DNA from: Actinomyces massiliensis 4401292
GTDB lineage: Bacteria > Actinomycetota > Actinomycetes > Actinomycetales > Actinomycetaceae
Direction of reading: 5' to 3'
DNA length: 64,000 nucleotides
NCBI RefSeq assembly: GCF_000269805.1
Contig: NZ_JH711483.1
Location: 227,261-291,260, forward strand
In this document: positions 1 to 64,000 of the stretch, piece after piece
Layout: every line of letters begins with the position of its first letter
How positions within the stretch are numbered: position 1 is the first letter of the stretch
Notes under the pieces: model-generated
The model's input: only the letters and a program-made list of their open reading frames with translations
What the model was told of the DNA's origin: nothing
Database searches by the model: none
Translations under genes and position numbers: made by a program

Positions 1-1
1 C

Positions 2-2641
2 CGCGACGGCGTGGTCCGCCCCATGCCCAAGCCGCAGCCCTCCTGCGCCATGACCGCCATGGACGGCATGGAGATCAACACCCAGGCCACCAGCGAGGTC
101 GCGGCCAAGGCGCAGGCCGGGACCATGGAGTTCCTCCTGATCAACCACCCGCTGGACTGCCCGGTGTGCGACAAGGGCGGCGAGTGCCCCCTGCAGAACC
201 AGGCCCTGGAGCTCATGGCCTCCGGCGCCCAGAGCGCCACCCGCTTCACCGACGTCAAGCGCACCTTCCCCAAGCCCCTGCGCCTGACCAGCAACATCCT
301 GCTCGACCGCGACCGCTGCATCCTGTGCCAGCGCTGCGTGCGCTTCACCGATCAGATCGCCGGCGACCCCTTCATCGCCCTGCAGGGGCGCGGCGCCGGG
401 CATGTCGGCGGCGAGATCACCGGGGGCCTGTACTCCGAGCAGATCGGCCGCTACGACTCCACCGTTCTGGACTTCTTCGACCCGGAGGGCACCGCGGGGA
501 TGCTCACCGAGACGATCCGCGGCGAGGCCTACCTCGCGCCCGAGGCCGGCCTGGCCGGGCCGGGTGGCCAGGCCGGCGTCGTCGACGGCGCTGTCTACGG
601 TCCCGGCGACCTGGCGGGCCGCGAGGATCTCGACGTCTCGGGCCGCCCCTTCGCCTCGTACTTCTCGGGCAACATCATCCAGATCTGTCCCGTCGGGGCG
701 CTGACCAGCGCCCGCTACCGCTTCCGCTCCCGCCCCATGGACCTGGTCTCCACCGACTCGGTCACCGAGCACGACGCCTCAGGATCCGCCATCCGGGTGG
801 ACATGCGCCGCGGCGTCGTGCTGCGCCGCCTGGCCGGCAACGACCCCGAGGTCAATGAGGAGTGGATCACCGACAAGGATCGCTTCGGCTTCGCCTGGTC
901 CGCCCAGCCCGACCGCCTACGGGTCCCGCTCGTGCGCGATGAGGAGACCGGCGAGCTGGTGTCCACCTCCTGGTCCGATGCGCTCGACGTGGCCGCCCAG
1001 GGCCTGGCCAAGGCGAGGGACCGCGGCGGCGTCGCCCTGCTGCCCGGCGCCCGCACCACCCTGGAGGACGGCTGGGCCTGGTCCCGCTTCGCCCGCCAGG
1101 TGATGCGCACCAACGACATCGACCAGCGCGTGCGCGACCACAGCGAGGAGGAGGACCTCTTCCTCGCCTCCCGGGTCGCGGGCACGGGCTTGAGTGAGGT
1201 GACCTACTCCTCGTTGGAGCGGGCCGGGCAGGTGCTCCTGGTGGCCCTCGAGCCCGAGGACGAGTGCGGCTCCCTCTTCCTGCGCCTGCGCAAGGGGGTG
1301 CGCGCCGGCGGCGTGCGTGTGGCGACCATCGCCCCCACGAGCACAAACGGCTCGCGCAAGCTCAGCGCCACCACGATCCTGGCCGTTCCCGGTCAGGAGG
1401 CGCGCACCATCGCCCTGCTCTCCCAGACCCACCCCGACGTCGTCGAGGCGCTCAAGTCCGAGGGCGCCGCCATCCTCGTGGGGGAGCGCGCGGCCGCCGT
1501 CCCGGGCCTGCTCACCACCGTCGACACCCTGGCCACCGCCACCGGGGCCCGCCTGGCCTGGGTGCCGCGGCGCGCCGGGGAGCGCGGCGGGATCGAGGCG
1601 GGTCTGCTGCCCTTCCTCCTGCCCGGCGGACGGCCCGTCTCCGACGACGGCGCCCGTCGTCAGGTCCAGGACGCCTGGGGCATCGACCCGAGCGGGCTTC
1701 ACGCCCACGCCCCTCTACCCGATGCGCCCGGGCGCGACGCGACCCGGATCCTGGAGGCGCTGGCCGACGGCGCTCTCGGCGGCCTGGTGGTCGGCGGCAT
1801 CGACGTGCGCGACTTCCCGGACCCGGGCCTGGCCAGGGCGGCGCTGGCCGCCTCCGGCTTCACCGTCCAGCTCGAGGTGCGCCGCTCCGAGGTGAGCGAG
1901 CATGCCGACGTCGTGCTGCCGGTCGCCCCCGCCGAGGAGAAGAACGGTACCTTCGTCAACTGGGAGGGGCGCGTGCGCCCCTTCGGACAGGCGCACGTCT
2001 CGCACGCCCGCACTGATCGGCAGGTCCTGGGAATGCTCGCCGCCGAGATGGGCGAGGACCTCGGTGTCGAGGATCTCGGGGCCCTGCACGCCCAGCTCGC
2101 GGCCCTCGGCCTGTGGGGAGGGGAGCGCGGCGGGGTCGTCTTCGTCGAGCCTCCCGCAGCCGGCACGGCTCGGCCGGCGGGCTCCGAGGACGGCGAGTCT
2201 TCCCCCACCGACCACTCGGATCACCCCGGCCACTCGGGCCACTCGACAGTGACCGGCTTGGAAGCCGTCCTGGCCACGCACAAGCCCATGCTCGACGCCG
2301 GCCGGCTCCAGGACGGCGAGGCGTTCCTGGCCGCCACCGCGCTGCGCCCGGTCGCGCGCCTGGCCCCCGACCTCGCCGACCGGCTGGGTCTGCGCGGCGG
2401 GGAGAGCGTCGATGTGACCACCGCGATCGGCGTCGTCACGCTGCCCGCGGTCGTGGCGGGTCGGGTCGCCCCGGGCACCGTCTGGCTGCCCGAGTGCTCG
2501 CCCGGCTCCACGATCCGCCAGACGCTCGGCGCCGGTCACGGCTCCCGCGTCCGGCTGTCCCTGACATCGGCAGAAACCCTGCCCAGCACTCCGACCGGCG
2601 ACCTGATCGGCGCCTCGGCCAGCACGGAGGTGGCCCGGTGA
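2..2641 (+). CDS. nuoG: NADH-quinone oxidoreductase subunit G (5' partial)
   Basis: Peripheral-arm subunit of respiratory complex I; it carries iron-sulfur clusters that pass electrons from NADH towards menaquinone. The reading frame is open at the window edge, so the N-terminal 2Fe-2S part is missing. Visible motifs in order: CPVCDKGGECPLQN (about residues 53-66 of the visible part), CILCQRCVRF near residue 105, the cluster Cys in QICPVGAL, and then a long molybdopterin-oxidoreductase-like domain. A His/Ser-rich low-complexity stretch (HSDHPGHSGHS, about 2215-2245) interrupts the C-terminal part. The stop overlaps the GTG start of nuoH, so translation is probably coupled. Identification is firm from the cluster motifs and operon order. 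Confidence 0.96.
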   Translation, partial: RDGVVRPMPKPQPSCAMTAMDGMEINTQATSEVAAKAQAGTMEFLLINHPLDCPVCDKGGECPLQNQALELMASGAQSATRFTDVKRTFPKPLRLTSNILLDRDRCILCQRCVRFTDQIAGDPFIALQGRGAGHVGGEITGGLYSEQIGRYDSTVLDFFDPEGTAGMLTETIRGEAYLAPEAGLAGPGGQAGVVDGAVYGPGDLAGREDLDVSGRPFASYFSGNIIQICPVGALTSARYRFRSRPMDLVSTDSVTEHDASGSAIRVDMRRGVVLRRLAGNDPEVNEEWITDKDRFGFAWSAQPDRLRVPLVRDEETGELVSTSWSDALDVAAQGLAKARDRGGVALLPGARTTLEDGWAWSRFARQVMRTNDIDQRVRDHSEEEDLFLASRVAGTGLSEVTYSSLERAGQVLLVALEPEDECGSLFLRLRKGVRAGGVRVATIAPTSTNGSRKLSATTILAVPGQEARTIALLSQTHPDVVEALKSEGAAILVGERAAAVPGLLTTVDTLATATGARLAWVPRRAGERGGIEAGLLPFLLPGGRPVSDDGARRQVQDAWGIDPSGLHAHAPLPDAPGRDATRILEALADGALGGLVVGGIDVRDFPDPGLARAALAASGFTVQLEVRRSEVSEHADVVLPVAPAEEKNGTFVNWEGRVRPFGQAHVSHARTDRQVLGMLAAEMGEDLGVEDLGALHAQLAALGLWGGERGGVVFVEPPAAGTARPAGSEDGESSPTDHSDHPGHSGHSTVTGLEAVLATHKPMLDAGRLQDGEAFLAATALRPVARLAPDLADRLGLRGGESVDVTTAIGVVTLPAVVAGRVAPGTVWLPECSPGSTIRQTLGAGHGSRVRLSLTSAETLPSTPTGDLIGASASTEVAR

Positions 2642-4062
2642 CTCCCACACATCTTCTGCACGTGCTGCCCGTGGCGATCCCCGACGACACCGGGGGCGTG
2701 GTCGCGGACTTCTCCGAAGAGACCTGGTGGCTCACCATCGTCAAGGCGGTCTTCGTCGTCGCCTTCCTGATCGTGAGCGTGATCCTCGCGCTGTGGGTGG
2801 AGCGCCGCGGGCTGGCGCGCATGCAGACCCGCCCCGGTCCCAATGTCAACGGCCCCTTCGGCTTCTTCCAGGCGATCGCGGATGCGGCCAAGCTCATCAT
2901 GAAGGAGGACTTCTGGCTGGGCGGGGCCGAGAGGGTCATCTACATCCTCGCCCCGGTCATCGCGGCGTTCTGCGCCTTCATGGTCTACGCCGTCATCCCC
3001 TTCGGGCCGCAGGTCTCCATCCTCGGGCACTCCACGCCGCTGCAGCTGACCGACTTCCCGGTGGCGGTCCTCTACATCCTGGCGATCACCGCCTTCGGCG
3101 TCTACGGCATCATCCTGGGCGGCTGGTCGACCCACTCGACCTACCCGCTCTTCGGCGCGGTGCGCAGCGCCGCTCAGGTCATCTCCTACGAGCTGAGCAT
3201 GAGCCTGGCGATCCTCACGGTCTTCCTGGCCTCGGGAACCATGTCGACCTCCGGCATCGTGGGCGCCCAGCAGCGCATGTGGTGGGGCCTGGCGATGGTG
3301 CCGAGCTTCCTCATCTACGTCGTGTCCATGGTCGGGGAGGTCAACCGCCTGCCCTTCGACCTGCCCGAAGCCGAGGGCGAGCTCGTCGCCGGCCACATGG
3401 TCGAGTACTCCTCGATGAAGTTCGCCTGGTACTTCCTGGCCGAGTACATCAACATGTTCAACGTCTCCGCGGTGTGCGTGACCCTGTTCCTGGGCGGCTG
3501 GCGCTCCGTCATCGTGGCGAGCTTCTGGGAGGGCGCCAACTCCGGATGGTGGCCGATGCTGTGGTTCGTCGGCAAGGTGTGGGCGGTCATGTTCTTCATG
3601 GTCTGGACCCGCGGCACCCTGGTGCGCATCCGCTACGACCACTTCATGAAGCTGGGGTGGAAGTTCCTCATCCCCGTCTCGCTGGCCTGGTTCGTCCTGG
3701 TGGCCGTCCTTCAGGGGTACCGCGCCTTCTTCAGCGGTTCGCCCGCCGGGCTGCTCATCGTCCTGGCGGTCGTCTTCCTGGTGGCCATGCTCGTGCTCTT
3801 CTTCCTGCCCGAGGCCGACGACGATGATCCCGCCTCCGGGGCCGATTCCCTGACGGTGCCGGGGGAGGAGCTCGATGCCTTCGCGGGCGGCTACCCGGTC
3901 CCGCCGCTGCCCGGCCAGCAGCTGCCCCTGTCCCCGCGCGTGCGCCGGGCCCAGCGGGCCGGGGATCGTGCCCGCCTCGATGCTGCCAGTTCAGTCAGCT
4001 CTGTGACGCTGGCTGCCGCCCCCGACTCCGGCGACATCGTCCAGGAGGGAACAGATGACTGA
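2638..4062 (+). CDS. nuoH: NADH-quinone oxidoreductase subunit H
   Basis: Membrane subunit of complex I that forms the quinone-binding site at the junction with the peripheral arm. The GTG start overlaps the nuoG stop and has GGAGG about 7 nt upstream. The 474-residue product has multiple membrane spans and the family loops [17 protein letters not shown] and [17 protein letters not shown] (about residues 235-255). Beyond the last helix there is an unusual hydrophilic tail of roughly 90 residues (acidic [10 protein letters not shown], then Pro/Arg-rich), longer than typical NuoH. The 3' end overlaps nuoI by 8 nt. Confidence 0.96.
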
Positions 4063-4759
4063 CCAGACTTCCGACGGCTCCCGCATTCCGGGGCGGCAGG
4101 ACACGGATCACGACCAGTGGCTGCGCGACCTGCCGGGGCCGGTTGGGCGCTTCTTCGCCCCGGTCGCCGGCTACGGTGTGACCATCTCCTCAATGTTCCG
4201 GCCCACGGTCACCGAGCTCTACCCCTTCGAGCCGCCGGTGCTCATGCCGCGCTACCACGGACGCCACCAGCTCAATCGCTACGACGACGGGCTGGAGAAG
4301 TGCATCGGCTGCGAGCTGTGCGCCTGGGCGTGCCCCGCGGACGCCATCTACGTCGAGGCCGCCTCCAACGCCCCGGGAGCCCAGTACTCGCCCGGTGAGC
4401 GCTACGGGCGCGTCTACCAGATCAACTACCTGCGCTGCATCTTCTGCGGCATGTGCATCGAGGCCTGTCCCACGCGGGCGCTGACCATGACCCACGAGAT
4501 CGACGAGCTGGTCGGGCCGACCCGCACCGGCCTGATCTACGAGAAGGAAGACCTGCTCGCCCCCGTGCCCGAAGGGGCGCTGGAGGCCCCCCACCCCATG
4601 GTCGAGGGGACCGAGGACGGCGACTACTACCGCGGTGAGGTCACCGGCGTCACCCAGGCGCAGATCGACTGGGTCCGCGAGCACCGTCCCGACGACGAGA
4701 CCCTGGCCTCCGCCCATCCGGTTCCCGCCCCCAGCCCGGCCAAGGAGGCGGTGCACTGA
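4055..4759 (+). CDS. nuoI: NADH-quinone oxidoreductase subunit I
   Basis: Ferredoxin-like subunit of complex I holding two 4Fe-4S clusters that carry electrons towards the terminal cluster by the quinone site. Both cluster motifs are present: [16 protein letters not shown] (about residues 87-102) and [16 protein letters not shown] (about 129-144). The 234-residue protein has about 60 residues before the first cluster and an acidic tail after the second, as in actinobacterial NuoI. It overlaps nuoH at its start and nuoJ at its stop (TGATG). Confidence 0.96.
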
Positions 4760-5838
4760 TGACTGTCATGACTGGTCTGCCGGCACTGACTGCACTGCCT
4801 GCACTGCCTGCGACTCTCCCCGCGACTCTCAACGAGTCCGGCACCGTCTCGACCGGGGAGACGATCCTGTTCGCGGTGGTCTCTCTGATCACCGTGGTCT
4901 GCGGCCTCGGCCTGCTGACCGCCAAGCGTGCGGTGCTGGCCGCCGCCAACATGATCGGCATCATGATCTGCCTGGCGATCCTCTATATAGCCGGTGGGGC
5001 GCCCTTCCTGGGCATCACCCAGATCGTCGTCTACACCGGCGCCGTCATGACGCTCGTCCTGTTCGTCATCATGATGGTCGGCGTCGGCGGCGAGGAGCCG
5101 GTGACCGCCGCCGGCTCGCCCGCCGGAAAATGGATCGTCGTGGCCCTGGGCGCCGGCCTGGCCGTGGTGCTGGCGGCCGTCGTGTGGCGCACCGTCTTCC
5201 CGATCGCCACCGACGACGACGGGCAGGTCCTCGCGAATCCCTCGGATCCCTCCGAGCTCGCCGTCGTGCTGTTCGGCGATCACGTCGTCATCATGGAGCT
5301 GACCGGCATCCTGCTCATCATCGCCGCCGTCGGCGCCCTGACGCTGACCCATCGTCAGCGCATCCGGCCCCGCATGACTCAGCGCGCCCAGATGGAGGCC
5401 AAGATGCGCGCCTTCGCCGACAGGGGCCTTCACCCCGGGCAGAAGCCCATGCCCGGTGTCTACGCCGCCACCAATGCCGCCGCCGCACCGGCGCTCGGCG
5501 CCGAGGGCACTGCCCTGGCGGAGTCGGTCCCGCGCGTGCTGCGCGTGCGGGAGCAGGACCTCGAGCTGTCCGAGGTCTCCCCGGAGATGGGGGCGGCTCA
5601 GCGCGCCGGCACCATCACCGCCCGCGAGGGCGCCACGGTGGGGCGCTCCGGCATGGCCTCCATGCCCGGCGCGGCCGCCCCGGTCGTCGTCCAGCCCGTC
5701 GCCGTCGATCCGCTGGTCGAGCCCGTTGCGGAGCCGGATTCGGCTGATCCGGATGCGGATTCGGACTCGGCGCAGGCCGACGGCCGCCGCGGGAAGGACT
5801 CCGAGGGCAAGGAGAACAGGAAGAAGGAGCAGAAGTGA
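4759..5838 (+). CDS. nuoJ: NADH-quinone oxidoreductase subunit J
   Basis: Small antiporter-module membrane subunit of complex I. The core (about residues 30-200) has five hydrophobic helices with the family segment [20 protein letters not shown]. Two oddities: the N-terminus is a short repetitive Leu/Pro/Ala/Thr stretch encoded by 9-bp tandem repeats (about 4784-4830), and about 160 hydrophilic residues follow the last helix, ending in an Asp/Ser/Lys-rich tail. Typical NuoJ is under 200-280 residues. The start used is the ATG overlapping the nuoI stop; a start after the repeat is possible but no better one is evident. The stop overlaps the GTG of nuoK. Confidence 0.94.
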
Positions 5839-6140
5839 CCGTCCCCGTCACCGCCTACATCGTGCTCGCCGGGGTGCTGTTCAGCCTCGGGGCGCTCACG
5901 GTGCTCCTGCGGCGCAACGCCATCATCGAGCTCATGGGCGTCGAACTCATGCTCAACGCCGTCAATCTGGTCCTGGTGACCTTCTCCCGCATTCACGGCA
6001 ACCTCACCGGCCAGGTCTTCGCCTTCTTCGTCATGGTCGTCGCGGCCGCCGAGGTGGTCGTGGGCCTGAGCATCGTCGTGTCCATCTTCCGCACCCGCAG
6101 GTCCACGTCGGTCGACGACGAGAACCTGCTCAAGAACTGA
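5835..6140 (+). CDS. nuoK: NADH-quinone oxidoreductase subunit K
   Basis: Three-helix membrane subunit of complex I that participates in proton translocation. At 101 residues it has the usual length. Conserved glutamates lie in the membrane helices: [16 protein letters not shown] (about residues 32-47) and [13 protein letters not shown] (about 72-84). The GTG start overlaps the nuoJ stop, with GGAG-type ribosome binding sequence just upstream in the nuoJ tail. Confidence 0.97.
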
Positions 6141-6153
6141 GGGGCCGCAGCTC

Positions 6154-8178
6154 ATGACCGCATCGTCTCTCGTGCTCGCCGGCGCCATAGGGCATGGCGC
6201 CGCCGCTCCGACGCCCCTGGTCGGCCCCGCCACGGGTCTGGCATCCATGGCCTGGCTGCTGATCGCCGTGCCCGCGGCCGGCGCCGCCATCCTCCTGCTG
6301 GCCGGGCGCGTCAGTGACCGCTGGGGCCACCTGCTGGGCCTGCTCGCCTCGCTGGCCAGCGCCTGCCTGGGCCTGGGGATCCTCGCACAGGTCCTCGGCC
6401 TGCCCGCCGAGGAGCGCACCATGGTCGTGAGCCTGTGGCGCTGGTTCGGTGCCGGAGACCTCGATGTGCGCATCGGCCTGCGCATCGACCCGCTGTCACT
6501 GACCTTCGTGGCGCTGGTGACCTTCGTCGGCTTCCTCATCCACGTCTACTCGGTGGCCTACATGGCCCACGACCGGAACCGCCGCCGCTTCTTCGCCTAT
6601 CTGAACCTGTTCATCGCCGCCATGCTGACGCTCGTCCTGGGCGACTCCTACATCGTCCTGTTCGTCGGCTGGGAGGGCGTGGGCCTGGCTTCCTACCTGC
6701 TCATCGGCTTCTGGAACACCGCCGACGCCGACGCCCCCCAGGCCGAGCGGTTCACCAGCCGGCAGAACGCGACGGCCGCCAAGAAGGCGTTCATCATGAA
6801 CCGCATCGGCGACGTCGGCCTCCTGCTGGCCATGATGGCGATGGTCTCCCAGGTCGGCTCGGTCTCGTTCCTGTCCGTGCTGCCGGCCGCCCAGTACGGT
6901 GCGCTGTCGACGGGCTGGCTGACGGCCATCGGCTTCTTCCTGCTACTGGCCGCCTGCGGCAAGTCCGCCCAGTTCCCGCTCCAGGCGTGGCTGGGCGACG
7001 CCATGGCCGGCCCCACCCCGGTGTCCGCCCTCATCCACGCCGCCACCATGGTCACCGCCGGCGTCTACCTCATGGTCCGCTCGGGCGCGATCTTCGAAAG
7101 CGCCCCCGGCGCTCAGCTTGCCGTCGCCGTCATCGGCGCCATCACCCTGGTGCTCGGGGCGGTCATCGGATCGGCCAAGGACGACATGAAGAAGGTCCTG
7201 GCGGCCTCGACCATGAGCCAGATCGGCTACATGATGCTCGGCGCGGGCCTGGGACCCATCGGCTACGCCTTCGCCATCTTCCACCTGCTGACCCACGGCT
7301 TCTTCAAGGCCCAGCTCTTCCTGGGCGCCGGGTCCGTCATGCACGCCATGAGCGATCAGGTCGACATGCGCCGCTTCGGGGCCCTGGCCAAGGTCATGCG
7401 GATCACCTGGATCACCATGGCCATCGGCTGGCTCGCCATCCTCGGAATCCCGCCCTTCTCCGGCTTCTGGTCCAAGGACAGGATCATCGAGGCCGCCTTC
7501 GTCGGCGAGGGCGCCCGGCCCTGGATCCTGGGCACCATCGCGTTGCTGGGGGCGGGCCTGACCGCCTTCTACATGTCCCGCCTGTTCTTCATGATCTTCC
7601 ACGGGCGCGCCCGGTGGACCACCGAGAAGGACATCGAGGGAGCAGTCCACCCCCACGAGTCGAGCTGGCTCATGACCCTGCCGCTGATCATCCTGTCGGT
7701 CTTCTCGCTGGGCCTGGGCGGCCTGCTGTCCATGAACGATGTCTTCGTCACCTGGCTGGAGCCCGTTACCGGCCACGCCGAGCACGGCGAACCCGTGCTG
7801 CCGGCCACGGTCATCATGGGCGCCACGCTCGCCCTCGTCCTCATCGGCGTCGTCGTCGCCTGGTTCATGTACGCCCGCCGACCCGTGCCCACCGTCGTCC
7901 AGACAGGCAGCGCCCTGGTGCGCGCCGCGCGCAACGACATGTACCAGGACGTCATCAACGAGGGCCTGGCCATGCGCCCGGGGCAGGGCCTGGTCATCGC
8001 CGCCGCCGCATCGGATCGCTACGTCGTGGACGGCGCCGTCGAGGGGCTCGCCAAGGGGGCCGCCGGCGCCGGGCAGCTCGTGCGGCGCACCGAGTCCGGC
8101 TACGTGCGCTCCTACGCCGGCTACATGCTGGCCGGAACGGTGCTCGCCCTCATCGCCGTCCTGGCCAGCAGGTTCTGA
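6154..8178 (+). CDS. nuoL: NADH-quinone oxidoreductase subunit L
   Basis: Largest antiporter-like proton-pumping subunit of complex I, at the distal end of the membrane arm. The 674 residues hold about 15 membrane segments. Family signatures include LFVGWEGVGLASYLLIGFW (residues about 169-187), the Lys/His-rich HAATMVTAGVYLMVRS, and FFKAQLFLGAGSVMHAM. The C-terminal part contains the region corresponding to the lateral helix and last transmembrane helix. It starts 13 nt after nuoK and is followed by nuoM after 14 nt. Confidence 0.96.
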   Translation: MTASSLVLAGAIGHGAAAPTPLVGPATGLASMAWLLIAVPAAGAAILLLAGRVSDRWGHLLGLLASLASACLGLGILAQVLGLPAEERTMVVSLWRWFGAGDLDVRIGLRIDPLSLTFVALVTFVGFLIHVYSVAYMAHDRNRRRFFAYLNLFIAAMLTLVLGDSYIVLFVGWEGVGLASYLLIGFWNTADADAPQAERFTSRQNATAAKKAFIMNRIGDVGLLLAMMAMVSQVGSVSFLSVLPAAQYGALSTGWLTAIGFFLLLAACGKSAQFPLQAWLGDAMAGPTPVSALIHAATMVTAGVYLMVRSGAIFESAPGAQLAVAVIGAITLVLGAVIGSAKDDMKKVLAASTMSQIGYMMLGAGLGPIGYAFAIFHLLTHGFFKAQLFLGAGSVMHAMSDQVDMRRFGALAKVMRITWITMAIGWLAILGIPPFSGFWSKDRIIEAAFVGEGARPWILGTIALLGAGLTAFYMSRLFFMIFHGRARWTTEKDIEGAVHPHESSWLMTLPLIILSVFSLGLGGLLSMNDVFVTWLEPVTGHAEHGEPVLPATVIMGATLALVLIGVVVAWFMYARRPVPTVVQTGSALVRAARNDMYQDVINEGLAMRPGQGLVIAAAASDRYVVDGAVEGLAKGAAGAGQLVRRTESGYVRSYAGYMLAGTVLALIAVLASRF

Positions 8179-8192
8179 GAGGACACGACCAC

Positions 8193-9809
8193 ATGCAGCC
8201 CATCACCGCATCCATCGCCGGGCCGGTCCCCGTGCTGACCATCATGGTGCTCGTCCCGCTCGCCGGGGCGCTCCTCCTGTGGCTCGTGCCCCCTCTGCGC
8301 GGCCTGGCCCGCCAGGTCGGCCTGGTCTTCTCCCTGGGCGCACTCGGCGTCGGCATCTGGGCGCTGGCCCTGTTCGACCCGGGCCGGGGCGCCGACATCC
8401 AGCTCGCCGAGGTCCACCCCTGGATTCCGGTCCTGGGCATCTCCTGGGCCCTGGGCGTCAATGCGCTCGGCCTGGCCATGCTGCTGCTGGCGGCCTTCCT
8501 GGTGCCCGTGGTCCTGCTGGCCAGCTGGGGCGAGGTCCCCGCGGACCGGCAGGGCCTCTTCACTGCCCTGGTGCTGGCCCTGGAGGCATTCATCGTCGTC
8601 ATCTTCAGCGCGCGCGATGTGTTCCTGTTCTACGTCTGCTTCGAGGCCATGCTCGTGCCGGTGTACTTCCTCATCGGCCGCTTCGGGGGGCCGGGACGCC
8701 GGCGCGCCGCCCTGAAGTTCCTCCTCTACTCGCTGGCGGGCGGGCTCGTCATGCTCATCGGCGTGGTCGCCCTGTTCTTCTACGGCCCGCATACCCCGAC
8801 CAACTACCTCATCGACTCCCTGGCCGGGGCCATGACCGCCCCGCCGACGGTGGCGCGCTGGATCTTCGTCTCCTTCATGGTCGCCTTCGCCATCAAGGCG
8901 CCGCTGGTGCCGCTGCACACCTGGCTGCCCGACACGGCCGAGCAGGCCAGTCCGGGCACCTCGGTCCTCCTGATCGGCGTTCTGGACAAGATCGGCACCT
9001 ACGGCATGATCGCCCTGGTCCTGCCGCTCTTCCCCGAGGCGGCCACCTGGGCCGCCCCGACCATGCTGGTGCTGGCCGTCATCGGCATCATCTACGGGGG
9101 CCTGGCCGCCATCGGCCAGGACAACCTCTACCGTCTCATCTCCTACACCTCGATCAGCCACTTCGGCTTCATGGTGCTGGGGATCTTCATCGGCAGCCCG
9201 GTCGCCGCGACCGGGGCGATGGTCTACATGGTCGCCCACGGGCTGTCGATCGCCGGCCTCTACCTGGTCACCGGCTTCCTGGCCCGGCGCACCGGCACGG
9301 TCGCCATCAGCGAGCTCGGCGGCATCGCCCGGGTCATGCCCCTGGTGGCCGGCACCTTCCTGGTCTCCGGCCTGGCCTCCATCGCGCTGCCGGGCCTGAG
9401 CGGCTTCGTCCCGGAGTGGATGGTGCTCACCGGGACCTTCTCGCGCTCCGTCCCCCTGGGGATCGTCGCCGTCGCCGGCGTGGTCATCGCCGCGGTCTAC
9501 ATGCTCCTGCCCTACCAGCGGGTCTTCACCGGGGCCCCGGCCCCCGAGCGCGTCGGCAGCGCGGACCTGGATGCGCGCGAGAGGCTCGTGCTGGTCCCCG
9601 TCATCGCCGCGATGCTCGCACTGGGGCTGGCTCCGGGCGTGCTCACCGATGCTCTCGACGGCGTCGCCGGGCAGGTGGCGGCCACCATGAGCGCCGGTGC
9701 CGGTGCCGGTCGCCCGGACGCTGCGGTGGAGCCGGCGGTGGGGCCGGCGGCCCCTGCGGATCGGCCCGCGTCCCTCGCCCTCAGCATCACGGAAGGGATC
9801 AGCAAGTGA
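8193..9809 (+). CDS. nuoM: NADH-quinone oxidoreductase subunit M
   Basis: Antiporter-like proton-pumping subunit of complex I. The ATG at 8193 begins the first hydrophobic helix; the open frame extends upstream only as an overlap with nuoL. The product is 538 residues with about 14 membrane segments and the conserved FEAMLVPVYFLIGRFGG (about residues 151-167), KAPLVPLHTWLPDTAEQAS and GLSGFVPEW motifs. An Ala/Gly/Pro-rich linker follows the last helix. The stop overlaps the GTG of nuoN. Confidence 0.96.
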   Translation: MQPITASIAGPVPVLTIMVLVPLAGALLLWLVPPLRGLARQVGLVFSLGALGVGIWALALFDPGRGADIQLAEVHPWIPVLGISWALGVNALGLAMLLLAAFLVPVVLLASWGEVPADRQGLFTALVLALEAFIVVIFSARDVFLFYVCFEAMLVPVYFLIGRFGGPGRRRAALKFLLYSLAGGLVMLIGVVALFFYGPHTPTNYLIDSLAGAMTAPPTVARWIFVSFMVAFAIKAPLVPLHTWLPDTAEQASPGTSVLLIGVLDKIGTYGMIALVLPLFPEAATWAAPTMLVLAVIGIIYGGLAAIGQDNLYRLISYTSISHFGFMVLGIFIGSPVAATGAMVYMVAHGLSIAGLYLVTGFLARRTGTVAISELGGIARVMPLVAGTFLVSGLASIALPGLSGFVPEWMVLTGTFSRSVPLGIVAVAGVVIAAVYMLLPYQRVFTGAPAPERVGSADLDARERLVLVPVIAAMLALGLAPGVLTDALDGVAGQVAATMSAGAGAGRPDAAVEPAVGPAAPADRPASLALSITEGISK

Positions 9810-11404
9810 GCTTCACCGTCCCGACTATCGAGTGGGCCGGACTCGCCCCGGTCCTCATCATTCTGGGGGCCGGCGTGCTCGGCGTCCTCGTCGAGGCCCT
9901 CGTGCCGCGCGCGGGGCGCCTGTACACCCAGGCGGTCCTGTCCGCGCTGGCCGTTCTCGGCGCCGGCGCGGCCTTCGTCATGCGCTGGGCGCAGGTCCTC
10001 CCGCAGGATGCGAGCACGGGCCAGGTCGTGCCGTCCGGGAGCGTGCTGACCCCCGGGATCAGCGAGGACCCCTTCGGGGTGGCCGCGCAGGGGATCATGC
10101 TCGTCATCGGCCTGCTGTCCGTGCTGATCATGGCCGACCGCACCACCGCCGGCGACGGCGCCTTCGCGGCGCAGGCCGCCGACCGGCCCGGCAGCGCGGA
10201 GGAGAGCGAGTCCCTCCATCACGGCTGGACCACCACCGAGGTCTTCCCGCTGACGATGTTCTCACTGGCCGGCATGATGCTCTTCCCGATGGTCAACGAC
10301 TTCATCGCCCTGTTCGTCGTGCTCGAGCTGATCTCGCTGCCGCTGTACATCATGGCCGCCACCGCCCGCCACCGCCGCCTGCTGAGCCAGGAGTCGGCGC
10401 TGAAGTACTTCGTGCTGGGGGCCTTCGCCTCCGCCTTCCTCCTGCTGGGCTCGGCTCTGCTGTACGGCTTGTCCGGATCGGTGTCCTACACGAGCATCGC
10501 CACCAGGCTCGCCGCCGGCGGCGGGGCCGACGTGATCGACATGGACTGGCTCGGCCTGGCGGGCGTGGCCCTGGTGACCGTGGGCCTGCTGTTCAAGACC
10601 GCCGCCGCGCCCTTCCACGCCTGGAGCCCGGACGTCTACCAGGGCGCGCCGACCCCGGTCACCGGCTTCATGGCCGCCGGGGTCAAGGCCACCGCCTTCC
10701 TGGCGCTCGTGCGCTTCTACTACATGGTCGGCGGCTCCTTCGGGTGGGACATGGCGCCCTTCCTGTGGACCGTCGCGATCCTGACCATCGCGGTGGGCAC
10801 CGTCGTCGGCGTCGTCCAGAGCGATGTCAAGCGCATGCTCGCCTACTCGGCGATCGCGCACGCCGGCTACATGCTCATCGGCATCATCGCCTTCAACGGG
10901 CTGGCCATCAGCGCCCTGCTGCTCTACGCGCTCGCCTACGGCGCGGCCACCGTGGGCGCCTTCGGCGTGGTCACGCTGGTGCGCGCGAGCCATGCCGGTG
11001 CGGCGGGCGCCGAGGCCACCGACCTGGAGTCCTTCGCGGGCCTGGGGCGGCGCAGTCCCTGGCTGGCCGGCGCCATGACGGTGTTCCTGCTGTCCTTCGC
11101 GGGCGTGCCGCTGACGGCTGGGTTCATCGCCAAGTTCGAGCTGTTCATCGCCGGAGTCGGCGGCGGGGCCCTGTGGCTGGTGATCGCCGCGGTGGTCTCC
11201 TCGGCCATCACCGCCTTCTTCTACATGCGCCTGGTCGTTCTCATGTTCTTCCGCGACCCCCAGGAGGATCGGGTCGTGGTGGTGGGGTCGATGGGACCGT
11301 CTGGCGCCGCCATCACCGTCGCTGTCTTCATCACGGTGGTGCTCGGCGTGCTGCCGCAGGCCGTTCTCACGCTGCTGGGCCGCGCCGCTATGCTCTTGCC
11401 GTGA
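9806..11404 (+). CDS. nuoN: NADH-quinone oxidoreductase subunit N
   Basis: Third antiporter-like subunit of complex I, next to NuoK. The GTG start overlaps the nuoM stop, with GGAAGGGA upstream. The 532 residues have about 14 membrane helices and the motifs ELISLPLYIMAATARH, FHAWSPDVYQGAPTPVTGF and FAGVPLTAGFIAKFELF. It is the last nuo gene. Its 3' end contains the probable promoter of the next gene, whose GTG overlaps the nuoN stop. Confidence 0.96.
   Translation: MSFTVPTIEWAGLAPVLIILGAGVLGVLVEALVPRAGRLYTQAVLSALAVLGAGAAFVMRWAQVLPQDASTGQVVPSGSVLTPGISEDPFGVAAQGIMLVIGLLSVLIMADRTTAGDGAFAAQAADRPGSAEESESLHHGWTTTEVFPLTMFSLAGMMLFPMVNDFIALFVVLELISLPLYIMAATARHRRLLSQESALKYFVLGAFASAFLLLGSALLYGLSGSVSYTSIATRLAAGGGADVIDMDWLGLAGVALVTVGLLFKTAAAPFHAWSPDVYQGAPTPVTGFMAAGVKATAFLALVRFYYMVGGSFGWDMAPFLWTVAILTIAVGTVVGVVQSDVKRMLAYSAIAHAGYMLIGIIAFNGLAISALLLYALAYGAATVGAFGVVTLVRASHAGAAGAEATDLESFAGLGRRSPWLAGAMTVFLLSFAGVPLTAGFIAKFELFIAGVGGGALWLVIAAVVSSAITAFFYMRLVVLMFFRDPQEDRVVVVGSMGPSGAAITVAVFITVVLGVLPQAVLTLLGRAAMLLP
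11389..11394 (+). promoter_or_regulatory. -10 element of a leaderless promoter for the polyprenyl synthase
   Basis: TATGCT lies 6 nt before the GTG at 11401, inside the 3' end of nuoN. This spacing places the transcript start at or next to the start codon, so the synthase may have its own leaderless transcript besides nuo read-through. Confidence 0.45.
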
Positions 11405-12507
11405 TCGGATCGCTGCCTTTGAACGCCCCGCAGCTCGAGGGGCGGATCATCCCGGCCCTCGACGCCGTCGAGGCGCGTCTGCTCGAGGTCGTCAGCAATG
11501 CTGATGAGACCATCAACCCGCCCACCTCCCACCTGGCCGAGGCCGGGGGGAAGCGGCTGCGGCCGGTGCTGACGCTCCTGACCGCCCAGCTCGGGGACAC
11601 CGCCCTGGCCACGGGGGAGCAGGTGCGCGATGCCGGTGTCGCGGTAGAGCTGACGCACATCGCCACGCTCTACCACGACGACGTCATGGACGAGGCGCCT
11701 CTGCGCCGCGGCGCCCCCAGCGCCCAGACGGTGTGGGGCAACTCCGCGGCGATCCTGACCGGGGATGTGCTGGTGGCGCGCGCCTCCCAGCTCGTCGCGG
11801 CGCTCGGCCCGCAGGCGGTGCTCGCTCACGCCAAGACCTTCGAGCGCCTGTGCATGGGCCAGCTCCACGAGACCCTGCCCCGACCGGCCGGGACCGACCC
11901 GGTCGATCACTACATCCAGGTGCTGGCGGACAAGACCGGCTCTCTGATCGCCGTGTCCGCCCGCTACGGCGCCATGCTGACCGGTGCCGGCGCCTCGACC
12001 GAGCGCATCGTGGAGGAATTCGGCGAGAAGATCGGCGTCGCCTTCCAGCTGGCCGACGACGTCATCGACCTGGCCAGCGACTCCGAGACCACTGGCAAGA
12101 CCCCGGGTACGGATCTGCGCGAGGGCGTGGACACCATGCCGGTGCTCCTGCTGCGTAAGGCCCTGGCCGCCGGCGAGCTCGACGCCGCCGGGCAGTCGAT
12201 CCTCTCGCGGCTATCGACCGGGAATCTGAATGATGACGCGGTGCTGGCCGACGTCGTCGCCCGGCTGCGCCTGCACCCGGTGCTCGCCCGTACGCGGGAG
12301 ATGGCCATGACCTGGGCCCGGGAGGCCGTGGGCGTGCTCGAGGGGCTTGAGGACGCCGTCCTGGCCGGGACGCGCCTGCGCCTGGATGCTGCGGGGGCGG
12401 ACGGGGCCGAGCGGGAGGAGGCCCTGGCCGATGCGGCGCGGCGCGTGGGGCTCGTGCGTGCGGGCATGGAGGAATTCGCGCGACTGCTCGTGGACCGGGC
12501 CGCCTGA
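11401..12507 (+). CDS. Polyprenyl (heptaprenyl-type) diphosphate synthase
   Basis: All-trans prenyltransferase that condenses isopentenyl diphosphate onto an allylic diphosphate; next to nuo it probably supplies the menaquinone side chain. The 368-residue protein has GGKRLRPVL near residue 44, the first aspartate-rich motif DDVMD at about residue 93, the GD motif of LTGDVLVARAS, and the second motif DDVID at about residue 219. The GTG start overlaps the nuoN stop. Chain length cannot be read from sequence with confidence. A five-unit GAGATCGGT array begins 11 nt after its stop. Confidence 0.9.
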   Translation: MIGSLPLNAPQLEGRIIPALDAVEARLLEVVSNADETINPPTSHLAEAGGKRLRPVLTLLTAQLGDTALATGEQVRDAGVAVELTHIATLYHDDVMDEAPLRRGAPSAQTVWGNSAAILTGDVLVARASQLVAALGPQAVLAHAKTFERLCMGQLHETLPRPAGTDPVDHYIQVLADKTGSLIAVSARYGAMLTGAGASTERIVEEFGEKIGVAFQLADDVIDLASDSETTGKTPGTDLREGVDTMPVLLLRKALAAGELDAAGQSILSRLSTGNLNDDAVLADVVARLRLHPVLARTREMAMTWAREAVGVLEGLEDAVLAGTRLRLDAAGADGAEREEALADAARRVGLVRAGMEEFARLLVDRAA

Positions 12508-12517
12508 GCCCTTCGCC

Positions 12518-12627
12518 GAGATCGGTCGTACTCCGCGCCGAGATCGGTCCGCTTCCGCACCGAGATCGGTCGTACTCCGGCTCGAGATCGGTCCATTTCC
12601 GCACCGAGATCGGTCCAGCTGCGGATA
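12518..12627 (+). repeat. 22-bp repeat array A (5 units, forward)
   Basis: GAGATCGGT cores start at 12518, 12540, 12562, 12584 and 12606, exactly 22 bp apart. The 13 bp between cores vary but usually contain TCCG. The array begins 11 nt after the prenyl synthase stop, in that gene's orientation, and ends just before the stop of the convergent lipoprotein gene. There is no U-tract like that of an intrinsic terminator. Confidence 0.9.
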
Positions 12628-12633
12628 GACCTC

Positions 12634-14217
12634 TCAGGAGGCGGCAGGAGACGGAATCTGCGCGGTCGTCTCCGGAGCCGACGTCGGGGTGGACGGTGAG
12701 GAAGGCGCTGCCGGTGCGGATGGCTCCGGAGAAGTCGAAGCGGAGGCGGAGTCGAGCCACTCGGTGGCGGGGAAGAATTCGCTATCGGTGGCCAGGCCCC
12801 AGGGGGTGACCACATCTATTTCTGACGGTCCGCTCCTGACGGCCGCCTTATAGGTTCTTGTGATCGTTTCGCCCGTGCTCACCGCTATGAGCTCGAGGCG
12901 ATCATTGCCGGGGGTGGCAGAGTGCCCGGGGTAGGAGACGTAGAGGACGCCGCCGAAGACGCCCATTCCCTCCGGGTCCACCCGGCCGTCCGAAGCCCAC
13001 GCGAACGCGATGGCGGGGGACGGGGCTCCGGGAAGCCGGACGGCGGCGGTGTCCTCATCGCCGTCGTTCTGACCAAGAGTGATGATCTCCTGCTGGTCCG
13101 AGGTAATGTCGGGCCAGTGCTTCAAGGCGACGTCCTTCTCCCAGCCGGCGTCCAGCTCGACGGTCTGGCCGGAGGCCCGGTTCTCCAGGTTCCGCGCGTA
13201 ACAGGGGGCCGCGGCCTCGGCGGAGTCCATGTAGTAGTACCAGCCGTCCCTGACCATGATCGGTATGTTGTCGCCGATGGGCTCATGGACGCCGTCGGCC
13301 AGGAACACGATCTCCCTGGTCGGGACTGTCTCATCCCCAATGCTGATCGCCTGGCCGTAGGACGTGATCGCGGTGCCGTACTGATTGCCGAGGACGGAAT
13401 GGGCGTCAAACTGGGTGGACAGGTCATCGGCGCTCAGTCGCAGCCCGATGTAGTCGGCATCAGCATGACCTTGGAGCGTCATATTGTCGCCCGCAAGGAT
13501 GAGTGAGGTGCGGTCTGCGGAAAAGGACAGATGCATGGAGGGGACGAGTTGGGCGTAGAACTGCTCGCTGAGGGTGGTGGAGGCGACGACGGCGCCGTCG
13601 GACAGGCGCACCTTGAGCATGAGAACCGAGCAGGTCCGCTCGTCGGGCAAGGTGTTACTGTAGGTCTCGTCGTCGGTCGTCCCGGCGCTCTGGGGCGGTG
13701 AGGTTGGTGAGGGCGCCGACGGCGTGCTGGTGCCGAGGGTGAGGTAGGCGTGTTCGGCGTCGAGGAGGGCGGGGCCGTCCGTGATTGTGATCCGGGCGGT
13801 TTTCGGGACATTGTCGTCCTGGTCATCGGGGTCCTTCAGCTCCACCTCCTTGGTGGTCCAAGCGCCGTCGGGGTCGTCGGGGCTGGCGGGGTCCGGGAGT
13901 ACGGCGCGGGTGGTGGGTCCGGAGATGTCGACGATGATGGGGCACCACCCGCCTGTGCAGGTCTCGCTCGCCTCGCTCAGCGCGGCGGCGCCGCACAGGT
14001 AGCGGTCGCGGGCGGCGTTGAGGGAGGTGATGAGGTAGGTTCCCGGCCAGGTGGGTTTGTCGGCGAAGGCCGAGGGAATGGCGTCGGGGCTGGGCGGCGG
14101 GATCGGCGTGGGTGGTTCGGCCTCGTGGCGCTTCCTCGGTACGCAGGCGGTCAGCGCAGGCAGGGCGGCGACGGCCGCGCCGGCGACTGCGGCGGTCAGG
14201 AAGGTGCGGCGGCGCAT
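12634..14217 (-). CDS. Tat-type lipoprotein, paralogue 1 of 5 (probable beta-propeller)
   Basis: Predicted exported lipoprotein of unknown function, 527 residues. Start chosen at the ATG preceded by AGGAG at 6-nt spacing; the frame runs upstream into repeat array B without another good start. The signal peptide has a twin-arginine motif (RRTFL, residues 3-7) and lipobox LTAC with the lipid-bearing Cys at 25. The mature part alternates short hydrophobic strands and Gly/Asp turns, suggestive of a PQQ-like propeller, with family blocks LSFSADRTSLILAG, LRLSADDLSTQFDAHS and IMVRDGWYYY, and a C-terminal EWLDS block. Unlike its paralogues it then carries a Ser/Pro/Thr-rich tail of about 40 residues. 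It is closest to paralogues 2 and 3. Confidence 0.8.
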   Translation of the reverse strand: MRRRTFLTAAVAGAAVAALPALTACVPRKRHEAEPPTPIPPPSPDAIPSAFADKPTWPGTYLITSLNAARDRYLCGAAALSEASETCTGGWCPIIVDISGPTTRAVLPDPASPDDPDGAWTTKEVELKDPDDQDDNVPKTARITITDGPALLDAEHAYLTLGTSTPSAPSPTSPPQSAGTTDDETYSNTLPDERTCSVLMLKVRLSDGAVVASTTLSEQFYAQLVPSMHLSFSADRTSLILAGDNMTLQGHADADYIGLRLSADDLSTQFDAHSVLGNQYGTAITSYGQAISIGDETVPTREIVFLADGVHEPIGDNIPIMVRDGWYYYMDSAEAAAPCYARNLENRASGQTVELDAGWEKDVALKHWPDITSDQQEIITLGQNDGDEDTAAVRLPGAPSPAIAFAWASDGRVDPEGMGVFGGVLYVSYPGHSATPGNDRLELIAVSTGETITRTYKAAVRSGPSEIDVVTPWGLATDSEFFPATEWLDSASASTSPEPSAPAAPSSPSTPTSAPETTAQIPSPAAS

Positions 14218-14316
14218 GTCGGTCTCCTGAAGCAGGACGGGACGGCGGGGGCTGAACTCACTCTTGCCCTCCGTCGCGGGGCTGACCATGGGCAGCCCTG
14301 CCCGCCCCCTTTCGTC

Positions 14317-14495
14317 GAGATCGGTCGTACTCCGCGTCGAGATCGGTCGTACTCCGCGTCGAAATCGGTCGTACTCCGCGTCGAAATCGGTCGTAGTCCG
14401 CATCGAGATCGGTTCAACCGACCGATCTCGGCGCGGAAGTGGACCGATTTCGAGCCGGAACCGGACCGATTTCGAGCCGGAACCGGACCGATCTC
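14317..14495. repeat. 22-bp repeat array B (5 forward + 4 inverted units)
   Basis: Forward cores GA(G/A)ATCGGT start at 14317, 14339, 14361, 14383 and 14405. Inverted cores (ACCGATCTC/ACCGATTTC) start at 14421, 14443, 14465 and 14487. The arms meet in a tight hairpin-like junction (GATCGGTTCAACCGACCGATC centre, 14407-14427). The inverted arm lies just 3' of paralogue 2 in its sense orientation. The gap between paralogues 1 and 2 (14218-14539) holds nothing else that I recognise. Confidence 0.9.
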
Positions 14496-14539
14496 GGCGA
14501 AGGGCGAAGGGCGGAAGGCAGAGGGCGAGGCCCGGCCGC

Positions 14540-15954
14540 TCAGGAATCGAGCCAGGCGGTGGCGGCGTAGAAGCCGTCGCGGCAGGCCAGACCCCAGGGG
14601 GTGACCACGCTCATGCCCGGGATGCTCGTCTTCTGATCGGTTTCGAGAATCGTCTCGCCGGTGCTCACCGAGGTCAGTTCGAGGCGCTGGGTGGTTCTAT
14701 CGTCGGATTCGTCGGGGTAGTACGTGGTGTACACGATGTCGCCGAGGATCCCCGCCCCCTGAGGCAGCGGCCGTTCCGCCGGCGTCCACCTCAGGGCGGG
14801 GCTGGCAGCACCGGGAGGACGAACAGTGAAGTCGGTGTCGTTGTCGCGCTCTTGAACGGAGATGATCTCCGGCTGGTCCGAGGCGATGGCGGGCCAGTTG
14901 GCCAGCCGCACCTCATCGGCTCCGTTCTCGTCCAGCTCGACGGTCTGGTCGGTGGCCCGGTTCCACGCATAGCCGCGATCGGGGGAGGCAGGGGAGGCAG
15001 GGGAGGCAGGGGAGCCGGTGGAGTACGAGTGCTCCTCGTAGTAGAACCAGTCGTCCTTCACATGATCGGCAGGCCAGGGGTGTCCTTCTGCGCGCCGTCG
15101 GCCAGGAATATGGTCGTTCTGCCCGAGGCGCTGATTGCCTGGCCGTAGGTCAGGACGCTGCGAGTGCGCTTGCCCTCGAGAATCGAGTGCGCGTCGAACT
15201 GGACGGACAGGTCCTCGGCGCTCAGCCGCAGGGCGACGAAGTCCGCGTCGACGTTGTCGTCGTTCGTGCTGTTGCTGCCCGCCAGGAGAAGAGCGGTGCG
15301 ATCGGTGGAGAACGACAGGCTCATGCGAGTGACATTCTTCGCGAAGAACCGCTCGTTGAGGGGCGCGGAGGCCGCGATGGCGCCGTCGGACAGGCGGACC
15401 TTGAGCGCGCTCACAGAGCAGGTTTCTCCCGACTGGAAATCGTGGGGGTCCACGTTGCTCTCCGGGTCCGGTTCGGACAGGGCGATGGTGCCGACAACCA
15501 GGTAGGCGTGCTCCTCATCAAGGAGGGCGGGGCCGATCACGATCGTGGTCAAGGCGCTCTTCGGGTCCTTGCCGATGGCGTAGCGGCTCACCAGCTCAGC
15601 CTCCGCCGTGGTCCAGGTGCCGTTCTTGTCCAGGAGCACCGCGCGGGTGGTGAGGGTGGAGACGTCGACGATGACGGGGCACCACCCGCCTGTGAAGGTC
15701 TTGCTCGCCTCGCTCGCCGTGGTTCCAGCGCACAGGTAGTGGTCGCGGGCGGCGGTGAGAGTCATGTTGGCCGCGACGTCCGGCCATGTCGGTCGCTCTG
15801 CGAAGGCCGAGGGGGCGGCGTCGGGAGTGGGTGGCGGCGTCGGGGCGGGTCGTCTGGAGCGCGTGGACCGGCCCGGCCAGCAGGCGGCCAGTCCGGGCAG
15901 GGCGGTCATGGCTGCCCCGGCGGCTGCGGCGGTCAGGAGGGTCCGACGGCGCAT
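14540..15954 (-). pseudogene. Tat-type lipoprotein, paralogue 2 of 5, split by a 1-nt frameshift
   Basis: The first frame starts at ATG 15954 (CGGAGG 6 nt upstream), has RRTLL and lipobox LAAC (Cys 25), and stops after ...GLPIM at 15058. The second frame starts at GTG 15061 (VKDDWFYY...) and ends in ATAWLDS at 14540. Paralogue 1 reads IMVRDGWYYY across the same point, so IM + VKDDWFYY is one protein of about 471 residues with one base lost (probably ATGGTG to ATGTG). The lesion leaves a GTGA stop/start overlap, so reinitiation could still make two pieces. A 9-bp tandem repeat encodes SPASPASPASP at about 14985-15015. It is a true lesion or a sequence error. Confidence 0.8.
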
Positions 15955-16024
15955 GATGGCCTCCGATGGTCGGAAGGGGACTGCGAATGGGAGGAACTCG
16001 GCTGAGGTTCTGTCGATGGTGAAG

Positions 16025-16393
16025 TCAGCTGTGGAGGAGCTGGGAGATGCGACCGGGGGAGACGCCCATAATGGCGGCGGCGTCGGCAACAGACAGTCCT
16101 TCGGCGCGCAGCGCGGCGGCCGCCTGGCGCGATGTGGTGACTGCCCGGGCTTGAGCCGTCTTGGCGTCGGCAGCGGCCTGGTGGGCGGTCCTGACGGCGG
16201 CGAGGCTGGTGATGTCGGGTACGACGTCGATCTGCCAGCTGGAGTGGTCCGTATCCTCATCGACGGTGTCGAGGTAGTCGATGACCTGCTGCTGGGCGTG
16301 GGACAGGGTTCGGACCTGGGTGTGGTGGTCGTCGTCGATCTCGAGCTCCCAGCCACCCGACCAACGATTCGCGGTGACCGTCAGTGTCGTCAT
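16025..16393 (-). CDS. hicB: HicB-type antitoxin
   Basis: Antitoxin of a type II HicAB module: it would neutralise the mRNA-cleaving HicA toxin and repress the operon. The 122-residue protein has an N-terminal HicB-like alpha/beta part (TVTANRWSGGWELEIDDD) and a C-terminal helix-turn-helix of the form GLSVADAAAIMGVSPGRISQLL (about residues 97-118). Its ATG overlaps the hicA stop as ATGA, the usual toxin-first order for hicAB. The toxin gene is frameshifted here, so the antitoxin may be an orphan. It ends 70 nt before lipoprotein paralogue 2. Confidence 0.75.
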   Translation of the reverse strand: MTTLTVTANRWSGGWELEIDDDHHTQVRTLSHAQQQVIDYLDTVDEDTDHSSWQIDVVPDITSLAAVRTAHQAAADAKTAQARAVTTSRQAAAALRAEGLSVADAAAIMGVSPGRISQLLHS

Positions 16394-16568
16394 ACCCGAC
16401 TCCTCTCAATTGCTCGCAGTGCATCCCGAACGGCCTTGGGGGAGACCTCTCGGGTCCGGGTGATCACCACGCAACGCCGCCGTTGCGCCACACCTCATGA
16501 TCACCCTTGCCCTGGCGCGACGTGAAGCCGGATTCGCGCAGTAGACGTGCGAGGTCGCGATACTTCAT
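16390..16568 (-). pseudogene. hicA: HicA-type toxin, 1-nt frameshift
   Basis: Too short for simple ORF calling. From ATG 16568 it reads MKYRDLARLLRESGFTSRQG, then KGDHEVWRNGGVAW and a stop. Shifting one frame near 16474-16482 continues as CVVITRTREVSPKAVRDALR and AIERSRV, with a stop at 16390 overlapping hicB. The two halves match the actinobacterial HicA pattern GKGDHEVW ... VVIT.TR.VSP, with the catalytic His in GDHEVW. One added base gives about 59 residues, the normal HicA length. The lesion coincides with a small perfect hairpin (7-bp arms, 16470-16487). The toxin is presumably inactive unless this is a sequence error. Confidence 0.75.
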
Positions 16569-16741
16569 CGGTTTCGTCACCACGAAATTTTATTGTGGCT
16601 AAAACGGTGCTGTCCAGGCGGAGATGCGACAGTGCCTGGACACGACCGGGGAAGGTCGCTCCATGGGCGGCGTTCCGAGTGACGACAGCGGCGGTGATGA
16701 GGGGGCGCCGGGCTGACGATGGGGAGCCTTGCCCCTTCGTC

Positions 16742-16876
16742 GAGATCGGTCGTAGTCCGCATTGAGATCGGTTCAGCCGACCGATTTCGGTGCGGAAGTG
16801 GACCGATTTCGAGCCGGAACCGGACTGATTTCGAGCCGGAACCGGACCGATTTCGGTGCGGAAGTGGACCGATCTC
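16742..16876. repeat. 22-bp repeat array C (2 forward + 5 inverted units)
   Basis: Forward GAGATCGGT cores start at 16742 and 16764. Inverted cores start at 16780, 16802, 16824, 16846 and 16868, 22 bp apart. The inverted arm begins about 15 nt 3' of paralogue 3, in its sense orientation. The sequence entering the forward arm (ctgacgatgggg...ccccttcg) resembles that entering array B, so the two regions look duplicated. The rest of 16569-16741 shows no gene. Confidence 0.9.
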
Positions 16877-16891
16877 GACGAAGAGGAGCGC

Positions 16892-18262
16892 TCAGGAATC
16901 GAGCCAAGCGGTCGCGGAGTGGAAGCGGCCATAGGTCACGGCGCCCCAGGGCGTGACGGCGTCGATGCTGGACATCTTGGTGCTCTGAGATTCCTGCACG
17001 AGGTTCTCTCCAGTGGTGGCGGAGATGATGTCGAGGCGATAGGTGAATTTGGCCTTGGGGTCGTTGGTGTCATTGATGGTGTATATGACATCGTCGAGAC
17101 TGCTGGCGCTTTTCGGCGCCGGCCGTTCGAATTCCGTCCATCTCAGCGCAGGGGCCGGGGCGCCGGGTTGGCGCACGCTCAACGCAGTGCTGTCCCAGCC
17201 GACGGTGAGGATCGTCTGCTGACCGGCGGTGACGTCGGGCCAGGTGTGCTTGGAATCCGCCAGGTCCCAGCCGTCCTCCAACTCGATGACGTCGCCCGTG
17301 CTCAGATTGCGCGCGCGGCTCAGAGCCTCCGAATCGTCTCCCTCCCCGTACTTGTAGTAGTACCAGCCGTCCCTGACCAGATACGGGTAATTCTCGCCGA
17401 GAGGTTCGTGGGCGCCGTCGGTCAGGAACACGATCTCCTCCCTGGAGGGGGCCGGATCGTGCCTGGTGACCACGGCCTGGCCTCCGGGGAAGACCTTGGT
17501 GAATTCTTTCCCGTCGAGGATGGAATGCGCGTCGAATTGAGTGGACAGATCATCGGCGCTCAGCCTCAGGCCGATGTAATCCCCCTGATCGCCCGTTTTC
17601 TGACCCGCCAGGAGGAGAGCGGAGCGATCCGAGGAGAAGGACAGGTTCATCGGCCAGGTGTCCTCGAGCGGAACATTCCTGCAGACCACGGCCGAGGCCG
17701 GCACGGCGCCATCAGCAAGATCGACCTTGAGCATGACGACGGAATCGATCTGTGTCGACCGCTCCATCTCCGAACTGCTCGAACTGCCCGGCTGGTCCGG
17801 TGAGGACAGGTCGATGGTCCCGACGACCAGGTAGGCGTGGTTCTCGTCGAGGAGGGCGGGGCCGAGCACGCTCGTGGTCAGCGCGGTATTCAGTTCCTTC
17901 CTCGTGTCCCTGATCAGCTCGGTCTCCTCAGTGCGCCAGTCGCCGTTGTCGTCCTGGAGCACCGCGCGGGTGGTCAGGGTGGAGACGTCGACGATCACCG
18001 GGCACCAGCCGTCCGTGAAGATCTTCTGCGCCTTGTCGGCCGTGGCGCCGCCGCATAGATAGCGACCTCTAGTGGCCTTGAGCTCAGTGCGGGCGGCATC
18101 GAGATCGGGCCAGACGGGACGTTCTGAGAAAGCAGAGGGAAGGGCGTCATCGGAGGGAGGCCTCTTCACCGACCGCCAGCTTTCCGAGCAGGCCCCCAGC
18201 GCGGGCAAGAGGGTGGTGGTGAGGCAGGCGCCGGTGACGGTGAGGAAGGTGCGGCGGCGCAC
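16892..18262 (-). CDS. Tat-type lipoprotein, paralogue 3 of 5
   Basis: Predicted exported lipoprotein of 456 residues, function unknown. The GTG at 18262 is preferred because TGGAGG lies 5 nt upstream and the product then begins with the twin-arginine motif RRTFL and lipobox LGAC (Cys 25). Family blocks are clear: WCPVIVDVSTLTTRAVLQD, LSFSSDRSALLLAG, LRLSADDLSTQFDAHS, VRDGWYYY, and the end in FHSATAWLDS. It lacks the Ser/Pro tail of paralogue 1. It lies 156 nt downstream of paralogue 4 and is followed by array C and the hicAB remnant. Confidence 0.8.
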   Translation of the reverse strand: MRRRTFLTVTGACLTTTLLPALGACSESWRSVKRPPSDDALPSAFSERPVWPDLDAARTELKATRGRYLCGGATADKAQKIFTDGWCPVIVDVSTLTTRAVLQDDNGDWRTEETELIRDTRKELNTALTTSVLGPALLDENHAYLVVGTIDLSSPDQPGSSSSSEMERSTQIDSVVMLKVDLADGAVPASAVVCRNVPLEDTWPMNLSFSSDRSALLLAGQKTGDQGDYIGLRLSADDLSTQFDAHSILDGKEFTKVFPGGQAVVTRHDPAPSREEIVFLTDGAHEPLGENYPYLVRDGWYYYKYGEGDDSEALSRARNLSTGDVIELEDGWDLADSKHTWPDVTAGQQTILTVGWDSTALSVRQPGAPAPALRWTEFERPAPKSASSLDDVIYTINDTNDPKAKFTYRLDIISATTGENLVQESQSTKMSSIDAVTPWGAVTYGRFHSATAWLDS

Positions 18263-18377
18263 GGTGGCCTCCAAATGGATCAGTGCTGCGAACGGGAACA
18301 GCCCTGATTCTGGACTACCGCGTTCCGATCCGTCGATGGGGACGGATGCCCGGTGCCGGTGCGGGCCGGTCCGCACC

Positions 18378-18418
18378 GGGTGGATCGATCGGGTGGATCG
18401 GGTGGATCGGTTGGATCG
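18378..18418. repeat. 9-bp tandem repeat GGGTGGATC
   Basis: About four imperfect copies lie in the gap between paralogues 3 and 4, ending next to the stop of paralogue 4. This is the same short-period repeat style seen inside several genes of the window. Confidence 0.7.
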
Positions 18419-19876
18419 TTACCCCATCTGCTCTTTCCATTCATCGATATCCTCGGCCCATGTGGTGGCGGGGTAGAACTGGAACTCGTTGTAGCACCCG
18501 TAGGCGTTGACGCCCAGCAGGGCGTCTTGCGGGTCGAAGGGGACCGCTCCCGCCTCGGTTCCCGAATCGGCCTCCCAGCAGATCAGTTCTTTCACTATCG
18601 CGTTGTCGGGGCTGTCTGTCGAGTCCTTTGTCACCTGCCCCCAGATCAACCCGCCGTGGACAGTGATCGCCATGACTCCACGATCGGCCAGCGTCTTCTC
18701 GGAAAGGACGGTTCCGGGATCTCCGAGCCTTCGGACATCGCGTCCGGAATTGTCCAAAGTTTTTGTCAGGATGAGGCCATCGATCAGCTTGGCGTCCTTC
18801 AGATCGAACTTGAGCTCATTCTGTGGAAGATCCTCGGTGAGTGCGGCGCTCTCGCCCGTATTCAGATTGAGAACGCTTATGATGTCTTCATCGGGCGATG
18901 TGTCATCATACTTATTGAGCGTATAAGCCCAGTCCTCGAATATCGTGATCAGAATCTGGTCGTCGGGAATGGTGATGGGGCTCCCATCCGACATGTGCGC
19001 AATATTCCTATCGACGTCTGGGTCGAGCGGAAATGAGGCGATACTTTCGGCGCCAAAGGGATGCAGGGCGTTCGGTTTTTCCTCGCCGAATACGGTGTGT
19101 GCGTCAAAACTGATCGTCATTGTCTTCGGATCGATGGCGGCCGCGACGTAGTTCTTCATGTCGATATTGGCATTGAAGGCGAAGAGGCAGCCGTTGCGCA
19201 TCCACAACAACTGATTCTCGGTGCCGAGGTCAGTCGCGGGCGCCTGCTCCGACAACGCGAGATCTCCGACGATACTGCCGTCGGAGAGGCGTATCTTGAG
19301 CAGATCGAGCTTGCCGTCCGACCTCAACGGCTCCGGGTCGTCCTGGGAGTCCGCGTCGGTGGCCTGGGAGATCTCGTAGCGCAGGGCGAGGGCGTAGACG
19401 TGCTCCTCGTCGAGCTCGTAGGCGACGACCGCCATATTCGTCCCCGGAGCCCCGACCGAATCGAGTTCGGCGGGTCCGGTCCTGGGGAAGGGCAGCGTGG
19501 TGGTGAAGGTGGAAAACTCGCCGGTGGCGGGGTCGACGGTGAGGACCCAGGCGGTGCCATCGGCCACCCCGACGTAACCGGTGGGCCCGAGGTCATGTAT
19601 CTCCGGGGTGGGCCGGGTGAACTCGATCGCCAGGTACTGGCCGCGCATGGCCCTGATGGACACTCCGGAGAAGCTGCTGCCGGACCACAGGGGCTCCGCG
19701 CTGAAGGCCGTGGGCAGGGCCTTCTCCGAGGGCGGCAGGTTGCTGCCGGTGCTGCTGTCCGAAGCGCTCGGCGAGGCGTCGGTGCGGGGCTTGAGCCATG
19801 AGCAGCCGCCCAGAAGCGCGGATGCTGCTGCGGATGCAGCGACGGGTGCGGCTAGGAGGAGGGAACGACGTCGCAT
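18419..19876 (-). CDS. Tat-type lipoprotein, paralogue 4 of 5 (divergent)
   Basis: Predicted exported lipoprotein of 485 residues, function unknown. The ATG at 19876 has GGAG about 8 nt upstream and gives RRSLL plus lipobox LGGC (Cys 25). It shares the overall plan of paralogues 1-3 (LDLLKIRLSDGSIVGDLALSE, a 'SFDAHTVFG' block, and a C-terminal FYPATTWAEDIDEW) but is clearly more distant and has its own C-terminal extension. Parts of its DNA (about 18600-19100) are more AT-rich than its neighbours, which may indicate different ancestry or relaxed codon use. Confidence 0.78.
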   Translation of the reverse strand: MRRRSLLLAAPVAASAAASALLGGCSWLKPRTDASPSASDSSTGSNLPPSEKALPTAFSAEPLWSGSSFSGVSIRAMRGQYLAIEFTRPTPEIHDLGPTGYVGVADGTAWVLTVDPATGEFSTFTTTLPFPRTGPAELDSVGAPGTNMAVVAYELDEEHVYALALRYEISQATDADSQDDPEPLRSDGKLDLLKIRLSDGSIVGDLALSEQAPATDLGTENQLLWMRNGCLFAFNANIDMKNYVAAAIDPKTMTISFDAHTVFGEEKPNALHPFGAESIASFPLDPDVDRNIAHMSDGSPITIPDDQILITIFEDWAYTLNKYDDTSPDEDIISVLNLNTGESAALTEDLPQNELKFDLKDAKLIDGLILTKTLDNSGRDVRRLGDPGTVLSEKTLADRGVMAITVHGGLIWGQVTKDSTDSPDNAIVKELICWEADSGTEAGAVPFDPQDALLGVNAYGCYNEFQFYPATTWAEDIDEWKEQMG

Positions 19877-20037
19877 TCGGAACTCCGGAAGGTCTGCTCA
19901 GGGCTGCAAGAAATACAATTCCATCCTCAAGCCGTGGAAGTAGCACCTGCCATGGGGACGACTCCCCATTTGTCCGGGCTCGCTCAGGTCCCCTCAGGTC
20001 TCCTCAAGTTCCCTCAGATTCGCTCAAGGCCTTTCGA

Positions 20038-21432
20038 TCAAGAGCGCCAGGCGGTCGCGGAATAGAACACCGAGCTGCCCGGATTGATGAACCGGCCGAT
20101 GCCCTCATGGGTGACCTCCAGGGTGCCCTCGCCGGCCTGGAAGGTCTCCGGCAGCGTTGCCTTTCCCAGCTCCTGTCCGGTCTGCAGGTCTGTCAAGGAC
20201 ACCTCCCCGGGCGTGGAGTCGATGATCGTGTACAGGACGTCGTCGTAGACCGCGGCCGCGGTCGGCAGGGGCCTGTCCGCGGACGTCCATGCCAGCGCGG
20301 CCTTGGAGTCCCCCAGCGGGCGGATGTCCACGGCGTCGTCGGAGCGGACCACCGTGTACCCGCCAGTGGCCCAGACCTTCGGCCGCGAGGCGACCGTGCC
20401 CGTGGGGATCGGATCGGCGGGCTCGATCTCCGCGCCCGTGCTGAGATCGACGATCTGCCATCGCTGCCACTGCGGAATGAGGCTGTAGACGGTCGTCCCG
20501 AAAAGGTGGCAGTCCCCGGTCTGGTACTGGCCCGCGACGGAGCCGTCTTTCAGGGAGATCGCGTCGTACGGCGGATCCGCGGGCGGGGCGCCCACCCGCT
20601 TGGAGGACATGCCGGCCAGGAGGTAGTCGCCGCTGAGGGCGGCCGGGCCGTAGACGGCGGGCTGCGGATCCTCGAGCAGCGTGCTCAGGTCCTCGGCGGA
20701 CAGAACCAGGACGCGGCACGGTCCCGACACCATGCCGGCGGCCAGTGATACGCGACTGGAGTCTGCGGAGACCGCGAGCTGCACATTGCCGATCGTGCTC
20801 TCGACCTCTGCGGGCATTGTCATGGACCTGGACGTGACGACTCGGCCCGCCTGAAGATCGATCTTCAGCACCGTCAGTTCCCAGGAGACCGCCTGGGCGG
20901 AGCCGGATCGCACGGTTGTCGTCGCGCTGTACGCGAAGACTCCGTCGGGGGCTGCTGTCGCGGCGTCATAGGCCAGCTGGCGCGTGGGGCCGACGGGCTC
21001 GCCGCCGGAGGGGAGGTCGGCGGCGGAGGCGATCTCGGAGAAGGACGGGGAGGAGCCCTCCGCCTGGAGCACACGGTATGTCCCGGTGGACAGGTCGCCG
21101 TACCACCAGGTCGGCGAGGAGCCGCGGAAGATGTAGCGGTCGGACAGCGACCACCAGGCGCCCTCGTCCGCGAGCATATCGACGTCGAGGGATGGTAGGC
21201 CCGGGCTGACCGAGAACTCCGTCGGCGCGGTGCGGGCCTCGGTGCTCGACGTCGGCTGCGGGGTCTCGGGACCCTGGGGAGCATCGGTCGAGTCGGTCGA
21301 TGCTGTCGATGTCGAGTCGGTCCCCTCCGGATCCGGGGACGGCTGCTCGCCGCCGAAGGGCTTGCAGGCCGATAGCAATGGGACCCCTGCCCCGAGAAGG
21401 GCTGAAGCCTGGAGGAGGGCGCGACGTCGCAT
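20038..21432 (-). CDS. Tat-type lipoprotein, paralogue 5 of 5 (divergent)
   Basis: Predicted exported lipoprotein of 464 residues, function unknown. Start taken at ATG 21432 because the product then begins MRRRALLQAS with lipobox LSAC (Cys 23); the ribosome binding sequence is weak and the frame is open to 21711. A Ser/Thr/Asp/Pro-rich linker follows the lipobox, then propeller-like repeats (LAVSADSSRVSLAAG, LVLSAEDLSTLLED, 'GEVSLTDLQTGQELG'), ending FYSATAWRS like the other family members. It is the first gene of the minus-strand run. The 268 nt upstream contain 9-bp repeats (cacagcctg type) but no recognised gene. Confidence 0.78.
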   Translation of the reverse strand: MRRRALLQASALLGAGVPLLSACKPFGGEQPSPDPEGTDSTSTASTDSTDAPQGPETPQPTSSTEARTAPTEFSVSPGLPSLDVDMLADEGAWWSLSDRYIFRGSSPTWWYGDLSTGTYRVLQAEGSSPSFSEIASAADLPSGGEPVGPTRQLAYDAATAAPDGVFAYSATTTVRSGSAQAVSWELTVLKIDLQAGRVVTSRSMTMPAEVESTIGNVQLAVSADSSRVSLAAGMVSGPCRVLVLSAEDLSTLLEDPQPAVYGPAALSGDYLLAGMSSKRVGAPPADPPYDAISLKDGSVAGQYQTGDCHLFGTTVYSLIPQWQRWQIVDLSTGAEIEPADPIPTGTVASRPKVWATGGYTVVRSDDAVDIRPLGDSKAALAWTSADRPLPTAAAVYDDVLYTIIDSTPGEVSLTDLQTGQELGKATLPETFQAGEGTLEVTHEGIGRFINPGSSVFYSATAWRS

Positions 21433-21701
21433 GAGGTGCTCTATTCTGTACTGCCGGGCTGCTGGGGTGCTGCGGCTTGGCTCTGGGATGCTCTGGGGTT
21501 CGGGGCGGTGTCGGCCGGCACAGCCGGCACAGCCTGCGTGGTCGGCACAGCCTGCATATGGTAGCGCTTCCATCCTGAGGGCATGTGTCCGACGCCATGA
21601 AGAGGCGGCGCCCGTGCCACCTAGACTTGCGCGGGCGGGCGGGCGCCGGCGTCGTTCGGCCTGCCTCATCTCATCCCACCGCCGACAGAAATGAAAGAGC
21701 A

Positions 21702-23189
21702 GTGAACGCACGTCCTCTCAATGTCGCCGTCATTGGAGCCGGTCCCGCGGGCATCTACGCCTCGGACATCCTCTCGAAGTCGGGCATGGAGGTCTGTATC
21801 GACCTGTTCGAGCAGCTGCCCGCCCCCTACGGGCTGGTGCGCTACGGCGTGGCCCCCGACCATCCGCGCATCAAGCAGATCATCGTGGCCCTCTACAAGA
21901 TCCTTCAGCGCGGCGATATCCGCCTCATCGGCAACGTGGAGGTGGGCCGCGACATCTCGGTGGCCGAGCTCCACGAGCACTACGACGCCATCATCTTCTC
22001 CACCGGCGCGGACACCGACGCCCCCCTGGACATCCCCGGCGTGGACGCCCCCGAGTGCCACGGCGGCGCCGACTTCGTCTCCTGGTACGACGGCCACCCC
22101 GACCACCCGCGCACCTGGGACCTGAGCGCCAAGGAGGTCGCCGTCATCGGCGTGGGCAACGTGGCCCTGGACATCGCCCGCGTCCTGGCCAAGCACCCCG
22201 CGGACCTCATGACCACCGAGATCCCCGCCAACGTCGCCGCCGTCCTGGCCGAGTCCCCCGTCACAGACGTGCACGTCTTCGGCCGCCGCGGCCCCGCCCA
22301 GGTGAAGTTCACCCCCCTGGAGCTGCGCGAGCTCGGCAAGCAGCCCGACGTCGACGTCCTCGTGGACGAGGAGGACTTCGAGTACGACGAGGGCTCCCAG
22401 GCTGCCCTGGCCGCCTCCAACCAGCAGCGCCAGGTGGTCAAGGCCCTCGAGGGCTACGCCATGCAGGAGCCGGAGGACCTCACCGCCTCCCACCGCATCC
22501 ACATCCACCTCTTCCAGGCTCCCGCGGCCGTCCTGACCGACGACGACGGCCACGTGCGCGCCCTGCGCACCGAGCGCACCCGCCTGACCGGGGACGGCAA
22601 CGTCACCGGCACCGGCGAGTACCGCGACTGGCCGGTCCAGGCCGTCTACCGCGCCGTCGGCTACGCCTCCAGCCCGATCGAGGGCCTGCCCTTCGATGCC
22701 GAGCGCCATGTCGTGCCCAACGAGGGCGGGCGCGTGCTCGGCGAGGATGGCGAGCCCCTGACCGGCATCTACGCCACCGGCTGGATCCGTCGCGGCCCGG
22801 TCGGACTGATCGGCTCCACCAAGTCCGACGCGCAGGAGACCATCGCCAATCTCGTCTCCGACGCCAGTGCCGGTCTCCTGCACGCCAAGACTCAGGACGA
22901 GGCGCAGGTCGGACATGACGCCCTCATCGCCCTGCTGGAGTCGCGCGGCATCCCCTTCACCACCTGGGAGGGCTGGGAGCTGCTGGACGCCTACGAGCGC
23001 GAGCTCGGCGAGCATTTTGGCGAGGTCGAGGTCACCGGCGGGGCGTCCAAGTCGCGCGAGCGCGTCAAGGTCGTCTCCCGCGGGGCCATGACCGCCATCT
23101 CCCGCTCCACCGAGGTGCCCGTCGACCTCATCGGTCAGCCCGAGGTCGACCGCGTGCCCGAGCGCGTCGCCGACCGCCTGAAGGGCTGA
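21702..23189 (+). CDS. fprA: Ferredoxin/flavodoxin-NADP+ reductase (adrenodoxin-reductase type)
   Basis: FAD enzyme transferring electrons between NADPH and ferredoxin. The N-terminus has the FAD-binding VIGAGPAGIYASDIL (about residues 9-23) followed by GLVRYGVAPDHP, and the NADPH-binding VIGVGNVALDIAR lies at about residue 150. The FGRRGPAQVKFTPLELREL and GWIRRGPVGLIGSTKSDAQET blocks are typical of the FprA family. The C-terminus has the added ~60-residue segment common in actinobacterial forms. GTG 21702 is chosen because homology starts there; upstream in-frame codons look non-coding. Confidence 0.92.
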   Translation: MNARPLNVAVIGAGPAGIYASDILSKSGMEVCIDLFEQLPAPYGLVRYGVAPDHPRIKQIIVALYKILQRGDIRLIGNVEVGRDISVAELHEHYDAIIFSTGADTDAPLDIPGVDAPECHGGADFVSWYDGHPDHPRTWDLSAKEVAVIGVGNVALDIARVLAKHPADLMTTEIPANVAAVLAESPVTDVHVFGRRGPAQVKFTPLELRELGKQPDVDVLVDEEDFEYDEGSQAALAASNQQRQVVKALEGYAMQEPEDLTASHRIHIHLFQAPAAVLTDDDGHVRALRTERTRLTGDGNVTGTGEYRDWPVQAVYRAVGYASSPIEGLPFDAERHVVPNEGGRVLGEDGEPLTGIYATGWIRRGPVGLIGSTKSDAQETIANLVSDASAGLLHAKTQDEAQVGHDALIALLESRGIPFTTWEGWELLDAYERELGEHFGEVEVTGGASKSRERVKVVSRGAMTAISRSTEVPVDLIGQPEVDRVPERVADRLKG

Positions 23190-23399
23190 CCGCCTGAGGG
23201 GGGGGCTGACGGACTGATGCTCAACGAGGGCCTGCCCCGGCTCCCGGCCGCTGCGCGCCGGCGATCCGGTTCGGCTCGTGCCCGATGCATTCCTGCGGTC
23301 CTGCTGTAGAACCGCTTACGACCCGCCCACAATCTGCCCACGACTTGCTCGTGCCCGCCACTACCCGTCACATACCAAGCCCGCCACGGAGGTAGAACC

Positions 23400-24515
23400 A
23401 TGCGAGTCGGTGTTCCCACCGAGATCAAGGACAACGAGTTCCGCGTCGCCATCACGCCCGCCGGCGTCCACGCGCTCACCCGGCGCGGGCACACCGTGAC
23501 CGTTCAGTCGGGTGCCGGCGTGGGTGCCGCCATCCCCGATGACGACTACATCGCCGCCGGCGCCGCCATCACCGACGACGTGCCCGCCCTGTGGGCCGAC
23601 TCCGAGATGGTGCTCAAGGTCAAGGAGCCGATCGCCGAGGAGTACTCCTTCCTGCGCCCCGATCTGCTCCTGTTCACCTACCTCCACCTGGCCGCGGACC
23701 GGCCCCTGACCGAGGAGCTCATCGCCAAGCGGGTCACCTCCATCGCCTACGAGACCGTGGCGACCGCCTCCGGCGCCCTGCCGCTGTTGGCGCCCATGTC
23801 CGAGATCGCCGGCCGGCTGGCCGCCCAGGTGGGTGCGGACGCCCTGCTGCGCCCCCACGGCGGGGCCGGGGTCCTGCTGGGCGGGGCCGCCGGAGTGCGG
23901 CGCGGGGACGTCGTCGTCCTGGGCGGTGGGACCGCCGGCCTGGCGGCGGCGCGGGTGGCCGCGGGCATGGGGGCGAACGTCACCGTCTTCGACATCGACC
24001 CCGAGCGCATGCGCCGCATCGAGGAGGTCCACGGCGGGGCCATCCGCACCCGCTTCTCCACCGAACTCGATGTGGCGCGCGCCTGCGCCGAGGCGGATCT
24101 GGTCATCGGCGCGGTCCTCGTGGCCGGGGCGCGCGCCCCGCGCCTGGTCACGCGCCAGACGGTCGAGGCCATGCGGCCGGGCAGTGCGCTGGTGGACATC
24201 GCCATCGACCAGGGCGGATGCTTCGAGGACTCCCGCCCCACCACCCACTCCGAGCCCACCTTCGAGGTGGACGGCAAGGTCTTCTACTGCGTGGCCAATA
24301 TGCCCGGCGCCGTGCCGCACACCTCCACCTATGCGCTGACCAACGCGACGCTTCCCTACGCCCTGGCCCTGGCCGACGACGGCTGGCGCGGCGCCTGCCG
24401 GGCGAGCGAGGAGCTGGCCCGGGGCCTGAGCACCCATGACGGTGCACTGTACACCGCCGGCGTGGGCGAGGCCCTGAGGATTCCGGCGGCCGACGTCGCC
24501 GACCTGCTTGCCTGA
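23400..24515 (+). CDS. ald: Alanine dehydrogenase
   Basis: NAD-dependent enzyme interconverting L-alanine and pyruvate plus ammonia. The 371-residue protein has the family start MRVGVPTEIKDNEFRVAITP, the substrate-site Lys in VLKVKEP (about residue 75), His in FTYLHLA (about residue 96), and the nucleotide-binding VVVLGGGTAGLAAARVAAGMG. GGAGG lies 5 nt before the ATG. It is monocistronic as far as can be seen; the 210 nt upstream contain no gene. Confidence 0.95.
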   Translation: MRVGVPTEIKDNEFRVAITPAGVHALTRRGHTVTVQSGAGVGAAIPDDDYIAAGAAITDDVPALWADSEMVLKVKEPIAEEYSFLRPDLLLFTYLHLAADRPLTEELIAKRVTSIAYETVATASGALPLLAPMSEIAGRLAAQVGADALLRPHGGAGVLLGGAAGVRRGDVVVLGGGTAGLAAARVAAGMGANVTVFDIDPERMRRIEEVHGGAIRTRFSTELDVARACAEADLVIGAVLVAGARAPRLVTRQTVEAMRPGSALVDIAIDQGGCFEDSRPTTHSEPTFEVDGKVFYCVANMPGAVPHTSTYALTNATLPYALALADDGWRGACRASEELARGLSTHDGALYTAGVGEALRIPAADVADLLA

Positions 24516-24563
24516 GGATCTCCTTCGTATGGACCGACGGCGGCCCCGGGGAGGTTGAGATCG

Positions 24564-24840
24564 TTGACTACCACGACTACCGCCGAGGGCGTTGACAGGA
24601 TCGAGCCGATTCACCCGGGTGAGGTCCTCGTGGAGGACGTCATCAAGGGTTCGGCATCACGCCGCACAGGGGCGCCGTCGCCATTCGGGGCCCCGCCGCG
24701 CCGCATCGATGAGACGTCCATGGGGCAGGCGCATCTCGGCGGATACCGCTCTGCGGCCCGGCAGGTATGTCGGCACAACGGCGCAGTTCTGGCTTAATTC
24801 TGGCTTAATCTGCAGAGTCAGCGCGATCGTGACGCCCGGG
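24564..24840 (+). pseudogene. higA: HigA-type antitoxin, heavily frameshifted
   Basis: Remnant of a HigA/VapI-family antitoxin. A TTG at 24564 with GGGGAGG upstream starts a frame reading ...RIEPIHPGEVLVEDVI, the HigA N-terminus. Later family blocks appear in other frames: GITPHRGAVAIRGP, APPRRIDE, then RISADTALRPGRYVGTTAQFWLN. An 11-bp direct duplication (TTCTGGCTTAA at 24787-24797 and 24798-24808) shifts the end; removing one copy restores FWLNLQSQRDRD. At least three indels are needed, so it is a true wreck. No higB toxin is visible beside it. Confidence 0.75.
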
Positions 24841-24944
24841 TGCCCCTGCCCGGAAACAGTCGTCTGGTGGACGTCGGCCACGCCCGCCATGTAGTTGTAG
24901 TGAGGAGGGCGGCCTCGACCCAGCGCACGCACAGCCAGTGTCCA

Positions 24945-24950
24945 TACACT
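24945..24950 (+). promoter_or_regulatory. -10 element of a leaderless htpX promoter
   Basis: TACACT ends 7 nt before ATG 24958 and there is no ribosome binding sequence, so the mRNA probably begins at the start codon. Confidence 0.45.
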
Positions 24951-24957
24951 GCCTCCC

Positions 24958-25821
24958 ATGACAGGCGCCAACCATCACAACGGGCTCAAGACCGCCATCC
25001 TCATGGGCGGTCTGTGGAGCCTGCTCCTCCTGTTCGGCTGGATGCTCGCCAAGGGCACCGGCTCCGCGATCTGGCTGTTCATCATGCCGCTCATCGGCAT
25101 TGCCCAGACCGCCTACTCCTACTGGAACTCGGACAAGCTCGCCGTGCGCTCCATGGGCGCCATCGAGGTCACCGAGGCCCAGCAGCCCACCATGTACGCG
25201 GTCGTGCGCGAGTTGTCGGCGGCCTCCGGCCAGCCCATGCCGCGCCTGTACGTGGCCCCGACCATGAGTCCCAACGCCTTCGCCACCGGACGCGATCCGG
25301 CCCATGCCGCTGTGTGCTGCACTCAGGGCATCCTTCAGCTCCTCAATGAGCGCGAGCTGCGCGGGGTGCTGGGGCATGAGCTCTCGCACGTCTACAACCG
25401 CGACATTCTCACCGGCTCCGTCGCCGCGGGCATCGCCGGAGTCATCTCCTCGATCTCCATGATGGTCATGTGGTTCGGCGGCGGGCGGGATCGACGCGAG
25501 GGCAACGGCCTGCTCGTGCTGCTCATGGCGCTCCTGGCCCCGCTGGCCGCCAGCGTCACCCAGTTCGCCATCTCGCGCACCCGCGAGTACGACGCCGACC
25601 ACGACGGCGCCGTCCTGACCCACGACCCGCTCGCCCTGGCCAGTGCTTTGAGCAAGTTGGAGTCGGGCGTCTCGCGCGTGCCCATGGGGCAGGACCCGAG
25701 GGTAGAGCCGGTCTCCGCCATGATGATCGCCAACCCCTTCGGGCGGGTCCGCAACCTCTTCTCCACTCACCCTCCCATGGACCAGCGGATCGCCCGCCTG
25801 GAGCAGATGGCGGGTTACTGA
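24958..25821 (+). CDS. htpX: HtpX-like M48 zinc metalloprotease
   Basis: Membrane-embedded protease that degrades damaged membrane proteins, with its active site at the cytoplasmic face. The 287-residue protein has two N-terminal helices (about residues 12-50), the zinc motif HELSH at residues 140-144, two more helices, and a third ligand glutamate in SRTREYDADHDG near residue 209. The C-terminal STHPPMDQRIARLEQM is typical of HtpX. It follows the higA remnant and is followed after 19 nt by the kinase/APH fusion. Confidence 0.93.
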   Translation: MTGANHHNGLKTAILMGGLWSLLLLFGWMLAKGTGSAIWLFIMPLIGIAQTAYSYWNSDKLAVRSMGAIEVTEAQQPTMYAVVRELSAASGQPMPRLYVAPTMSPNAFATGRDPAHAAVCCTQGILQLLNERELRGVLGHELSHVYNRDILTGSVAAGIAGVISSISMMVMWFGGGRDRREGNGLLVLLMALLAPLAASVTQFAISRTREYDADHDGAVLTHDPLALASALSKLESGVSRVPMGQDPRVEPVSAMMIANPFGRVRNLFSTHPPMDQRIARLEQMAGY

Positions 25822-25840
25822 CGCCGGCGGGCCGCTGCGC

Positions 25841-27829
25841 ATGACGGAGTACGCGAACCCTGATGGCCGGTCCTGCGGGAGCGGACGGCGACCGCTGCTG
25901 GTGGTGGTCGGCGGCCTGCCCGCAGTGGGCAAGACCGCCGTCTGCCGCGCTCTGCTGGGGGAACGGCCCATGACGCCGCCCATGACCTGGTTGCGCGTGG
26001 ACTCCATTGAGCAGGCCCTGCGCCGCAGCGGGGAGATGGCTCCGGACATGCCCGGGGGAGCGGGCTACTACGCGGCTGCAGCCGTGGCCGGCGACGTCCT
26101 GTCCACCGGCGGCGACGTCCTGGTCGAGTGCGTCAATCCTCTGCCGATCACCCGGAGACTCTGGGAGCGGACGGCGGTCGATGCTGGTTCCCGCCTCCTG
26201 CAGGTCGAACTCGTCTGCTCCGACCGGGATGAGCACCGTCGCCGCGTCGAGCAGCGGGTCAGCGATATCGAGGGTCTGGTCCTGCCGGACTGGCGGGACG
26301 TGCTCCAGTGCGACTACGCGCCCTGGCCCGAGGCCGACCTCAGACTGGATACGGGTCGTCTTGAGGTGACCGGCGCCGCCGAGCTCATCGCCCGCGCCTG
26401 CAGTTCCTCGGTGAGCGCTGCTCGGCTCGTCCGGGAATGCTCGGCAGACGTCCGGGGTCCCCTGGGAGAGGGGGCCCGAGGATCCGCTTGTCCCGCCCGG
26501 GATTCCGCGCCGGACGGCGCTGAACTGGTCGACCTTGACGACGTCGCCGGCCGCCTGCGCGCCGCCGCCGAAGCCGGCCGCATCCGCGGCGTGCCGCCGG
26601 GGCCGGTTCGGTTGCGACGGCTCGGAGCCGGGGAGAGCTACGCGGCCTGGCTGCTGTGCAGTGGGAACAAGGAGCGCGTGGTGCGCATACCGCGTCGTCC
26701 GCTCGACCAGCTGCCCCGGTCCATGGCCGCCGAGTTCGCCGCCCTCGAGCAGGTTCCGCCGGATCTGGGCGCCAGCGCCGTTGCCATTGCCCTGGAGACC
26801 GGCTCCGGCGGCATCGGCGGTCCAGACGGCTCTGGCGGTCCAGACGGCGCTGACGATTCCAGCGGCATCGGTGATGATGACTGCCCAGGCGGCCCTGGCG
26901 GTCCAGGCAGCCCTGATGGCCCTGGCGTTTCAGACAGCCCTGGCGGCCCTGGCAGCACTGGTGGCTCCGGCGGCCCTGGCGGCCCTGGCGGCCCTGGCGT
27001 TTCAGACATCCCTAGCGGTCCAGACTGCCCAGGTAACCCCCTGGGAATCCCTTACATGGTGACCACCTACGTTCCTGGGCGAGTCCTGGCCCCCGGCGAC
27101 TGGAGGCCGGAGTTCGCCGCGCCGCTCGCGGCGCAGATCGCCCGCCTTCACCTGGCCCTGAGCACAGTGTCCGGTGAGTCGGCCTTGCCCGGTGCTCCGA
27201 CGCAGCTGCCCACCGCCTCCCAGGAGGGGGAGACGCTGCTGTCCTGGTGGCGCGAGCACCACCCGCGCACCCTGCTCGATCCGCGGGTCGTCGCGCTCCT
27301 GGATCCGTGGCGACGGGCGCTGGGGCGTTTCGATCACGCCTTCGAGGGCGCCCTGACTCATCCGCTCATTCACGGGGACGCGGTCCTGACCAACATCGTC
27401 TTCGACGCCGCCGGGGTGCCCCGGCTCATCGACTTCGAGTGGGCGGGACCCGGCGATCCGGCCAAGGATCTGGCCCTCATCGGCGGTGCGATCACTGGTG
27501 GCCCGTGGTACGCGCCCATGGAGCGCACTGAGGTCACCGCCTTCGTGTCTGAATATGCTCGATGCGTGCAGCGTTTGAGCGAGGAGTCGGCTCAGACGGG
27601 CGCGGTTCCACAGGCGCGCTCGTACTCCGGCGACCCGATGGTTTGGCGGCCCGACGCGCACGCCACCGATCCGCAGGCGCTTCTGGCCAGACGCGACGCC
27701 TGGGAACTGCTCGACCGCCTGCCCAATCTCCTGTACTGCCTCAGCCGCGCCGAGGAGAGCCCGTGGCATGCGCGCTGGGCCGATGACCTGTCTACGGGCC
27801 TGAGCGCAGCTCTCACCGCTGACGGTTAG
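25841..27829 (+). CDS. Fusion: P-loop (zeta-toxin/kinase-like) domain + aminoglycoside-phosphotransferase-like kinase
   Basis: A 662-residue two-domain protein. Residues about 18-190 form a P-loop kinase domain ([19 protein letters not shown], Walker A at 24-32). Residues about 240-650 form a protein-kinase-fold APH/choline-kinase-like domain: [20 protein letters not shown], hinge-like [10 protein letters not shown] near 405, catalytic loop [13 protein letters not shown] (His 511, Asp 513) and metal-binding [16 protein letters not shown] (Asp 531). Between the APH lobes, residues about 320-395 are a Gly/Pro/Asp/Ser-rich collagen-like insert encoded by 9-bp tandem repeats. The substrate is unknown; small-molecule phosphorylation is a family-based inference. 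A perfect 31-bp inverted repeat lies downstream. Confidence 0.75.
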
Positions 27830-27856
27830 CGCCGGCGTCCGGCAAAGGGGACGCGT

Positions 27857-27923
27857 CGAGATCGACTTCCTCGAACGAGATCGACGGCGTCACCGTCGAT
27901 CTCGTTCGAGGAAGTCGATCTCG
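27857..27923 (+). terminator. Perfect 31-bp inverted repeat (hairpin) after the kinase/APH fusion
   Basis: Arms at 27857-27887 and 27893-27923 are exact reverse complements with a 5-nt loop. Each arm contains GAGATCGAC twice, 19 bp apart, a close relative of the GAGATCGGT core of the other arrays. It starts 28 nt after the stop codon, fitting a terminator or 3'-end mRNA structure, but only a short A/T run (TTCCAAAATG) follows. Confidence 0.6.
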
Positions 27924-27965
27924 TTCCAAAATGTCGATCTCGATGATGTTCAAGTGGTTCCAGCG

Positions 27966-28068
27966 GTTCCAGCCCAGCGCTTCCAGCCCAGCGGCGCCAA
28001 TGGTTCCAGCGCTTCCAGCCCAGCGGCGCCAATGGTTCCAGCGCTTCCAGCCCAGCGGCGCCAGCACT
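27966..28068. repeat. 32-bp tandem repeat (about 3 copies)
   Basis: The motif TTCCAGCGCTTCCAGCCCAG plus GCGGCGCCAATGG recurs with a 32-bp period (CAATGG at 27998 and 28030) with a truncated copy at each end. The period is not a multiple of three and the codons look non-coding. Apart from this and the hairpin, 27830-28211 shows no gene. Confidence 0.8.
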
Positions 28069-28211
28069 TCCAGCAGTTCTCGATGATGCTGCGGCAGCGT
28101 TGCGGCGCCGGGGCAGTGCTACGGTGCCGATGCGGTTGTCGGGCCAGCCCGACCACGGGTCCGCCAGGTGGCGGGCTGGGGCCGCCGCACCGCTACGAGC
28201 AGGATTGAGAC

Positions 28212-29477
28212 ATGAACCTTCCGACCTCCTGGCGCGACTGGCGCGACCGCTACCGGCAGATGCGCCGTGACGCGGCCTATCTCCTGCTCGCCTGGCCGCT
28301 CAATGTCGTCGCCTTCATCATTGTTGTGACACTGATAGCACTGGGGGCGGGCACCGTCATCATCTGGATCGGCATTCCCATCCTGGTGCTGGGCCTTGAG
28401 ATCTGCACCTATTTCGCCGACATGGAGCGCCGCGCCGTGGCCGCCGTCGATTCCAGCGAGTACGTGCCCGGCCACTACCTGCGGACGGATCCCGGCGACG
28501 GAACCGTGCGGCGTCTGCTCACCACGCTGCGGGATCCGCAGCGCTGGCTGGATCTGGGGTGGGTTTTCGTCGGCCTCTTCGTGACGACCGCGACCTGGGC
28601 CCTGTCTCTCACATGGCTCGTGACCATGTTTGTCGGATGGCTCGGGATGGCCGCGGACATCATTGTGGACGCCACCGTGCCCAGGAGTCAGACCCTGGCC
28701 GGGCTGCTCGGACTGAAGCCGGCTCTGCTGTGGCAAGTCCTGTTGGACCTGGCGCTGTGGGTGCTGTTCACTCTCACCGCCCCTCTCGTGCTGCGGGCTC
28801 TGACGCGCGCTCGGCAGGCCTTCAGCCGGGCTCTCCTGTGCCAGCGCAGTGAGGTCGCGCGTCTGGAGACCTCGCGCGCCGCCGTGCAGCGCGCCGAGGC
28901 CGACACCCGCCGCCAGCTCGAGCGCGATATCCACGACGGCCCTCAGCAGCGGCTCGTGCGCCTAGGCATGGATCTGGCCCGTGCCAAGCGTCAGGCTGTC
29001 AAGGATCCTCAGGCCGCCGAGGGCATCATCAGCGGGGCGATGGATCAGACCCAGCAGACTCTCGACGAGCTGCGCCGCCTCTCGCGCGGCATCGCGCCCC
29101 CGGTGCTCACCGATCGCGGGCTGTCGGCGGCCCTGGCCGAGGTTGCTGCTCGCTCCACGGTGCCGGTGACCGTGCACGCCGACCTCCCGCCCCTGCCCGA
29201 TCACATCTCCCAGGCCGCCTACTTCGTGGCCAGCGAGGCCCTGACCAACCTCAACAAGCACTCCGGGGCCCACTCGGCCGAGCTCGGCGCCGTCATCGAG
29301 ACCGAGCAGCTGCGCCTGTGGATCGCTGACGACGGTGTCGGGGGAGCGTCCCTGGCCAAGGGACATGGCCTGGCCGGGCTGGTCGAGCGGCTCGAGGGCG
29401 TCGATGGTCGGCTGACGGTCACCTCGCCGGCGGGCGGCCCCACCCGGGTGGAGGCGGTGATCCCGTGCGCGTCCTGA
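28212..29477 (+). CDS. Sensor histidine kinase (NarL-family, HisKA_3)
   Basis: Membrane sensor kinase of 421 residues, likely partner of the response regulator that overlaps its 3' end. Residues about 20-195 contain four hydrophobic segments resembling the actinobacterial 'putative sensor' membrane domain. The dimerisation helix carries RRQLERDIHDGPQQRLV with the phospho-acceptor His 241. The ATPase domain follows (ASEALTNLNKHSGA, then WIADDGVGG and GHGLAGLVERLEGVDG). It resembles LiaS/VraS-type envelope-stress kinases, but the signal cannot be inferred. AGGA precedes the ATG. Confidence 0.9.
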   Translation: MNLPTSWRDWRDRYRQMRRDAAYLLLAWPLNVVAFIIVVTLIALGAGTVIIWIGIPILVLGLEICTYFADMERRAVAAVDSSEYVPGHYLRTDPGDGTVRRLLTTLRDPQRWLDLGWVFVGLFVTTATWALSLTWLVTMFVGWLGMAADIIVDATVPRSQTLAGLLGLKPALLWQVLLDLALWVLFTLTAPLVLRALTRARQAFSRALLCQRSEVARLETSRAAVQRAEADTRRQLERDIHDGPQQRLVRLGMDLARAKRQAVKDPQAAEGIISGAMDQTQQTLDELRRLSRGIAPPVLTDRGLSAALAEVAARSTVPVTVHADLPPLPDHISQAAYFVASEALTNLNKHSGAHSAELGAVIETEQLRLWIADDGVGGASLAKGHGLAGLVERLEGVDGRLTVTSPAGGPTRVEAVIPCAS

Positions 29478-30109
29478 TCGCCGACGACTCCGTGCTCCTG
29501 CGCCAAGGGCTCGCACTCATCCTCGCCGAGGGCGGCCACGAGGTAGTCGCCGAGGTCGCCGACGGCCGGGCGCTGGTGGACCAGGCCCTGGCGCTGCGCC
29601 CCGACCTCGTCATCGCCGACATCCGTATGCCGCCGTCGCACACCGACGAGGGGCTGCGCGCCGCCAGCAGCATCCGGCAGCAGTGGAACGACGCCCCCAT
29701 CCTCCTGCTGAGCCAGTACGTGGTGGCGGGTTACGTGCCCGAGCTCCTGGCCGACGGCGGGGCCGGCATCGGCTACCTCCTGAAGGATCGCGTCACCGAC
29801 ATCGACTCCTTCCTCGCCGCGGTCGAGCGGGTGGCGCGCGGAGAGCTGGTCCTGGACCCCGACGTCGTCGCCCAGGTGATGCAGCGCGGCCGGCGGGACG
29901 ATCCGATCGAGTCGCTCACGCCGCGCGAGCGCGAGGTGCTCGCCCTCATGGCCGAGGGCTGCACCAACGCCGCCATCGCTGCACGGCTGGTCGTGACCGA
30001 GGGCGCCGTGGAGAAGCACACTCAGCGCATCTTCGCCAAGCTGGGGCTTCTGCCCGATGCCGCCGTGCATCGCCGGGTCAAGGCCGTGCTCGCCCTGCTG
30101 TCGTCGTGA
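29465..30109 (+). CDS. LuxR/NarL-family response regulator
   Basis: DNA-binding response regulator of 214 residues. The receiver domain starts VLIADDSVLLRQG, with phospho-acceptor Asp 52 in VIADIRMPP and the conserved Lys in YLLKDRV. The C-terminal LuxR helix-turn-helix is LTPREREVLALMAEGCTNA ... VVTEGAVEKHTQRIFAKLGL. The GTG start lies 13 nt inside the end of the kinase gene, so the two are co-translated as a cognate pair. Targets are unknown. Confidence 0.93.
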   Translation: MRVLIADDSVLLRQGLALILAEGGHEVVAEVADGRALVDQALALRPDLVIADIRMPPSHTDEGLRAASSIRQQWNDAPILLLSQYVVAGYVPELLADGGAGIGYLLKDRVTDIDSFLAAVERVARGELVLDPDVVAQVMQRGRRDDPIESLTPREREVLALMAEGCTNAAIAARLVVTEGAVEKHTQRIFAKLGLLPDAAVHRRVKAVLALLSS

Positions 30110-30197
30110 GCGAGACCGGGGGCTCTGCTAAACCGTTGAACTGCTGGACCGCGTGTCTTTCCGGCCCGGTTCCGACCCTGCTCTGAAGCGCCGGCGC

Positions 30198-31004
30198 TCA
30201 GCTGTTCTGCTTCCCCATGCAGAAGGCGAGGTCATAGGGAGTGGATCTCATGAGCTCGGCGGGAGATGGCTTATGGTCCGGGGTGTGGAAACGGGCCAAT
30301 GAGAGTCCGTACACGGAATCTGCTTCTACGCCGACGTCAGTGCACGCCTTACCGTCCATGCTTGATTGCCGAATTCCGTTGATCACCGCCAGCACCGGGT
30401 ATGAGCCGCTGACGCAATCCGAGCGGACGGCCTCCTTCTGCTCCTCCCAGGGCTTCTTTATCCAGGGCGTGGCCATGGTTTCCTTCTTCTCTTCGGGAAT
30501 GTCCTCGAAGATCAGGCAATCGCCCGCAACGATTGTGTTAACCTCGCGGGATTGATCGAATTCCGTGGGCGCTAGGCACAGATAGGTGTCCTCGTTGATA
30601 TTGGCTGCCTCGGTGCCCGCGATCGTCGCGCATTCCTCGGTGCCGGCGGCGCGCCCCGTGACTTGGTAGGCGGCGTCGTTGCGGCTGCAGCTCACCTGCC
30701 TGGGGGATGTGCCAGACGGGTTGGTCACGCATTCTCCAATGTCTGCTTGCTCGATCGGTATGGTCGGCGTGCGATTGATGTACATAATGCTGCCGACGGC
30801 CGCGATACTGATTAGCGCGAGTGAAATGGTGGCAATAATTCCTTTTCTTCTTCTATGTTTTCTGACGCGGCTCCGCTCCTGATCGGGTGTCAGGAGCGGA
30901 GCCGGTGATGCATCGTCGCCTTGCTGCCCTGTGCGTGCATTGTCGAATGCGGGATTGTCGGGGCCGGGAGATGGAGTTGGAATGTCGGACATGGTCTTTC
31001 GCAT
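30198..31004 (-). CDS. Single-pass membrane protein with Cys-rich extracellular domain (LppU-like)
   Basis: Predicted membrane-anchored protein of 268 residues. A Pro/Asp-rich cytoplasmic N-terminus ends in basic RVRKHRRRKG (about 47-56), followed by one membrane helix (about 57-77) and an extracellular part with conserved cysteines (IGECV, VSCSRNDAAYQVTG, EECATIAG, YLCLAP). This resembles the LppU/SCO3897-type domain of actinobacteria; function unknown. An alternative start is the ATG at 30992. A perfect 12-bp inverted repeat covers its probable promoter. Base composition is more AT-rich than its surroundings. Confidence 0.65.
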   Translation of the reverse strand: MRKTMSDIPTPSPGPDNPAFDNARTGQQGDDASPAPLLTPDQERSRVRKHRRRKGIIATISLALISIAAVGSIMYINRTPTIPIEQADIGECVTNPSGTSPRQVSCSRNDAAYQVTGRAAGTEECATIAGTEAANINEDTYLCLAPTEFDQSREVNTIVAGDCLIFEDIPEEKKETMATPWIKKPWEEQKEAVRSDCVSGSYPVLAVINGIRQSSMDGKACTDVGVEADSVYGLSLARFHTPDHKPSPAELMRSTPYDLAFCMGKQNS

Positions 31005-31022
31005 GGGGGAGCGGGAATGAAG

Positions 31023-31055
31023 AATGGCGACAATACTATCAGCATTGTCGCCATT
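31023..31055 (-). promoter_or_regulatory. 12-bp inverted repeat over the probable promoter of the LppU-like gene
   Basis: Arms AATGGCGACAAT (31023-31034) and ATTGTCGCCATT (31044-31055) flank a 9-nt centre. On the minus strand the centre holds TAGTAT, a good -10 hexamer about 30 nt before the start codon. An operator overlapping the promoter, or a hairpin leader, is a reasonable reading. Confidence 0.4.
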
Positions 31056-31409
31056 ATCTCAGTTAGTTATCTCGATTATCTCGCGTTGCGGCACCCGTGC
31101 TCCATGGTGCTGGTCGTCCTGTGGGCACGTCGGCTGCCCTCGAGCATGTTCGCGTCCTTCGCAGGTCTTCCGGCTCTCCGAGGCGAGCGCCGCCGCTGAT
31201 CCGCTCGGAGGACTCGCGGGGCAGGGGCGGCGTGGGTGTCGGGGCCTCGGGAGCATCAAGAGCGCTGTGAGCCGCTGTGAGCCGCTGTGAGCGCTGTGCG
31301 GATGCTCGGGGATGTTCGGGGACGTTTCGGAGTGCGGCTCCGCCTCGACGTCGGCGACTGTGCGACCGTGTGACTGTGCGATCGTGTGACCAGGCCCCTA
31401 CGGCCGGGA
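31056..31409. other. Intergenic stretch with short tandem repeats, no gene seen
   Basis: Contains imperfect direct repeats (GAGCCGCTGT type at about 31258-31300; TGTGCGA/CGTGTGA type at about 31358-31390) upstream of the tRNA block. Small open frames are antisense-like or low complexity, and I see no supported gene. Confidence 0.5.
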
Positions 31410-31440
31410 TTGGCGCGGATCGTCGTGAGCTTGCTATTCT
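31410..31440 (+). promoter_or_regulatory. Promoter of tRNA-Tyr
   Basis: TTGGCG (31410-31415) and TATTCT (31435-31440) are separated by 19 bp, about 56 nt upstream of the tRNA. Confidence 0.5.
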
Positions 31441-31496
31441 TCCACGGCACCGCGCGGCGCCTGATCCCAGGACGGACCGGGACGGACGCGGAGCAC

Positions 31497-31581
31497 GGCG
31501 GGTTGCCCGAGCGGCCAATGGGAGCTGACTGTAAATCAGCCGCGGAATGCTACGGGGGTTCGAATCCCTCACCCGCCACCA
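31497..31581 (+). tRNA. tRNA-Tyr (GTA)
   Basis: Acceptor GGCGGGT pairs with ACCCGCC. The anticodon stem-loop CTGACTGTAAATCAG gives anticodon GTA. A long variable arm is present as expected for bacterial tRNA-Tyr, the T-arm is GGGGGTTCGAATCCCTC, and CCA is encoded. Confidence 0.95.
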
Positions 31582-31670
31582 TGATCGCTTTGTTGTGGCT
31601 TGTGACGGCAGGACGATCAGGGCCGCCTTTCGGGGCGGTGGCACAGTGAGCGAGGACACTCGGGGCTGGA

Positions 31671-31700
31671 TTGCCACGGTAATTCCGGTCCGCATAGGAT
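31671..31700 (+). promoter_or_regulatory. Promoter of the tRNA-Thr/tRNA-Met/rpmG group
   Basis: TTGCCA (31671-31676) and TAGGAT (31695-31700) are separated by 18 bp, 10 nt before the tRNA-Thr gene. Confidence 0.6.
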
Positions 31701-31710
31701 CGCGCTCGTT

Positions 31711-31783
31711 GCCCCGATAGCTCAGTCGGCAGAGCGTCTCCATGGTAAGGAGAAGGTCAAGGGTTCGATTCCCTTTCGGGGCT
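31711..31783 (+). tRNA. tRNA-Thr (GGT)
   Basis: Acceptor GCCCCGA pairs with TCGGGGC. The anticodon loop in TCTCCATGGTAAGGAGA gives GGT. The T-arm is GGGTTCGATTCCC. CCA is not encoded. Confidence 0.95.
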
Positions 31784-31791
31784 CTGATGCC

Positions 31792-31813
31792 AGCGGGGCC
31801 GGAGGGCCCCGCT
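31792..31813 (+). terminator. GC-rich hairpin between tRNA-Thr and tRNA-Met
   Basis: Perfect 9-bp stem AGCGGGGCC/GGCCCCGCT with a 4-nt loop, 8 nt after tRNA-Thr. There is no U-run, so it may be a weak terminator or a processing signal. Confidence 0.4.
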
Positions 31814-31825
31814 TGTGTCGAATAT

Positions 31826-31899
31826 GGCGAGGTAGCTCAGCTGGTTAGAGCGCACGACTCATAATCGTGAGGTCGAGGGTTCGAGTCCCTCCCCCGCTA
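31826..31899 (+). tRNA. tRNA-Met (CAT, elongator type)
   Basis: The anticodon stem-loop ACGACTCATAATCGT gives CAT; D-arm GCTCAGCTGGTTAGAGC; T-arm GAGGGTTCGAGTCCCTC. The acceptor GGCGAGG pairs with CCCCGCT except for one A-C mismatch at the fifth pair and a G-T first pair. CCA is not encoded. Confidence 0.92.
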
Positions 31900-31955
31900 C
31901 GCAAGGTTTCGAGCAAGGCCCCCACCGGCTCGAGGATCAATCAGAGGAGAGACGC

Positions 31956-32126
31956 GTGGCCAGTAAGTCCAGCGACGTTCGCCCCAAGATCACTCTGGCT
32001 TGCTCGGAGTGCAAGGAGCGCAACTACATCACGAAGAAGAACCGTCGGAACACCCCCGATCGGCTCGCCATCAAGAAGTTCTGTGCTCGCTGCGGCAAGC
32101 ACACCGAGCACCGAGAGACCCGCTAG
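31956..32126 (+). CDS. rpmG: 50S ribosomal protein L33
   Basis: Small ribosomal protein of the large subunit, 56 residues. It begins [19 protein letters not shown] and ends KHTEHRETR. Two CxxC pairs (CSEC, CARC) make this the zinc-binding form. The GTG start has GAGGAG about 7 nt upstream. It directly follows the tRNAs and precedes the MaoC-like gene, the same order as tRNA-Thr/tRNA-Met/rpmG2/hadA in mycobacteria. Confidence 0.95.
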
Positions 32127-32154
32127 GGCTCTAAAGCTTCGTCTCCGCAGTCGA

Positions 32155-32160
32155 TACGAT
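32155..32160 (+). promoter_or_regulatory. -10 element of a leaderless promoter for the MaoC-like gene
   Basis: TACGAT lies 6 nt before ATG 32167, so the mRNA probably starts at the start codon. Confidence 0.45.
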
Positions 32161-32166
32161 CGGCTC

Positions 32167-33126
32167 ATGAGCGACATCGGCCCCGTCGACGAACAGTCGG
32201 CGGGGCTTTGCCGTGTCCTGGAGCCTATTGTCGCAACCTTCCGCATCGACGACCCGGCAGCGGCTGCTCGCCTGGGAGTCCAGACGATTCTTCCCGCCGT
32301 CATCACTCTGCGGGCTCTGCAGGAGGCGCCGGTGCTCGGGCCGTGGCACGGACTGATCCATCGACGCTGCCGGATCTGCCCGGCGGGCGGCGGCGCCGAG
32401 TCCCCAGTCAGCGAAACAGCCAGCGAAACAGTCATCGATACAAGGACGCGCGCCGGCTGGTGGCTCGTGCGTGCTCGCACCGCAGTGGGGGCCGGCCGGG
32501 CGGGGGAGCGGTGGCCCGATGGTGCCGTCGTCGTGCACGATCTCGCGCGGCGGCTCGATGACGGCGACTCCGCCTCTCCCCGCGCTCCCGGTCCGCTTCC
32601 GGCTGTGCAGAATGCTCCCGGTTCCGCCGATCGTTCCGGTCCTCGCCTACGACCGGCCCCGGCGGATGCCCGTGCGAGAGGGGCGGGGGAACCGACGGGA
32701 TCGAGAGAGTCGGAGGGATTCAGCAGCCTCAGCGGATTCAGTGGATTCAGTGGACTTAGCAAACTCAGTAATGGGCGCGCTCTCAGCAATGGGCGCGCGG
32801 TGCGCGTGAGCGCTCTGGATGTCGCCGCATGGTCCCGGGCCGGCGGCGATTGCAACCGACTGCACCTCGTTCCGGGAGCCGCCCGGGCTGCGGGGCTCCG
32901 CGCCGGCCGGGAGGGCGTCATCGCCCACGGCCTGCTTCTGGCCGCCGTGAGCCTCGCCCTGGTCCCCGCCGGGGAATCCGCCGTCGATCTGCGCATGCGC
33001 GCCCCTCTGCCGGTGCCTGTGACCGCTGGGTCCCACAGGGGTCGTCCGCCGGATGCGCGCGTCCTCGTGGAGGAGGCGACTGGCGCGCTCATCGCCGGTG
33101 GAAGGCGCATCCTGCACCGTGATTGA
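32167..33126 (+). CDS. MaoC/HadA-like hot-dog dehydratase
   Basis: Putative (3R)-hydroxyacyl thioester dehydratase of 319 residues. The C-terminal half has the hydratase-2 signature: the catalytic Asp and His in AGGDCNRLHLVPGAARAAGL (about residues 222-241), followed by GVIAHGLLLAAVSLAL. The N-terminal part looks like a degenerate hot-dog domain. Between them is a low-complexity stretch (SLSGFSGFSGLSKLS) encoded by tandem 9-bp repeats (about 32706-32775). The position after rpmG matches mycobacterial hadABC, supporting a fatty-acid-related role; the substrate is inferred only. Confidence 0.7.
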   Translation: MSDIGPVDEQSAGLCRVLEPIVATFRIDDPAAAARLGVQTILPAVITLRALQEAPVLGPWHGLIHRRCRICPAGGGAESPVSETASETVIDTRTRAGWWLVRARTAVGAGRAGERWPDGAVVVHDLARRLDDGDSASPRAPGPLPAVQNAPGSADRSGPRLRPAPADARARGAGEPTGSRESEGFSSLSGFSGFSGLSKLSNGRALSNGRAVRVSALDVAAWSRAGGDCNRLHLVPGAARAAGLRAGREGVIAHGLLLAAVSLALVPAGESAVDLRMRAPLPVPVTAGSHRGRPPDARVLVEEATGALIAGGRRILHRD

Positions 33127-33271
33127 GGGAATCGAGAGGCGGTCGAGGCGCTCGCCCCTCATTGGTCGGATCGGTGCGAGTCGGTGCACGATCCGACCAG
33201 TGATGTCCGGTAGATGACCGGTGATGAGGAGCACGAGGCCTCCCCGCTGCCAGGTGATATACAGAAAGGGA

Positions 33272-33297
33272 TACAATTCGGATGTTCAGTTCTGAAT
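33272..33297 (+). promoter_or_regulatory. Probable marR promoter with overlapping operator
   Basis: TACAAT (33272-33277) is a good -10 hexamer. It runs into the interrupted inverted repeat ATTCGGA (33276-33282)/TCTGAAT (33291-33297), a plausible site for autoregulation by the MarR protein. Confidence 0.4.
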
Positions 33298-33351
33298 GAC
33301 CGAGCAGAAGCGGGCATCCCGTGAGTGAGTAGCAGCAGCAGGAGGATCATG

Positions 33352-34110
33352 ATGGACGAGGCGAGCGGTGCGATAGCAGGCGACTGCGGCCAATCCGCCG
33401 TCACGACCGCTCCGATCCCCGAGGAGCCGCGGTCCGCGCTGACCGGTCATGATCGGACCGGCGCCGATGAGGAGCAGGCCGGCACTGATTCCTCAGCTTC
33501 CTCAGTTTCCCCAGCGGCTGCAGCAGGTTCAGGCGGGTGCGGGCAGGAGGTCTCCGACTCTCAGGCCGCGGTGGCCGACGGCTGCGGGCAGGAGCCGCCG
33601 TCGGCGTGCGGGCAGGCTGCTGCGGCTGCTGCAGCCGTTGAGGACATTGAACCCGCTGAACTCACCCGCCCACTCGATGCCGTGGAGATGCGGGCATGGC
33701 GGGCCTTTCTCGCCGCATCGACGTCGGTGGCGGCGGTGCTCAATCACGAGCTCGAGGCCGACGCGGGCATCTCCATGCACGAGTACGAGATCCTCGTGCG
33801 ACTGTCGGAGGCGTCCGACCATCAGCTGCGCATGTCCACCCTGGCCGAGCATGTCTCGCACTCGCGCTCGCGCTTGACGCACACGGTGGGCCGCCTGGAG
33901 AAGGCGGGCTATGTCGAGCGGGCCTCATGCGCTGCTGATAAGCGCGGCGTGAACTGCCGGCTGACCGAGGCCGGGTTGGATTTCCTGCGCGCTGTGGCTC
34001 CCATTCACCTCGATGGCGTGCGCCGCCACGTCATCGACCGCTTCACCCATGAGCAGCTGGCCGCGCTGACCGAGCTCATGACCGCGCTCGTCGACAACGA
34101 GGCCGGCTGA
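33352..34110 (+). CDS. MarR-family transcriptional regulator with long N-terminal extension
   Basis: Predicted winged-helix DNA-binding repressor, 252 residues. The MarR domain occupies about residues 110-250: HEYEILVRLSEASDHQLRMS, recognition region LAEHVSHSRSRLTHTVGRLEKAGYV, wing RASCAADKRGVNCRLTEAG. The first ~105 residues are Ala/Ser/Gly/Cys-rich low complexity with CGQE/CGQS-like repeats, not normally part of MarR. The ATG at 33352 has AGGAGG 6 nt upstream; the ATG 3 nt earlier is an alternative. A possible operator lies over the promoter. Confidence 0.88.
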   Translation: MDEASGAIAGDCGQSAVTTAPIPEEPRSALTGHDRTGADEEQAGTDSSASSVSPAAAAGSGGCGQEVSDSQAAVADGCGQEPPSACGQAAAAAAAVEDIEPAELTRPLDAVEMRAWRAFLAASTSVAAVLNHELEADAGISMHEYEILVRLSEASDHQLRMSTLAEHVSHSRSRLTHTVGRLEKAGYVERASCAADKRGVNCRLTEAGLDFLRAVAPIHLDGVRRHVIDRFTHEQLAALTELMTALVDNEAG

Positions 34111-34143
34111 GCCGCGGGTGGGCGGGTGGGCGGACCGCGCGGA

Positions 34144-34710
34144 TCAATCTCTGCCGTCTCTGCCGCCTATATCGTGCGAACCGGACCGATCTCGGGCCGT
34201 ACTACGACCGATCTCGGCGGAAGGCGAGGGGAGGAGGGTGGCCAGCTCCTCCCAGACCGCCTCGAAGGCGGGCAGCAGCGGTGCCTCGCCGTAGACGTCA
34301 TCGGTGCCCGGGGCGGGCCGTTCCCAGGTGGTCGTGCCGTTGCGCCTCGCCGAGAGTCCCGAGAGCCCTGAGGGCGTTGAGGGCGCTGAGAGCCTGACCC
34401 AGCGTATTTCGAGGGATTCGCGATCCAACGGCACGAGTTCGTCCCACGCCTCGTCGGAGGGCGCCTGCGCCGTGAAAGTCGTGTACGACCAGTCCGGGTG
34501 GGCCTGGATGTGCTCGGCCCCCAAGCGGAGGACCCGGGCGGGCAGACCGGTCTCCTCCTCGCACTCGCGCAGTGCAGCCTCGGCGGGGCTCTCGCCGGCG
34601 CGCACCGCACCCCCGGGCACGCCCCAGGTTCCGCCCCTGTGGGTCCATCCGGCTCGCAGCTGCATCAGGATCTCGATACCGGCTCCGGTTTCTCGGGCGC
34701 GGCGCCACAC
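34144..34710 (-). CDS. NUDIX hydrolase
   Basis: Nucleoside-diphosphate-X hydrolase of about 188 residues. The NUDIX box is intact: GGAVRAGESPAEAALRECEE followed by ETG. Start problem: the family N-terminus AFGAAGLLVWRR begins upstream of the usable GTG 34710, but no start codon exists in frame. One extra G in the 7-base tract at 34734-34740 would bring ATG 34757 or 34772 (17 nt after maf) into frame. The last 25 residues (SAEIGRSTARDRSG...) are encoded by repeat array D, so the original stop may have been lost. A SGLSGLS-like 9-bp repeat lies near residue 110. Confidence 0.85.
   Translation of the reverse strand: MWRRARETGAGIEILMQLRAGWTHRGGTWGVPGGAVRAGESPAEAALRECEEETGLPARVLRLGAEHIQAHPDWSYTTFTAQAPSDEAWDELVPLDRESLEIRWVRLSAPSTPSGLSGLSARRNGTTTWERPAPGTDDVYGEAPLLPAFEAVWEELATLLPSPSAEIGRSTARDRSGSHDIGGRDGRD
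34185..34215 (-). repeat. 22-bp repeat array D (2 inverted units)
   Basis: ACCGATCTC cores at 34185 and 34207, exactly 22 bp apart, in the sense orientation of the NUDIX gene and inside its 3' coding end. Confidence 0.85.
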
Positions 34711-34788
34711 GAGCAGGCCGGCTGCGCCGAAGGCCCCCCCAATGCCGATCCCCGCATCCGCAGTCGACCCATCTGCCCTCTGAGGGCC

Positions 34789-35427
34789 TCACGTCCTGGT
34801 CCACAGATCCGTCCATGTCACATCCAGTTCTGCCAGCAGGCGCCGCAGCAGTGGCAGCGAGATGCCGACGACGCCGTGCGGGTCGCCGTCGATTCCGTCG
34901 ATGAAGGGGCCGCCGAGCCCGTCGATGGTGAACGCCCCCGCGCAGCCCAGGGGCTCGCCGGTGGCCACATAGGCGTCTATCTCGGCGTCCGCAGGAGAGC
35001 CGAAGCGGACCGTCGTCGATGACACGCCCCGGGCTTCGGCGCCGTCATGCACGCGCACCAGGGCGTGGCCGGAGTGGAGCACTCCCGTGCGCCCGCGCAT
35101 GGAGCGCCAGCGCTCGCGGGCGATGGCGGCCGTCTCGGGTTTGCCGACGACCCGCCCGTCGATCTCCAGCATGGAATCGCAGCCGACGACGATCAGGTCG
35201 GGATCCGCCTCGCGCTCGGACCGCGTCACGGTGTCGGCCACGTCCGCGGCCTTGGCACGTGCGAGCGCCTGCACCTGCTGGGGCGGAGTCGGCTCGGTGC
35301 GCGAGTCGGCGGCCAGTGCGCGCAGGATCGCGTGCTCATCGACGTCGGAGACCCGCACGAGCGGCTCGACGCCGGCGGCGCGCAGGGTGGCCAGACGGCC
35401 GGAGGACTGCGAGGCCAGAAGGATCAC
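34789..35427 (-). CDS. maf: Maf-family nucleotide pyrophosphatase
   Basis: House-cleaning nucleoside triphosphate pyrophosphatase of 212 residues. Family motifs: LLASQSSGRLATL at the N-terminus (normally S.SPRR), DLIVVGCDSM, KPETAAIARE and GCAGAFTIDGLGG. The GTG start at 35427 has TAGGCT 6 nt upstream, so the mRNA is probably leaderless. It is followed by the NUDIX gene, another nucleotide-sanitising enzyme, in the same operon; birA is divergent. Confidence 0.9.
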   Translation of the reverse strand: MILLASQSSGRLATLRAAGVEPLVRVSDVDEHAILRALAADSRTEPTPPQQVQALARAKAADVADTVTRSEREADPDLIVVGCDSMLEIDGRVVGKPETAAIARERWRSMRGRTGVLHSGHALVRVHDGAEARGVSSTTVRFGSPADAEIDAYVATGEPLGCAGAFTIDGLGGPFIDGIDGDPHGVVGISLPLLRRLLAELDVTWTDLWTRT

Positions 35428-35433
35428 GCCCTC

Positions 35434-35439
35434 AGCCTA
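35434..35439 (-). promoter_or_regulatory. -10 element of a leaderless maf promoter
   Basis: Minus-strand TAGGCT lies 6 nt before GTG 35427. It faces the birA promoter across a 68-nt divergent gap. Confidence 0.45.
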
Positions 35440-35483
35440 GATGATCGGCGGGGCGGTCCGGCTGCGCTGCGGGCCGGGCGCGT

Positions 35484-35489
35484 TAGGCT
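35484..35489 (+). promoter_or_regulatory. -10 element of a leaderless birA promoter
   Basis: TAGGCT lies 6 nt before GTG 35496, the mirror of the maf promoter. Confidence 0.45.
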
Positions 35490-35495
35490 GCTGCA

Positions 35496-36464
35496 GTGAG
35501 CAGCTCCTTCTTCTCCCGACTTCTGACGGTCCGGGTCACTGGCTCCACCAATGATGACCTCCGCGCCGCGCTGAGCGGCCCCGACGGGCGCGTGAATCCG
35601 GCCGCGGTCGACACCTGGCCCCATCTGTCCGCCCTGTGCGCCCAGACGCAGACCGCGGGTCGCGGGCGCGCCGAGCACACGTGGGTGACGCCGCCCCACG
35701 GCGCCCTGACCGTGTCCGTGGTCCTGCGGCCGGTCGTGCCCGCTGCGCGTCTGGACTGGCTGCCGCTGCTGGCGGGTCTCGCGGTGCAGCGCACCCTCGA
35801 GCCCCGCCTGGAGGGCACCGGTTGGCGGGCGCGAACGAAATGGCCCAACGACGTTGTCGTCCTGCCGACTGATGCGCCGGCCGATGCATCGGCGGTGGAT
35901 GCGCCCGGATGGGGCCTGAGCCGCAAGGTCGCCGGCATCCTGTGCGAACTGATCCCCGCCTCGGAGCGCATCGAGAACAGCGGCGCTGCCGGTCCGGCCA
36001 GCCGGCGCGGCGGTCTGGAGCGCGCCCGGGCCGAGGCATCGGCGGTCATCGTCGGCATCGGGGTCAACCTCGCCCAGGGCGCCGCCGAGCTGCCCGTGCC
36101 CTGGGCGGCGTCCCTCGCCGGGCTGGGCGTCGATTCCGAGCTCACGGTCGCGCGGGGCGTCCTGGAGGATCTCGGACGGCATCTCGCGGAGCTGGTCGCC
36201 TCCTGGGAGGACCGGGACGGCGACCCCGACGGCGGCGACGGCGAGCTCGGGCGCTGCCTGCGCGGGGCCTGTTCGACCCTGGGCCAGGACGTGGTGGTCA
36301 CCACCCCCACGGGCTTGGTTCGGGGCAGGGCGATCGATGTGCGGCCGGGCCTCGTTCTGCGCGATGTCGTTGGAGGTCCCGCGGGGGAGGGCGGGGTCGG
36401 GGAGCTCGTCATCTCCGCCGGCGACGTGGCATCCGCACGTTTGGGGACGCCGACCGGGACGTGA
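35496..36464 (+). CDS. birA: Biotin--[acetyl-CoA-carboxylase] ligase
   Basis: Activates biotin to biotinyl-AMP and attaches it to biotin carboxyl carrier domains. The 322-residue protein lacks the N-terminal repressor helix-turn-helix of E. coli BirA and begins with the catalytic domain. Motifs: TGSTNDDLR near residue 15, the biotin/AMP loop AQTQTAGRGRAEHTW near 50, TKWPNDVVV near 111, and KVAGILCEL. The C-terminal ~50 residues form the small BirA C domain. Confidence 0.92.
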   Translation: MSSSFFSRLLTVRVTGSTNDDLRAALSGPDGRVNPAAVDTWPHLSALCAQTQTAGRGRAEHTWVTPPHGALTVSVVLRPVVPAARLDWLPLLAGLAVQRTLEPRLEGTGWRARTKWPNDVVVLPTDAPADASAVDAPGWGLSRKVAGILCELIPASERIENSGAAGPASRRGGLERARAEASAVIVGIGVNLAQGAAELPVPWAASLAGLGVDSELTVARGVLEDLGRHLAELVASWEDRDGDPDGGDGELGRCLRGACSTLGQDVVVTTPTGLVRGRAIDVRPGLVLRDVVGGPAGEGGVGELVISAGDVASARLGTPTGT

Positions 36465-36523
36465 GTTGAATCGCGTCAAGACGAGTGGGCACGTCTCGAT
36501 GAGCGTTAGTGTGTGACGTGCGC

Positions 36524-36529
36524 TACTGT
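36524..36529 (+). promoter_or_regulatory. -10 element of a leaderless promoter for the cyclase
   Basis: TACTGT lies 7 nt before GTG 36537, supporting that codon over the GTG at 36513. Confidence 0.4.
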
Positions 36530-36536
36530 TGCGGAT

Positions 36537-37694
36537 GTGACCGACCAGACCAGTTCCACGGCCCAGCCTCAGGAGAAGGAGCCTCGGGCGATCGCCACAG
36601 CATCCAGCGGAGCATTCAACGGCGCTGCGCACGACGGCACCGCCGTGCCGAACGACATCCAGTGGGCCACTCTCGCCGGTCACGAGCGCCTGCTTCTCGG
36701 TGGAGTCCCGACTCTGAGCATGCGGGAGATGGCCGAGCGCGCCGGTACCAGCCTCGCGCTCGCCAGACGATTCTGGCGGGCGATGGGCTTCGCGGACGTC
36801 GAGCCCGATGAGGTGCGCTTCACCGACAACGACGTCGATGCGCTGCGCACGATGGCCGATCTCATCGACGAGACCGATGACGGTCGTCCATCCCCGGCGG
36901 CGCCCGGCGGCGGGCTGGCCGCCAGCAGTGTCCTGGAGCTGCTGCGGGCGCAGTCCTTCACCATGGACCGCCTCGTGCTGTGGCAGTTGGAGACTCTCGT
37001 GGCCGATATCGGCCAGCGCCTCCACCTGGACGACACCTCCGCCCGGCTCGTGGTGATGGACCACATCGATGAGCTGGTCGATTCCCTGTCCGCGCAGCTC
37101 GGTTATGTCTGGCGGCGGCATCTCACCGCGCTCCTCGGCCGCACCGATACCGAGGTCGCCCACCGCGGGCGCGAGGACGCCGGCCCCGATCTGTTCCCGC
37201 TGTCGCGCTCGCTCGGCTTCGTCGATATCGTCTCCTTCACCCAGCGCGCCCAGACGATGGGGCGCAAGGAGCTGTCCGCCATGCTGGAGGACTTCGAGTC
37301 CACGACTCGGGACGTCGTCACCTCCCGCGGTGCGCGCGTGGTCAAGACCATCGGGGATGCGGTCATGTACATCGCCGACGACCTGCTCGTCGCCGCCGAG
37401 GTCGTTACCGCCCTGGTCGAGGAGCTCCAGTCCGGTCCGGAGATGCTGCTCGTGCGCGCCAGCCTGGTGCGGGGCAGAGTGATCTCACGCTCGGGCGATG
37501 TCTTCGGCCCGCCGGTCAATCTCGCCTCCCGCCTGGTCAATACGGCCGATCCCGGAGGAATCCGGATGGACAAGGCCACCGCCATGGCGATCGCCTCGGG
37601 GCCCGGTGCCGATCATTACCGGGTCCGCCCCTGCCATGAGGTGGTCGCCAAGGGGCTGGGCAATATCACGCCCTGGGAGCTCTCGCTCATCTGA
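36537..37694 (+). CDS. Class III adenylate/guanylate cyclase with regulatory domain
   Basis: Nucleotidyl cyclase of 385 residues producing cAMP (or cGMP). The N-terminal part, from about residue 55, has a MerR-like/Rv1264-type regulatory domain (LSMREMAERAGTSLALARRF ... FTDNDVDALRTMADL), associated in mycobacteria with pH control. The catalytic domain has metal ligands Asp 230 (FVDIVSFTQ) and Asp 274 (KTIGDAVMYIA) and the Asn/Arg of PPVNLASRLVN. Soluble, with no membrane segments. Located between birA and an OmpR-type regulator. Confidence 0.88.
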   Translation: MTDQTSSTAQPQEKEPRAIATASSGAFNGAAHDGTAVPNDIQWATLAGHERLLLGGVPTLSMREMAERAGTSLALARRFWRAMGFADVEPDEVRFTDNDVDALRTMADLIDETDDGRPSPAAPGGGLAASSVLELLRAQSFTMDRLVLWQLETLVADIGQRLHLDDTSARLVVMDHIDELVDSLSAQLGYVWRRHLTALLGRTDTEVAHRGREDAGPDLFPLSRSLGFVDIVSFTQRAQTMGRKELSAMLEDFESTTRDVVTSRGARVVKTIGDAVMYIADDLLVAAEVVTALVEELQSGPEMLLVRASLVRGRVISRSGDVFGPPVNLASRLVNTADPGGIRMDKATAMAIASGPGADHYRVRPCHEVVAKGLGNITPWELSLI

Positions 37695-37753
37695 GAAGGT
37701 CTGACCTTCCCTTCTCCGCCTTGCGGACGATGGCGGCAGGGCCTTCAGTCGCC

Positions 37754-37759
37754 TACGAT
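37754..37759 (+). promoter_or_regulatory. -10 element of a leaderless promoter for the OmpR-type regulator
   Basis: TACGAT lies 7 nt before ATG 37767. No ribosome binding sequence is present. Confidence 0.45.
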
Positions 37760-37766
37760 CCGACTT

Positions 37767-38435
37767 ATGACGACAGTGCTTCTCGTTGAGGACGACCCCG
37801 CCATCTCCGAGCCCCTCGCCCGCGCTTTCGGACGCGAGGGCTACGAGGTGCGCGCCCACGGCACCGGCAAGGGTGCTCTCGAGGAGGTTGCCGGCGCCGA
37901 CATCATTGTGCTGGACCTCGGCCTGCCCGACATGGATGGACTCGACGTCGCCCGCCAGGTGCGGGTCCAGGGCCTGACCATTCCCATTCTGATGCTCACT
38001 GCTCGCAGTGAGGACACTGATCTCGTCGTCGGCCTGGATGCGGGCGCCGACGACTACGTCACCAAGCCCTTCCGCCTGGCCGAGCTGCTGGCCCGGGTGC
38101 GCGCCCAGGTCCGTCGCGCCTCGGGCGAGGCCATCGAGGACGAGCTCACCGCCGGTGAGATCCGCGTGGACGTCGCCGCCCATCGCGCCTTCGTGGCCTC
38201 CCGCGAGCTGCAGCTGACGACGCGTGAGTTCGAGCTGCTGCGGGTGCTGGTTCGCGGCGGCGGGCAGGTCGTGTCGATCGAGGATGTTCTCAAGGAGGTC
38301 TGGGGGGAGGACCCGACGGGTACGGAGCAGACTCTCGAGATGCATGTCACATGGCTGCGTCGCAAGCTCGGTGACGACGCCGATTCCCCCGCACTGCTCC
38401 TGCGGGACGGCAACGGGTATCGCCTGGTGGTCTAA
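37767..38435 (+). CDS. OmpR/PhoB-family response regulator
   Basis: DNA-binding response regulator of 222 residues. The receiver has VLLVEDDPAISEPL, phospho-acceptor Asp 50 (VLDLGLPDMDG), MLTARSEDTD and the Lys of YVTKPFRLAELLAR. The C-terminal winged helix has LTTREFELLRVLVRGGGQVV and TLEMHVTWLRRKLGDD. The histidine kinase partner is 242 nt downstream on the same strand. That gap contains an AT-rich patch (38440-38490) with weak dyads and no gene. Confidence 0.93.
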   Translation: MTTVLLVEDDPAISEPLARAFGREGYEVRAHGTGKGALEEVAGADIIVLDLGLPDMDGLDVARQVRVQGLTIPILMLTARSEDTDLVVGLDAGADDYVTKPFRLAELLARVRAQVRRASGEAIEDELTAGEIRVDVAAHRAFVASRELQLTTREFELLRVLVRGGGQVVSIEDVLKEVWGEDPTGTEQTLEMHVTWLRRKLGDDADSPALLLRDGNGYRLVV

Positions 38436-38677
38436 TTGTGCAGTTGAATGCATAGATAACTGTGTAGCTGCATAATTCATAATCTCGGAATCCTCCGGCG
38501 TCCGTAAGCGCGGGTGCTGTGTCATGGTGTCTGTGAGCGTCTGCGACGTCGCGTGATGCTGCGACCGCTATGAGGCCGCTGTAAGGCGCCGTGAGACGCC
38601 ACGACGAGTGCGCCCCGGTCCTGCCTTGTGCGGGCCGGGGCGTCTAACGTGGTACCGGGTTCACGAAGGGAGTGGGC

Positions 38678-39757
38678 ATGCGCCGCCGAACGATGACGAT
38701 GACGATGTTTGCGGTCTCTGTCGCTGTCGTCCTGCTGGGGATTCCTCTGGGGGGAGCCTGGATCGCCCTGGCATTCAGAACCACGCCGAATGCCAACGAC
38801 CGGGCCCGAGTGGTGATCACGGTGGCGCTGACCGCCGTGGGGCTGGCGGCGGTGGCGCTGATCGCCGCCTACGTGGTGGCCGCCAAGGCATCACGACGGA
38901 TCAGCGCCCCGCTGATCTTCCTGGCGGCCGAGGCCGAGCAGCTCGGCTCGGGCCAGGTGCGTCCGCGCCTGCGCCACTCCGGCATTGAGGAGATCGACCT
39001 CGTCCAGGCCGAACTGGTGCGCACCGCGGAGCGCGTGGCGGGCAGACTCGCGGCTGAACGGCAATTCGCCTCCGATGCCTCCCACCAGTTGCGCACGCCC
39101 CTGACGGGGTTGAGTCTGCGCTTGGAGGAGATCGAGCTCATGTCGAGTGAGGAGGAGGTGCGTGCGGAGGCGCGCGCATGCATCGAGCAGGTCGACCGGC
39201 TCACCGGGGTGGTGGAGGATCTGCTCAAGGTCTCCCGGCGCACGGGCGGCGGGACCACCGAGGCCCTCCACCTCGAGGAGGTCTTCGCCCAGCAGCGCGA
39301 GGAATGGGAGCCGGCCTTCGCGGAGGCGGGGCGGACGATCACCTTCACCGACGACGTCGAGCTGCCCGTGCTGGCGAGCCCCGGATCCCTGGCGCAGGTC
39401 TTGGCCACCATTGTCGAGAACTCGCTGCGCTACGGGGCGGGTGCGACGAGCGTCAAAGTGCGCAGCGCCAAGGGCGGGCACGGCGTCTTCATCGATGTCG
39501 CCGACGAGGGCGACGGCGTCGAGGAGGAGATCGCGCCCCACGTGTTCGAGCGCCATGTCTCCGGTCACGGCTCGACGGGCGTGGGCCTGGCACTGGCCAA
39601 GGACCTGGTCGAGGCCGACGGCGGGAAGATCGAGCTGTCGCAGCGCAGCCCGGCGATCTTCTCCGTGCTGCTCAACGCGGTGCCGCGTTCCCTGGACCCG
39701 AACAACGTCCTGCCGCAGGGCGCACTGGTCAGCGTCGGGCGCCGCCGTCGCTTCTGA
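38678..39757 (+). CDS. Sensor histidine kinase (HisKA type)
   Basis: Membrane sensor kinase of 359 residues, probable partner of the upstream OmpR-type regulator. Two hydrophobic helices (about 8-30 and 46-68) flank a short extracellular loop; a HAMP-like segment follows. The H-box SDASHQLRTPLTGL carries His 136, followed by N-box IVENSLRYGAGA and G-boxes DEGDGVEEE and GSTGVGLALAKDLVEADGG. ATG 38678 is preferred over GTG 38672 because of the GGGAG spacing. Confidence 0.9.
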   Translation: MRRRTMTMTMFAVSVAVVLLGIPLGGAWIALAFRTTPNANDRARVVITVALTAVGLAAVALIAAYVVAAKASRRISAPLIFLAAEAEQLGSGQVRPRLRHSGIEEIDLVQAELVRTAERVAGRLAAERQFASDASHQLRTPLTGLSLRLEEIELMSSEEEVRAEARACIEQVDRLTGVVEDLLKVSRRTGGGTTEALHLEEVFAQQREEWEPAFAEAGRTITFTDDVELPVLASPGSLAQVLATIVENSLRYGAGATSVKVRSAKGGHGVFIDVADEGDGVEEEIAPHVFERHVSGHGSTGVGLALAKDLVEADGGKIELSQRSPAIFSVLLNAVPRSLDPNNVLPQGALVSVGRRRRF

Positions 39758-39772
39758 GGCGCGCCCTGCGGA

Positions 39773-40510
39773 TCAGGCCTCCGGCTGGGCGGCTGAGGAC
39801 TTCCGGGAGGACAGCCATCCGCGCAGCGCCGAGATGAGCATGGGGAGGATGGACACGAAGACGATCGCCAGGATCATGGTGTCGATGTTCTTCTGAATCC
39901 AGGCGATGCTGCCCAGGAAGTAGCCGAGCCAGGTGATGGCGAAGGCCCAGAAGGTCGCGCCGATCGCATTGAAGAGGAGGAAGTGGCGGTAGTGCATCTT
40001 GCCGACGCCCGCCATGACGGGGGTGAAGGTGCGCACGATCGGGACGAACTGGGCCAGGGTCACGGCCTTGCCGCCGTGGCGCTCGAAGAACGCCGCCGTG
40101 CGATCGACGTACTCCTTCTTGAACAGACGGGAGTCGGGCCGGTTGAAGATCGCCGGTCCCGCCTTGCGGCCGATCGCATAGCCCGTCTGGTTGCCGATGA
40201 TCGCGGCCAGCCATACGAGCGGGGCGGCCACCCAGATGTGGACGCCGACGGCGCCCGTGCCCACGAACATGCCGAGTGTGAACAGCAGAGAGTCCCCCGG
40301 CAGGAAGAAGCCGACGAGCAGGCCGGTCTCGGCGAAGATCACGAGCATGACGCCCACAATCGCCCAGGGGCCGAACCACTCCACGATCGTGGTGATAATG
40401 CTGGCGGCGTCGAGCCATTTGGGGCCCAGGGTCGGGGCGAGGGCCCCGGGGAGGTCCGAGGGCAGGGCTGCGGGGAGTCCGGCCGTCACGGCCGTGGCAA
40501 GAGGCATCAC
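39773..40510 (-). CDS. DedA/SNARE-associated family membrane protein
   Basis: Integral membrane protein of 245 residues in the DedA family, members of which act in lipid (undecaprenyl phosphate or phospholipid) translocation. Family motifs: ETGLLVGFFLPGDSLLFTLG, GNQTGYAIGRKAG, KKEYVDRTAAFFERHGGKA and FVPIVRTFTPVMAGVGKM. About five hydrophobic segments. GTG 40510 is directly followed by ATG 40507; TAGCCT 6 nt upstream of the GTG suggests a leaderless start there. Confidence 0.92.
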   Translation of the reverse strand: MMPLATAVTAGLPAALPSDLPGALAPTLGPKWLDAASIITTIVEWFGPWAIVGVMLVIFAETGLLVGFFLPGDSLLFTLGMFVGTGAVGVHIWVAAPLVWLAAIIGNQTGYAIGRKAGPAIFNRPDSRLFKKEYVDRTAAFFERHGGKAVTLAQFVPIVRTFTPVMAGVGKMHYRHFLLFNAIGATFWAFAITWLGYFLGSIAWIQKNIDTMILAIVFVSILPMLISALRGWLSSRKSSAAQPEA

Positions 40511-40516
40511 TGGGTC

Positions 40517-40522
40517 AGGCTA
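40517..40522 (-). promoter_or_regulatory. -10 element of a leaderless dedA promoter
   Basis: Minus-strand TAGCCT lies 6 nt before GTG 40510. Confidence 0.4.
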
Positions 40523-40582
40523 GGGAAGCCACTGGGGAGCGCACCATGAGAACGCCCTCACTGGATATGTGGCGTCAGGCAC

Positions 40583-41224
40583 TCAGGCGCGCCGGGTGCT
40601 GCCGGGGCCCGTCTCGATCTCCTCGCGCTCCTCGATCTCCTCAGCACTCGCGGGGTTCTCGGGGCTCTTAGGGCTTTCAGGGTTCTTAGGGCTCTTGTCC
40701 GCACCGCCGTTGAAGACGATGTAGTGGTAGAAGGTGAAGCGGAAGGCCGTCCCCAGGCCGAAGCCGACGACATAAGCGGCGATCATGTCCGCGATCGCCG
40801 AGGTCAGTCCCAGAACGTGGTGGGTGAAGAGTAAGCAGAACTGGGTGATGAACAATCCGCCCACGTTGGCCAGGGCGAACAGGAGCGCCTCGCGCGCCAC
40901 GTTCTCCTGTGTGCGGCCCCGGTAGGTCCACAACCGGTTGGCCACCCAGGAGAAGATCGTCGCGATCGTGGCACTGGCCGCGTTGGCCGTATTCGGGTGC
41001 CCCGCCAAGACGCCCAGCGGGCCGTGCTGGAAGAGGACGAACAGGCCGGAATCCACGACATAGGCCAGTGCCCCTACCAGCCCGAACTGCAGGAACTCCG
41101 TCACCCAGGCGACAATGCGCTCCTTGAGGGTGGGGCGGGGGCTGGTGGTGCCCGATGCGGTGGCGGCCGTCGAGGCGCTGCTCGGCTCGGGCGCGCCTGA
41201 GGCTCGCGAACTGGATCGGGTCAC
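40583..41224 (-). CDS. GtrA-family membrane protein
   Basis: Four-helix membrane protein of 213 residues, family implicated in flipping or handling undecaprenyl-phosphate-linked sugars for cell-surface glycans. The core (about 40-165) has FLQFGLVGALAYVVDSGLFV, the conserved FSWVANRLWTYRGR and GFGLGTAFRFTFYHYIVF. The N-terminus is Ser/Ala-rich. The C-terminal tail NPESPKSPENP is encoded by 9-bp tandem repeats (about 40645-40700). Start GTG 41224 with TACGAT 7 nt upstream. Confidence 0.88.
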   Translation of the reverse strand: MTRSSSRASGAPEPSSASTAATASGTTSPRPTLKERIVAWVTEFLQFGLVGALAYVVDSGLFVLFQHGPLGVLAGHPNTANAASATIATIFSWVANRLWTYRGRTQENVAREALLFALANVGGLFITQFCLLFTHHVLGLTSAIADMIAAYVVGFGLGTAFRFTFYHYIVFNGGADKSPKNPESPKSPENPASAEEIEEREEIETGPGSTRRA

Positions 41225-41231
41225 GCCCTCG

Positions 41232-41237
41232 ATCGTA
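41232..41237 (-). promoter_or_regulatory. -10 element of a leaderless gtrA promoter
   Basis: Minus-strand TACGAT lies 7 nt before GTG 41224. Confidence 0.4.
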
Positions 41238-41282
41238 GGGCACCGGGATGCTCGGGCAGGCGCTCCCCGACGGTGGGCGCGC

Positions 41283-42533
41283 TCACGGCACCCATTGAGT
41301 CACCTTCACGGACAGGTCCCACACCCAGCTGATCCAGAACAGCTGCCCCACCATGCAGGCCGCCAGCAGCCCGATTCGACGTCGAGTGGACATGCTCGAG
41401 GCCAGCGCCCAGGCGATCGGTGCCATCGGCAGCAGAATGCGGAAGACAGATGTAGTCGGATCGAAGAACACCAGCAGATACAGCATGTAGCCCGCGCACC
41501 AGAACCAGGGGCCCGGGCCGAGCCGTCGCAGCGACGGGGCGCTGAGCACCGTCGCCACCACCACCAGCGCCCCCACCAGCAGCAGCATGCCCAGACCCGG
41601 CCCGACCCACCACCCGCTGCGCGCCAGCCAGGGCGTGAAGGGCGCGAGCGAGCCGTAGCGCCACGCCGTCTCGGTCGCCGTGTACGCGTCGGCCCGCCCC
41701 GTGGCCAGCCAGGCCAACGCCGGCCAGGCCAGGGCGCACGCCGCCGAGAAGATCGTCAGCGCCAGCAGTCGCAGGCGCTGCCCGCCGCTCAGCGGTCGGG
41801 CCTCGGGCAGCACTCTGAGCCGCCACGCTCCGGGGAACCGCTCGCCGAGGACCTCCCACAGCCACCAGGCGCCCAGCGCCAGGGTCAGCGGCACTCCGAT
41901 CGGACGGGAGAAGGCCGCAAGCGCGACCGATGCCGTGGCCAGGATGAGGCCGCCCGGCCCGCCTCGCACCGCCAGGGCCAGTGCCGCCGCGGTGAACAGC
42001 AGACCCAGGGACTCGGCGTAGGGCACTTGCAGCACGACGGCGCACGGCGAGCTCCACGCCAGGGCGACCGCCCACAGCGAGGCCCGTTCGCCCACCGCCG
42101 GGGCCAGCCACCAGTCCATGACGACGGCGGCGCCCGCAGAGGCCGCCGTCGCCACCAGTGCCGCACAGGCGTAGAAGGACCATCCCGTCCAACTCAGTGC
42201 CCCGGCGAGCGCGGGCAGCAGCGGCATGAACGCCCAGGCGTTCTGGACCACGTGCCCATTGGCGTCCACGGGGAGCTCGGAGGGGTATCCCTCCTGGCTG
42301 ATGCGGTTGTACCAGCCCGAGTCCCAGAAGGAGAGGTGCTCCGCCCATGTGGGGGCGGCCTGCGCCCACGGAGTCACCGGGGTGTCCTGCGCGCTCAGTC
42401 TCAGGATGATGAGCGAGGCCGCCGTCGCAACGGCCCAGACGGCCAGCACCCGCACTCGGTGGGGCGCAGCGGCGGGCCGATCACCGGGCTGCTCGGAGAA
42501 GGAATGCTTGATGGGGATGACAGGACTGAGCAC
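41283..42533 (-). CDS. GT-C membrane glycosyltransferase (PIG-V/mannosyltransferase-like)
   Basis: Polytopic membrane protein of 416 residues with about 10 hydrophobic segments, resembling actinobacterial PIG-V-type polyprenyl-phosphate-mannose-dependent transferases. After the first helix the extracytoplasmic loop has WDSGWYNRISQEGYPSE, the acidic motif expected for the catalytic Asp, and AWAFMPLLPALAGAL. SRPIGVPLTLALG and FFDPTTSVFRILLPMAPIAW are further family blocks. GTG 42533 is chosen because TACGCT lies 7 nt upstream; the longer open frame above it overlaps purK antisense. Confidence 0.8.
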   Translation of the reverse strand: MLSPVIPIKHSFSEQPGDRPAAAPHRVRVLAVWAVATAASLIILRLSAQDTPVTPWAQAAPTWAEHLSFWDSGWYNRISQEGYPSELPVDANGHVVQNAWAFMPLLPALAGALSWTGWSFYACAALVATAASAGAAVVMDWWLAPAVGERASLWAVALAWSSPCAVVLQVPYAESLGLLFTAAALALAVRGGPGGLILATASVALAAFSRPIGVPLTLALGAWWLWEVLGERFPGAWRLRVLPEARPLSGGQRLRLLALTIFSAACALAWPALAWLATGRADAYTATETAWRYGSLAPFTPWLARSGWWVGPGLGMLLLVGALVVVATVLSAPSLRRLGPGPWFWCAGYMLYLLVFFDPTTSVFRILLPMAPIAWALASSMSTRRRIGLLAACMVGQLFWISWVWDLSVKVTQWVP

Positions 42534-42540
42534 GGCGTCC

Positions 42541-42546
42541 AGCGTA
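42541..42546 (-). promoter_or_regulatory. -10 element of a leaderless promoter for the GT-C gene
   Basis: Minus-strand TACGCT lies 7 nt before GTG 42533, in the divergent gap shared with purK. Confidence 0.4.
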
Positions 42547-42634
42547 CGGCGCCGCCGGCCGTCGCAGACGGATTGTCGAGGGGCGCGGGTTTGTCGAGGG
42601 GCGTGGGCGGTGAGCGACGTGCCGGTGGCCCCGG

Positions 42635-42640
42635 TAGCCT
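42635..42640 (+). promoter_or_regulatory. -10 element of a leaderless purK promoter
   Basis: TAGCCT lies 7 nt before GTG 42648. Confidence 0.45.
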
Positions 42641-42647
42641 TGGGCGG

Positions 42648-44021
42648 GTGAGCGTTCCCATCGTCGCCGTGATCGGAGGCGGGCAACTGGCCCGCATGAT
42701 GCAGGAGGAGGCCTCCGCCCTGGGCGTCCATCTGCGGGCCCTGGTCGAGGCGCCGGACGGTTCGACGGCGCAGGTCACCGTGGACGGCCCTGTCGGCAGG
42801 GCCGATGACGCCGAAGCCGTGCGCGCCCTCGTGAACGGCAGTGCTGGTAGTGCTGGCAGTGCCGGCAGCGCCGGTAGCGCTGGGGCTCCTCGGCCCGGGG
42901 CCGGTGCCGTCGCCCTTCAGAGCGTCGGCCGTGCCGATGCCCTCACCTTCGAGCATGAGCATCAGGACTCCGCGCTCCTGGAGCGCCTCCAGGCCGAGGG
43001 CGTCTCCGTCCAGCCCACGGCGAGGGCCCTGCTGCTTGCGCGCGACAAGCTCGCCATGCGGCGCGCCATCGACGAGGCCGGCCTCCCGCAGCCCGTCTGG
43101 GCCGAAGTCGGCGGTGACGCGCCTGCGATGGCCGAGCAGATCGGCGCCTTCGGCGACCGCCACGGCTGGCCGGTGGTGCTCAAGACCCCGCGGGGCGGTT
43201 ACGACGGGCACGGCGTGCTCCTGGTGGACGGGCCGCAGGATCTGGACGACGGTGCTGACAGCCCGGCCGCGTCCTGGATCGCCGAGGTCGCCGCGGCCCG
43301 TGCCGGTCGAGCCTCCGCGGGCGCCGGGGGTGGGGGAAGTCTGGGCGGCGGCGCGGTCACCAGTCTGCTGGTCGAGCAGGCGGTGCCCTTCACCCGTGAG
43401 CTCGCCGTCCTGCTCGCCCGCAGCCCCGGTGGGGAGCTGCGGAGCTGGCCCGTGGCGCAGACCGTTCAGGACGGCGGCATCTGCTCCGAGGTCGTCGCCC
43501 CGGCTCCGGGGCTCGAGGAGGCGGCGGTGGCGCAGGCGCAGGAGATCGGGCGCACGGTGGCCGAGCGCTTCGGCGTCACCGGCGTGCTCGCCGTCGAGCT
43601 GTTCGCCGTGGAGACTGCGGGGCGCCCCACCGCCCTGTACGTCAACGAGCTGGCGATGCGGCCCCACAATTCGGGCCACTGGACTCAGGACGGCGCGGTG
43701 ACGAGCCAGTTCGCCCAGCACGTGCGCGCGGTCCTCGACCTGCCGCTCGGCTCGCCCGAGCCCACGGCTCCGGTCACGGTCATGGTCAATGTCCTGGGAA
43801 GCCGGGCCGAGCCCGACGACGACGCCCTGGCCCGCGCCCTGGCCCTGGAGCCGCAGGCGCGCGTCCACATGTACGGCAAGGGCTGGCGCCCGGGCCGTAA
43901 GCTCGGTCACGTCAACCTCGTGGTCGCCGGCGATCCCGGCTCGTGCGCCCCGTCCGAGGTGATCGCCGATGCGCTGGCGCGCGCTCGCGCCGTCGCCGCC
44001 ATCCTGAGCGGAGACGCCTGA
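42648..44021 (+). CDS. purK: N5-carboxyaminoimidazole ribonucleotide synthase
   Basis: ATP-grasp enzyme of purine synthesis converting AIR and bicarbonate to N5-CAIR. The 457 residues include VIGGGQLARMMQEEA at the N-terminus, TFEHEHQDSALLERLQ, the ATP-grasp KTPRGGYDGHGV near residue 180, VEQAVPFTRELAVLLARS and NELAMRPHNSGHWTQDGAVTS. Two low-complexity inserts are unusual: GSAGSAGSAGSAG near residue 64, encoded by 9-bp repeats, and a Gly/Ala-rich loop near residue 225. purE follows after array E. Confidence 0.94.
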   Translation: MSVPIVAVIGGGQLARMMQEEASALGVHLRALVEAPDGSTAQVTVDGPVGRADDAEAVRALVNGSAGSAGSAGSAGSAGAPRPGAGAVALQSVGRADALTFEHEHQDSALLERLQAEGVSVQPTARALLLARDKLAMRRAIDEAGLPQPVWAEVGGDAPAMAEQIGAFGDRHGWPVVLKTPRGGYDGHGVLLVDGPQDLDDGADSPAASWIAEVAAARAGRASAGAGGGGSLGGGAVTSLLVEQAVPFTRELAVLLARSPGGELRSWPVAQTVQDGGICSEVVAPAPGLEEAAVAQAQEIGRTVAERFGVTGVLAVELFAVETAGRPTALYVNELAMRPHNSGHWTQDGAVTSQFAQHVRAVLDLPLGSPEPTAPVTVMVNVLGSRAEPDDDALARALALEPQARVHMYGKGWRPGRKLGHVNLVVAGDPGSCAPSEVIADALARARAVAAILSGDA

Positions 44022-44046
44022 ACTCACCGAATTCGCCGAATTCGCC

Positions 44047-44134
44047 GAGATCGGTCGTACTCCGCGTCGAGATCGGTCGCAACCCGCGTCGAGATCGGTC
44101 GAGTTCCGCGTCGAGATCGGTCCGGACCGGATGT
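44047..44134 (+). repeat. 22-bp repeat array E (4 units, forward)
   Basis: GAGATCGGT cores start at 44047, 44069, 44091 and 44113. The array begins 25 nt after the purK stop in purK orientation, preceded by a 9-bp repeat (gaattcgcc), and lies between purK and purE. Confidence 0.9.
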
Positions 44135-44189
44135 CAGGACCTCTTGCCTCGCAATATTTTCAGAGCTTTCAGAAAGAAAGGGTCTACTG

Positions 44190-44714
44190 ATGAATCAAGC
44201 TGCGCAGCCGAAGATCGGCATTGTGATGGGCTCGGACTCCGACTGGCCCACCATGGAGGCCACCGCCGACGTCCTTCAGGAGTTCGGCGTGCCCTACGAG
44301 GCCGACGTCGTCTCCGCCCACCGCATGCCCGCCGAGATGATCGGCTACGGACGCGCCGCCGCCGGGAGGGGCCTGCGGATCATCATCGCCGGCGCCGGGG
44401 GAGCGGCCCATCTGCCTGGCATGCTCGCCGCTGTCACGGAACTGCCGGTCATCGGCGTGCCCGTGCCGTTGAAGCATCTCGACGGCATGGACTCGCTGCT
44501 GTCCATCGTCCAGATGCCGGCGGGTGTTCCGGTGGCGACCGTGTCGATCGGCGGCGCTCGCAATGCCGGTCTGCTCGCCGTGCGCATGCTCGCCGCCGGT
44601 GACGGTGAGGAGGCGGCCCGATTGAGGCAAGCCATGAGGGACTTCCAAGCCGATCTGGCCGAGATCGCTCATGCCAAGGGTGCGGCGCTGCGCGAACGGC
44701 GCGACCGGGGCTGA
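44190..44714 (+). CDS. purE: 5-(carboxyamino)imidazole ribonucleotide mutase
   Basis: Class I PurE of 174 residues, converting N5-CAIR (product of PurK) to CAIR. Signature residues: GSDSDWPTM near residue 14, SAHRMPAEM with the catalytic His near residue 43, [18 protein letters not shown], and [25 protein letters not shown] precedes the ATG. It is separated from purK by 168 nt containing array E. Confidence 0.96.
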
Positions 44715-44813
44715 GGGGCCCTGAAGGGCGCAGGATCTTCGACGACGTCGGAAACACGGGAATTCCCCTCCCGCCGCCGTCGATCGGTGCGCGGGCAGAG
44801 GCCCTGCCCTCTG

Positions 44814-44819
44814 TAGCAT
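44814..44819 (+). promoter_or_regulatory. -10 element of a leaderless galE promoter
   Basis: TAGCAT lies 6 nt before ATG 44826, with no ribosome binding sequence. Confidence 0.45.
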
Positions 44820-44825
44820 GGTCCC

Positions 44826-45815
44826 ATGAGTATTCTGGTTGCCGGCGGTGCCGGCTACATTGGGGCCCACGTCGTCCGTCTTCTGCTTGAGCGCGGGGAC
44901 GAGGTGATTGTGGTCGACGACCTGTCCTACGGCTCGCCGGAGCGCGTGGAGGGCGCCGAGGTGATCAAGCTGGACGTGGCGTCCGGCCAGGCGGTGGAGG
45001 TGCTCGCCGATGCCATGGAGCGCCGCGGCGTCACGGCGGTCATCCACTTCGCTGCGCGCAAGCAGGTGGGCGAGTCGGTGGCCCGGCCCGGCTGGTACTA
45101 CCAGCAGAACGTCGGTGGCCTGGCGAACATGCTGCTCGCCATGGAGCAGGCGCGGGTCGAGCAGATGATCTTCTCCTCCTCGGCCGCCGTCTACGGAATG
45201 CCGCCGGTGGAGGTGGTGCCCGAGGACATCGACTGCCACCCGATCAATCCTTACGGTGAGACCAAGCTGATCGGCGAGTGGATGATGGCGGACTGCGAGC
45301 GGGCCTGGGGGCTGCGCTGGGCGGGTCTGCGGTACTTCAATGTCGCCGGTTCCGGCTGGGACGACTTGGGCGACATGGCCACCCTCAACCTGATCCCCAT
45401 GGTGCTGGACCGCCTCTCGCGCGGAGAGACCCCCAAGATCTTCGGCACCGACTACCCGACTCCGGACGGCACGTGCATTCGCGACTACATTCACGTGCGC
45501 GACCTGGCGGTGGCGCACATCGCGGCCCTGGACTACCTGGCCGGGGGCGGAGAGATGGATGATCACGTCTTCAACGTGGGCACCGGCAAGGGCTCCTCGG
45601 TGCGGGAGGTCGTCTCGAAGGTCATCGCTTCCACCGGCTTGGAGATCGAGCCCGAGGAGCTCGACCGTCGCCCCGGAGACCCGCCTCAGCTCATCGGCGA
45701 CGCCGAGCGCATCGGCCGCGTGCTGAACTGGAAGGCGGAGCACGACCTCGACGACATCGTCACCTCGTCCTTCACCTCCTGGCAGGCTGATCCCAACCGC
45801 AAGAGCTTCGCCTGA
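44826..45815 (+). CDS. galE: UDP-glucose 4-epimerase
   Basis: NAD-dependent short-chain dehydrogenase-type epimerase of 329 residues interconverting UDP-Glc and UDP-Gal (or the N-acetyl forms). N-terminal GGAGYIGAHVVRLLLERG, catalytic Ser/Tyr/Lys in FSSSAAVYGMP and NPYGETK (Tyr about 143), AGLRYFNVAGSG, and DYPTPDGTCIRDYIHV. It supplies sugar nucleotide for the surface-glycan genes downstream. Confidence 0.94.
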   Translation: MSILVAGGAGYIGAHVVRLLLERGDEVIVVDDLSYGSPERVEGAEVIKLDVASGQAVEVLADAMERRGVTAVIHFAARKQVGESVARPGWYYQQNVGGLANMLLAMEQARVEQMIFSSSAAVYGMPPVEVVPEDIDCHPINPYGETKLIGEWMMADCERAWGLRWAGLRYFNVAGSGWDDLGDMATLNLIPMVLDRLSRGETPKIFGTDYPTPDGTCIRDYIHVRDLAVAHIAALDYLAGGGEMDDHVFNVGTGKGSSVREVVSKVIASTGLEIEPEELDRRPGDPPQLIGDAERIGRVLNWKAEHDLDDIVTSSFTSWQADPNRKSFA

Positions 45816-45890
45816 TCCTGCGATTCGCTCCTACGAACAGATTCCGCCCGTTGGCCTGGACATGAGGCCGGCGGGCGGAACTGATTCTCT

Positions 45891-46009
45891 AGTGATCTCG
45901 GTGCGGAAGCGGACCGATCTCGGTGCGGAGTGGGACCGATCTCGAGCCGGAAGTGGACCGATCTCGGTGCGGAGTACGACCGATTTCGAGGCGGAAGCGG
46001 ACCGATCTC
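45891..46009 (-). repeat. 22-bp repeat array F (6 inverted units)
   Basis: Cores at 45891 (partial), 45913, 45935, 45957, 45979 and 46001, exactly 22 bp apart. The array begins about 27 nt 3' of the LCP gene stop in that gene's orientation, in the convergent gap with galE. Confidence 0.9.
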
Positions 46010-46035
46010 GGCGAAGGGGGGAGTCGGCTCAGGGC

Positions 46036-46959
46036 TCAGGGCTGGTCGAAGTCCTTGGACGTCAGCTTGCCCGAGCGCATCTTGGAGAAGAAATCCGGGG
46101 CGGTGGTGTCCTGCAGGAGCACCGCGGCGCCGATCCCGCCCGGTTCGTAGTCGAGGCTTTCGATGGGCGGTGCACCGGTGAGCCCCTTGTTCGAGGCTGA
46201 GCGGAAGGCCAGTGCCATCTGCCCCAGGTCGAGTGCGGAGGCGTCCTCGTCCACGGTCAGGGCCTTCGTCCCGGAGTCGACGAGCTTGTCCTGCCGGAAG
46301 GGGTTGATGAGGGTCTGGGCCGACATGGCCTTCGAGACCACCGCCGAGACGACCGCTCGCTGGCGCTGGGCGCGGCCGATGTCGCCGGTCGGGTCGGACT
46401 TGCGCATGCGGGAGTAGGCCAGGGCCTTCTCGCCATCGACCTTCTGACAGGTGCCCTTGGATGTGTCCCATACCAGGGAGGAATCGGGGTCGTCCACGTC
46501 GTAGTCGAGGCACACCTCGACGCCGTCGACGGCGTCGACCATATTCGTGACTCCGCCCATGCCGACCTCGACGTAGTGGTCCATGGTCAGGCCCGTGAGC
46601 TTCTCGGCGGTCTCCACCAGCAGCGGGGCCTGCCCGTATGAGTAGGCCGCGTTGATCTTGTCGTCGTCATAGCCGGGGATCTCCACGTAGGTGTCGCGCG
46701 GCAGGGAGATCAGCGAGGCCTGCCCGTTGGACGCCTTGTGGAGCACCATGATCGAGTCGGCGCGCGAGCCCTCGGTGCCGTCCTGGGGCACCCCTCCGTC
46801 ATCGCGGGAGTCCGAGCCGACGATGAGCCAGGTCTCCCCGGGGGTGTCCTTGGCCCCGGACAGCGCCTCAATGCGATCGAGCTTGGAGTCGATGTCGTGC
46901 CACAGCCATGCCACGCGCCCCATGATGAGCACCAGGAGCAGGACGAGAATCGCCGCCAC
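46036..46959 (-). CDS. LytR-CpsA-Psr (LCP) family ligase, copy 1
   Basis: LCP proteins transfer lipid-linked glycopolymers onto peptidoglycan. This frame starts at a GTG inside the membrane helix (VAAILVLLLVLIMG) and contains the whole extracellular catalytic domain: GSDSRDDGG, ADSIMVLH, SLPRDTYVEIPGYDDDKINAAYSYG, MGGVTNMVDAVDGVEV and ALAYSRMR. The true protein is probably longer: coding sequence continues upstream in the same frame to about 47290, then in another frame to GTG 47453 (see next entry). It lies in a minus-strand run with the second LCP gene, DUF2304 and GT2. Confidence 0.88.
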   Translation of the reverse strand: MAAILVLLLVLIMGRVAWLWHDIDSKLDRIEALSGAKDTPGETWLIVGSDSRDDGGVPQDGTEGSRADSIMVLHKASNGQASLISLPRDTYVEIPGYDDDKINAAYSYGQAPLLVETAEKLTGLTMDHYVEVGMGGVTNMVDAVDGVEVCLDYDVDDPDSSLVWDTSKGTCQKVDGEKALAYSRMRKSDPTGDIGRAQRQRAVVSAVVSKAMSAQTLINPFRQDKLVDSGTKALTVDEDASALDLGQMALAFRSASNKGLTGAPPIESLDYEPGGIGAAVLLQDTTAPDFFSKMRSGKLTSKDFDQP

Positions 46960-47453
46960 CCACCGCAGTGGACGGCGCCTCCGGGTGCCTTCCGGGGTGC
47001 CTTCGGGCTGCGTCGACGGGGGGAACGGGCTGTCCGGCCGTACGAACCCGGCGTCCGGCTGACCATTCCAGGCGGCTCCGGATGAGGCGGCGCCTCTGGT
47101 GGGCAGCGCCCGGGTGGGTTCGGGACCTGAGGGCCGCTGCCCGATCGGGACGGCGGAGGACCCCGGACGTACATGGCTGCCCGGCCGGCGCTGGCCGGCC
47201 GAGCCCGCATCGGCGTCCTGCCTGGACCCTTGGCGCAGAGAGCGGCGCTGCGGGGACGCCTGGGCGGCGCTCCGACCCGCGGGGGCCGGGGGGGGCGCCT
47301 GATCGTGGGAGAGGAACCGGCATCCGCCTGCCTGGCCGAGGCGGCCGATCCCGCCGATGACGCCTTCTTCTCACCGTTCTCACCACTGCGGCGATTCGAT
47401 GAGCCGGAGGCGCCGGGGCCGAAGGACGGGGGCAGATCCGGAGGAGGAGTCAC
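46960..47453 (-). other. Displaced N-terminal coding part of LCP copy 1 (frameshift at an 8-base homopolymer)
   Basis: From GTG 47453 the frame reads a hydrophilic Pro/Ser/Gly-rich cytoplasmic region (TPPPDLPPSFGPGASGSSNR...). Near 47288-47295, a run of 8 G on the plus strand, coding character moves to the frame of the LCP domain (GRSAAQASPQRRSLRQGS ... TRRRRPLRW, then the membrane helix). Adding one base to the run joins both parts into a protein of about 472 residues with a long basic N-terminus. Phase variation by slipped-strand mispairing, or a homopolymer sequencing error, would both fit. Confidence 0.6.
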
Positions 47454-47543
47454 TGAGGTCGTCCCCTTCTTCGTGTCATAGCGGCTGTGCCAGTGCCTGT
47501 GTCAGGTGCGGTTGAGGTGCGGCCGAATGTGTGGGGCCAACGG

Positions 47544-48779
47544 TCAACTGCACTGCGTGGCGGGATCGACGGTCCCCGAATCGTCTGATCCGGCGCCTGG
47601 GTTCGCGGGAGCCGCCGGGGTGGGCTGGTTGCCCTGGGTCGGATCGCCGGTCCCGCTGGAGTCGTCGGTGGGGGAGGCCTCCTGGCTGGGGGAGGTGCCG
47701 TCGGCGGACAGGGAGACTGCCTCTTCGGGAATCGGCTTGTCGTCGTGCAGGGCTTTCCAGACGTCATCGGCCTTCGCACTGGGCTGCACGCGGTTGGGGT
47801 CGATGTCGTCCTCCTCGACCGGCATGGTGATGAAGTTGATGTTGTCCATGCCGATGCTGGCGGCGCTATTGGCCAGCCCTGCGAGCTTGTCGATTCCCCC
47901 CAGCCCTTCACTGACGGTGAGCGTTGACAGGGCCGACTCGGCGAAGCTGTAGAGAGTCGGCATGTCCGTCAGGAGGTTCTTCGACTTGGCGGTGCGCATG
48001 ATCGCGCCGACCAGCTGCTGCTGGCGGCCGATGCGGGAGATATCGGAGCCGTCGCCCAGCGAGTAGCGCGCACGGGCGTAGCCGAGGGCCTGGGCGCCGT
48101 TGAGCGTGTTGCAGCCCTTGCTGAGGTGGAGGTCGGCCTTCTCGTCGTCCACGTCCTCCTCGACGTACATGGGCACGCCTCCCAGGGAGTCGACCATGTT
48201 CTCGAAACCGGTGAAGTCCACCACCATGTACTCGTCCATGCGGACATTGGTGAGCTTCTCAACGGTCTTGATCGTGCACGCCGCGGCGTAGGCGACGTCA
48301 TCGGGGTTGAAGGAGTTGTTGGCCCCGGTGGAGAAGGCGGAGTTGAAGATGGCGTAGGAGGAGGGATCGCTCTCCGAGCCGTCGGGAAGCTTGCACGACG
48401 GCATGGCCACCATCGTGTCGCGGGGGATCGAGATGACGTCCATGCGGCTGCGGTCCTCGGACAGGTGGACGATCATGGCCGTGTCCGAGCGCATGCCCTC
48501 CGTGTCGTCATTGACTACCTGGCCGTTGCGCGAGTCCGACCCCATGACGAGGATGTTGACCGCACGCCCCTCGAAGGAGTGGTCCGTGGGGCCGTCGGGG
48601 CGGTCCCCGCCGATAATGGTGTCGATGGGCTTGACGCCGATCTTTCCTTGGAGATTGTGATAAGCCGCCCACGCCCCCGTGGTCACGAAGAGCACGCACG
48701 CCAGCAGGCACAGCATGACGTTGCGCAGGACTCGATGGCGCAGCTCGCGCGCCGCATGGCGTACAGGTGGTGTGGACAC
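47544..48779 (-). CDS. LytR-CpsA-Psr (LCP) family ligase, copy 2
   Basis: Second LCP glycopolymer-peptidoglycan ligase, 411 residues. A basic N-terminus and one membrane helix (about 21-40) precede the extracellular domain with ILVMGSDSRNGQ, DTAMIVHLSEDRSRMDVISI followed by PRD, DFTGFENMVDSLGGVPMYV and LGYARARYSLGDGSDISR. The C-terminus is a Ser/Pro/Thr/Asp/Gly-rich tail. GTG 48779 has TATGGT 6 nt upstream, an internal leaderless promoter candidate. It is followed by LCP copy 1 after about 90 nt. Confidence 0.92.
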   Translation of the reverse strand: MSTPPVRHAARELRHRVLRNVMLCLLACVLFVTTGAWAAYHNLQGKIGVKPIDTIIGGDRPDGPTDHSFEGRAVNILVMGSDSRNGQVVNDDTEGMRSDTAMIVHLSEDRSRMDVISIPRDTMVAMPSCKLPDGSESDPSSYAIFNSAFSTGANNSFNPDDVAYAAACTIKTVEKLTNVRMDEYMVVDFTGFENMVDSLGGVPMYVEEDVDDEKADLHLSKGCNTLNGAQALGYARARYSLGDGSDISRIGRQQQLVGAIMRTAKSKNLLTDMPTLYSFAESALSTLTVSEGLGGIDKLAGLANSAASIGMDNINFITMPVEEDDIDPNRVQPSAKADDVWKALHDDKPIPEEAVSLSADGTSPSQEASPTDDSSGTGDPTQGNQPTPAAPANPGAGSDDSGTVDPATQCS

Positions 48780-48785
48780 GTGGTC

Positions 48786-48791
48786 ACCATA
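48786..48791 (-). promoter_or_regulatory. -10 element of a leaderless promoter for LCP copy 2
   Basis: Minus-strand TATGGT lies 6 nt before GTG 48779. Confidence 0.4.
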
Positions 48792-48801
48792 CGTGCTCAG
48801 C

Positions 48802-49209
48802 TCATGCGGTTCTATGACCCGAGTCTCGTGTTGGGCGCGAATCGGGGTGACGCTCAGCCGCTTCCTGATGCGGATCGGGTGCCGTGTCCAGGGCGATCCG
48901 TCGTGCCAGGCGGGTGATCTGCCTTTCGCGTGCGGCGTTGCGGCGGAAGGACGAGAGGATTTGGATCAGGAAGCCCACCACCAGGGCGTAGAGAAGCAGG
49001 TCGGTCCCCCGCCCCACGCCGACGAGGTGGGCCAGGCGCGCCGTGAGCGAGGGCACGGCGATGGCCGCGATGGCGAAGAACACGAAGGCCAGAGTGGCGA
49101 GCCTGCGCCCGGCCTGATGGCGCGCCCCGCCGGGGGAGCGCAGCATCATCCATCCGATCCCCGCGACGCAGACGAGGAGGACGGCCTTGATGATCAGCTG
49201 GGAGCTCAT
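48802..49209 (-). CDS. DUF2304 family membrane protein
   Basis: Small membrane protein of 135 residues with three hydrophobic segments (about 5-21, 36-55, 70-87) followed by a basic cytoplasmic tail. DUF2304 proteins typically accompany GT2 glycosyltransferases acting on polyprenyl phosphate, and this one starts 25 nt after such a gene. Function is unproven; a partner in forming or flipping a polyprenyl-linked sugar is the usual inference. Confidence 0.85.
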   Translation of the reverse strand: MSSQLIIKAVLLVCVAGIGWMMLRSPGGARHQAGRRLATLAFVFFAIAAIAVPSLTARLAHLVGVGRGTDLLLYALVVGFLIQILSSFRRNAARERQITRLARRIALDTAPDPHQEAAERHPDSRPTRDSGHRTA

Positions 49210-49234
49210 GGGCGGATTCCTTGCGCGAGTCGGG

Positions 49235-49954
49235 TCACGAGAAGATCAGGTCGACGAGGATGTTGACGGAGTTGAGCAGCGACTGTCCCTTGGCCTTCGA
49301 GTACTCGGTGTACTCGATGTGAACCGGGTACTCCCTCCAGGGAAGGCCGGTGGCGCCCAGCTGGCGGGTGATCTCGCTGGCGTGCGCCATGCGGTTCTGC
49401 CTCAGGTCGAGGCGCTCGGCGGCATCGCGCCGCAGCATCCGCAGCCCGTTGTGGGCGTCGGTCATGCGCATGCCGGTGGTGCGGGAGGCGACCGCGGCGG
49501 CCGTGGCGAGCACGAGGCGCTTGAGCCAGCCGACCGGTGAGGGGCCCTCGAGGAAGCGGGAGCCCAGCACGAACGCCAGGTCCTCGTCGCGCGCGGCCCG
49601 CACCATGGCGGCGGCGTCGGCGGCCGAGTGCTGGCCATCGGCATCGAACGTGACGAGGTAGCGCGCATCGGTGCGCTCCAGCACGTAGCTGATGCCGGTC
49701 TGCAGGGCGGCGCCCTGTCCCAGGTTGATGGGGTGGCGCACGACGACGGCTCCCGCCGCCTCGGCCTGCGCCGCGGAGCCGTCCTGCGAGCCGTCATCGA
49801 CGACGACGACATGGGGGAAGGTCCGGCGGGCCTCCTCGATGACGCCGCGGATGACCTGAGCCTCGTTGTACAGCGGAACCACGAGCCAGGCATCCGTCAG
49901 CTCGTCGGGATGCGGCTGTTCTGGGGAGATGGAGGAGTCTGGGGACGACGTCAC
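49235..49954 (-). CDS. GT2-family glycosyltransferase (dolichyl-phosphate-sugar synthase-like)
   Basis: Cytoplasmic GT-A fold transferase of 239 residues, similar to polyprenyl-phosphate mannosyl/glucosyl synthases. Motifs: LVVPLYNEAQVIRGVIEEA, VVVVDDGSQDGS, NLGQGAALQTGISYV, the metal-binding FDADGQHSAADAAA, and RMTDAHNGLRMLRRDAAERL. It lacks the C-terminal membrane helices seen in some members; the adjacent DUF2304 protein may provide these. Its GTG start is preceded by a -10-like AAGAAT, and it is divergent from the acetyltransferase gene. Confidence 0.9.
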   Translation of the reverse strand: MTSSPDSSISPEQPHPDELTDAWLVVPLYNEAQVIRGVIEEARRTFPHVVVVDDGSQDGSAAQAEAAGAVVVRHPINLGQGAALQTGISYVLERTDARYLVTFDADGQHSAADAAAMVRAARDEDLAFVLGSRFLEGPSPVGWLKRLVLATAAAVASRTTGMRMTDAHNGLRMLRRDAAERLDLRQNRMAHASEITRQLGATGLPWREYPVHIEYTEYSKAKGQSLLNSVNILVDLIFS

Positions 49955-50075
49955 CCCGGCATTCTTACACGGCTCGTCGAAAGTCCGTATCGGGCTTAAA
50001 ATAACTGTGCCGTCTCACTTCGACGTCGCCCGCTTCGCTCGCCTCCCTCGTGATCATGATCCATAAGGAGCTGCC

Positions 50076-50744
50076 GTGGCCACCCGTATCGCACCGTCCG
50101 CAGATGTGTCCGAGGCCGCCGTCATCGGTGAGGGAACGGCGGTGTGGCATCTGGCGCAGGTGCGGGAGCGCGCCGTGCTCGGTCAGGGCTGCATCGTGGG
50201 GCGCGGCGCCTACATAGGCGAGGGTGTGCGGATGGGGCGTCATTGCAAGGTGCAGAACTACGCCCTGGTGTATGAGCCGGCGGTGCTGGCCGACGGCGTC
50301 TTCATCGGCCCGGCGGTGACGCTCACCAATGACCGCTTCCCGCGGGCCGTCAATCCGGACGGCTCGCTCAAGTCGGCCTCGGACTGGGAGCCCGTGGGCG
50401 TGACCATCGAGGAGGGCGCCTCCATCGGGGCGCGCGCCGTCTGCGTCGCCCCTGTGCGCATCGGGGCCTGGGCCACGGTCGCCGCCGGCGCCGTCGTCAC
50501 CAGGGATGTTCCCGCGCACGCGCTGGTCGCCGGGACGCCCGCTGTGCGCGTGGGCTGGGTGGGTCGTGCGGGGCGGCCGCTGGTCGCCGTCGGGGACGAC
50601 GGCGGGAAGCAGCAGGAAGAGCGGCCGGCTCAGCAAGCTCGGGGCTCTCGGGGCTCTCGGCGATGGCGCTGTCCGGTCACCGGCGCCCTGTACGAAGAGG
50701 TCGAGGCAGATCTCGAGACTGCGATCCGGGAGGTGCGCGCCTGA
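50076..50744 (+). CDS. Hexapeptide-repeat N-acetyltransferase (WbpD-like)
   Basis: Left-handed beta-helix acyltransferase of 222 residues. The N-terminal ~150 residues show hexapeptide repeats ([56 protein letters not shown]) and the family block [17 protein letters not shown]. By family and context it would acetylate the 3-amino group of UDP-GlcNAc(3NH2)A. The C-terminal ~60 residues are Gln/Arg/Gly-rich then acidic. AAGGAG precedes the GTG. The stop overlaps the aminotransferase ATG (TGATG), indicating coupling. Confidence 0.85.
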
Positions 50745-51865
50745 TGCCACGTGAGTTCATCCCCGCGGCCAAGCCGATCATCGGGGCGCTGGAGCGCTCC
50801 GCCGTCGATGCCGTCATCGCCTCGGGCATGGTGGTTCAGGGGCCGCAGGTGGCCGCCTTCGAGGAGGAGTTCGCCGAGCAGGTCGTCGGCGGCGTTTACG
50901 CCGTGGCAGTCAATTCGGGCACGTCGGCCCAGCACCTGGCGACGCTGGCCAGCGGCCTGCCCGAGGACGCCGAGGTGATCGTGCCGTCCTTCACCTTCGC
51001 GGCCACGGGCAACTCGGTGGCGATCGCGGGCGCCCGACCCGTGTTCGCCGACATCGATCCGGTCACCTTCACCCTGGATCCGGCCAGCGTTCGGGCCTCG
51101 ATCACCGATCGCACGGCGGCGATCGAGGTGGTGCACCTCTACGGGCTGCCGGCGAACATGCCCGAGATCATGCGGATAGCCGAGGAGTATGGCCTGGCCG
51201 TCTTCGAGGACTGCGCTCAGGCCCACGGCGCCGCGATCGGCTCGGTGCCGGTGGGGTCCTTCGGGGCGTGGGGGTCCTTCTCCTTCTACCCCACTAAGAA
51301 CATGACCTCCCTGGAGGGCGGCATGGTCACCACCGGTGATGCCGCCTTGGCGCGCCGCGTGCGACTGCTGCGCAATCAGGGCATGGACCGGCAGTACGCC
51401 AACGAGCTGGTGGGTCTGAACAACCGCATGACCGACGTCTCCGCGGCTGTGGGACGGGTTCAGCTGGGCAGGCTGGCCGGATGGACCGCGCAGCGGCAGG
51501 CCAATGCGGCGGCCCTCAACGAGGGGCTGGCCGGTGCGGCCGGCGTGATCACGCCCCTCGTGCCCGAGGGCCGCACTCACGTCTACCACCAGTACACGAT
51601 CCGTTTCGAGGGCGCCACGGGTGCTGAGCGGGACCGCATCCAGGCCGTCCTGAAGGACGAGTGGCAGATCGGCACCGGCGTGTACTACCCGATCCCCAAT
51701 CATCGGCTGGCATCCCTGGCGCCCTATGCGCGGGGCGTGGAGCTGCCCGGCACCGAGAAGGCCGCCCGCGAGTGCCTGTCCCTGCCGGTCCATCCGTCTT
51801 TGAGCCCGGCCGATGTGGGGCGCATTGTTGAGGCGGTCGTCGCAACCGTGAGCGCGGGTGCCTGA
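50744..51865 (+). CDS. DegT/DnrJ/EryC1 sugar aminotransferase (WbpE-like)
   Basis: PLP-dependent aminotransferase of 373 residues, expected to aminate the 3-keto sugar nucleotide. Family features: KPIIGALERSAVDAVIASGM, NSGTSAQHLATLASGL, PSFTFAATGNSVAIAGARPV, EDCAQAHGA, and the PLP lysine in SFYPTKNMTSLEGGM (Lys 185), then GLNNRMTDVSAAVGRVQLGR. It overlaps the acetyltransferase stop and ends 4 nt before the oxidoreductase gene, forming a D-E-B gene order. Confidence 0.9.
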   Translation: MPREFIPAAKPIIGALERSAVDAVIASGMVVQGPQVAAFEEEFAEQVVGGVYAVAVNSGTSAQHLATLASGLPEDAEVIVPSFTFAATGNSVAIAGARPVFADIDPVTFTLDPASVRASITDRTAAIEVVHLYGLPANMPEIMRIAEEYGLAVFEDCAQAHGAAIGSVPVGSFGAWGSFSFYPTKNMTSLEGGMVTTGDAALARRVRLLRNQGMDRQYANELVGLNNRMTDVSAAVGRVQLGRLAGWTAQRQANAAALNEGLAGAAGVITPLVPEGRTHVYHQYTIRFEGATGAERDRIQAVLKDEWQIGTGVYYPIPNHRLASLAPYARGVELPGTEKAARECLSLPVHPSLSPADVGRIVEAVVATVSAGA

Positions 51866-51868
51866 CGC

Positions 51869-52981
51869 ATGGGCAGTACTGGAAGTGCTCAGGGCACTCA
51901 GGGTGCTCAGGGCGTTCAGAATGCTCAGAGCCTGCGCGTGGGTCTGATCGGCCTGGGCTCCATGGGACGCCATCACGCTCGTGTCATCCGCGCCACCGAG
52001 GGGATGGAGCTCGTGGCCGTGGCCGATCCGGGCGGTGACCAGTTCGGCGCGGCCGGTGAGCTGGAGCTGCTGCCCGATGTGGCCGCACTGATCGATGCCG
52101 GGCTGGATGCCGCCGTCGTCGCCGTGCCGACCGCGTACCACGAGTCGATCGCCCTGGCCCTGGCCGAGGCGGGCGTGCCCACCATGGTCGAGAAGCCCAT
52201 CGCCCACAGCGTCGAGGCCGGACGCCGCGTCGCCGACGCCTTCGCCTCCCGCGGCCTGGTGGGGGCCGTCGGCTATGTCGAGCGCTGCAATCCCGCCCTG
52301 CGAGCCCTGCGCGAACGACTCGACGCCGGTGAGCTCGGGCAGGTCTATCAGGTCCTCACCCGCCGCCAGGGGCCCTTTCCCGCGCGCATCAGCGATGTCG
52401 GCGTCGTCAAGGACCTGGCCACCCACGACATCGACCTGACCGCGTGGGTCGCCGGCTCCCCCTACCGGTCGGTCAGCGCTCAGGTCGCCCACCGCTCCGG
52501 GCGCGTCAACGAGGACATGGTCGTGGCCAGCGGGGTCCTGGCCAATGGCATCATCGTCTCCCACGTGGTGAACTGGCTGACTCCCTTCAAGGAGCGGGTC
52601 ACCATTGTCAACGGCGAGAAGGGCGCCTTCGTGGCCGATACCCTCACCGGCGATCTCACCTTCCACGCCAACGGGACCGTTGCCTCGACCTGGGATCAGG
52701 TCGCCAATTTCCGGGGCGTCAGCGAGGGCGACGTCGTCCGCTACGCCATTGCCAAGCGCGAGCCCCTGGCTCTGGAGCAGGAGCGCTTCCGCGACGCGGT
52801 GCTGGAGATGCGCAGCATGCGCAATGCGCACAGCCTGCACAGCATGAGCGGCGACTCCGGCGACTCCAGCAGTCCCGGCGCCGGTGGCGATATCGTGAGT
52901 ATGGAGGACGGCGTGGCCACCCTCATGGTCGTCGAGGCGGTTCTCGCCTCGGCCGCCCAACAACGGATGGTCGACCTGTGA
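51869..52981 (+). CDS. Gfo/Idh/MocA oxidoreductase (WbpB-like)
   Basis: NAD-dependent sugar dehydrogenase of 370 residues, expected to oxidise C3 of UDP-GlcNAcA. The Rossmann start LRVGLIGLGSMGRHHARVI is at about residues 22-40, the EKPIAHSVEAGRRVADAF catalytic Lys region near residue 109, and DLATHDIDLTAWVAG near 180. Both ends carry short-repeat-encoded linkers: GSAQGTQGAQGVQNAQ at the N-terminus and SGDSGDSSSPGAGGD near residue 330. Its stop overlaps the GTG of the next glycosyltransferase. Confidence 0.88.
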   Translation: MGSTGSAQGTQGAQGVQNAQSLRVGLIGLGSMGRHHARVIRATEGMELVAVADPGGDQFGAAGELELLPDVAALIDAGLDAAVVAVPTAYHESIALALAEAGVPTMVEKPIAHSVEAGRRVADAFASRGLVGAVGYVERCNPALRALRERLDAGELGQVYQVLTRRQGPFPARISDVGVVKDLATHDIDLTAWVAGSPYRSVSAQVAHRSGRVNEDMVVASGVLANGIIVSHVVNWLTPFKERVTIVNGEKGAFVADTLTGDLTFHANGTVASTWDQVANFRGVSEGDVVRYAIAKREPLALEQERFRDAVLEMRSMRNAHSLHSMSGDSGDSSSPGAGGDIVSMEDGVATLMVVEAVLASAAQQRMVDL

Positions 52982-54351
52982 GGCGCATGCGCACGGGCGC
53001 CGCGGCTCTGCTCCTCGCTGCGGCCGGAGCCGCGGGACTGGCGATCGCGGCTCGACATCGGCGTGAGCGCGTCGTCTCCAGCCCGGGGCGCCGCCCGAGA
53101 GTCGTGCTCGCCACCCGTCTGTACGCTCCCGAGCCGGCTGCTGCCGCTCTCAGGCAGCGCGGCCTGGCGCGCGCCCTGGTCCGGCGCGGTGCTGAGGTGA
53201 CTGTGCTGACCTCCAGCCCGCCGGGAGTCACCGCGCCCGACGATCACAGCGTGAGGGTCAGCTCAATGCCCGTGCTGCGCGACGAGGCCGGTTATGTTCG
53301 CGGCTACGCCCAGTACATGAGCTTCGACCTGCCGCTGGCCCTGCGACTTCTGGCCGGCCGGCGGCCCGATCTCGTAGTCGCCGAGCCGCCGCCCACGACG
53401 GGGGCGGTCGTGCGTGTGATCGCCGCCCTGCGGGGGGTCCCGTACGCCTACTACGCGGCGGACGTGTGGTCCGACGCCTCGCAGGCCACGGGGGCGCCGG
53501 GCTGGGTCGTCGCGGTGGTGCGCTCGCTCGAGCGCTTCGCGCTGTCCGGGGCTCGACGCGTGCTGACGGTCAACAGCGGTGTGGCGCAGCGCGTCACCGA
53601 ACTCAGCAGGCTCAGCAAGTTCAGCAAGTTCAGCAAGCTCGGCAGACTCGGCAGACTCGGCGGTCTTAGAGCCGACCGGGTGACCGTCGTGCCCAATGGC
53701 ATCGATACCGATGTGTTCACGCCCGAGGGGCCCGTCGCCTCCGACGCCCCTCGGTCTCCTTATTTCCTTTACGCCGGCACGGCATCGGAATGGCAGGGGG
53801 CGGGCATCTTCATTCAGGCCCTCCGGCTGGTCCACCGGACTCACCCGCAGGTCGAACTGGTCTACCTGGGGCAGGGAAGCGAGTGGGACTATCTGCGCGA
53901 CCTCGCTGCGAACGACCCCCGCATCCACCTGATGCCCGTGGTCTCACCCGATGAGGCCGCCGCCTGGCAGCGCGGCGCGGTGGCCTCGGTGGTCTCGATC
54001 CGCCCTGGGGTCGGTTACGACTTCGCCTATCCCACCAAGATCTTCGCCGCTCTGGCCTGCGGAACCCCCGTGGTCTATGCGGGTCCCGGTCCCGCGCGCG
54101 CCGACCTGTCGGAGGCCGGTCTGGGCTGGGTGGCCGACTACGACGCCCACTCCGTGGAGGGCTGCATGCTGGCCGCCATCGCCGAGCAGGAGGCTGAGCA
54201 GGAGACGGCGCGCACCCAGGAGGACCAGAAGAACCAGGAGGACCCGGGCGCGGTCGGGGCGCGCTCGGCGCGACTGCGCGACTGGGTGGTTGCGCACCGC
54301 TCCATGGCGGTCGCTCTCGATGAGGCGGCGCGAGTGCTCCTCGACGCCTGA
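52978..54351 (+). CDS. GT4-family glycosyltransferase (WbuB-like)
   Basis: GT-B fold transferase of 457 residues for surface polysaccharide assembly. A hydrophobic N-terminal segment (about residues 6-24) may anchor it. Motifs: RLYAPEPAAAALRQRGLARA, YYAADVWSDAS, VVPNGIDTDVF and TASEWQGAGIFIQAL, then the C-terminal donor site YDFAYPTKIFAALACGTPVV. A tandem stretch LSKFSKFSKLGRLGRLG (about 53600-53670) from 9-bp repeats sits between the two Rossmann domains. The GTG at 52978 overlaps the preceding stop; ATG 52987 is an alternative. Confidence 0.87.
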   Translation: MRRMRTGAAALLLAAAGAAGLAIAARHRRERVVSSPGRRPRVVLATRLYAPEPAAAALRQRGLARALVRRGAEVTVLTSSPPGVTAPDDHSVRVSSMPVLRDEAGYVRGYAQYMSFDLPLALRLLAGRRPDLVVAEPPPTTGAVVRVIAALRGVPYAYYAADVWSDASQATGAPGWVVAVVRSLERFALSGARRVLTVNSGVAQRVTELSRLSKFSKFSKLGRLGRLGGLRADRVTVVPNGIDTDVFTPEGPVASDAPRSPYFLYAGTASEWQGAGIFIQALRLVHRTHPQVELVYLGQGSEWDYLRDLAANDPRIHLMPVVSPDEAAAWQRGAVASVVSIRPGVGYDFAYPTKIFAALACGTPVVYAGPGPARADLSEAGLGWVADYDAHSVEGCMLAAIAEQEAEQETARTQEDQKNQEDPGAVGARSARLRDWVVAHRSMAVALDEAARVLLDA

Positions 54352-54453
54352 GCCGCGGCCGATGCGCGCGATCCCGGCAGGCGGAGCACAGCAGGGCCGC
54401 AGCAGGGCGCAGTAGAGCCGTGACAGAGCGCAGATAGGGCGCAGCGGAGGCGC

Positions 54454-55533
54454 TCAGGGGGCACGCTCGGCCAGCACGCGGGCGACGCGCTCAGCGGCGC
54501 GCCCGTCCCCATATGGGTGGGCCAGGGCCTCTTCCGGCTCACTCGGCCAGGGGCGCGAGACGGCCGCCGCCAGCTCCGGTCCCGGCTCCACCAGCACGTT
54601 CCACCCCAGCTCGACGGTCTCCACCCACTCGGTCTGGGGCCGCACGGTCGTGCACGGCACCCGCAGGAGGAAGGCCTCCTTCTGCAGGCCCCCGGAGTCG
54701 GTGACAATCCCTCGCGCGTGGAGCGCGGAGGCGATGAGGTCTGGGTAGGGCAGCGGCGGGTGGATGCGCAGCGCGCCCCGGTCCTCGAGGTCCAGCCCGT
54801 GCTCGGCGCATTTGGCCGCCAGGCGCGGGTGCGCCAGCAGCACCACCGGGTGGTCCACCGCGGCCAGGGAGTCCAGGATCTCGCGCAGACGCGCGGCGTC
54901 GTCGGTGTTCTCGGCGCGGTGGATGGTGGCCAGCGAGTATTCGCCCTCGGCCGGGCCCGGCCTCTGCGCGACCGGCGAGGGGGTGCGCGCCACGCGGTCG
55001 CGCACCTGGAGCAGCACGTCGGTCATGACGTCCCCGACGACGACGGTGCGCGCCTGGAGCCCCTCGGCCGCCAGGTGCTCGGCGCCCGCACGAGTGGGGG
55101 TGAGCAGCAGGTCCGCGGCGTGGTCGGTCAGGACCCGGTTGATCTCCTCGGGCATTGCCCGGTTGAAGGAGCGCAGGCCCGCCTCCAGGTGGGCCACCGG
55201 CACGTGCAGCTTGACGGCGGACAGCGCCCCGGCCAGCGTCGAGTTCGTGTCCCCGTAGACCAGGACCCAGTCCGGTGCGCGATCGGCGAGCACGGCGTCC
55301 ATGGCGGTGAGCATCGCCCCGGTCTGCGCGCCGTGGGAGCCCGAGCCCACGCCCATATGGACGTCGGGGGCGCCGATGCCCAGGTCGCGGAAGAACACCT
55401 CCGAGAGCATCGGGTCGTAGTGCTGGCCCGTGTGCACGATGGTGTGGCGGATTCCGGCCTGCCGGAGGGCGGCGTCGACAGGGGCCAATTTGACGAACTG
55501 CGGGCGGGCGCCGACCACGGAGAGAACGTGCAT
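54454..55533 (-). CDS. wecB: Non-hydrolysing UDP-GlcNAc 2-epimerase (WecB/WbpI-like)
   Basis: Epimerises C2 of a UDP-GlcNAc-type nucleotide (UDP-GlcNAc, or UDP-GlcNAc(3NAc)A in the Wbp route) to the manno form. 359 residues of usual length: VVGARPQFVKLAPVDAAL, HTGQHYDPMLSEVFF, VLVYGDTNSTLAGALSA, AHLEAGLRSFNRAMPEEINR, VLLAHPR and VTDSGGLQKEAFLL followed by the ETEW-like QTEWVETVELG. TAGGGT lies 6 nt before the ATG, so it is probably leaderless. It is transcribed against its neighbours. Confidence 0.94.
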   Translation of the reverse strand: MHVLSVVGARPQFVKLAPVDAALRQAGIRHTIVHTGQHYDPMLSEVFFRDLGIGAPDVHMGVGSGSHGAQTGAMLTAMDAVLADRAPDWVLVYGDTNSTLAGALSAVKLHVPVAHLEAGLRSFNRAMPEEINRVLTDHAADLLLTPTRAGAEHLAAEGLQARTVVVGDVMTDVLLQVRDRVARTPSPVAQRPGPAEGEYSLATIHRAENTDDAARLREILDSLAAVDHPVVLLAHPRLAAKCAEHGLDLEDRGALRIHPPLPYPDLIASALHARGIVTDSGGLQKEAFLLRVPCTTVRPQTEWVETVELGWNVLVEPGPELAAAVSRPWPSEPEEALAHPYGDGRAAERVARVLAERAP

Positions 55534-55539
55534 GACCGG

Positions 55540-55545
55540 ACCCTA
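55540..55545 (-). promoter_or_regulatory. -10 element of a leaderless wecB promoter
   Basis: Minus-strand TAGGGT lies 6 nt before ATG 55533, in the 57-nt divergent gap with the next gene. Confidence 0.4.
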
Positions 55546-55590
55546 CTGGGCTCCTGCGCTCCTGCGCCGCTATCGTGCCACAATGATCGT

Positions 55591-56592
55591 GTGAAGGTCC
55601 TGCACGTCAATGACGTCGCCCGTATCGGCACCGCGCTGGTGCGCAGGGCGCGGGATGAGGGCCTGGCGTGGGACCTGTACGACACCGCCCGAGTCGATCC
55701 GGGCTGGTCGCCCCGAATGCGGCCGGTGCGCCGGGCGCTGCGAGGCGCCCGGTGGGAGGCCGGGCTCGTCCGCAGGGCCGTGCGCGCCGATCTGCTCGAC
55801 GTTCACGGGGCGACCGTGACGGCTCACACCAGCTGGTTGCGCAAGCCCTTCGTCCTGCACCTGCACGGCACGGACATCCGCGTACGCAGGTACGAGGCGC
55901 GCTACAGCGGCCTCGTGGCGGACGCGGTGCGCCGGGCGCGCGACGTCTACTACACGACGCCGGACCTGGCCGAGCACGTGATGGACCTGCGCCCGGATGC
56001 CGTCCTGCAGCCCGTGATCGTCGACGTCGAGGAGCTGGCCGCACATCATGAGGGGTCGGGGGGGCCGTTCCGGGTGATCTTCCCCTCCCGCTGGGATGCC
56101 GACAAGGGCGGGGACCTCCAGCTGGAGGTGCTCCGCATACTCCGGGCGGCGTACCGGAACTCGATTGCGATCGAGGGCCTGCAATGGGGCGAGGGCGCTC
56201 CGCGTGCGGCGCGCGACTACGGGGTCGGGCTGCGCCCGAGGATGACTCACGCCGACTACGCCCGTTGGCTGGCGACCGGGTCGGTGGCGGTCGGCCAGAT
56301 GACGGGCTGCATGGGGGTCTCCGAGCTCGAGGCCGTCGGCAGCGGGGTCACCACGGTGATGGCTCTGGACCGCCGCTGGTACGACGGCGCTCATGACACG
56401 ACGAGCGACGTTCCGGTGCTGGGCGGGCCCGTGGATCGCTCCGAGATGGTCGAGGCCGTCGTGGAGGGAGTCGGGCGGGCACTGGAGGGCGCGCGGGTGA
56501 CCAACGGGAGGTCCTGGGTGGCGCAGCGCCACTCCCCGCAGCGGGCGGTGGCCCGGCTCGTCGAGCGTTTCGAGCGCCTCGGGCCGGGGTGA
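55591..56592 (+). CDS. Glycosyltransferase (GT4-like, GT-B fold)
   Basis: Probable polysaccharide glycosyltransferase of 333 residues. N-terminal VKVLHVNDVARIGTALVRRA, then KPFVLHLHGTDIRVRRYEARY (acceptor-side loop), SRWDADKGGDLQLEVLRIL near residue 168 (donor-domain start), and a C-terminal part with GVSELEAVGSGVTTVMALD. It lacks a clear E-x7-E motif, so subfamily and sugar are uncertain. The GTG at 55591 is chosen because homology starts there; a TATCGT hexamer lies at 55571. The wecB gene is divergent. Confidence 0.75.
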   Translation: MKVLHVNDVARIGTALVRRARDEGLAWDLYDTARVDPGWSPRMRPVRRALRGARWEAGLVRRAVRADLLDVHGATVTAHTSWLRKPFVLHLHGTDIRVRRYEARYSGLVADAVRRARDVYYTTPDLAEHVMDLRPDAVLQPVIVDVEELAAHHEGSGGPFRVIFPSRWDADKGGDLQLEVLRILRAAYRNSIAIEGLQWGEGAPRAARDYGVGLRPRMTHADYARWLATGSVAVGQMTGCMGVSELEAVGSGVTTVMALDRRWYDGAHDTTSDVPVLGGPVDRSEMVEAVVEGVGRALEGARVTNGRSWVAQRHSPQRAVARLVERFERLGPG

Positions 56593-56629
56593 TCGGGGGC
56601 GCTCGCGGCGCCCATGATTCAATACCCGC

Positions 56630-58036
56630 ATGATCAAGCCGATGGGCGTTGGGCGGTCTGGGCGGCCCGGGTTGTCCGGGCGGTTCAGGTGGCCCGGGTG
56701 GTCCGGCCTGGCACAGCGCAGCCCCGTGCTCCGCTCCATCCTCACGCTGGTCTCCGGGACGGCCGCCTCCCAGGGCATCACCCTCGTCCTGCAGATCTTC
56801 ATCGCGAGGGTCTACTCCGATGTCGACAAGGGCCTGTTCGGCGTCTACGGCTCCATCACCGGCTTCGTCATCACCTTCGCAGCGCTGCGCTTCGATGTGA
56901 CGATCATCCTGCCCGACGACGATCGCAGCGCCCGGGTGCTCCAGCGCCTGGCAACGCGCTGCGTGCTCGTGACCTCGCTGCTGACCTCCGCCGTCTGCGT
57001 GGCCGGGGCCCGGATCCTGCGGGACCACTACCATCACTCCGGCGCGCTCATGTGGTGGCTCATGGGCGCCGGAGTCACCGTCTTCCTCGTTTCCCAGATC
57101 ACCACCCTCCAGTACTGGCTCACGCGTCAGGGCCGTTTCGGCGACATCGCCAGGAACCGAGTGCTCCAGTCCGCGGCCGTGCCCGTATGCCAGCTGGTGA
57201 TGGGGCTGGCCCTGCACGGGGGGCTGCCGGCGATCATCATCGGAACCATCGCCGGACAGCTGGTGGCGCTGCTGGCCCTGCACCTGCGCACGCCCGAACT
57301 GCGTGAGCCGCTCGGCGATGACGCCCCCTCCATGCGGGCGATGATCCATCGCTACCGCAAGATGCCGCTGCTCAACGGACCCAACGCCGTCGTGGACTCG
57401 GTGAGGAACAACGGCATCAACCTGCTGATCGGGGCCGTCTCGGTGGCCGCCCTCGGACAGTTCCAGCTCGCCTGGAACATCATGCAGGTACCGGTGGCCC
57501 TCATCGCCGGCTCGGTGGCCCTGGTATTCCTCAAGAAGCTCTCGGACACCGAACCCGGTGCCATGCTCCCGCTCGTGCGCGCGGTACTGCTGCGCACGTG
57601 CCTGGCCGCCATCGTGCCCTTCGCCGTGCTCTACCTGCTCGCGCCGTGGCTGTTCCCCCTCGTGTTCGGCGCCACCTGGCACGACGCCGGCTACTACGCC
57701 AGGGCGCTGACTCCCTGGCTGTTCATGAACGTGCTGACGTCCCCGATCGCCAATATCTTCGTCGTCACCGAGCGGCAGAGCCAGTTGCTCGCCTTCGCCG
57801 TCGCCTACTGCGTCGTTCCGCTGACCTGGCTGGGGCTCAGCCGACTGGACATGATGCCCACGATCATCGTTCTGGGCTGGCTCATGGCGGGCATGCTGGC
57901 CGTCCAACTCGTCATGGCGCTCGCGGTCGCGCGCGACTACGACCGTGGTAACCGTGGTATGAGTACGCCTGTCGGACCCGCTGCACCCGCTGAATCCGCG
58001 CCGCCCTCCCCGGAGGCGGGGGAGGAGCCCCGATGA
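56630..58036 (+). CDS. Polysaccharide flippase (Wzx/MATE-like, oligosaccharide transporter family)
   Basis: Polytopic membrane protein of 468 residues with about 12 to 13 hydrophobic helices, expected to flip the lipid-linked repeat unit outward. Family features: TLVSGTAASQGITLVLQIFI followed by ARVYS, LRFDVTIILPDDDRSARVL, and the loop YRKMPLLNGPNAVVDSVRNN. The first ~25 residues (GVGRSGRPGLSGRFRWPGW) are encoded by a GGC-rich short-repeat stretch. Its stop overlaps the ATG of the next glycosyltransferase, so they are coupled. Confidence 0.88.
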   Translation: MIKPMGVGRSGRPGLSGRFRWPGWSGLAQRSPVLRSILTLVSGTAASQGITLVLQIFIARVYSDVDKGLFGVYGSITGFVITFAALRFDVTIILPDDDRSARVLQRLATRCVLVTSLLTSAVCVAGARILRDHYHHSGALMWWLMGAGVTVFLVSQITTLQYWLTRQGRFGDIARNRVLQSAAVPVCQLVMGLALHGGLPAIIIGTIAGQLVALLALHLRTPELREPLGDDAPSMRAMIHRYRKMPLLNGPNAVVDSVRNNGINLLIGAVSVAALGQFQLAWNIMQVPVALIAGSVALVFLKKLSDTEPGAMLPLVRAVLLRTCLAAIVPFAVLYLLAPWLFPLVFGATWHDAGYYARALTPWLFMNVLTSPIANIFVVTERQSQLLAFAVAYCVVPLTWLGLSRLDMMPTIIVLGWLMAGMLAVQLVMALAVARDYDRGNRGMSTPVGPAAPAESAPPSPEAGEEPR

Positions 58037-59163
58037 CTGATACGACGGATCGTTCGACTCATTCAAACCGCCCGGATCGTTCGATGATGGTCTTCCACGC
58101 CCCTTATCCACTGGACCCCGATCCCGCCGCGGCCTCACGGCTCCGTCCGCTGCGGATGCGCCGTGCCTTCGAGGAGATCGGCTACGAGGTCATGGACATC
58201 AGCGGCGCCGTGGCTCAGCGCAGGGCCGGTCTGCGTCGTCTCAAGGAACTGCTCGCATCCGGGCGACGCCCCGATTTCCTGTACTGCGAGAACTCGACTC
58301 AGCCCAACGCCCTGGCGACGAGCCTGCGCACGGGCGTCGCACCGCTGTTGGATTACTCGATCATGCGCCTGGCGCGCAGGCGCGGCGTGCCCGTCGGCGT
58401 CTTCTACCGAGACGCGTACTGGCGCATGCCCGGGCTGCGGGCGTCGGGGGCCTACGGGGTCGCCTCGAACCTGCTCCAGCGGGCGGACTTGGCCGGGTAC
58501 AGGCGCAACCGGGTGCACTTCTTCCTCCCCTCGAATGCCATGTCCTCGCTGGTCGGGCTCGCGCAGTCGGACTCGTTCTCGGCGCTTCCCCCGGGTGGCG
58601 ACTCCGGGCGCGTCCTGCCGCTGCCGGCCCAGGAGGACGGATTGCGCCTGGTCTACGTGGGCGGGCTCGGCGGGCACTACGACCTGACCGTCGTCGCCGC
58701 GGCCCTGGAGAGGGTCGACGGCGTTGCGCTCGATCTGGTTGTCCATCAGTCCCAGTGGCGCCAGGCCCGTCGCCGGGACCCGCGACTGGGCCAGGGCGCC
58801 ATCAGGGTTCTTCACAAGTCGGCCGGGGAGCTGGAGCCCGTATACGCGCGCGCCCATATCGGGGTGCTGGCGGTGGCCCCCTCCGAGTACTGGGACATCG
58901 CGGTGCCGGTCAAGCTCTACGAGTACCTGTCCTACGGCCGTCCGGTGATCGCCACCCGGGGCACCGAGGCGGGGCGGATCGTCGAGGCCGCCGGCGCCGG
59001 CTGGGTCATCGACCATGACGAGGATCTGCTCGTCGCCCTGCTGACGGAGCTGCGCGGTCGCCCCGAGGAGGTCGAGGCCCGCGCAGAGGCGGCTCGGAGG
59101 GCGGCTGCGCGCAGCACATGGGCGGACCGGGCGCGCACGGTTGCGCGGACGCTTGCGCCCTGA
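58033..59163 (+). CDS. Glycosyltransferase (GT-B, GT4-like)
   Basis: Probable surface-polysaccharide glycosyltransferase of 376 residues. N-terminal MMVFHAPYPLDPDPAAASRL followed by RPLRMRRAFEEIGYEV, acceptor-domain VGVFYRDAYWRMPGLR, donor-domain start LRLVYVGGLGGHYDLTVVAA, and C-terminal VPVKLYEYLSYGRPVIATRG with a nucleotide-sugar-binding pattern. The sugar is unknown. It overlaps the flippase gene by 4 nt and converges with the next minus-strand gene. Confidence 0.82.
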   Translation: MTDTTDRSTHSNRPDRSMMVFHAPYPLDPDPAAASRLRPLRMRRAFEEIGYEVMDISGAVAQRRAGLRRLKELLASGRRPDFLYCENSTQPNALATSLRTGVAPLLDYSIMRLARRRGVPVGVFYRDAYWRMPGLRASGAYGVASNLLQRADLAGYRRNRVHFFLPSNAMSSLVGLAQSDSFSALPPGGDSGRVLPLPAQEDGLRLVYVGGLGGHYDLTVVAAALERVDGVALDLVVHQSQWRQARRRDPRLGQGAIRVLHKSAGELEPVYARAHIGVLAVAPSEYWDIAVPVKLYEYLSYGRPVIATRGTEAGRIVEAAGAGWVIDHDEDLLVALLTELRGRPEEVEARAEAARRAAARSTWADRARTVARTLAP

Positions 59164-59238
59164 CAGGACGTCCTGACAGGAGCGGGCGGGCCTGAGCCGG
59201 ACCGATCCGCACCGAGCCGGACCGAGCCGGAGCGCGTC

Positions 59239-60387
59239 TCAGCGCGGAGCCAACTCGCCGACGATCTCCCGGATCGTGCTCGCCTCGTGCTCGAAGCTGA
59301 GCTCGTGGGCGGCCCGGGCGCAGCGGGATTTGCAGGCCGCCACCTCCGCAGGAGTCAGGGCGTTGAGCGCTGCGACGATCGAGTCGGGCTCGAAGTCCTC
59401 GGTGACGACGCCGATGTCGAAGCCGTTGATGATGCGGGCCATCTCGAGTGTCGGTCCCGCGGCGACCGCGAGCCGGGCCTGGATGAAGTCGAAGATCTTA
59501 TTGGGCAGGGCCAGGCGCGCATTGGTGCTGTAGGGCGGAATCCAGTAGATGCCGACGTCGTATTCGTTGAGCGTGCGCGCGAGCTCGGCCGGTGCGACGG
59601 GATCGTGGAAGGTGATCCGGGCGCACCCGTGGGCCCTGCGGTGCAGCGCGCGCAGATAGCTGCCGCCGTCGTTGCCGGGAACCAGGTAGAGGTCGAGGGT
59701 CAGGTGGGGCGCGGCGGCCTTGACGGCGTCGATCATGGTCTCGATGTTGCGGCCCGCCACAGCGCCGCCCGAGTGCACCAGACGGATCGCGCCGTCCTCG
59801 CGCAGGGCGGAGGGCTCCAGGTCGGCGTAGGGGGCGGCATTGCGCACCAGGCGCGGCGCGACACCGTAGTGCTCGAGGTACAGGTCGGCGATCGAGGCCG
59901 CCACTGTCGTCACGGCGGCGCATCTGGGCAGGTAGCCGCGGCAGATGTGATCCATGAGCGGAGCCACCAGGAGGCGCCAGCTCGTGACGTGGGTGCGCTC
60001 CTCCGGCGCCCACTCGTGCATGTCCGCCCATACCGGAGCGCCGCGGGCCACCGCGAACGCCGTCGGGATCGCGCGCGCGTCGTTGGCGACCACCACGTCG
60101 AACTCGCGCCCGTCCACGAGGCGGATCGTCTCGCGGGCGGCCGGGGCCGCCAGCTCGCACGCCCGCAGCCTGCGCAGGGCGAGCCCGGCCACGCCCGCGG
60201 GCGTCTGCGGAAGGGACGGTGCGTCATCGGGGATTCTGAGGTGATCGACCACGTGGGGAGGCCGCGTTCCGTAGCCCGCGGAGGTCACCTCGCCGATCTC
60301 GGCGAGTGCGCTGATCTCGCGCAGGACCCGGGCGTCCCTGTGGATCGGCGAGAAGGAGATGACCAGGATCCGCGGGCGTCTACTCAC
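59239..60387 (-). CDS. Glycosyltransferase (GT4-like)
   Basis: Probable GT-B glycosyltransferase of 382 residues, on the opposite strand to its neighbours. N-terminal RILVISFSPIHRDARVLREI, typical of GT4 members; DMHEWAPEERTHVTSW in the acceptor domain; RLVHSGGAVAGRNIETMIDA at the donor-domain start; ALPNKIFDFIQARLAVAAGP near the nucleotide site. GTG 60387 has TAGAAT 6 nt upstream. Confidence 0.85.
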   Translation of the reverse strand: MSRRPRILVISFSPIHRDARVLREISALAEIGEVTSAGYGTRPPHVVDHLRIPDDAPSLPQTPAGVAGLALRRLRACELAAPAARETIRLVDGREFDVVVANDARAIPTAFAVARGAPVWADMHEWAPEERTHVTSWRLLVAPLMDHICRGYLPRCAAVTTVAASIADLYLEHYGVAPRLVRNAAPYADLEPSALREDGAIRLVHSGGAVAGRNIETMIDAVKAAAPHLTLDLYLVPGNDGGSYLRALHRRAHGCARITFHDPVAPAELARTLNEYDVGIYWIPPYSTNARLALPNKIFDFIQARLAVAAGPTLEMARIINGFDIGVVTEDFEPDSIVAALNALTPAEVAACKSRCARAAHELSFEHEASTIREIVGELAPR

Positions 60388-60393
60388 GGACGC

Positions 60394-60399
60394 ATTCTA
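60394..60399 (-). promoter_or_regulatory. -10 element of a leaderless promoter for the 60387 glycosyltransferase
   Basis: Minus-strand TAGAAT, close to consensus, lies 6 nt before GTG 60387. Confidence 0.5.
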
Positions 60400-60507
60400 A
60401 ACCCCCGGTTCCCGACCGCTTCTGCCGCATGCGCGTCCCGATGGCGTTCCTGTGACTTTCCAGTGACATACGATGTCGCCGGAAACCGGCCGCTCGAAAG
60501 GAGCCGT

Positions 60508-61812
60508 ATGCGCATCGCCGTCGTCGCCCTGGGGAAGATCGGGCTGCCCCTGGCGGTCCAGTACGCCGACAAAGGCCATGAGGTCATCGGGATCGACGTC
60601 GCCCCCGCCATCGTCGAGGCCGTCAATGCCGGGAAGGAGCCCTTCCCCGGCGAGGCGCACCTGGCCGAGAAGCTGGCCGCCCTGAACCCGGCCACCGGCA
60701 ACGGCGCCCTGCGCGCCACCACCGACTACGCCGAGGCCATCCCCGGGGCCGATGCGATCGTCCTGGTGGTCCCCCTCTTCGTGGACGACGCCACCTGGAA
60801 CCCCGACTTCGCCTGGATGGACGACGCCACCCGCTCCCTGGCCGCCCACCTGACCCCGGGCACCCTCATCTCCTATGAGACCACCCTCCCGGTGGGCACG
60901 CTGCGGGGCCGCTTCAAGCCCATGATCGAGGAGATCAGCGGCCTGAAGGAGGGCGCAGATTTCCACCTCGTCTTCAGCCCCGAGCGGGTCCTGACCGGCC
61001 GCGTCTTCGCCGACCTGCGCCGCTACCCCAAGCTCGTGGGCGGGCTGAGCCCGGAGGGCGCCCGCGCGGGGATCGACTTCTACGAGCAGGTCCTCGACTT
61101 CGACGAGCGCGACGACCTGCCCCGCCCCAACGGCGTGTGGGACATGGGCACGGCCGAGGCCGCCGAGATGGCCAAGCTGGCCGAGACCACCTACCGGGAC
61201 GTCAACATCGGCCTGGCCAACCAGTTCGCCGTCTACGCGGACAGGGCGGGATTCGACATCGAGCGCGTCATCGAGGCGTGCAACTCCCAGCCCTACTCCC
61301 ACATCCACCGCCCCGGCATCGCGGTGGGCGGGCACTGCATCCCGGTCTACCCGCGCTTGTACCTGTCCACCGACCCCGACGCCTCCATCGTGCGCACCTC
61401 GCGCTCCTTCAACGCCACCATGCCCGCCTACGTGGTGGCTCGCGCCACTGAGATCCTGGGCTCGCTGGAGGGGCTGCGCGTCGTGGTCCTGGGCGCCTCC
61501 TACCGGGGGCGCGTCAAGGAGACCGCCTTCTCCGGCGTCTTCCCCACCGTGGCGGCGCTGCGCGAGGCCGGTGCCGAGGTCCTGGTCCACGACCCCATGT
61601 ACACCGACGACGAGCTCGCCGCCTTCGGCTGGACCCCCTACCACCTGGGGGAGAGGATTGATGCCGCGATTGTCCAGGCCGACCACCCTGAGTACCATGA
61701 ACTCGCCCCCGTTGATCTCCCTGGTATCAGGCTGCTCCTGGATGGCCGTCGCATCACTGACGCGGGCAACTGGACGGGCGTGCCCCGCCTGACCATCGGA
61801 GGAGGGGAATGA
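60508..61812 (+). CDS. UDP-N-acetyl sugar 6-dehydrogenase (WbpA/WecC-like)
   Basis: UDP-Glc/GDP-Man dehydrogenase family enzyme of 434 residues, expected to oxidise UDP-GlcNAc (or UDP-ManNAc) to the uronic acid. N-terminal VVALGKIGLPLAVQYADKGH followed by EVIGIDV, VLVVPLFVD, FHLVFSPERVLTGRV, KLAETTYRDVNIGLANQFA, and the catalytic Cys 277 in GIAVGGHCIPVYPRLYL. The C-terminal UDP-binding domain has LGASYRGRVKETAFSGVFPT. AAAGGAG precedes the ATG. With the acetyltransferase, aminotransferase, oxidoreductase and epimerase nearby it completes a Wbp-type pathway. Confidence 0.92.
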   Translation: MRIAVVALGKIGLPLAVQYADKGHEVIGIDVAPAIVEAVNAGKEPFPGEAHLAEKLAALNPATGNGALRATTDYAEAIPGADAIVLVVPLFVDDATWNPDFAWMDDATRSLAAHLTPGTLISYETTLPVGTLRGRFKPMIEEISGLKEGADFHLVFSPERVLTGRVFADLRRYPKLVGGLSPEGARAGIDFYEQVLDFDERDDLPRPNGVWDMGTAEAAEMAKLAETTYRDVNIGLANQFAVYADRAGFDIERVIEACNSQPYSHIHRPGIAVGGHCIPVYPRLYLSTDPDASIVRTSRSFNATMPAYVVARATEILGSLEGLRVVVLGASYRGRVKETAFSGVFPTVAALREAGAEVLVHDPMYTDDELAAFGWTPYHLGERIDAAIVQADHPEYHELAPVDLPGIRLLLDGRRITDAGNWTGVPRLTIGGGE

Positions 61813-63830
61813 TCCACGTTGTCGCAGGCGTTCTGCTGGCAGCCGCGCTCCTGACCGCCCCCGGGCTGCTCCTGGCGCGCCTGGGGGGCGTGCGGGGCTG
61901 GAGCGCCGCGAGCGCCGCGCTGCCGCTGAGCTGCGCCGTCATCGGTACTGCTGAAATCGTGGCCGCGGCCGTCGGGTCGGCCTGGGTCCCCTGGGGCTGG
62001 GCCGCTATCGCGGGGGTGACCGCGGTCGCCGCGGGTCTGCTCGTGGCCGTGCGCCGCCTCATCCCCGGCGGCCGGACGCAATCCGCTGATCCGCCTCGGG
62101 ACGGTGGCGGGCGTCCCGACCTGCGCGTGCCGACCGGGCTGGCGGTGGCGTGCCTCGTCCTCGGGATCGGCACATTGGCCGGCATGGGGTCCATGTCCAC
62201 CCCGGCTCAGGCCTTCGACATCGTTTTCCACTCCAACGCCGTCCAGGCGATCCGCCAGCTGGGGAACGCCTCCAGTTTCGGAAGCATGTCGGCGCTCTAT
62301 CAGGGGGTGCCCACCTACTACCCGACCGTGTGGCACGGAGCGGTGGCACTGCTTCCCGCCAGTGTGACGGTGTCCTCGAATGCGATGGTCCTCGTCGTCG
62401 CGGCACTGGCCTGGCCGCTGGGCATCGCCGGTCTGCTCGCCGAGGTCCTCGGCGCCGAGCACTCCCGGAACCGCACTGCGATTGCTCTGGGCACCGTCCT
62501 GAGCGCCGCCACGGTGGGGGCGCCGACGATGCTGCTGGGCACCTTGGCGGTGTGGGCCTACACCCTGAGCGTGATCTGTCTGCCCGGGGTGGTGGTTCTG
62601 GGCCTGCGCCTGTTGCGCTCCGTGCCCGCGGACAGTGCCGGAGAGGGCGCCCTCGAGGGCTTCTCCGAGGGGGAATCCGAAGAGGAGAGGGCTCGAACGC
62701 GGTCCTCGTTGTCCGATCTGATCATGAATGGTGTGCTGTTCGTGGGCGGAGGGATCGGCGCGGTTCTGGCCCACGGTGCGGGGACCTTCAACACCATGGT
62801 GCTCCTCGGGCCGCTCGCCGTGGTCCTGATCGTGCGCCTGGTGCGCGCCGGCGGTCGGCGCAAGACGGTGACGCTCCGTATTCTCGCGGTGCTGGCCGTG
62901 TGCGTCCTGATCGGGGCGTGGGTGATGCGCGAGTCCCTGGTCTGGGTCTGGCGATACCCCCGCGGCGGCGGAAACCTTCTGGGAACCCTGGGGCAGGCCC
63001 TGCTCGACCTGCCGCAGTACGGGGCGTTCTCCTTCCAAGGAATTCCGATGATCGTCGGGGCGCCTCTGGGCATCGTGGTGTGCGGGCTGGCGGTATTCGC
63101 GGCGGTCCGCGTGCCTCAGGCGCGCCCGTGGCTGGTGACGGCGGCGGTGGCGCTGTGCCTGGTCACGCTCGTCGGCGGACCGCAGTGGTGGGGGCGTCGG
63201 ATCGGCGCCCTGTGGTACTTGCAGAAGGCGCGCGTGCAGCCGCTCGTCATCATTCCCGGCCTCGTGCTGGCCACCCTGGGGCTGCGCCGTCTGCTTGAGG
63301 CGCGCCCCGGGCGCAGGATGACCGCCGTGCTCCTCGTGCTCGTGTGCGCCGCCGCTGTGGGACGCATGCCGCTGCACGCGAAACTGGCGCGATCGGTCCA
63401 CGATGCCGACCGGATCGCCTATGGCACGATCCTCACCTCTGAGGAGGCGGACTTCATCACGTCTCTGAGCGACCAGCTGCCCGAGGACGCCCTGGTCGTG
63501 GGAGCGCCCTCGCGGGGAGAGAGCTATCTGTGGGCGCTCGGAGGAATCGACGTCGTGTATCCGCTGCGCTCGAGGCCGACGCAGGGAACGGCCGCCGACA
63601 TGCTCGCCTCCGCGGCCCCGGATCTGCGGCCGGGGTCGACGACGTGCCAGCTTCTCAATGAGCTCGGAGCCGAGTACTACTTCCGGGCCGACCGGGGAGC
63701 AGCGTGGGACGGTCGGGAGGCGCCCCTGCGCTGGGACAAGGCGCTGGCCGACTGGCCCACTGACGGCATGGAGCCGGTGGCCTCCACGAGTACGGCCGGC
63801 CTGTGGCGGATCACCGCCTGCGGCGACTGA
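61809..63830 (+). CDS. DUF6541-type polytopic membrane protein (possible GT-C transferase)
   Basis: Large membrane protein of 673 residues with about 12 hydrophobic segments and a soluble C-terminal domain (about 520-673). After the fourth helix the loop AQAFDIVFHSNAVQAIRQLG resembles the acidic extracytoplasmic loop of GT-C enzymes, followed by YQGVPTYYPTVWHGAVALLP. The C-terminal part has VVGAPSRGESYLWALGGIDV and two Cys. This matches actinobacterial DUF6541 proteins; glycosyl transfer is inferred from topology and context only. The ATG overlaps the dehydrogenase stop. Confidence 0.8.
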   Translation: MIHVVAGVLLAAALLTAPGLLLARLGGVRGWSAASAALPLSCAVIGTAEIVAAAVGSAWVPWGWAAIAGVTAVAAGLLVAVRRLIPGGRTQSADPPRDGGGRPDLRVPTGLAVACLVLGIGTLAGMGSMSTPAQAFDIVFHSNAVQAIRQLGNASSFGSMSALYQGVPTYYPTVWHGAVALLPASVTVSSNAMVLVVAALAWPLGIAGLLAEVLGAEHSRNRTAIALGTVLSAATVGAPTMLLGTLAVWAYTLSVICLPGVVVLGLRLLRSVPADSAGEGALEGFSEGESEEERARTRSSLSDLIMNGVLFVGGGIGAVLAHGAGTFNTMVLLGPLAVVLIVRLVRAGGRRKTVTLRILAVLAVCVLIGAWVMRESLVWVWRYPRGGGNLLGTLGQALLDLPQYGAFSFQGIPMIVGAPLGIVVCGLAVFAAVRVPQARPWLVTAAVALCLVTLVGGPQWWGRRIGALWYLQKARVQPLVIIPGLVLATLGLRRLLEARPGRRMTAVLLVLVCAAAVGRMPLHAKLARSVHDADRIAYGTILTSEEADFITSLSDQLPEDALVVGAPSRGESYLWALGGIDVVYPLRSRPTQGTAADMLASAAPDLRPGSTTCQLLNELGAEYYFRADRGAAWDGREAPLRWDKALADWPTDGMEPVASTSTAGLWRITACGD

Positions 63831-63841
63831 GCAGCAGCGTC

Positions 63842-63929
63842 GAGATCGGTCGTACTCCGCGTCGAGATCGGTCGCATTCCGGCTCGAGATCGGTCGCATT
63901 CCGCGTCGAGATCGGTCGCACCCCGTGCC
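63842..63929 (+). repeat. 22-bp repeat array G (4 units, forward)
   Basis: GAGATCGGT cores start at 63842, 63864, 63886 and 63908. The array begins 11 nt after the stop of the DUF6541 gene in its orientation. The last 70 nt of the window hold no certain gene. Confidence 0.9.
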
Positions 63930-64000
63930 GGCATCAATTCACCGCCGGCCACCACCCCGCTCGAGCTGGAGCATTCGCTTCGGACGCCGCAGTGCACAGG

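Follow-up and report, generated by a model that had tools for sequence, protein, structure and literature searches.

In the mosaic NIME/dRS3 elements of Neisseria, short repeats bound varied intergenic bodies as single inverted repeats and not as direct 22-bp arrays. Polar repeated protein sites are present in the TTF-I/Reb1 arrays behind eukaryotic rDNA, at one locus. STAR elements of Staphylococcus are described as a 14-bp motif, T(G/A/T)TGTTG(G/T)GGCCC(C/A), with 40-44-bp spacers, of unknown function and with locations that vary between species; the main text of the source does not contain the words 'orientation' and 'stop codon' (PMC3532100). REPs are described as short palindromic sequences that carry GTAG or CGTC at one end and are often associated with RAYT (PMC3733652). 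TAACTGA repeats have a 7-bp unit and lie mostly just 5' of start codons in the main species described (PMC4679880).

Here, interspersed direct-repeat arrays are reported, starting from a stretch of 64,000 nt of Actinomyces massiliensis 4401292 (the window, i.e. the whole stretch of DNA that was analysed). Among the genomes examined, this array family was found in Actinomyces only. Its properties suggest a mobile-like repeat family, so far undescribed, with a possible role in marking transcript ends.

Arrays in the window

An earlier note on the window had counted 37 cores in seven arrays. The recount gave the same number of units, distributed over nine arms:

12518-12614, + strand: 5 units; starts 10 nt 3' of the stop of the polyprenyl synthetase gene (11401-12507, + strand)
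14317-14413, + strand: 5 units; 27 nt away from where gene 12634-14289 (- strand) is predicted to start; not behind a sense stop
14421-14495, - strand: 4 units; 44 nt 3' of the stop of predicted gene 14540-15061 (- strand)
16742-16772, + strand: 2 units; not behind a sense stop
16780-16876, - strand: 5 units; 15 nt 3' of the stop of predicted gene 16892-18262 (- strand)
34185-34215, - strand: 2 units; within the 3' part of the NUDIX gene (34144-34710, - strand), in sense
44047-44121, + strand: 4 units; between the purK stop (44021) and the purE start (44190)
45891-46009, - strand: 6 units; 26 nt 3' of the stop of the LytR_CpsA_Psr gene (46036-46959, - strand)
63842-63916, + strand: 4 units; 11 nt 3' of the stop of the DUF6541 gene (61809-63830, + strand)

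Exact cores amounted to 18 forward and 9 reverse; the remaining 10 differ by 1-2 bases, and such variants were counted only where the spacing was 22 bp. Genes were called with a codon-usage script, and the purK boundaries were set by hand. A sense stop lies 10-44 nt before six of the nine arms and the 34185 arm is inside the NUDIX gene, which bears out the claim that each array has a sense arm shortly after a stop codon or inside a 3' coding end. The forward arms at 14317 and 16742 escape this rule, as had also been noted. Each of them faces the adjacent reverse arm (14421-14495 and 16780-16876, respectively) across a 7-bp centre. The 12518-12614 arm takes up most of the 126-bp gap before the convergent predicted gene 12634-14289 (- strand).

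Ten flanking proteins were searched against Pfam, with matches to polyprenyl synthetase, NUDIX, PurK, PurE (AIRC), epimerase, LytR_CpsA_Psr and DUF6541. No Pfam match was obtained for three proteins beside the arrays at 14-17 kb, so that the lipoproteins named there in the earlier note are candidates only. With Rfam, only three tRNAs were matched in the window.

Unit structure and spacer dialects

An arm consists of 2-10 cores cGAGnyCGG at fixed pitch, each unit being a 9-bp core plus a 13-nt spacer and the final core being bare. Genome-wide, 560 exact core pairs were spaced 22 bp apart, against 0 with a reversed-pattern control. In the 464 kb sampled from this genome, neighbouring exact cores were separated by 22 bp in 167 cases and by 44 bp in 19, with no other spacing between 10 and 60 bp, in agreement with the exact 22-bp period claimed earlier. 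The pitch is not universal. In relative G023, neighbours were 23 bp apart in 18 cases and 22 bp in one (114 kb read); the whole G023 genome nevertheless has 73 pairs at 22 bp. The 23-bp pitch belongs to one dialect-B spacer type; otherwise the pitch is 22 bp.

Arms of the source genome had an even number of units more often than an odd number (57 vs 26, p=0.0009), and their spacer identity was 0.617, 0.766 and 0.617 for lags 1, 2 and 3, i.e. with a 44-bp higher-order unit. This two-unit signal was weaker in relatives, and despite the lag-2 similarity spacer type did not differ between odd and even index (p=1.0). A C-rich leader ending in CGYC is often located 5' of source-genome arms; of 83 arms, 34 had CGCC in the 4 nt ahead of the first core and 14 had CGTC, which may or may not be a tag of the REP kind. 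Use as a single, uptake-like motif was ruled out by 6 single-core chains vs 83 arms in 464 kb, and CRISPR was rejected since the 13-14-nt spacers are not unique and recur between loci.

At least 10 core pairs were present in 17 of 49 Actinomyces genomes, and some of these chromosomes carry dozens to hundreds of arrays. The other genomes of the taxonomic family (n=164) had at most 1 core pair each. A tandem-repeat scan covered 20 kb each in 18 relatives without a match, one of which (G002) was later found to have 3 pairs.

The core is common to the lineages and the spacers are mostly lineage-specific, with a single spacer dialect prevailing in each of five well-sampled genomes. Dialect labels were assigned by hand from listed sequences. 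Each of four dialects was confined to one side of a branch in an RpoB tree, from which 9 of the 49 genomes (G047 included) are missing and in which the row of G028 is 21% filled and G042, later counted at 37 pairs, is labelled 'few'. Dialects are not always pure: among the 18 pairs listed for G011, type C accounted for 8 and other types for 10, and in G042 each of the two arms read had a type of its own. This impurity weakens the argument for co-evolution set out below.

Placement at gene ends, folding and mobility

For placement analysis, arms starting no more than 60 nt after a sense stop were counted. There were 32 of 83 in the source genome (random noncoding mean 6.0; flipped 7), 18 of 29 in dialect A relatives (random 2.6; flipped 3), 12 of 30 in dialect B (random 1.7; flipped 5), 8 of 17 in dialect C (random 1.8; flipped 0) and 8 of 15 in dialect D (random 1.3; flipped 4), the orientation contrast being less marked for B and D. 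The placement and orientation described for the window thus hold as a tendency in the sampled 464 kb of the source genome and in all four dialects of the relatives, and the random placement named beforehand as the contrary outcome occurred in neither. The remaining 51 of 83 source-genome arms had no sense stop within 60 nt, and 3 of 83 lie in predicted genes. Array frequency was similar at codirectional (19 of 130) and convergent (24 of 126) ends.

The majority of single arrays are absent from relatives. Across dialects, orthologous terminal 3' ends carried arrays in both genomes in 6 cases, in the source genome only in 20, in the other only in 6 and in neither in 89, and this sharing was above chance (6/26 vs 6/95, p=0.021; gene permutation p=0.032). 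For same-dialect relatives the corresponding counts were 4, 9, 5 and 42 (p=0.09). The G024 orthologue of the polyprenyl synthetase 3' end carries a dialect-B array. In G009 and G013, arrays are located at the place corresponding to the purK-purE array (coordinates from syntenic alignment) and also at the orthologous LytR_CpsA_Psr 3' end.

We tentatively read the arrays as a mobile-like direct-repeat family retained as polar transcript-end elements with protein-bound cores (probability roughly 0.36). A putative dedicated sequence-specific protein would bind at least two cores set at one pitch and act as a roadblock terminator or insulator, at which RNA polymerase coming from the gene side would pause or be released. 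MITE-like dispersal and the duplication of two-unit (44-bp) blocks would supply new copies, which would be retained chiefly in sense behind stop codons. Dialects would mirror co-evolution of the putative binding protein with its sites. This reading is preferred because of the sense placement after stops in the source genome and four dialects, the rigid pitch and two-unit organisation, and because dialects follow the RpoB tree and orthologous ends share arrays across them. The low conservation of arrays, the arms off sense stops, the weaker orientation contrast in B and D, the impure dialects and the similar frequency behind codirectional and convergent ends count against it. A more far-reaching version is doubtful: Actinomyces-specific 3'-end punctuation by polar arrays and a putative dedicated protein, whose specificity would co-drift with hundreds of sites into dialects while arrays recolonise the same gene ends.

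Gyrase or nucleoid-protein binding has been proposed for E. coli BIMEs. Similar chromosome-structure sites, absorbing supercoils behind transcription units, would suit the 3'-end placement, the inward arm pairs and the two-turn pitch. Polarity relative to genes is not expected of such sites, and we consider them very improbable here.

Alternatively, the arrays could act in RNA as 3'-UTR elements, in which core-core pairing (CCGA/UCGG around tandem G-A) protects, terminates or processes mRNA. The sense orientation of arms agrees with this. Fold z scores were computed against dinucleotide shuffles. The sense strand folded better than the antisense strand in source-genome arms (-0.48 vs +0.30, p 8e-9), other dialect-A arms (-1.35 vs -0.93, p 0.016), dialect C (-1.03 vs -0.46, p 0.009) and dialect D (-2.46 vs -1.80, p 1e-4), whereas in array-less 3' ends of the source genome (n=134) the two strands did not differ (-0.81 vs -0.77). 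Arms of relatives folded more strongly (z -1.03 to -2.46, with B at -1.92) than the control, which consisted of source-genome ends and none from those species. Both the sense-strand folding and the strong folding in relatives would suit a role in RNA and are counted against the transcript-end reading. However, folding in the source genome was weaker for arms than for array-less 3' ends (-0.48 vs -0.81), the strand difference in B was not significant (p 0.25), and both strands folded well in B and D, as expected for any dyad-rich repeat. In the dialect D logo, C replaces T in one core half with no compensating change in the other, and hairpins need no rigid pitch. An RNA-level element is rather unlikely in our view. 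Over the first 100 nt in the source genome, array ends had -37.5 and array-less ends -39.6 kcal/mol (p 0.27). That RNA structure there is no stronger than at array-less ends counts in favour of the transcript-end reading.

The arrays did not have the form of intrinsic terminators (GC hairpin followed by a U-tract), U-tracts being at shuffle level. Tracts of at least 5 T in 8 nt were present at 1 of 43 ends with an array and at 3 of 199 without one, against 4 of 199 after shuffling; with at least 4 T, for which there is no shuffle comparison, the counts were 6 of 43 and 24 of 199. There was no excess of U-tract terminators in the sampled part of the source genome.

The arrays might also serve no host function and be selfish mobile repeats that are non-autonomous and MITE-like or STAR-like. 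Insertion would then prefer 3' ends, for example because single strands are exposed where transcription ends, or copies elsewhere would be purged, and dialects would be amplification waves from few masters. Several features point in this direction. In the source-genome sample, 21 inward-facing arm pairs were less than 1 kb apart, with recurrent centres of 7 bp (3 times), 18 bp (twice) and 109-111 bp (6 times), the last being copies of a LacI gene 3' tail. A dispersed body family of ~350 bp is bounded by arms, and in an element of ~0.8 kb in G024 the arms sit within longer terminal inverted repeats. The limited sharing between relatives and the mixed dialects of G011 also agree with a selfish origin. 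Only some copies had a dispersed body flanked by terminal inverted repeats, and 43 of 83 source-genome arms were unpaired. Rfam gave no match on one composite element.

Against selfish repeats stand the biases in orientation and position, which recur in each of the four dialects tested, and the sharing of arrays at orthologous 3' ends across dialects. At E 0.001, none of the 49 Actinomyces genomes gave a RAYT (Y1_Tnp, PF01797) match, while 5 of 14 control genomes did. Among 14 listed arm-bounded intervals with genes no autonomous partner was seen; one contained a transposase (rve), which we read as nested and as having inverted repeats of its own. Target-site duplication was not established; in the few orthologues compared, divergence of the intergenic flanks prevented alignment by eye. 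We consider purely selfish repeats somewhat unlikely.

Comparison with known repeat families

No described family matching this layout was found in the literature compared, as the earlier note had supposed. Like STAR elements as described (PMC3532100), the Actinomyces arrays consist of direct repeats scattered between genes; both have a conserved core, semi-conserved spacers, a signature at the start and a copy number that varies, and the Actinomyces arrays can be assigned to this general kind. Membership in STAR itself is ruled out by the 9-bp core, the 13-nt spacers and another sequence; in addition, the pitch of 22-23 bp, the sense arms behind stops, the lineage dialects and the inward arms bounding MITE-like elements differ from the published description. 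With REP/BIME/REPIN, as far as described, the arrays share a high copy number and an extragenic, mobile-like and lineage-specific occurrence, but they are direct arrays. Strict REP/RAYT membership was rejected by the lack of Y1_Tnp in the 49 genomes searched. TAACTGA repeats of Beggiatoaceae and Cyanobacteria are likewise reported as dispersed intergenic direct-repeat arrays with gene-related orientation (PMC4679880); Actinomyces arms instead favour the stop-codon side and have the longer pitch of 22-23 bp.

For TTF-I/Reb1 arrays, only a functional analogy is drawn and no homology is claimed. A rigid pitch, a tendency to sense placement behind stops and a spelling that differs by lineage set the arrays apart from the bacterial repeat families with which they were compared. 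Provided that a binder exists, swapping dialects would probe the co-evolution of a DNA- or RNA-binding protein with hundreds of sites.

Unit, pitch and arm structure

The seven 22-bp-period arrays with 37 cores described in the earlier note were recovered by a core search of the window at the same coordinates, as nine arms (runs of cores at fixed pitch) comprising 37 units. Three tRNA genes are also present in the window (31497-31899, + strand). Across the genome (3.37 Mb, 13 contigs), 560 exact core-13-core pairs were counted, 273 forward and 287 reverse; a reversed-pattern control over the same 3.37 Mb yielded 0 pairs. Detailed analysis was performed on 464 kb of this genome (own sample), composed of 400 kb of contig C1 and the window. 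Neighbouring exact cores in this sample were spaced by 22 bp (n = 167) or 44 bp (n = 19), and none was found at any other spacing from 10 to 60 bp.

The own-genome unit was CGAGATCGGTC-S-nnn-TCCG-nn-YC (334 units; 83 arms with at least two units). First cores were most commonly preceded by CGCC (34/83 arms) or CGTC (14/83 arms), with a C-rich stretch 5' of these nucleotides at the arm start. The variant core GAAATCGGT occupied the first position in 1 of 83 arms versus 36 of 251 later cores. Even-length arms prevailed over odd-length ones (57 versus 26, p = 0.0009), and spacer identity was 0.617 for neighbours, 0.766 two apart and 0.617 three apart. Because even lengths are in excess and lag-2 spacers are most alike, 44 bp forms a higher-order unit. 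Both patterns were weaker in loci of A. gerencseriae DSM 6844 (G009) and A. israelii DSM 43320 (G013), with 74 even versus 50 odd arms (p = 0.04; majority of loci collected via the pair pattern) and identities of 0.726, 0.808 and 0.67 at lags 1, 2 and 3.

Distribution and spacer dialects

With the generic pattern CGAGNYCGG-N13-CGAGNYCGG, at least 10 core pairs were detected in 17 of 49 Actinomyces genomes. Maxima were 1 pair per genome in 164 genomes from other genera of the family (control up to 3) and 4 in 393 sampled genomes of the class (control up to 5). Spread was uneven in G047, with 172 generic pairs in the genome versus just 2 arms in the 160 kb read. Spacers fell into mostly lineage-specific types:

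Spacer dialects and the genomes carrying them
Dialect A: G000 (own genome), G009, G013
Dialect B: G010, G023, G024, G027 and others; 13-nt and 14-nt spacers
Dialect C: G025 and part of G011
Dialect D: G006, G008, G016
Further dialect: G002, G047

Since dialect B spacers are 13 or 14 nt long, its pitch is 22 or 23 bp; one array alternates (22,23,22,23,22,23,22), and the two spacer types are seen among L205 8995-9160 (G024) and L168 and L189 (G023). A rough script assigned 51/55 units read in G009, 80/82 in G024, 17/20 in G025 and 19/19 in G016 to the main dialect of the genome. Dialect purity is not general across genomes: in G011, type C accounted for 8 of 18 listed pairs, and two or more spacer types stand side by side. 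In an RpoB phylogeny covering 40 of the 49 Actinomyces genomes, dialects A, B, C and D each required one change (supports 99/85, 99/99, 100/100 and 93/81, respectively); dialects therefore track descent, with some mixture.

Placement behind genes and a possible transcript-end role

For placement analysis, arms with a sense stop codon at most 60 nt to the 5' side were counted and compared with random noncoding placement and with flipped arms.

Arms that follow a sense stop codon by no more than 60 nt
Own sample: 32/83; random mean 6.0, maximum 17 (1000 runs); flipped 7
Dialect A relatives: 18/29; random 2.6 (300 runs); flipped 3
Dialect B relatives: 12/30; random 1.7 (300 runs); flipped 5
Dialect C relatives: 8/17; random 1.8 (300 runs); flipped 0
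Dialect D relatives: 8/15; random 1.3 (300 runs); flipped 4

As the own genome and all four dialects exceeded random placement, the post-stop sense location proposed earlier is general, as a tendency and no rule for each arm (51/83 own arms lie outside it). Stop-to-core segments of 3-60 nt (n = 56; C 0.49, G 0.26) were more C-rich than sequence 3' of array-less stops (n = 194; C 0.34, G 0.35). Arms were about equally frequent at convergent (24/126) and codirectional (19/130) terminal gene ends. Several G024 arrays have a GTGTTCGCC-like leader and no stop close upstream. Hairpin plus U-tract terminators were at shuffle level among the 256 terminal gene ends of the own sample (1/43 array ends, 3/199 other ends, 4/199 shuffled).

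We tentatively read the arrays as a polar transcript-end element, with a probability of little more than one in three. The pitch, rigid despite differing spacers, would suit a protein requiring evenly spaced cores, and the polarity of arms would suit an effect on RNA polymerase arriving from the gene side. Action at the RNA level appears unlikely. Sense arm transcripts folded better than antisense in own and other A, C and D arms; the difference was not significant in dialect B, and array-less ends showed none. Own arms were less structured than array-less own ends (z -0.48 versus -0.81); relatives' arms were more structured (z -1.03 to -2.46), as compared with own-genome and not same-species array-less ends.

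Site sharing was assessed for orthologue pairs in which each gene is terminal in its own genome. Across dialects, arrays were at both orthologous 3' ends in 6 cases, own only in 20, other only in 6 and neither in 89 (Fisher p = 0.021; gene permutation p = 0.032); the table lacking the terminal restriction was 6/22/9/225 (p = 0.002). Same-dialect relatives gave 4, 9, 5 and 42 (p = 0.09), and no species taken singly reached p = 0.05 in the terminal-end test. The signal of sharing is modest, and the majority of individual arrays are not conserved between relatives. The G024 orthologue of the window's polyprenyl synthetase gene bears a dialect-B array at its 3' end; arrays also occur in G009 and G013 at the LytR_CpsA_Psr 3' end and at the purK end (the latter located by syntenic coordinates).

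Composite elements and known repeats

Twenty-one inward-facing arm pairs less than 1 kb apart were found in the own sample, with centres of 7 bp (n = 3), 18 bp (n = 2), 109-111 bp (n = 6), 137 bp (n = 1) and 305-848 bp (n = 9). The six centres of ~110 bp are copies of a LacI gene 3' tail; inward-facing arms flank every copy, and the arm that follows the tail has two units. A repeated body of ~350 bp lies between or beside arms, also occurs without arms, and is present in A. israelii too; it contains internal GCACATGGGAG / CTCCCATGTGC inverted copies, and one copy searched had no Rfam match.

C1:119997-121013, - strand: full LacI gene
C1:232101-232426 and C1:260426-260662 (own contig C1), L095 and L097: LacI-tail copies, examples
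C1 2021-2374, 160819-161176 and 239153-239507 (own contig), L023 5703-6024: ~350-bp body, examples

An element of ~0.8 kb in G024 (L179 3860-4680) carries arms inside longer terminal inverted repeats. These mobile-like composites favour the reading of the arrays as a selfish repeat family, which we consider possible if somewhat doubtful. RAYT was not found in the 49 Actinomyces genomes, and the sole transposase between arms, with an rve domain, appears to be nested and to carry inverted repeats of its own.

No description of this Actinomyces family was found in the literature searched, which took in few subscription journals and no bioRxiv preprints. Closest in kind are the STAR elements of staphylococci (PMC3532100); from these the Actinomyces arrays are set apart by their pitch, their polarity, their spacer dialects and the composite elements. 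They are filed among the interspersed intergenic direct repeats, as an apparently undescribed variant.
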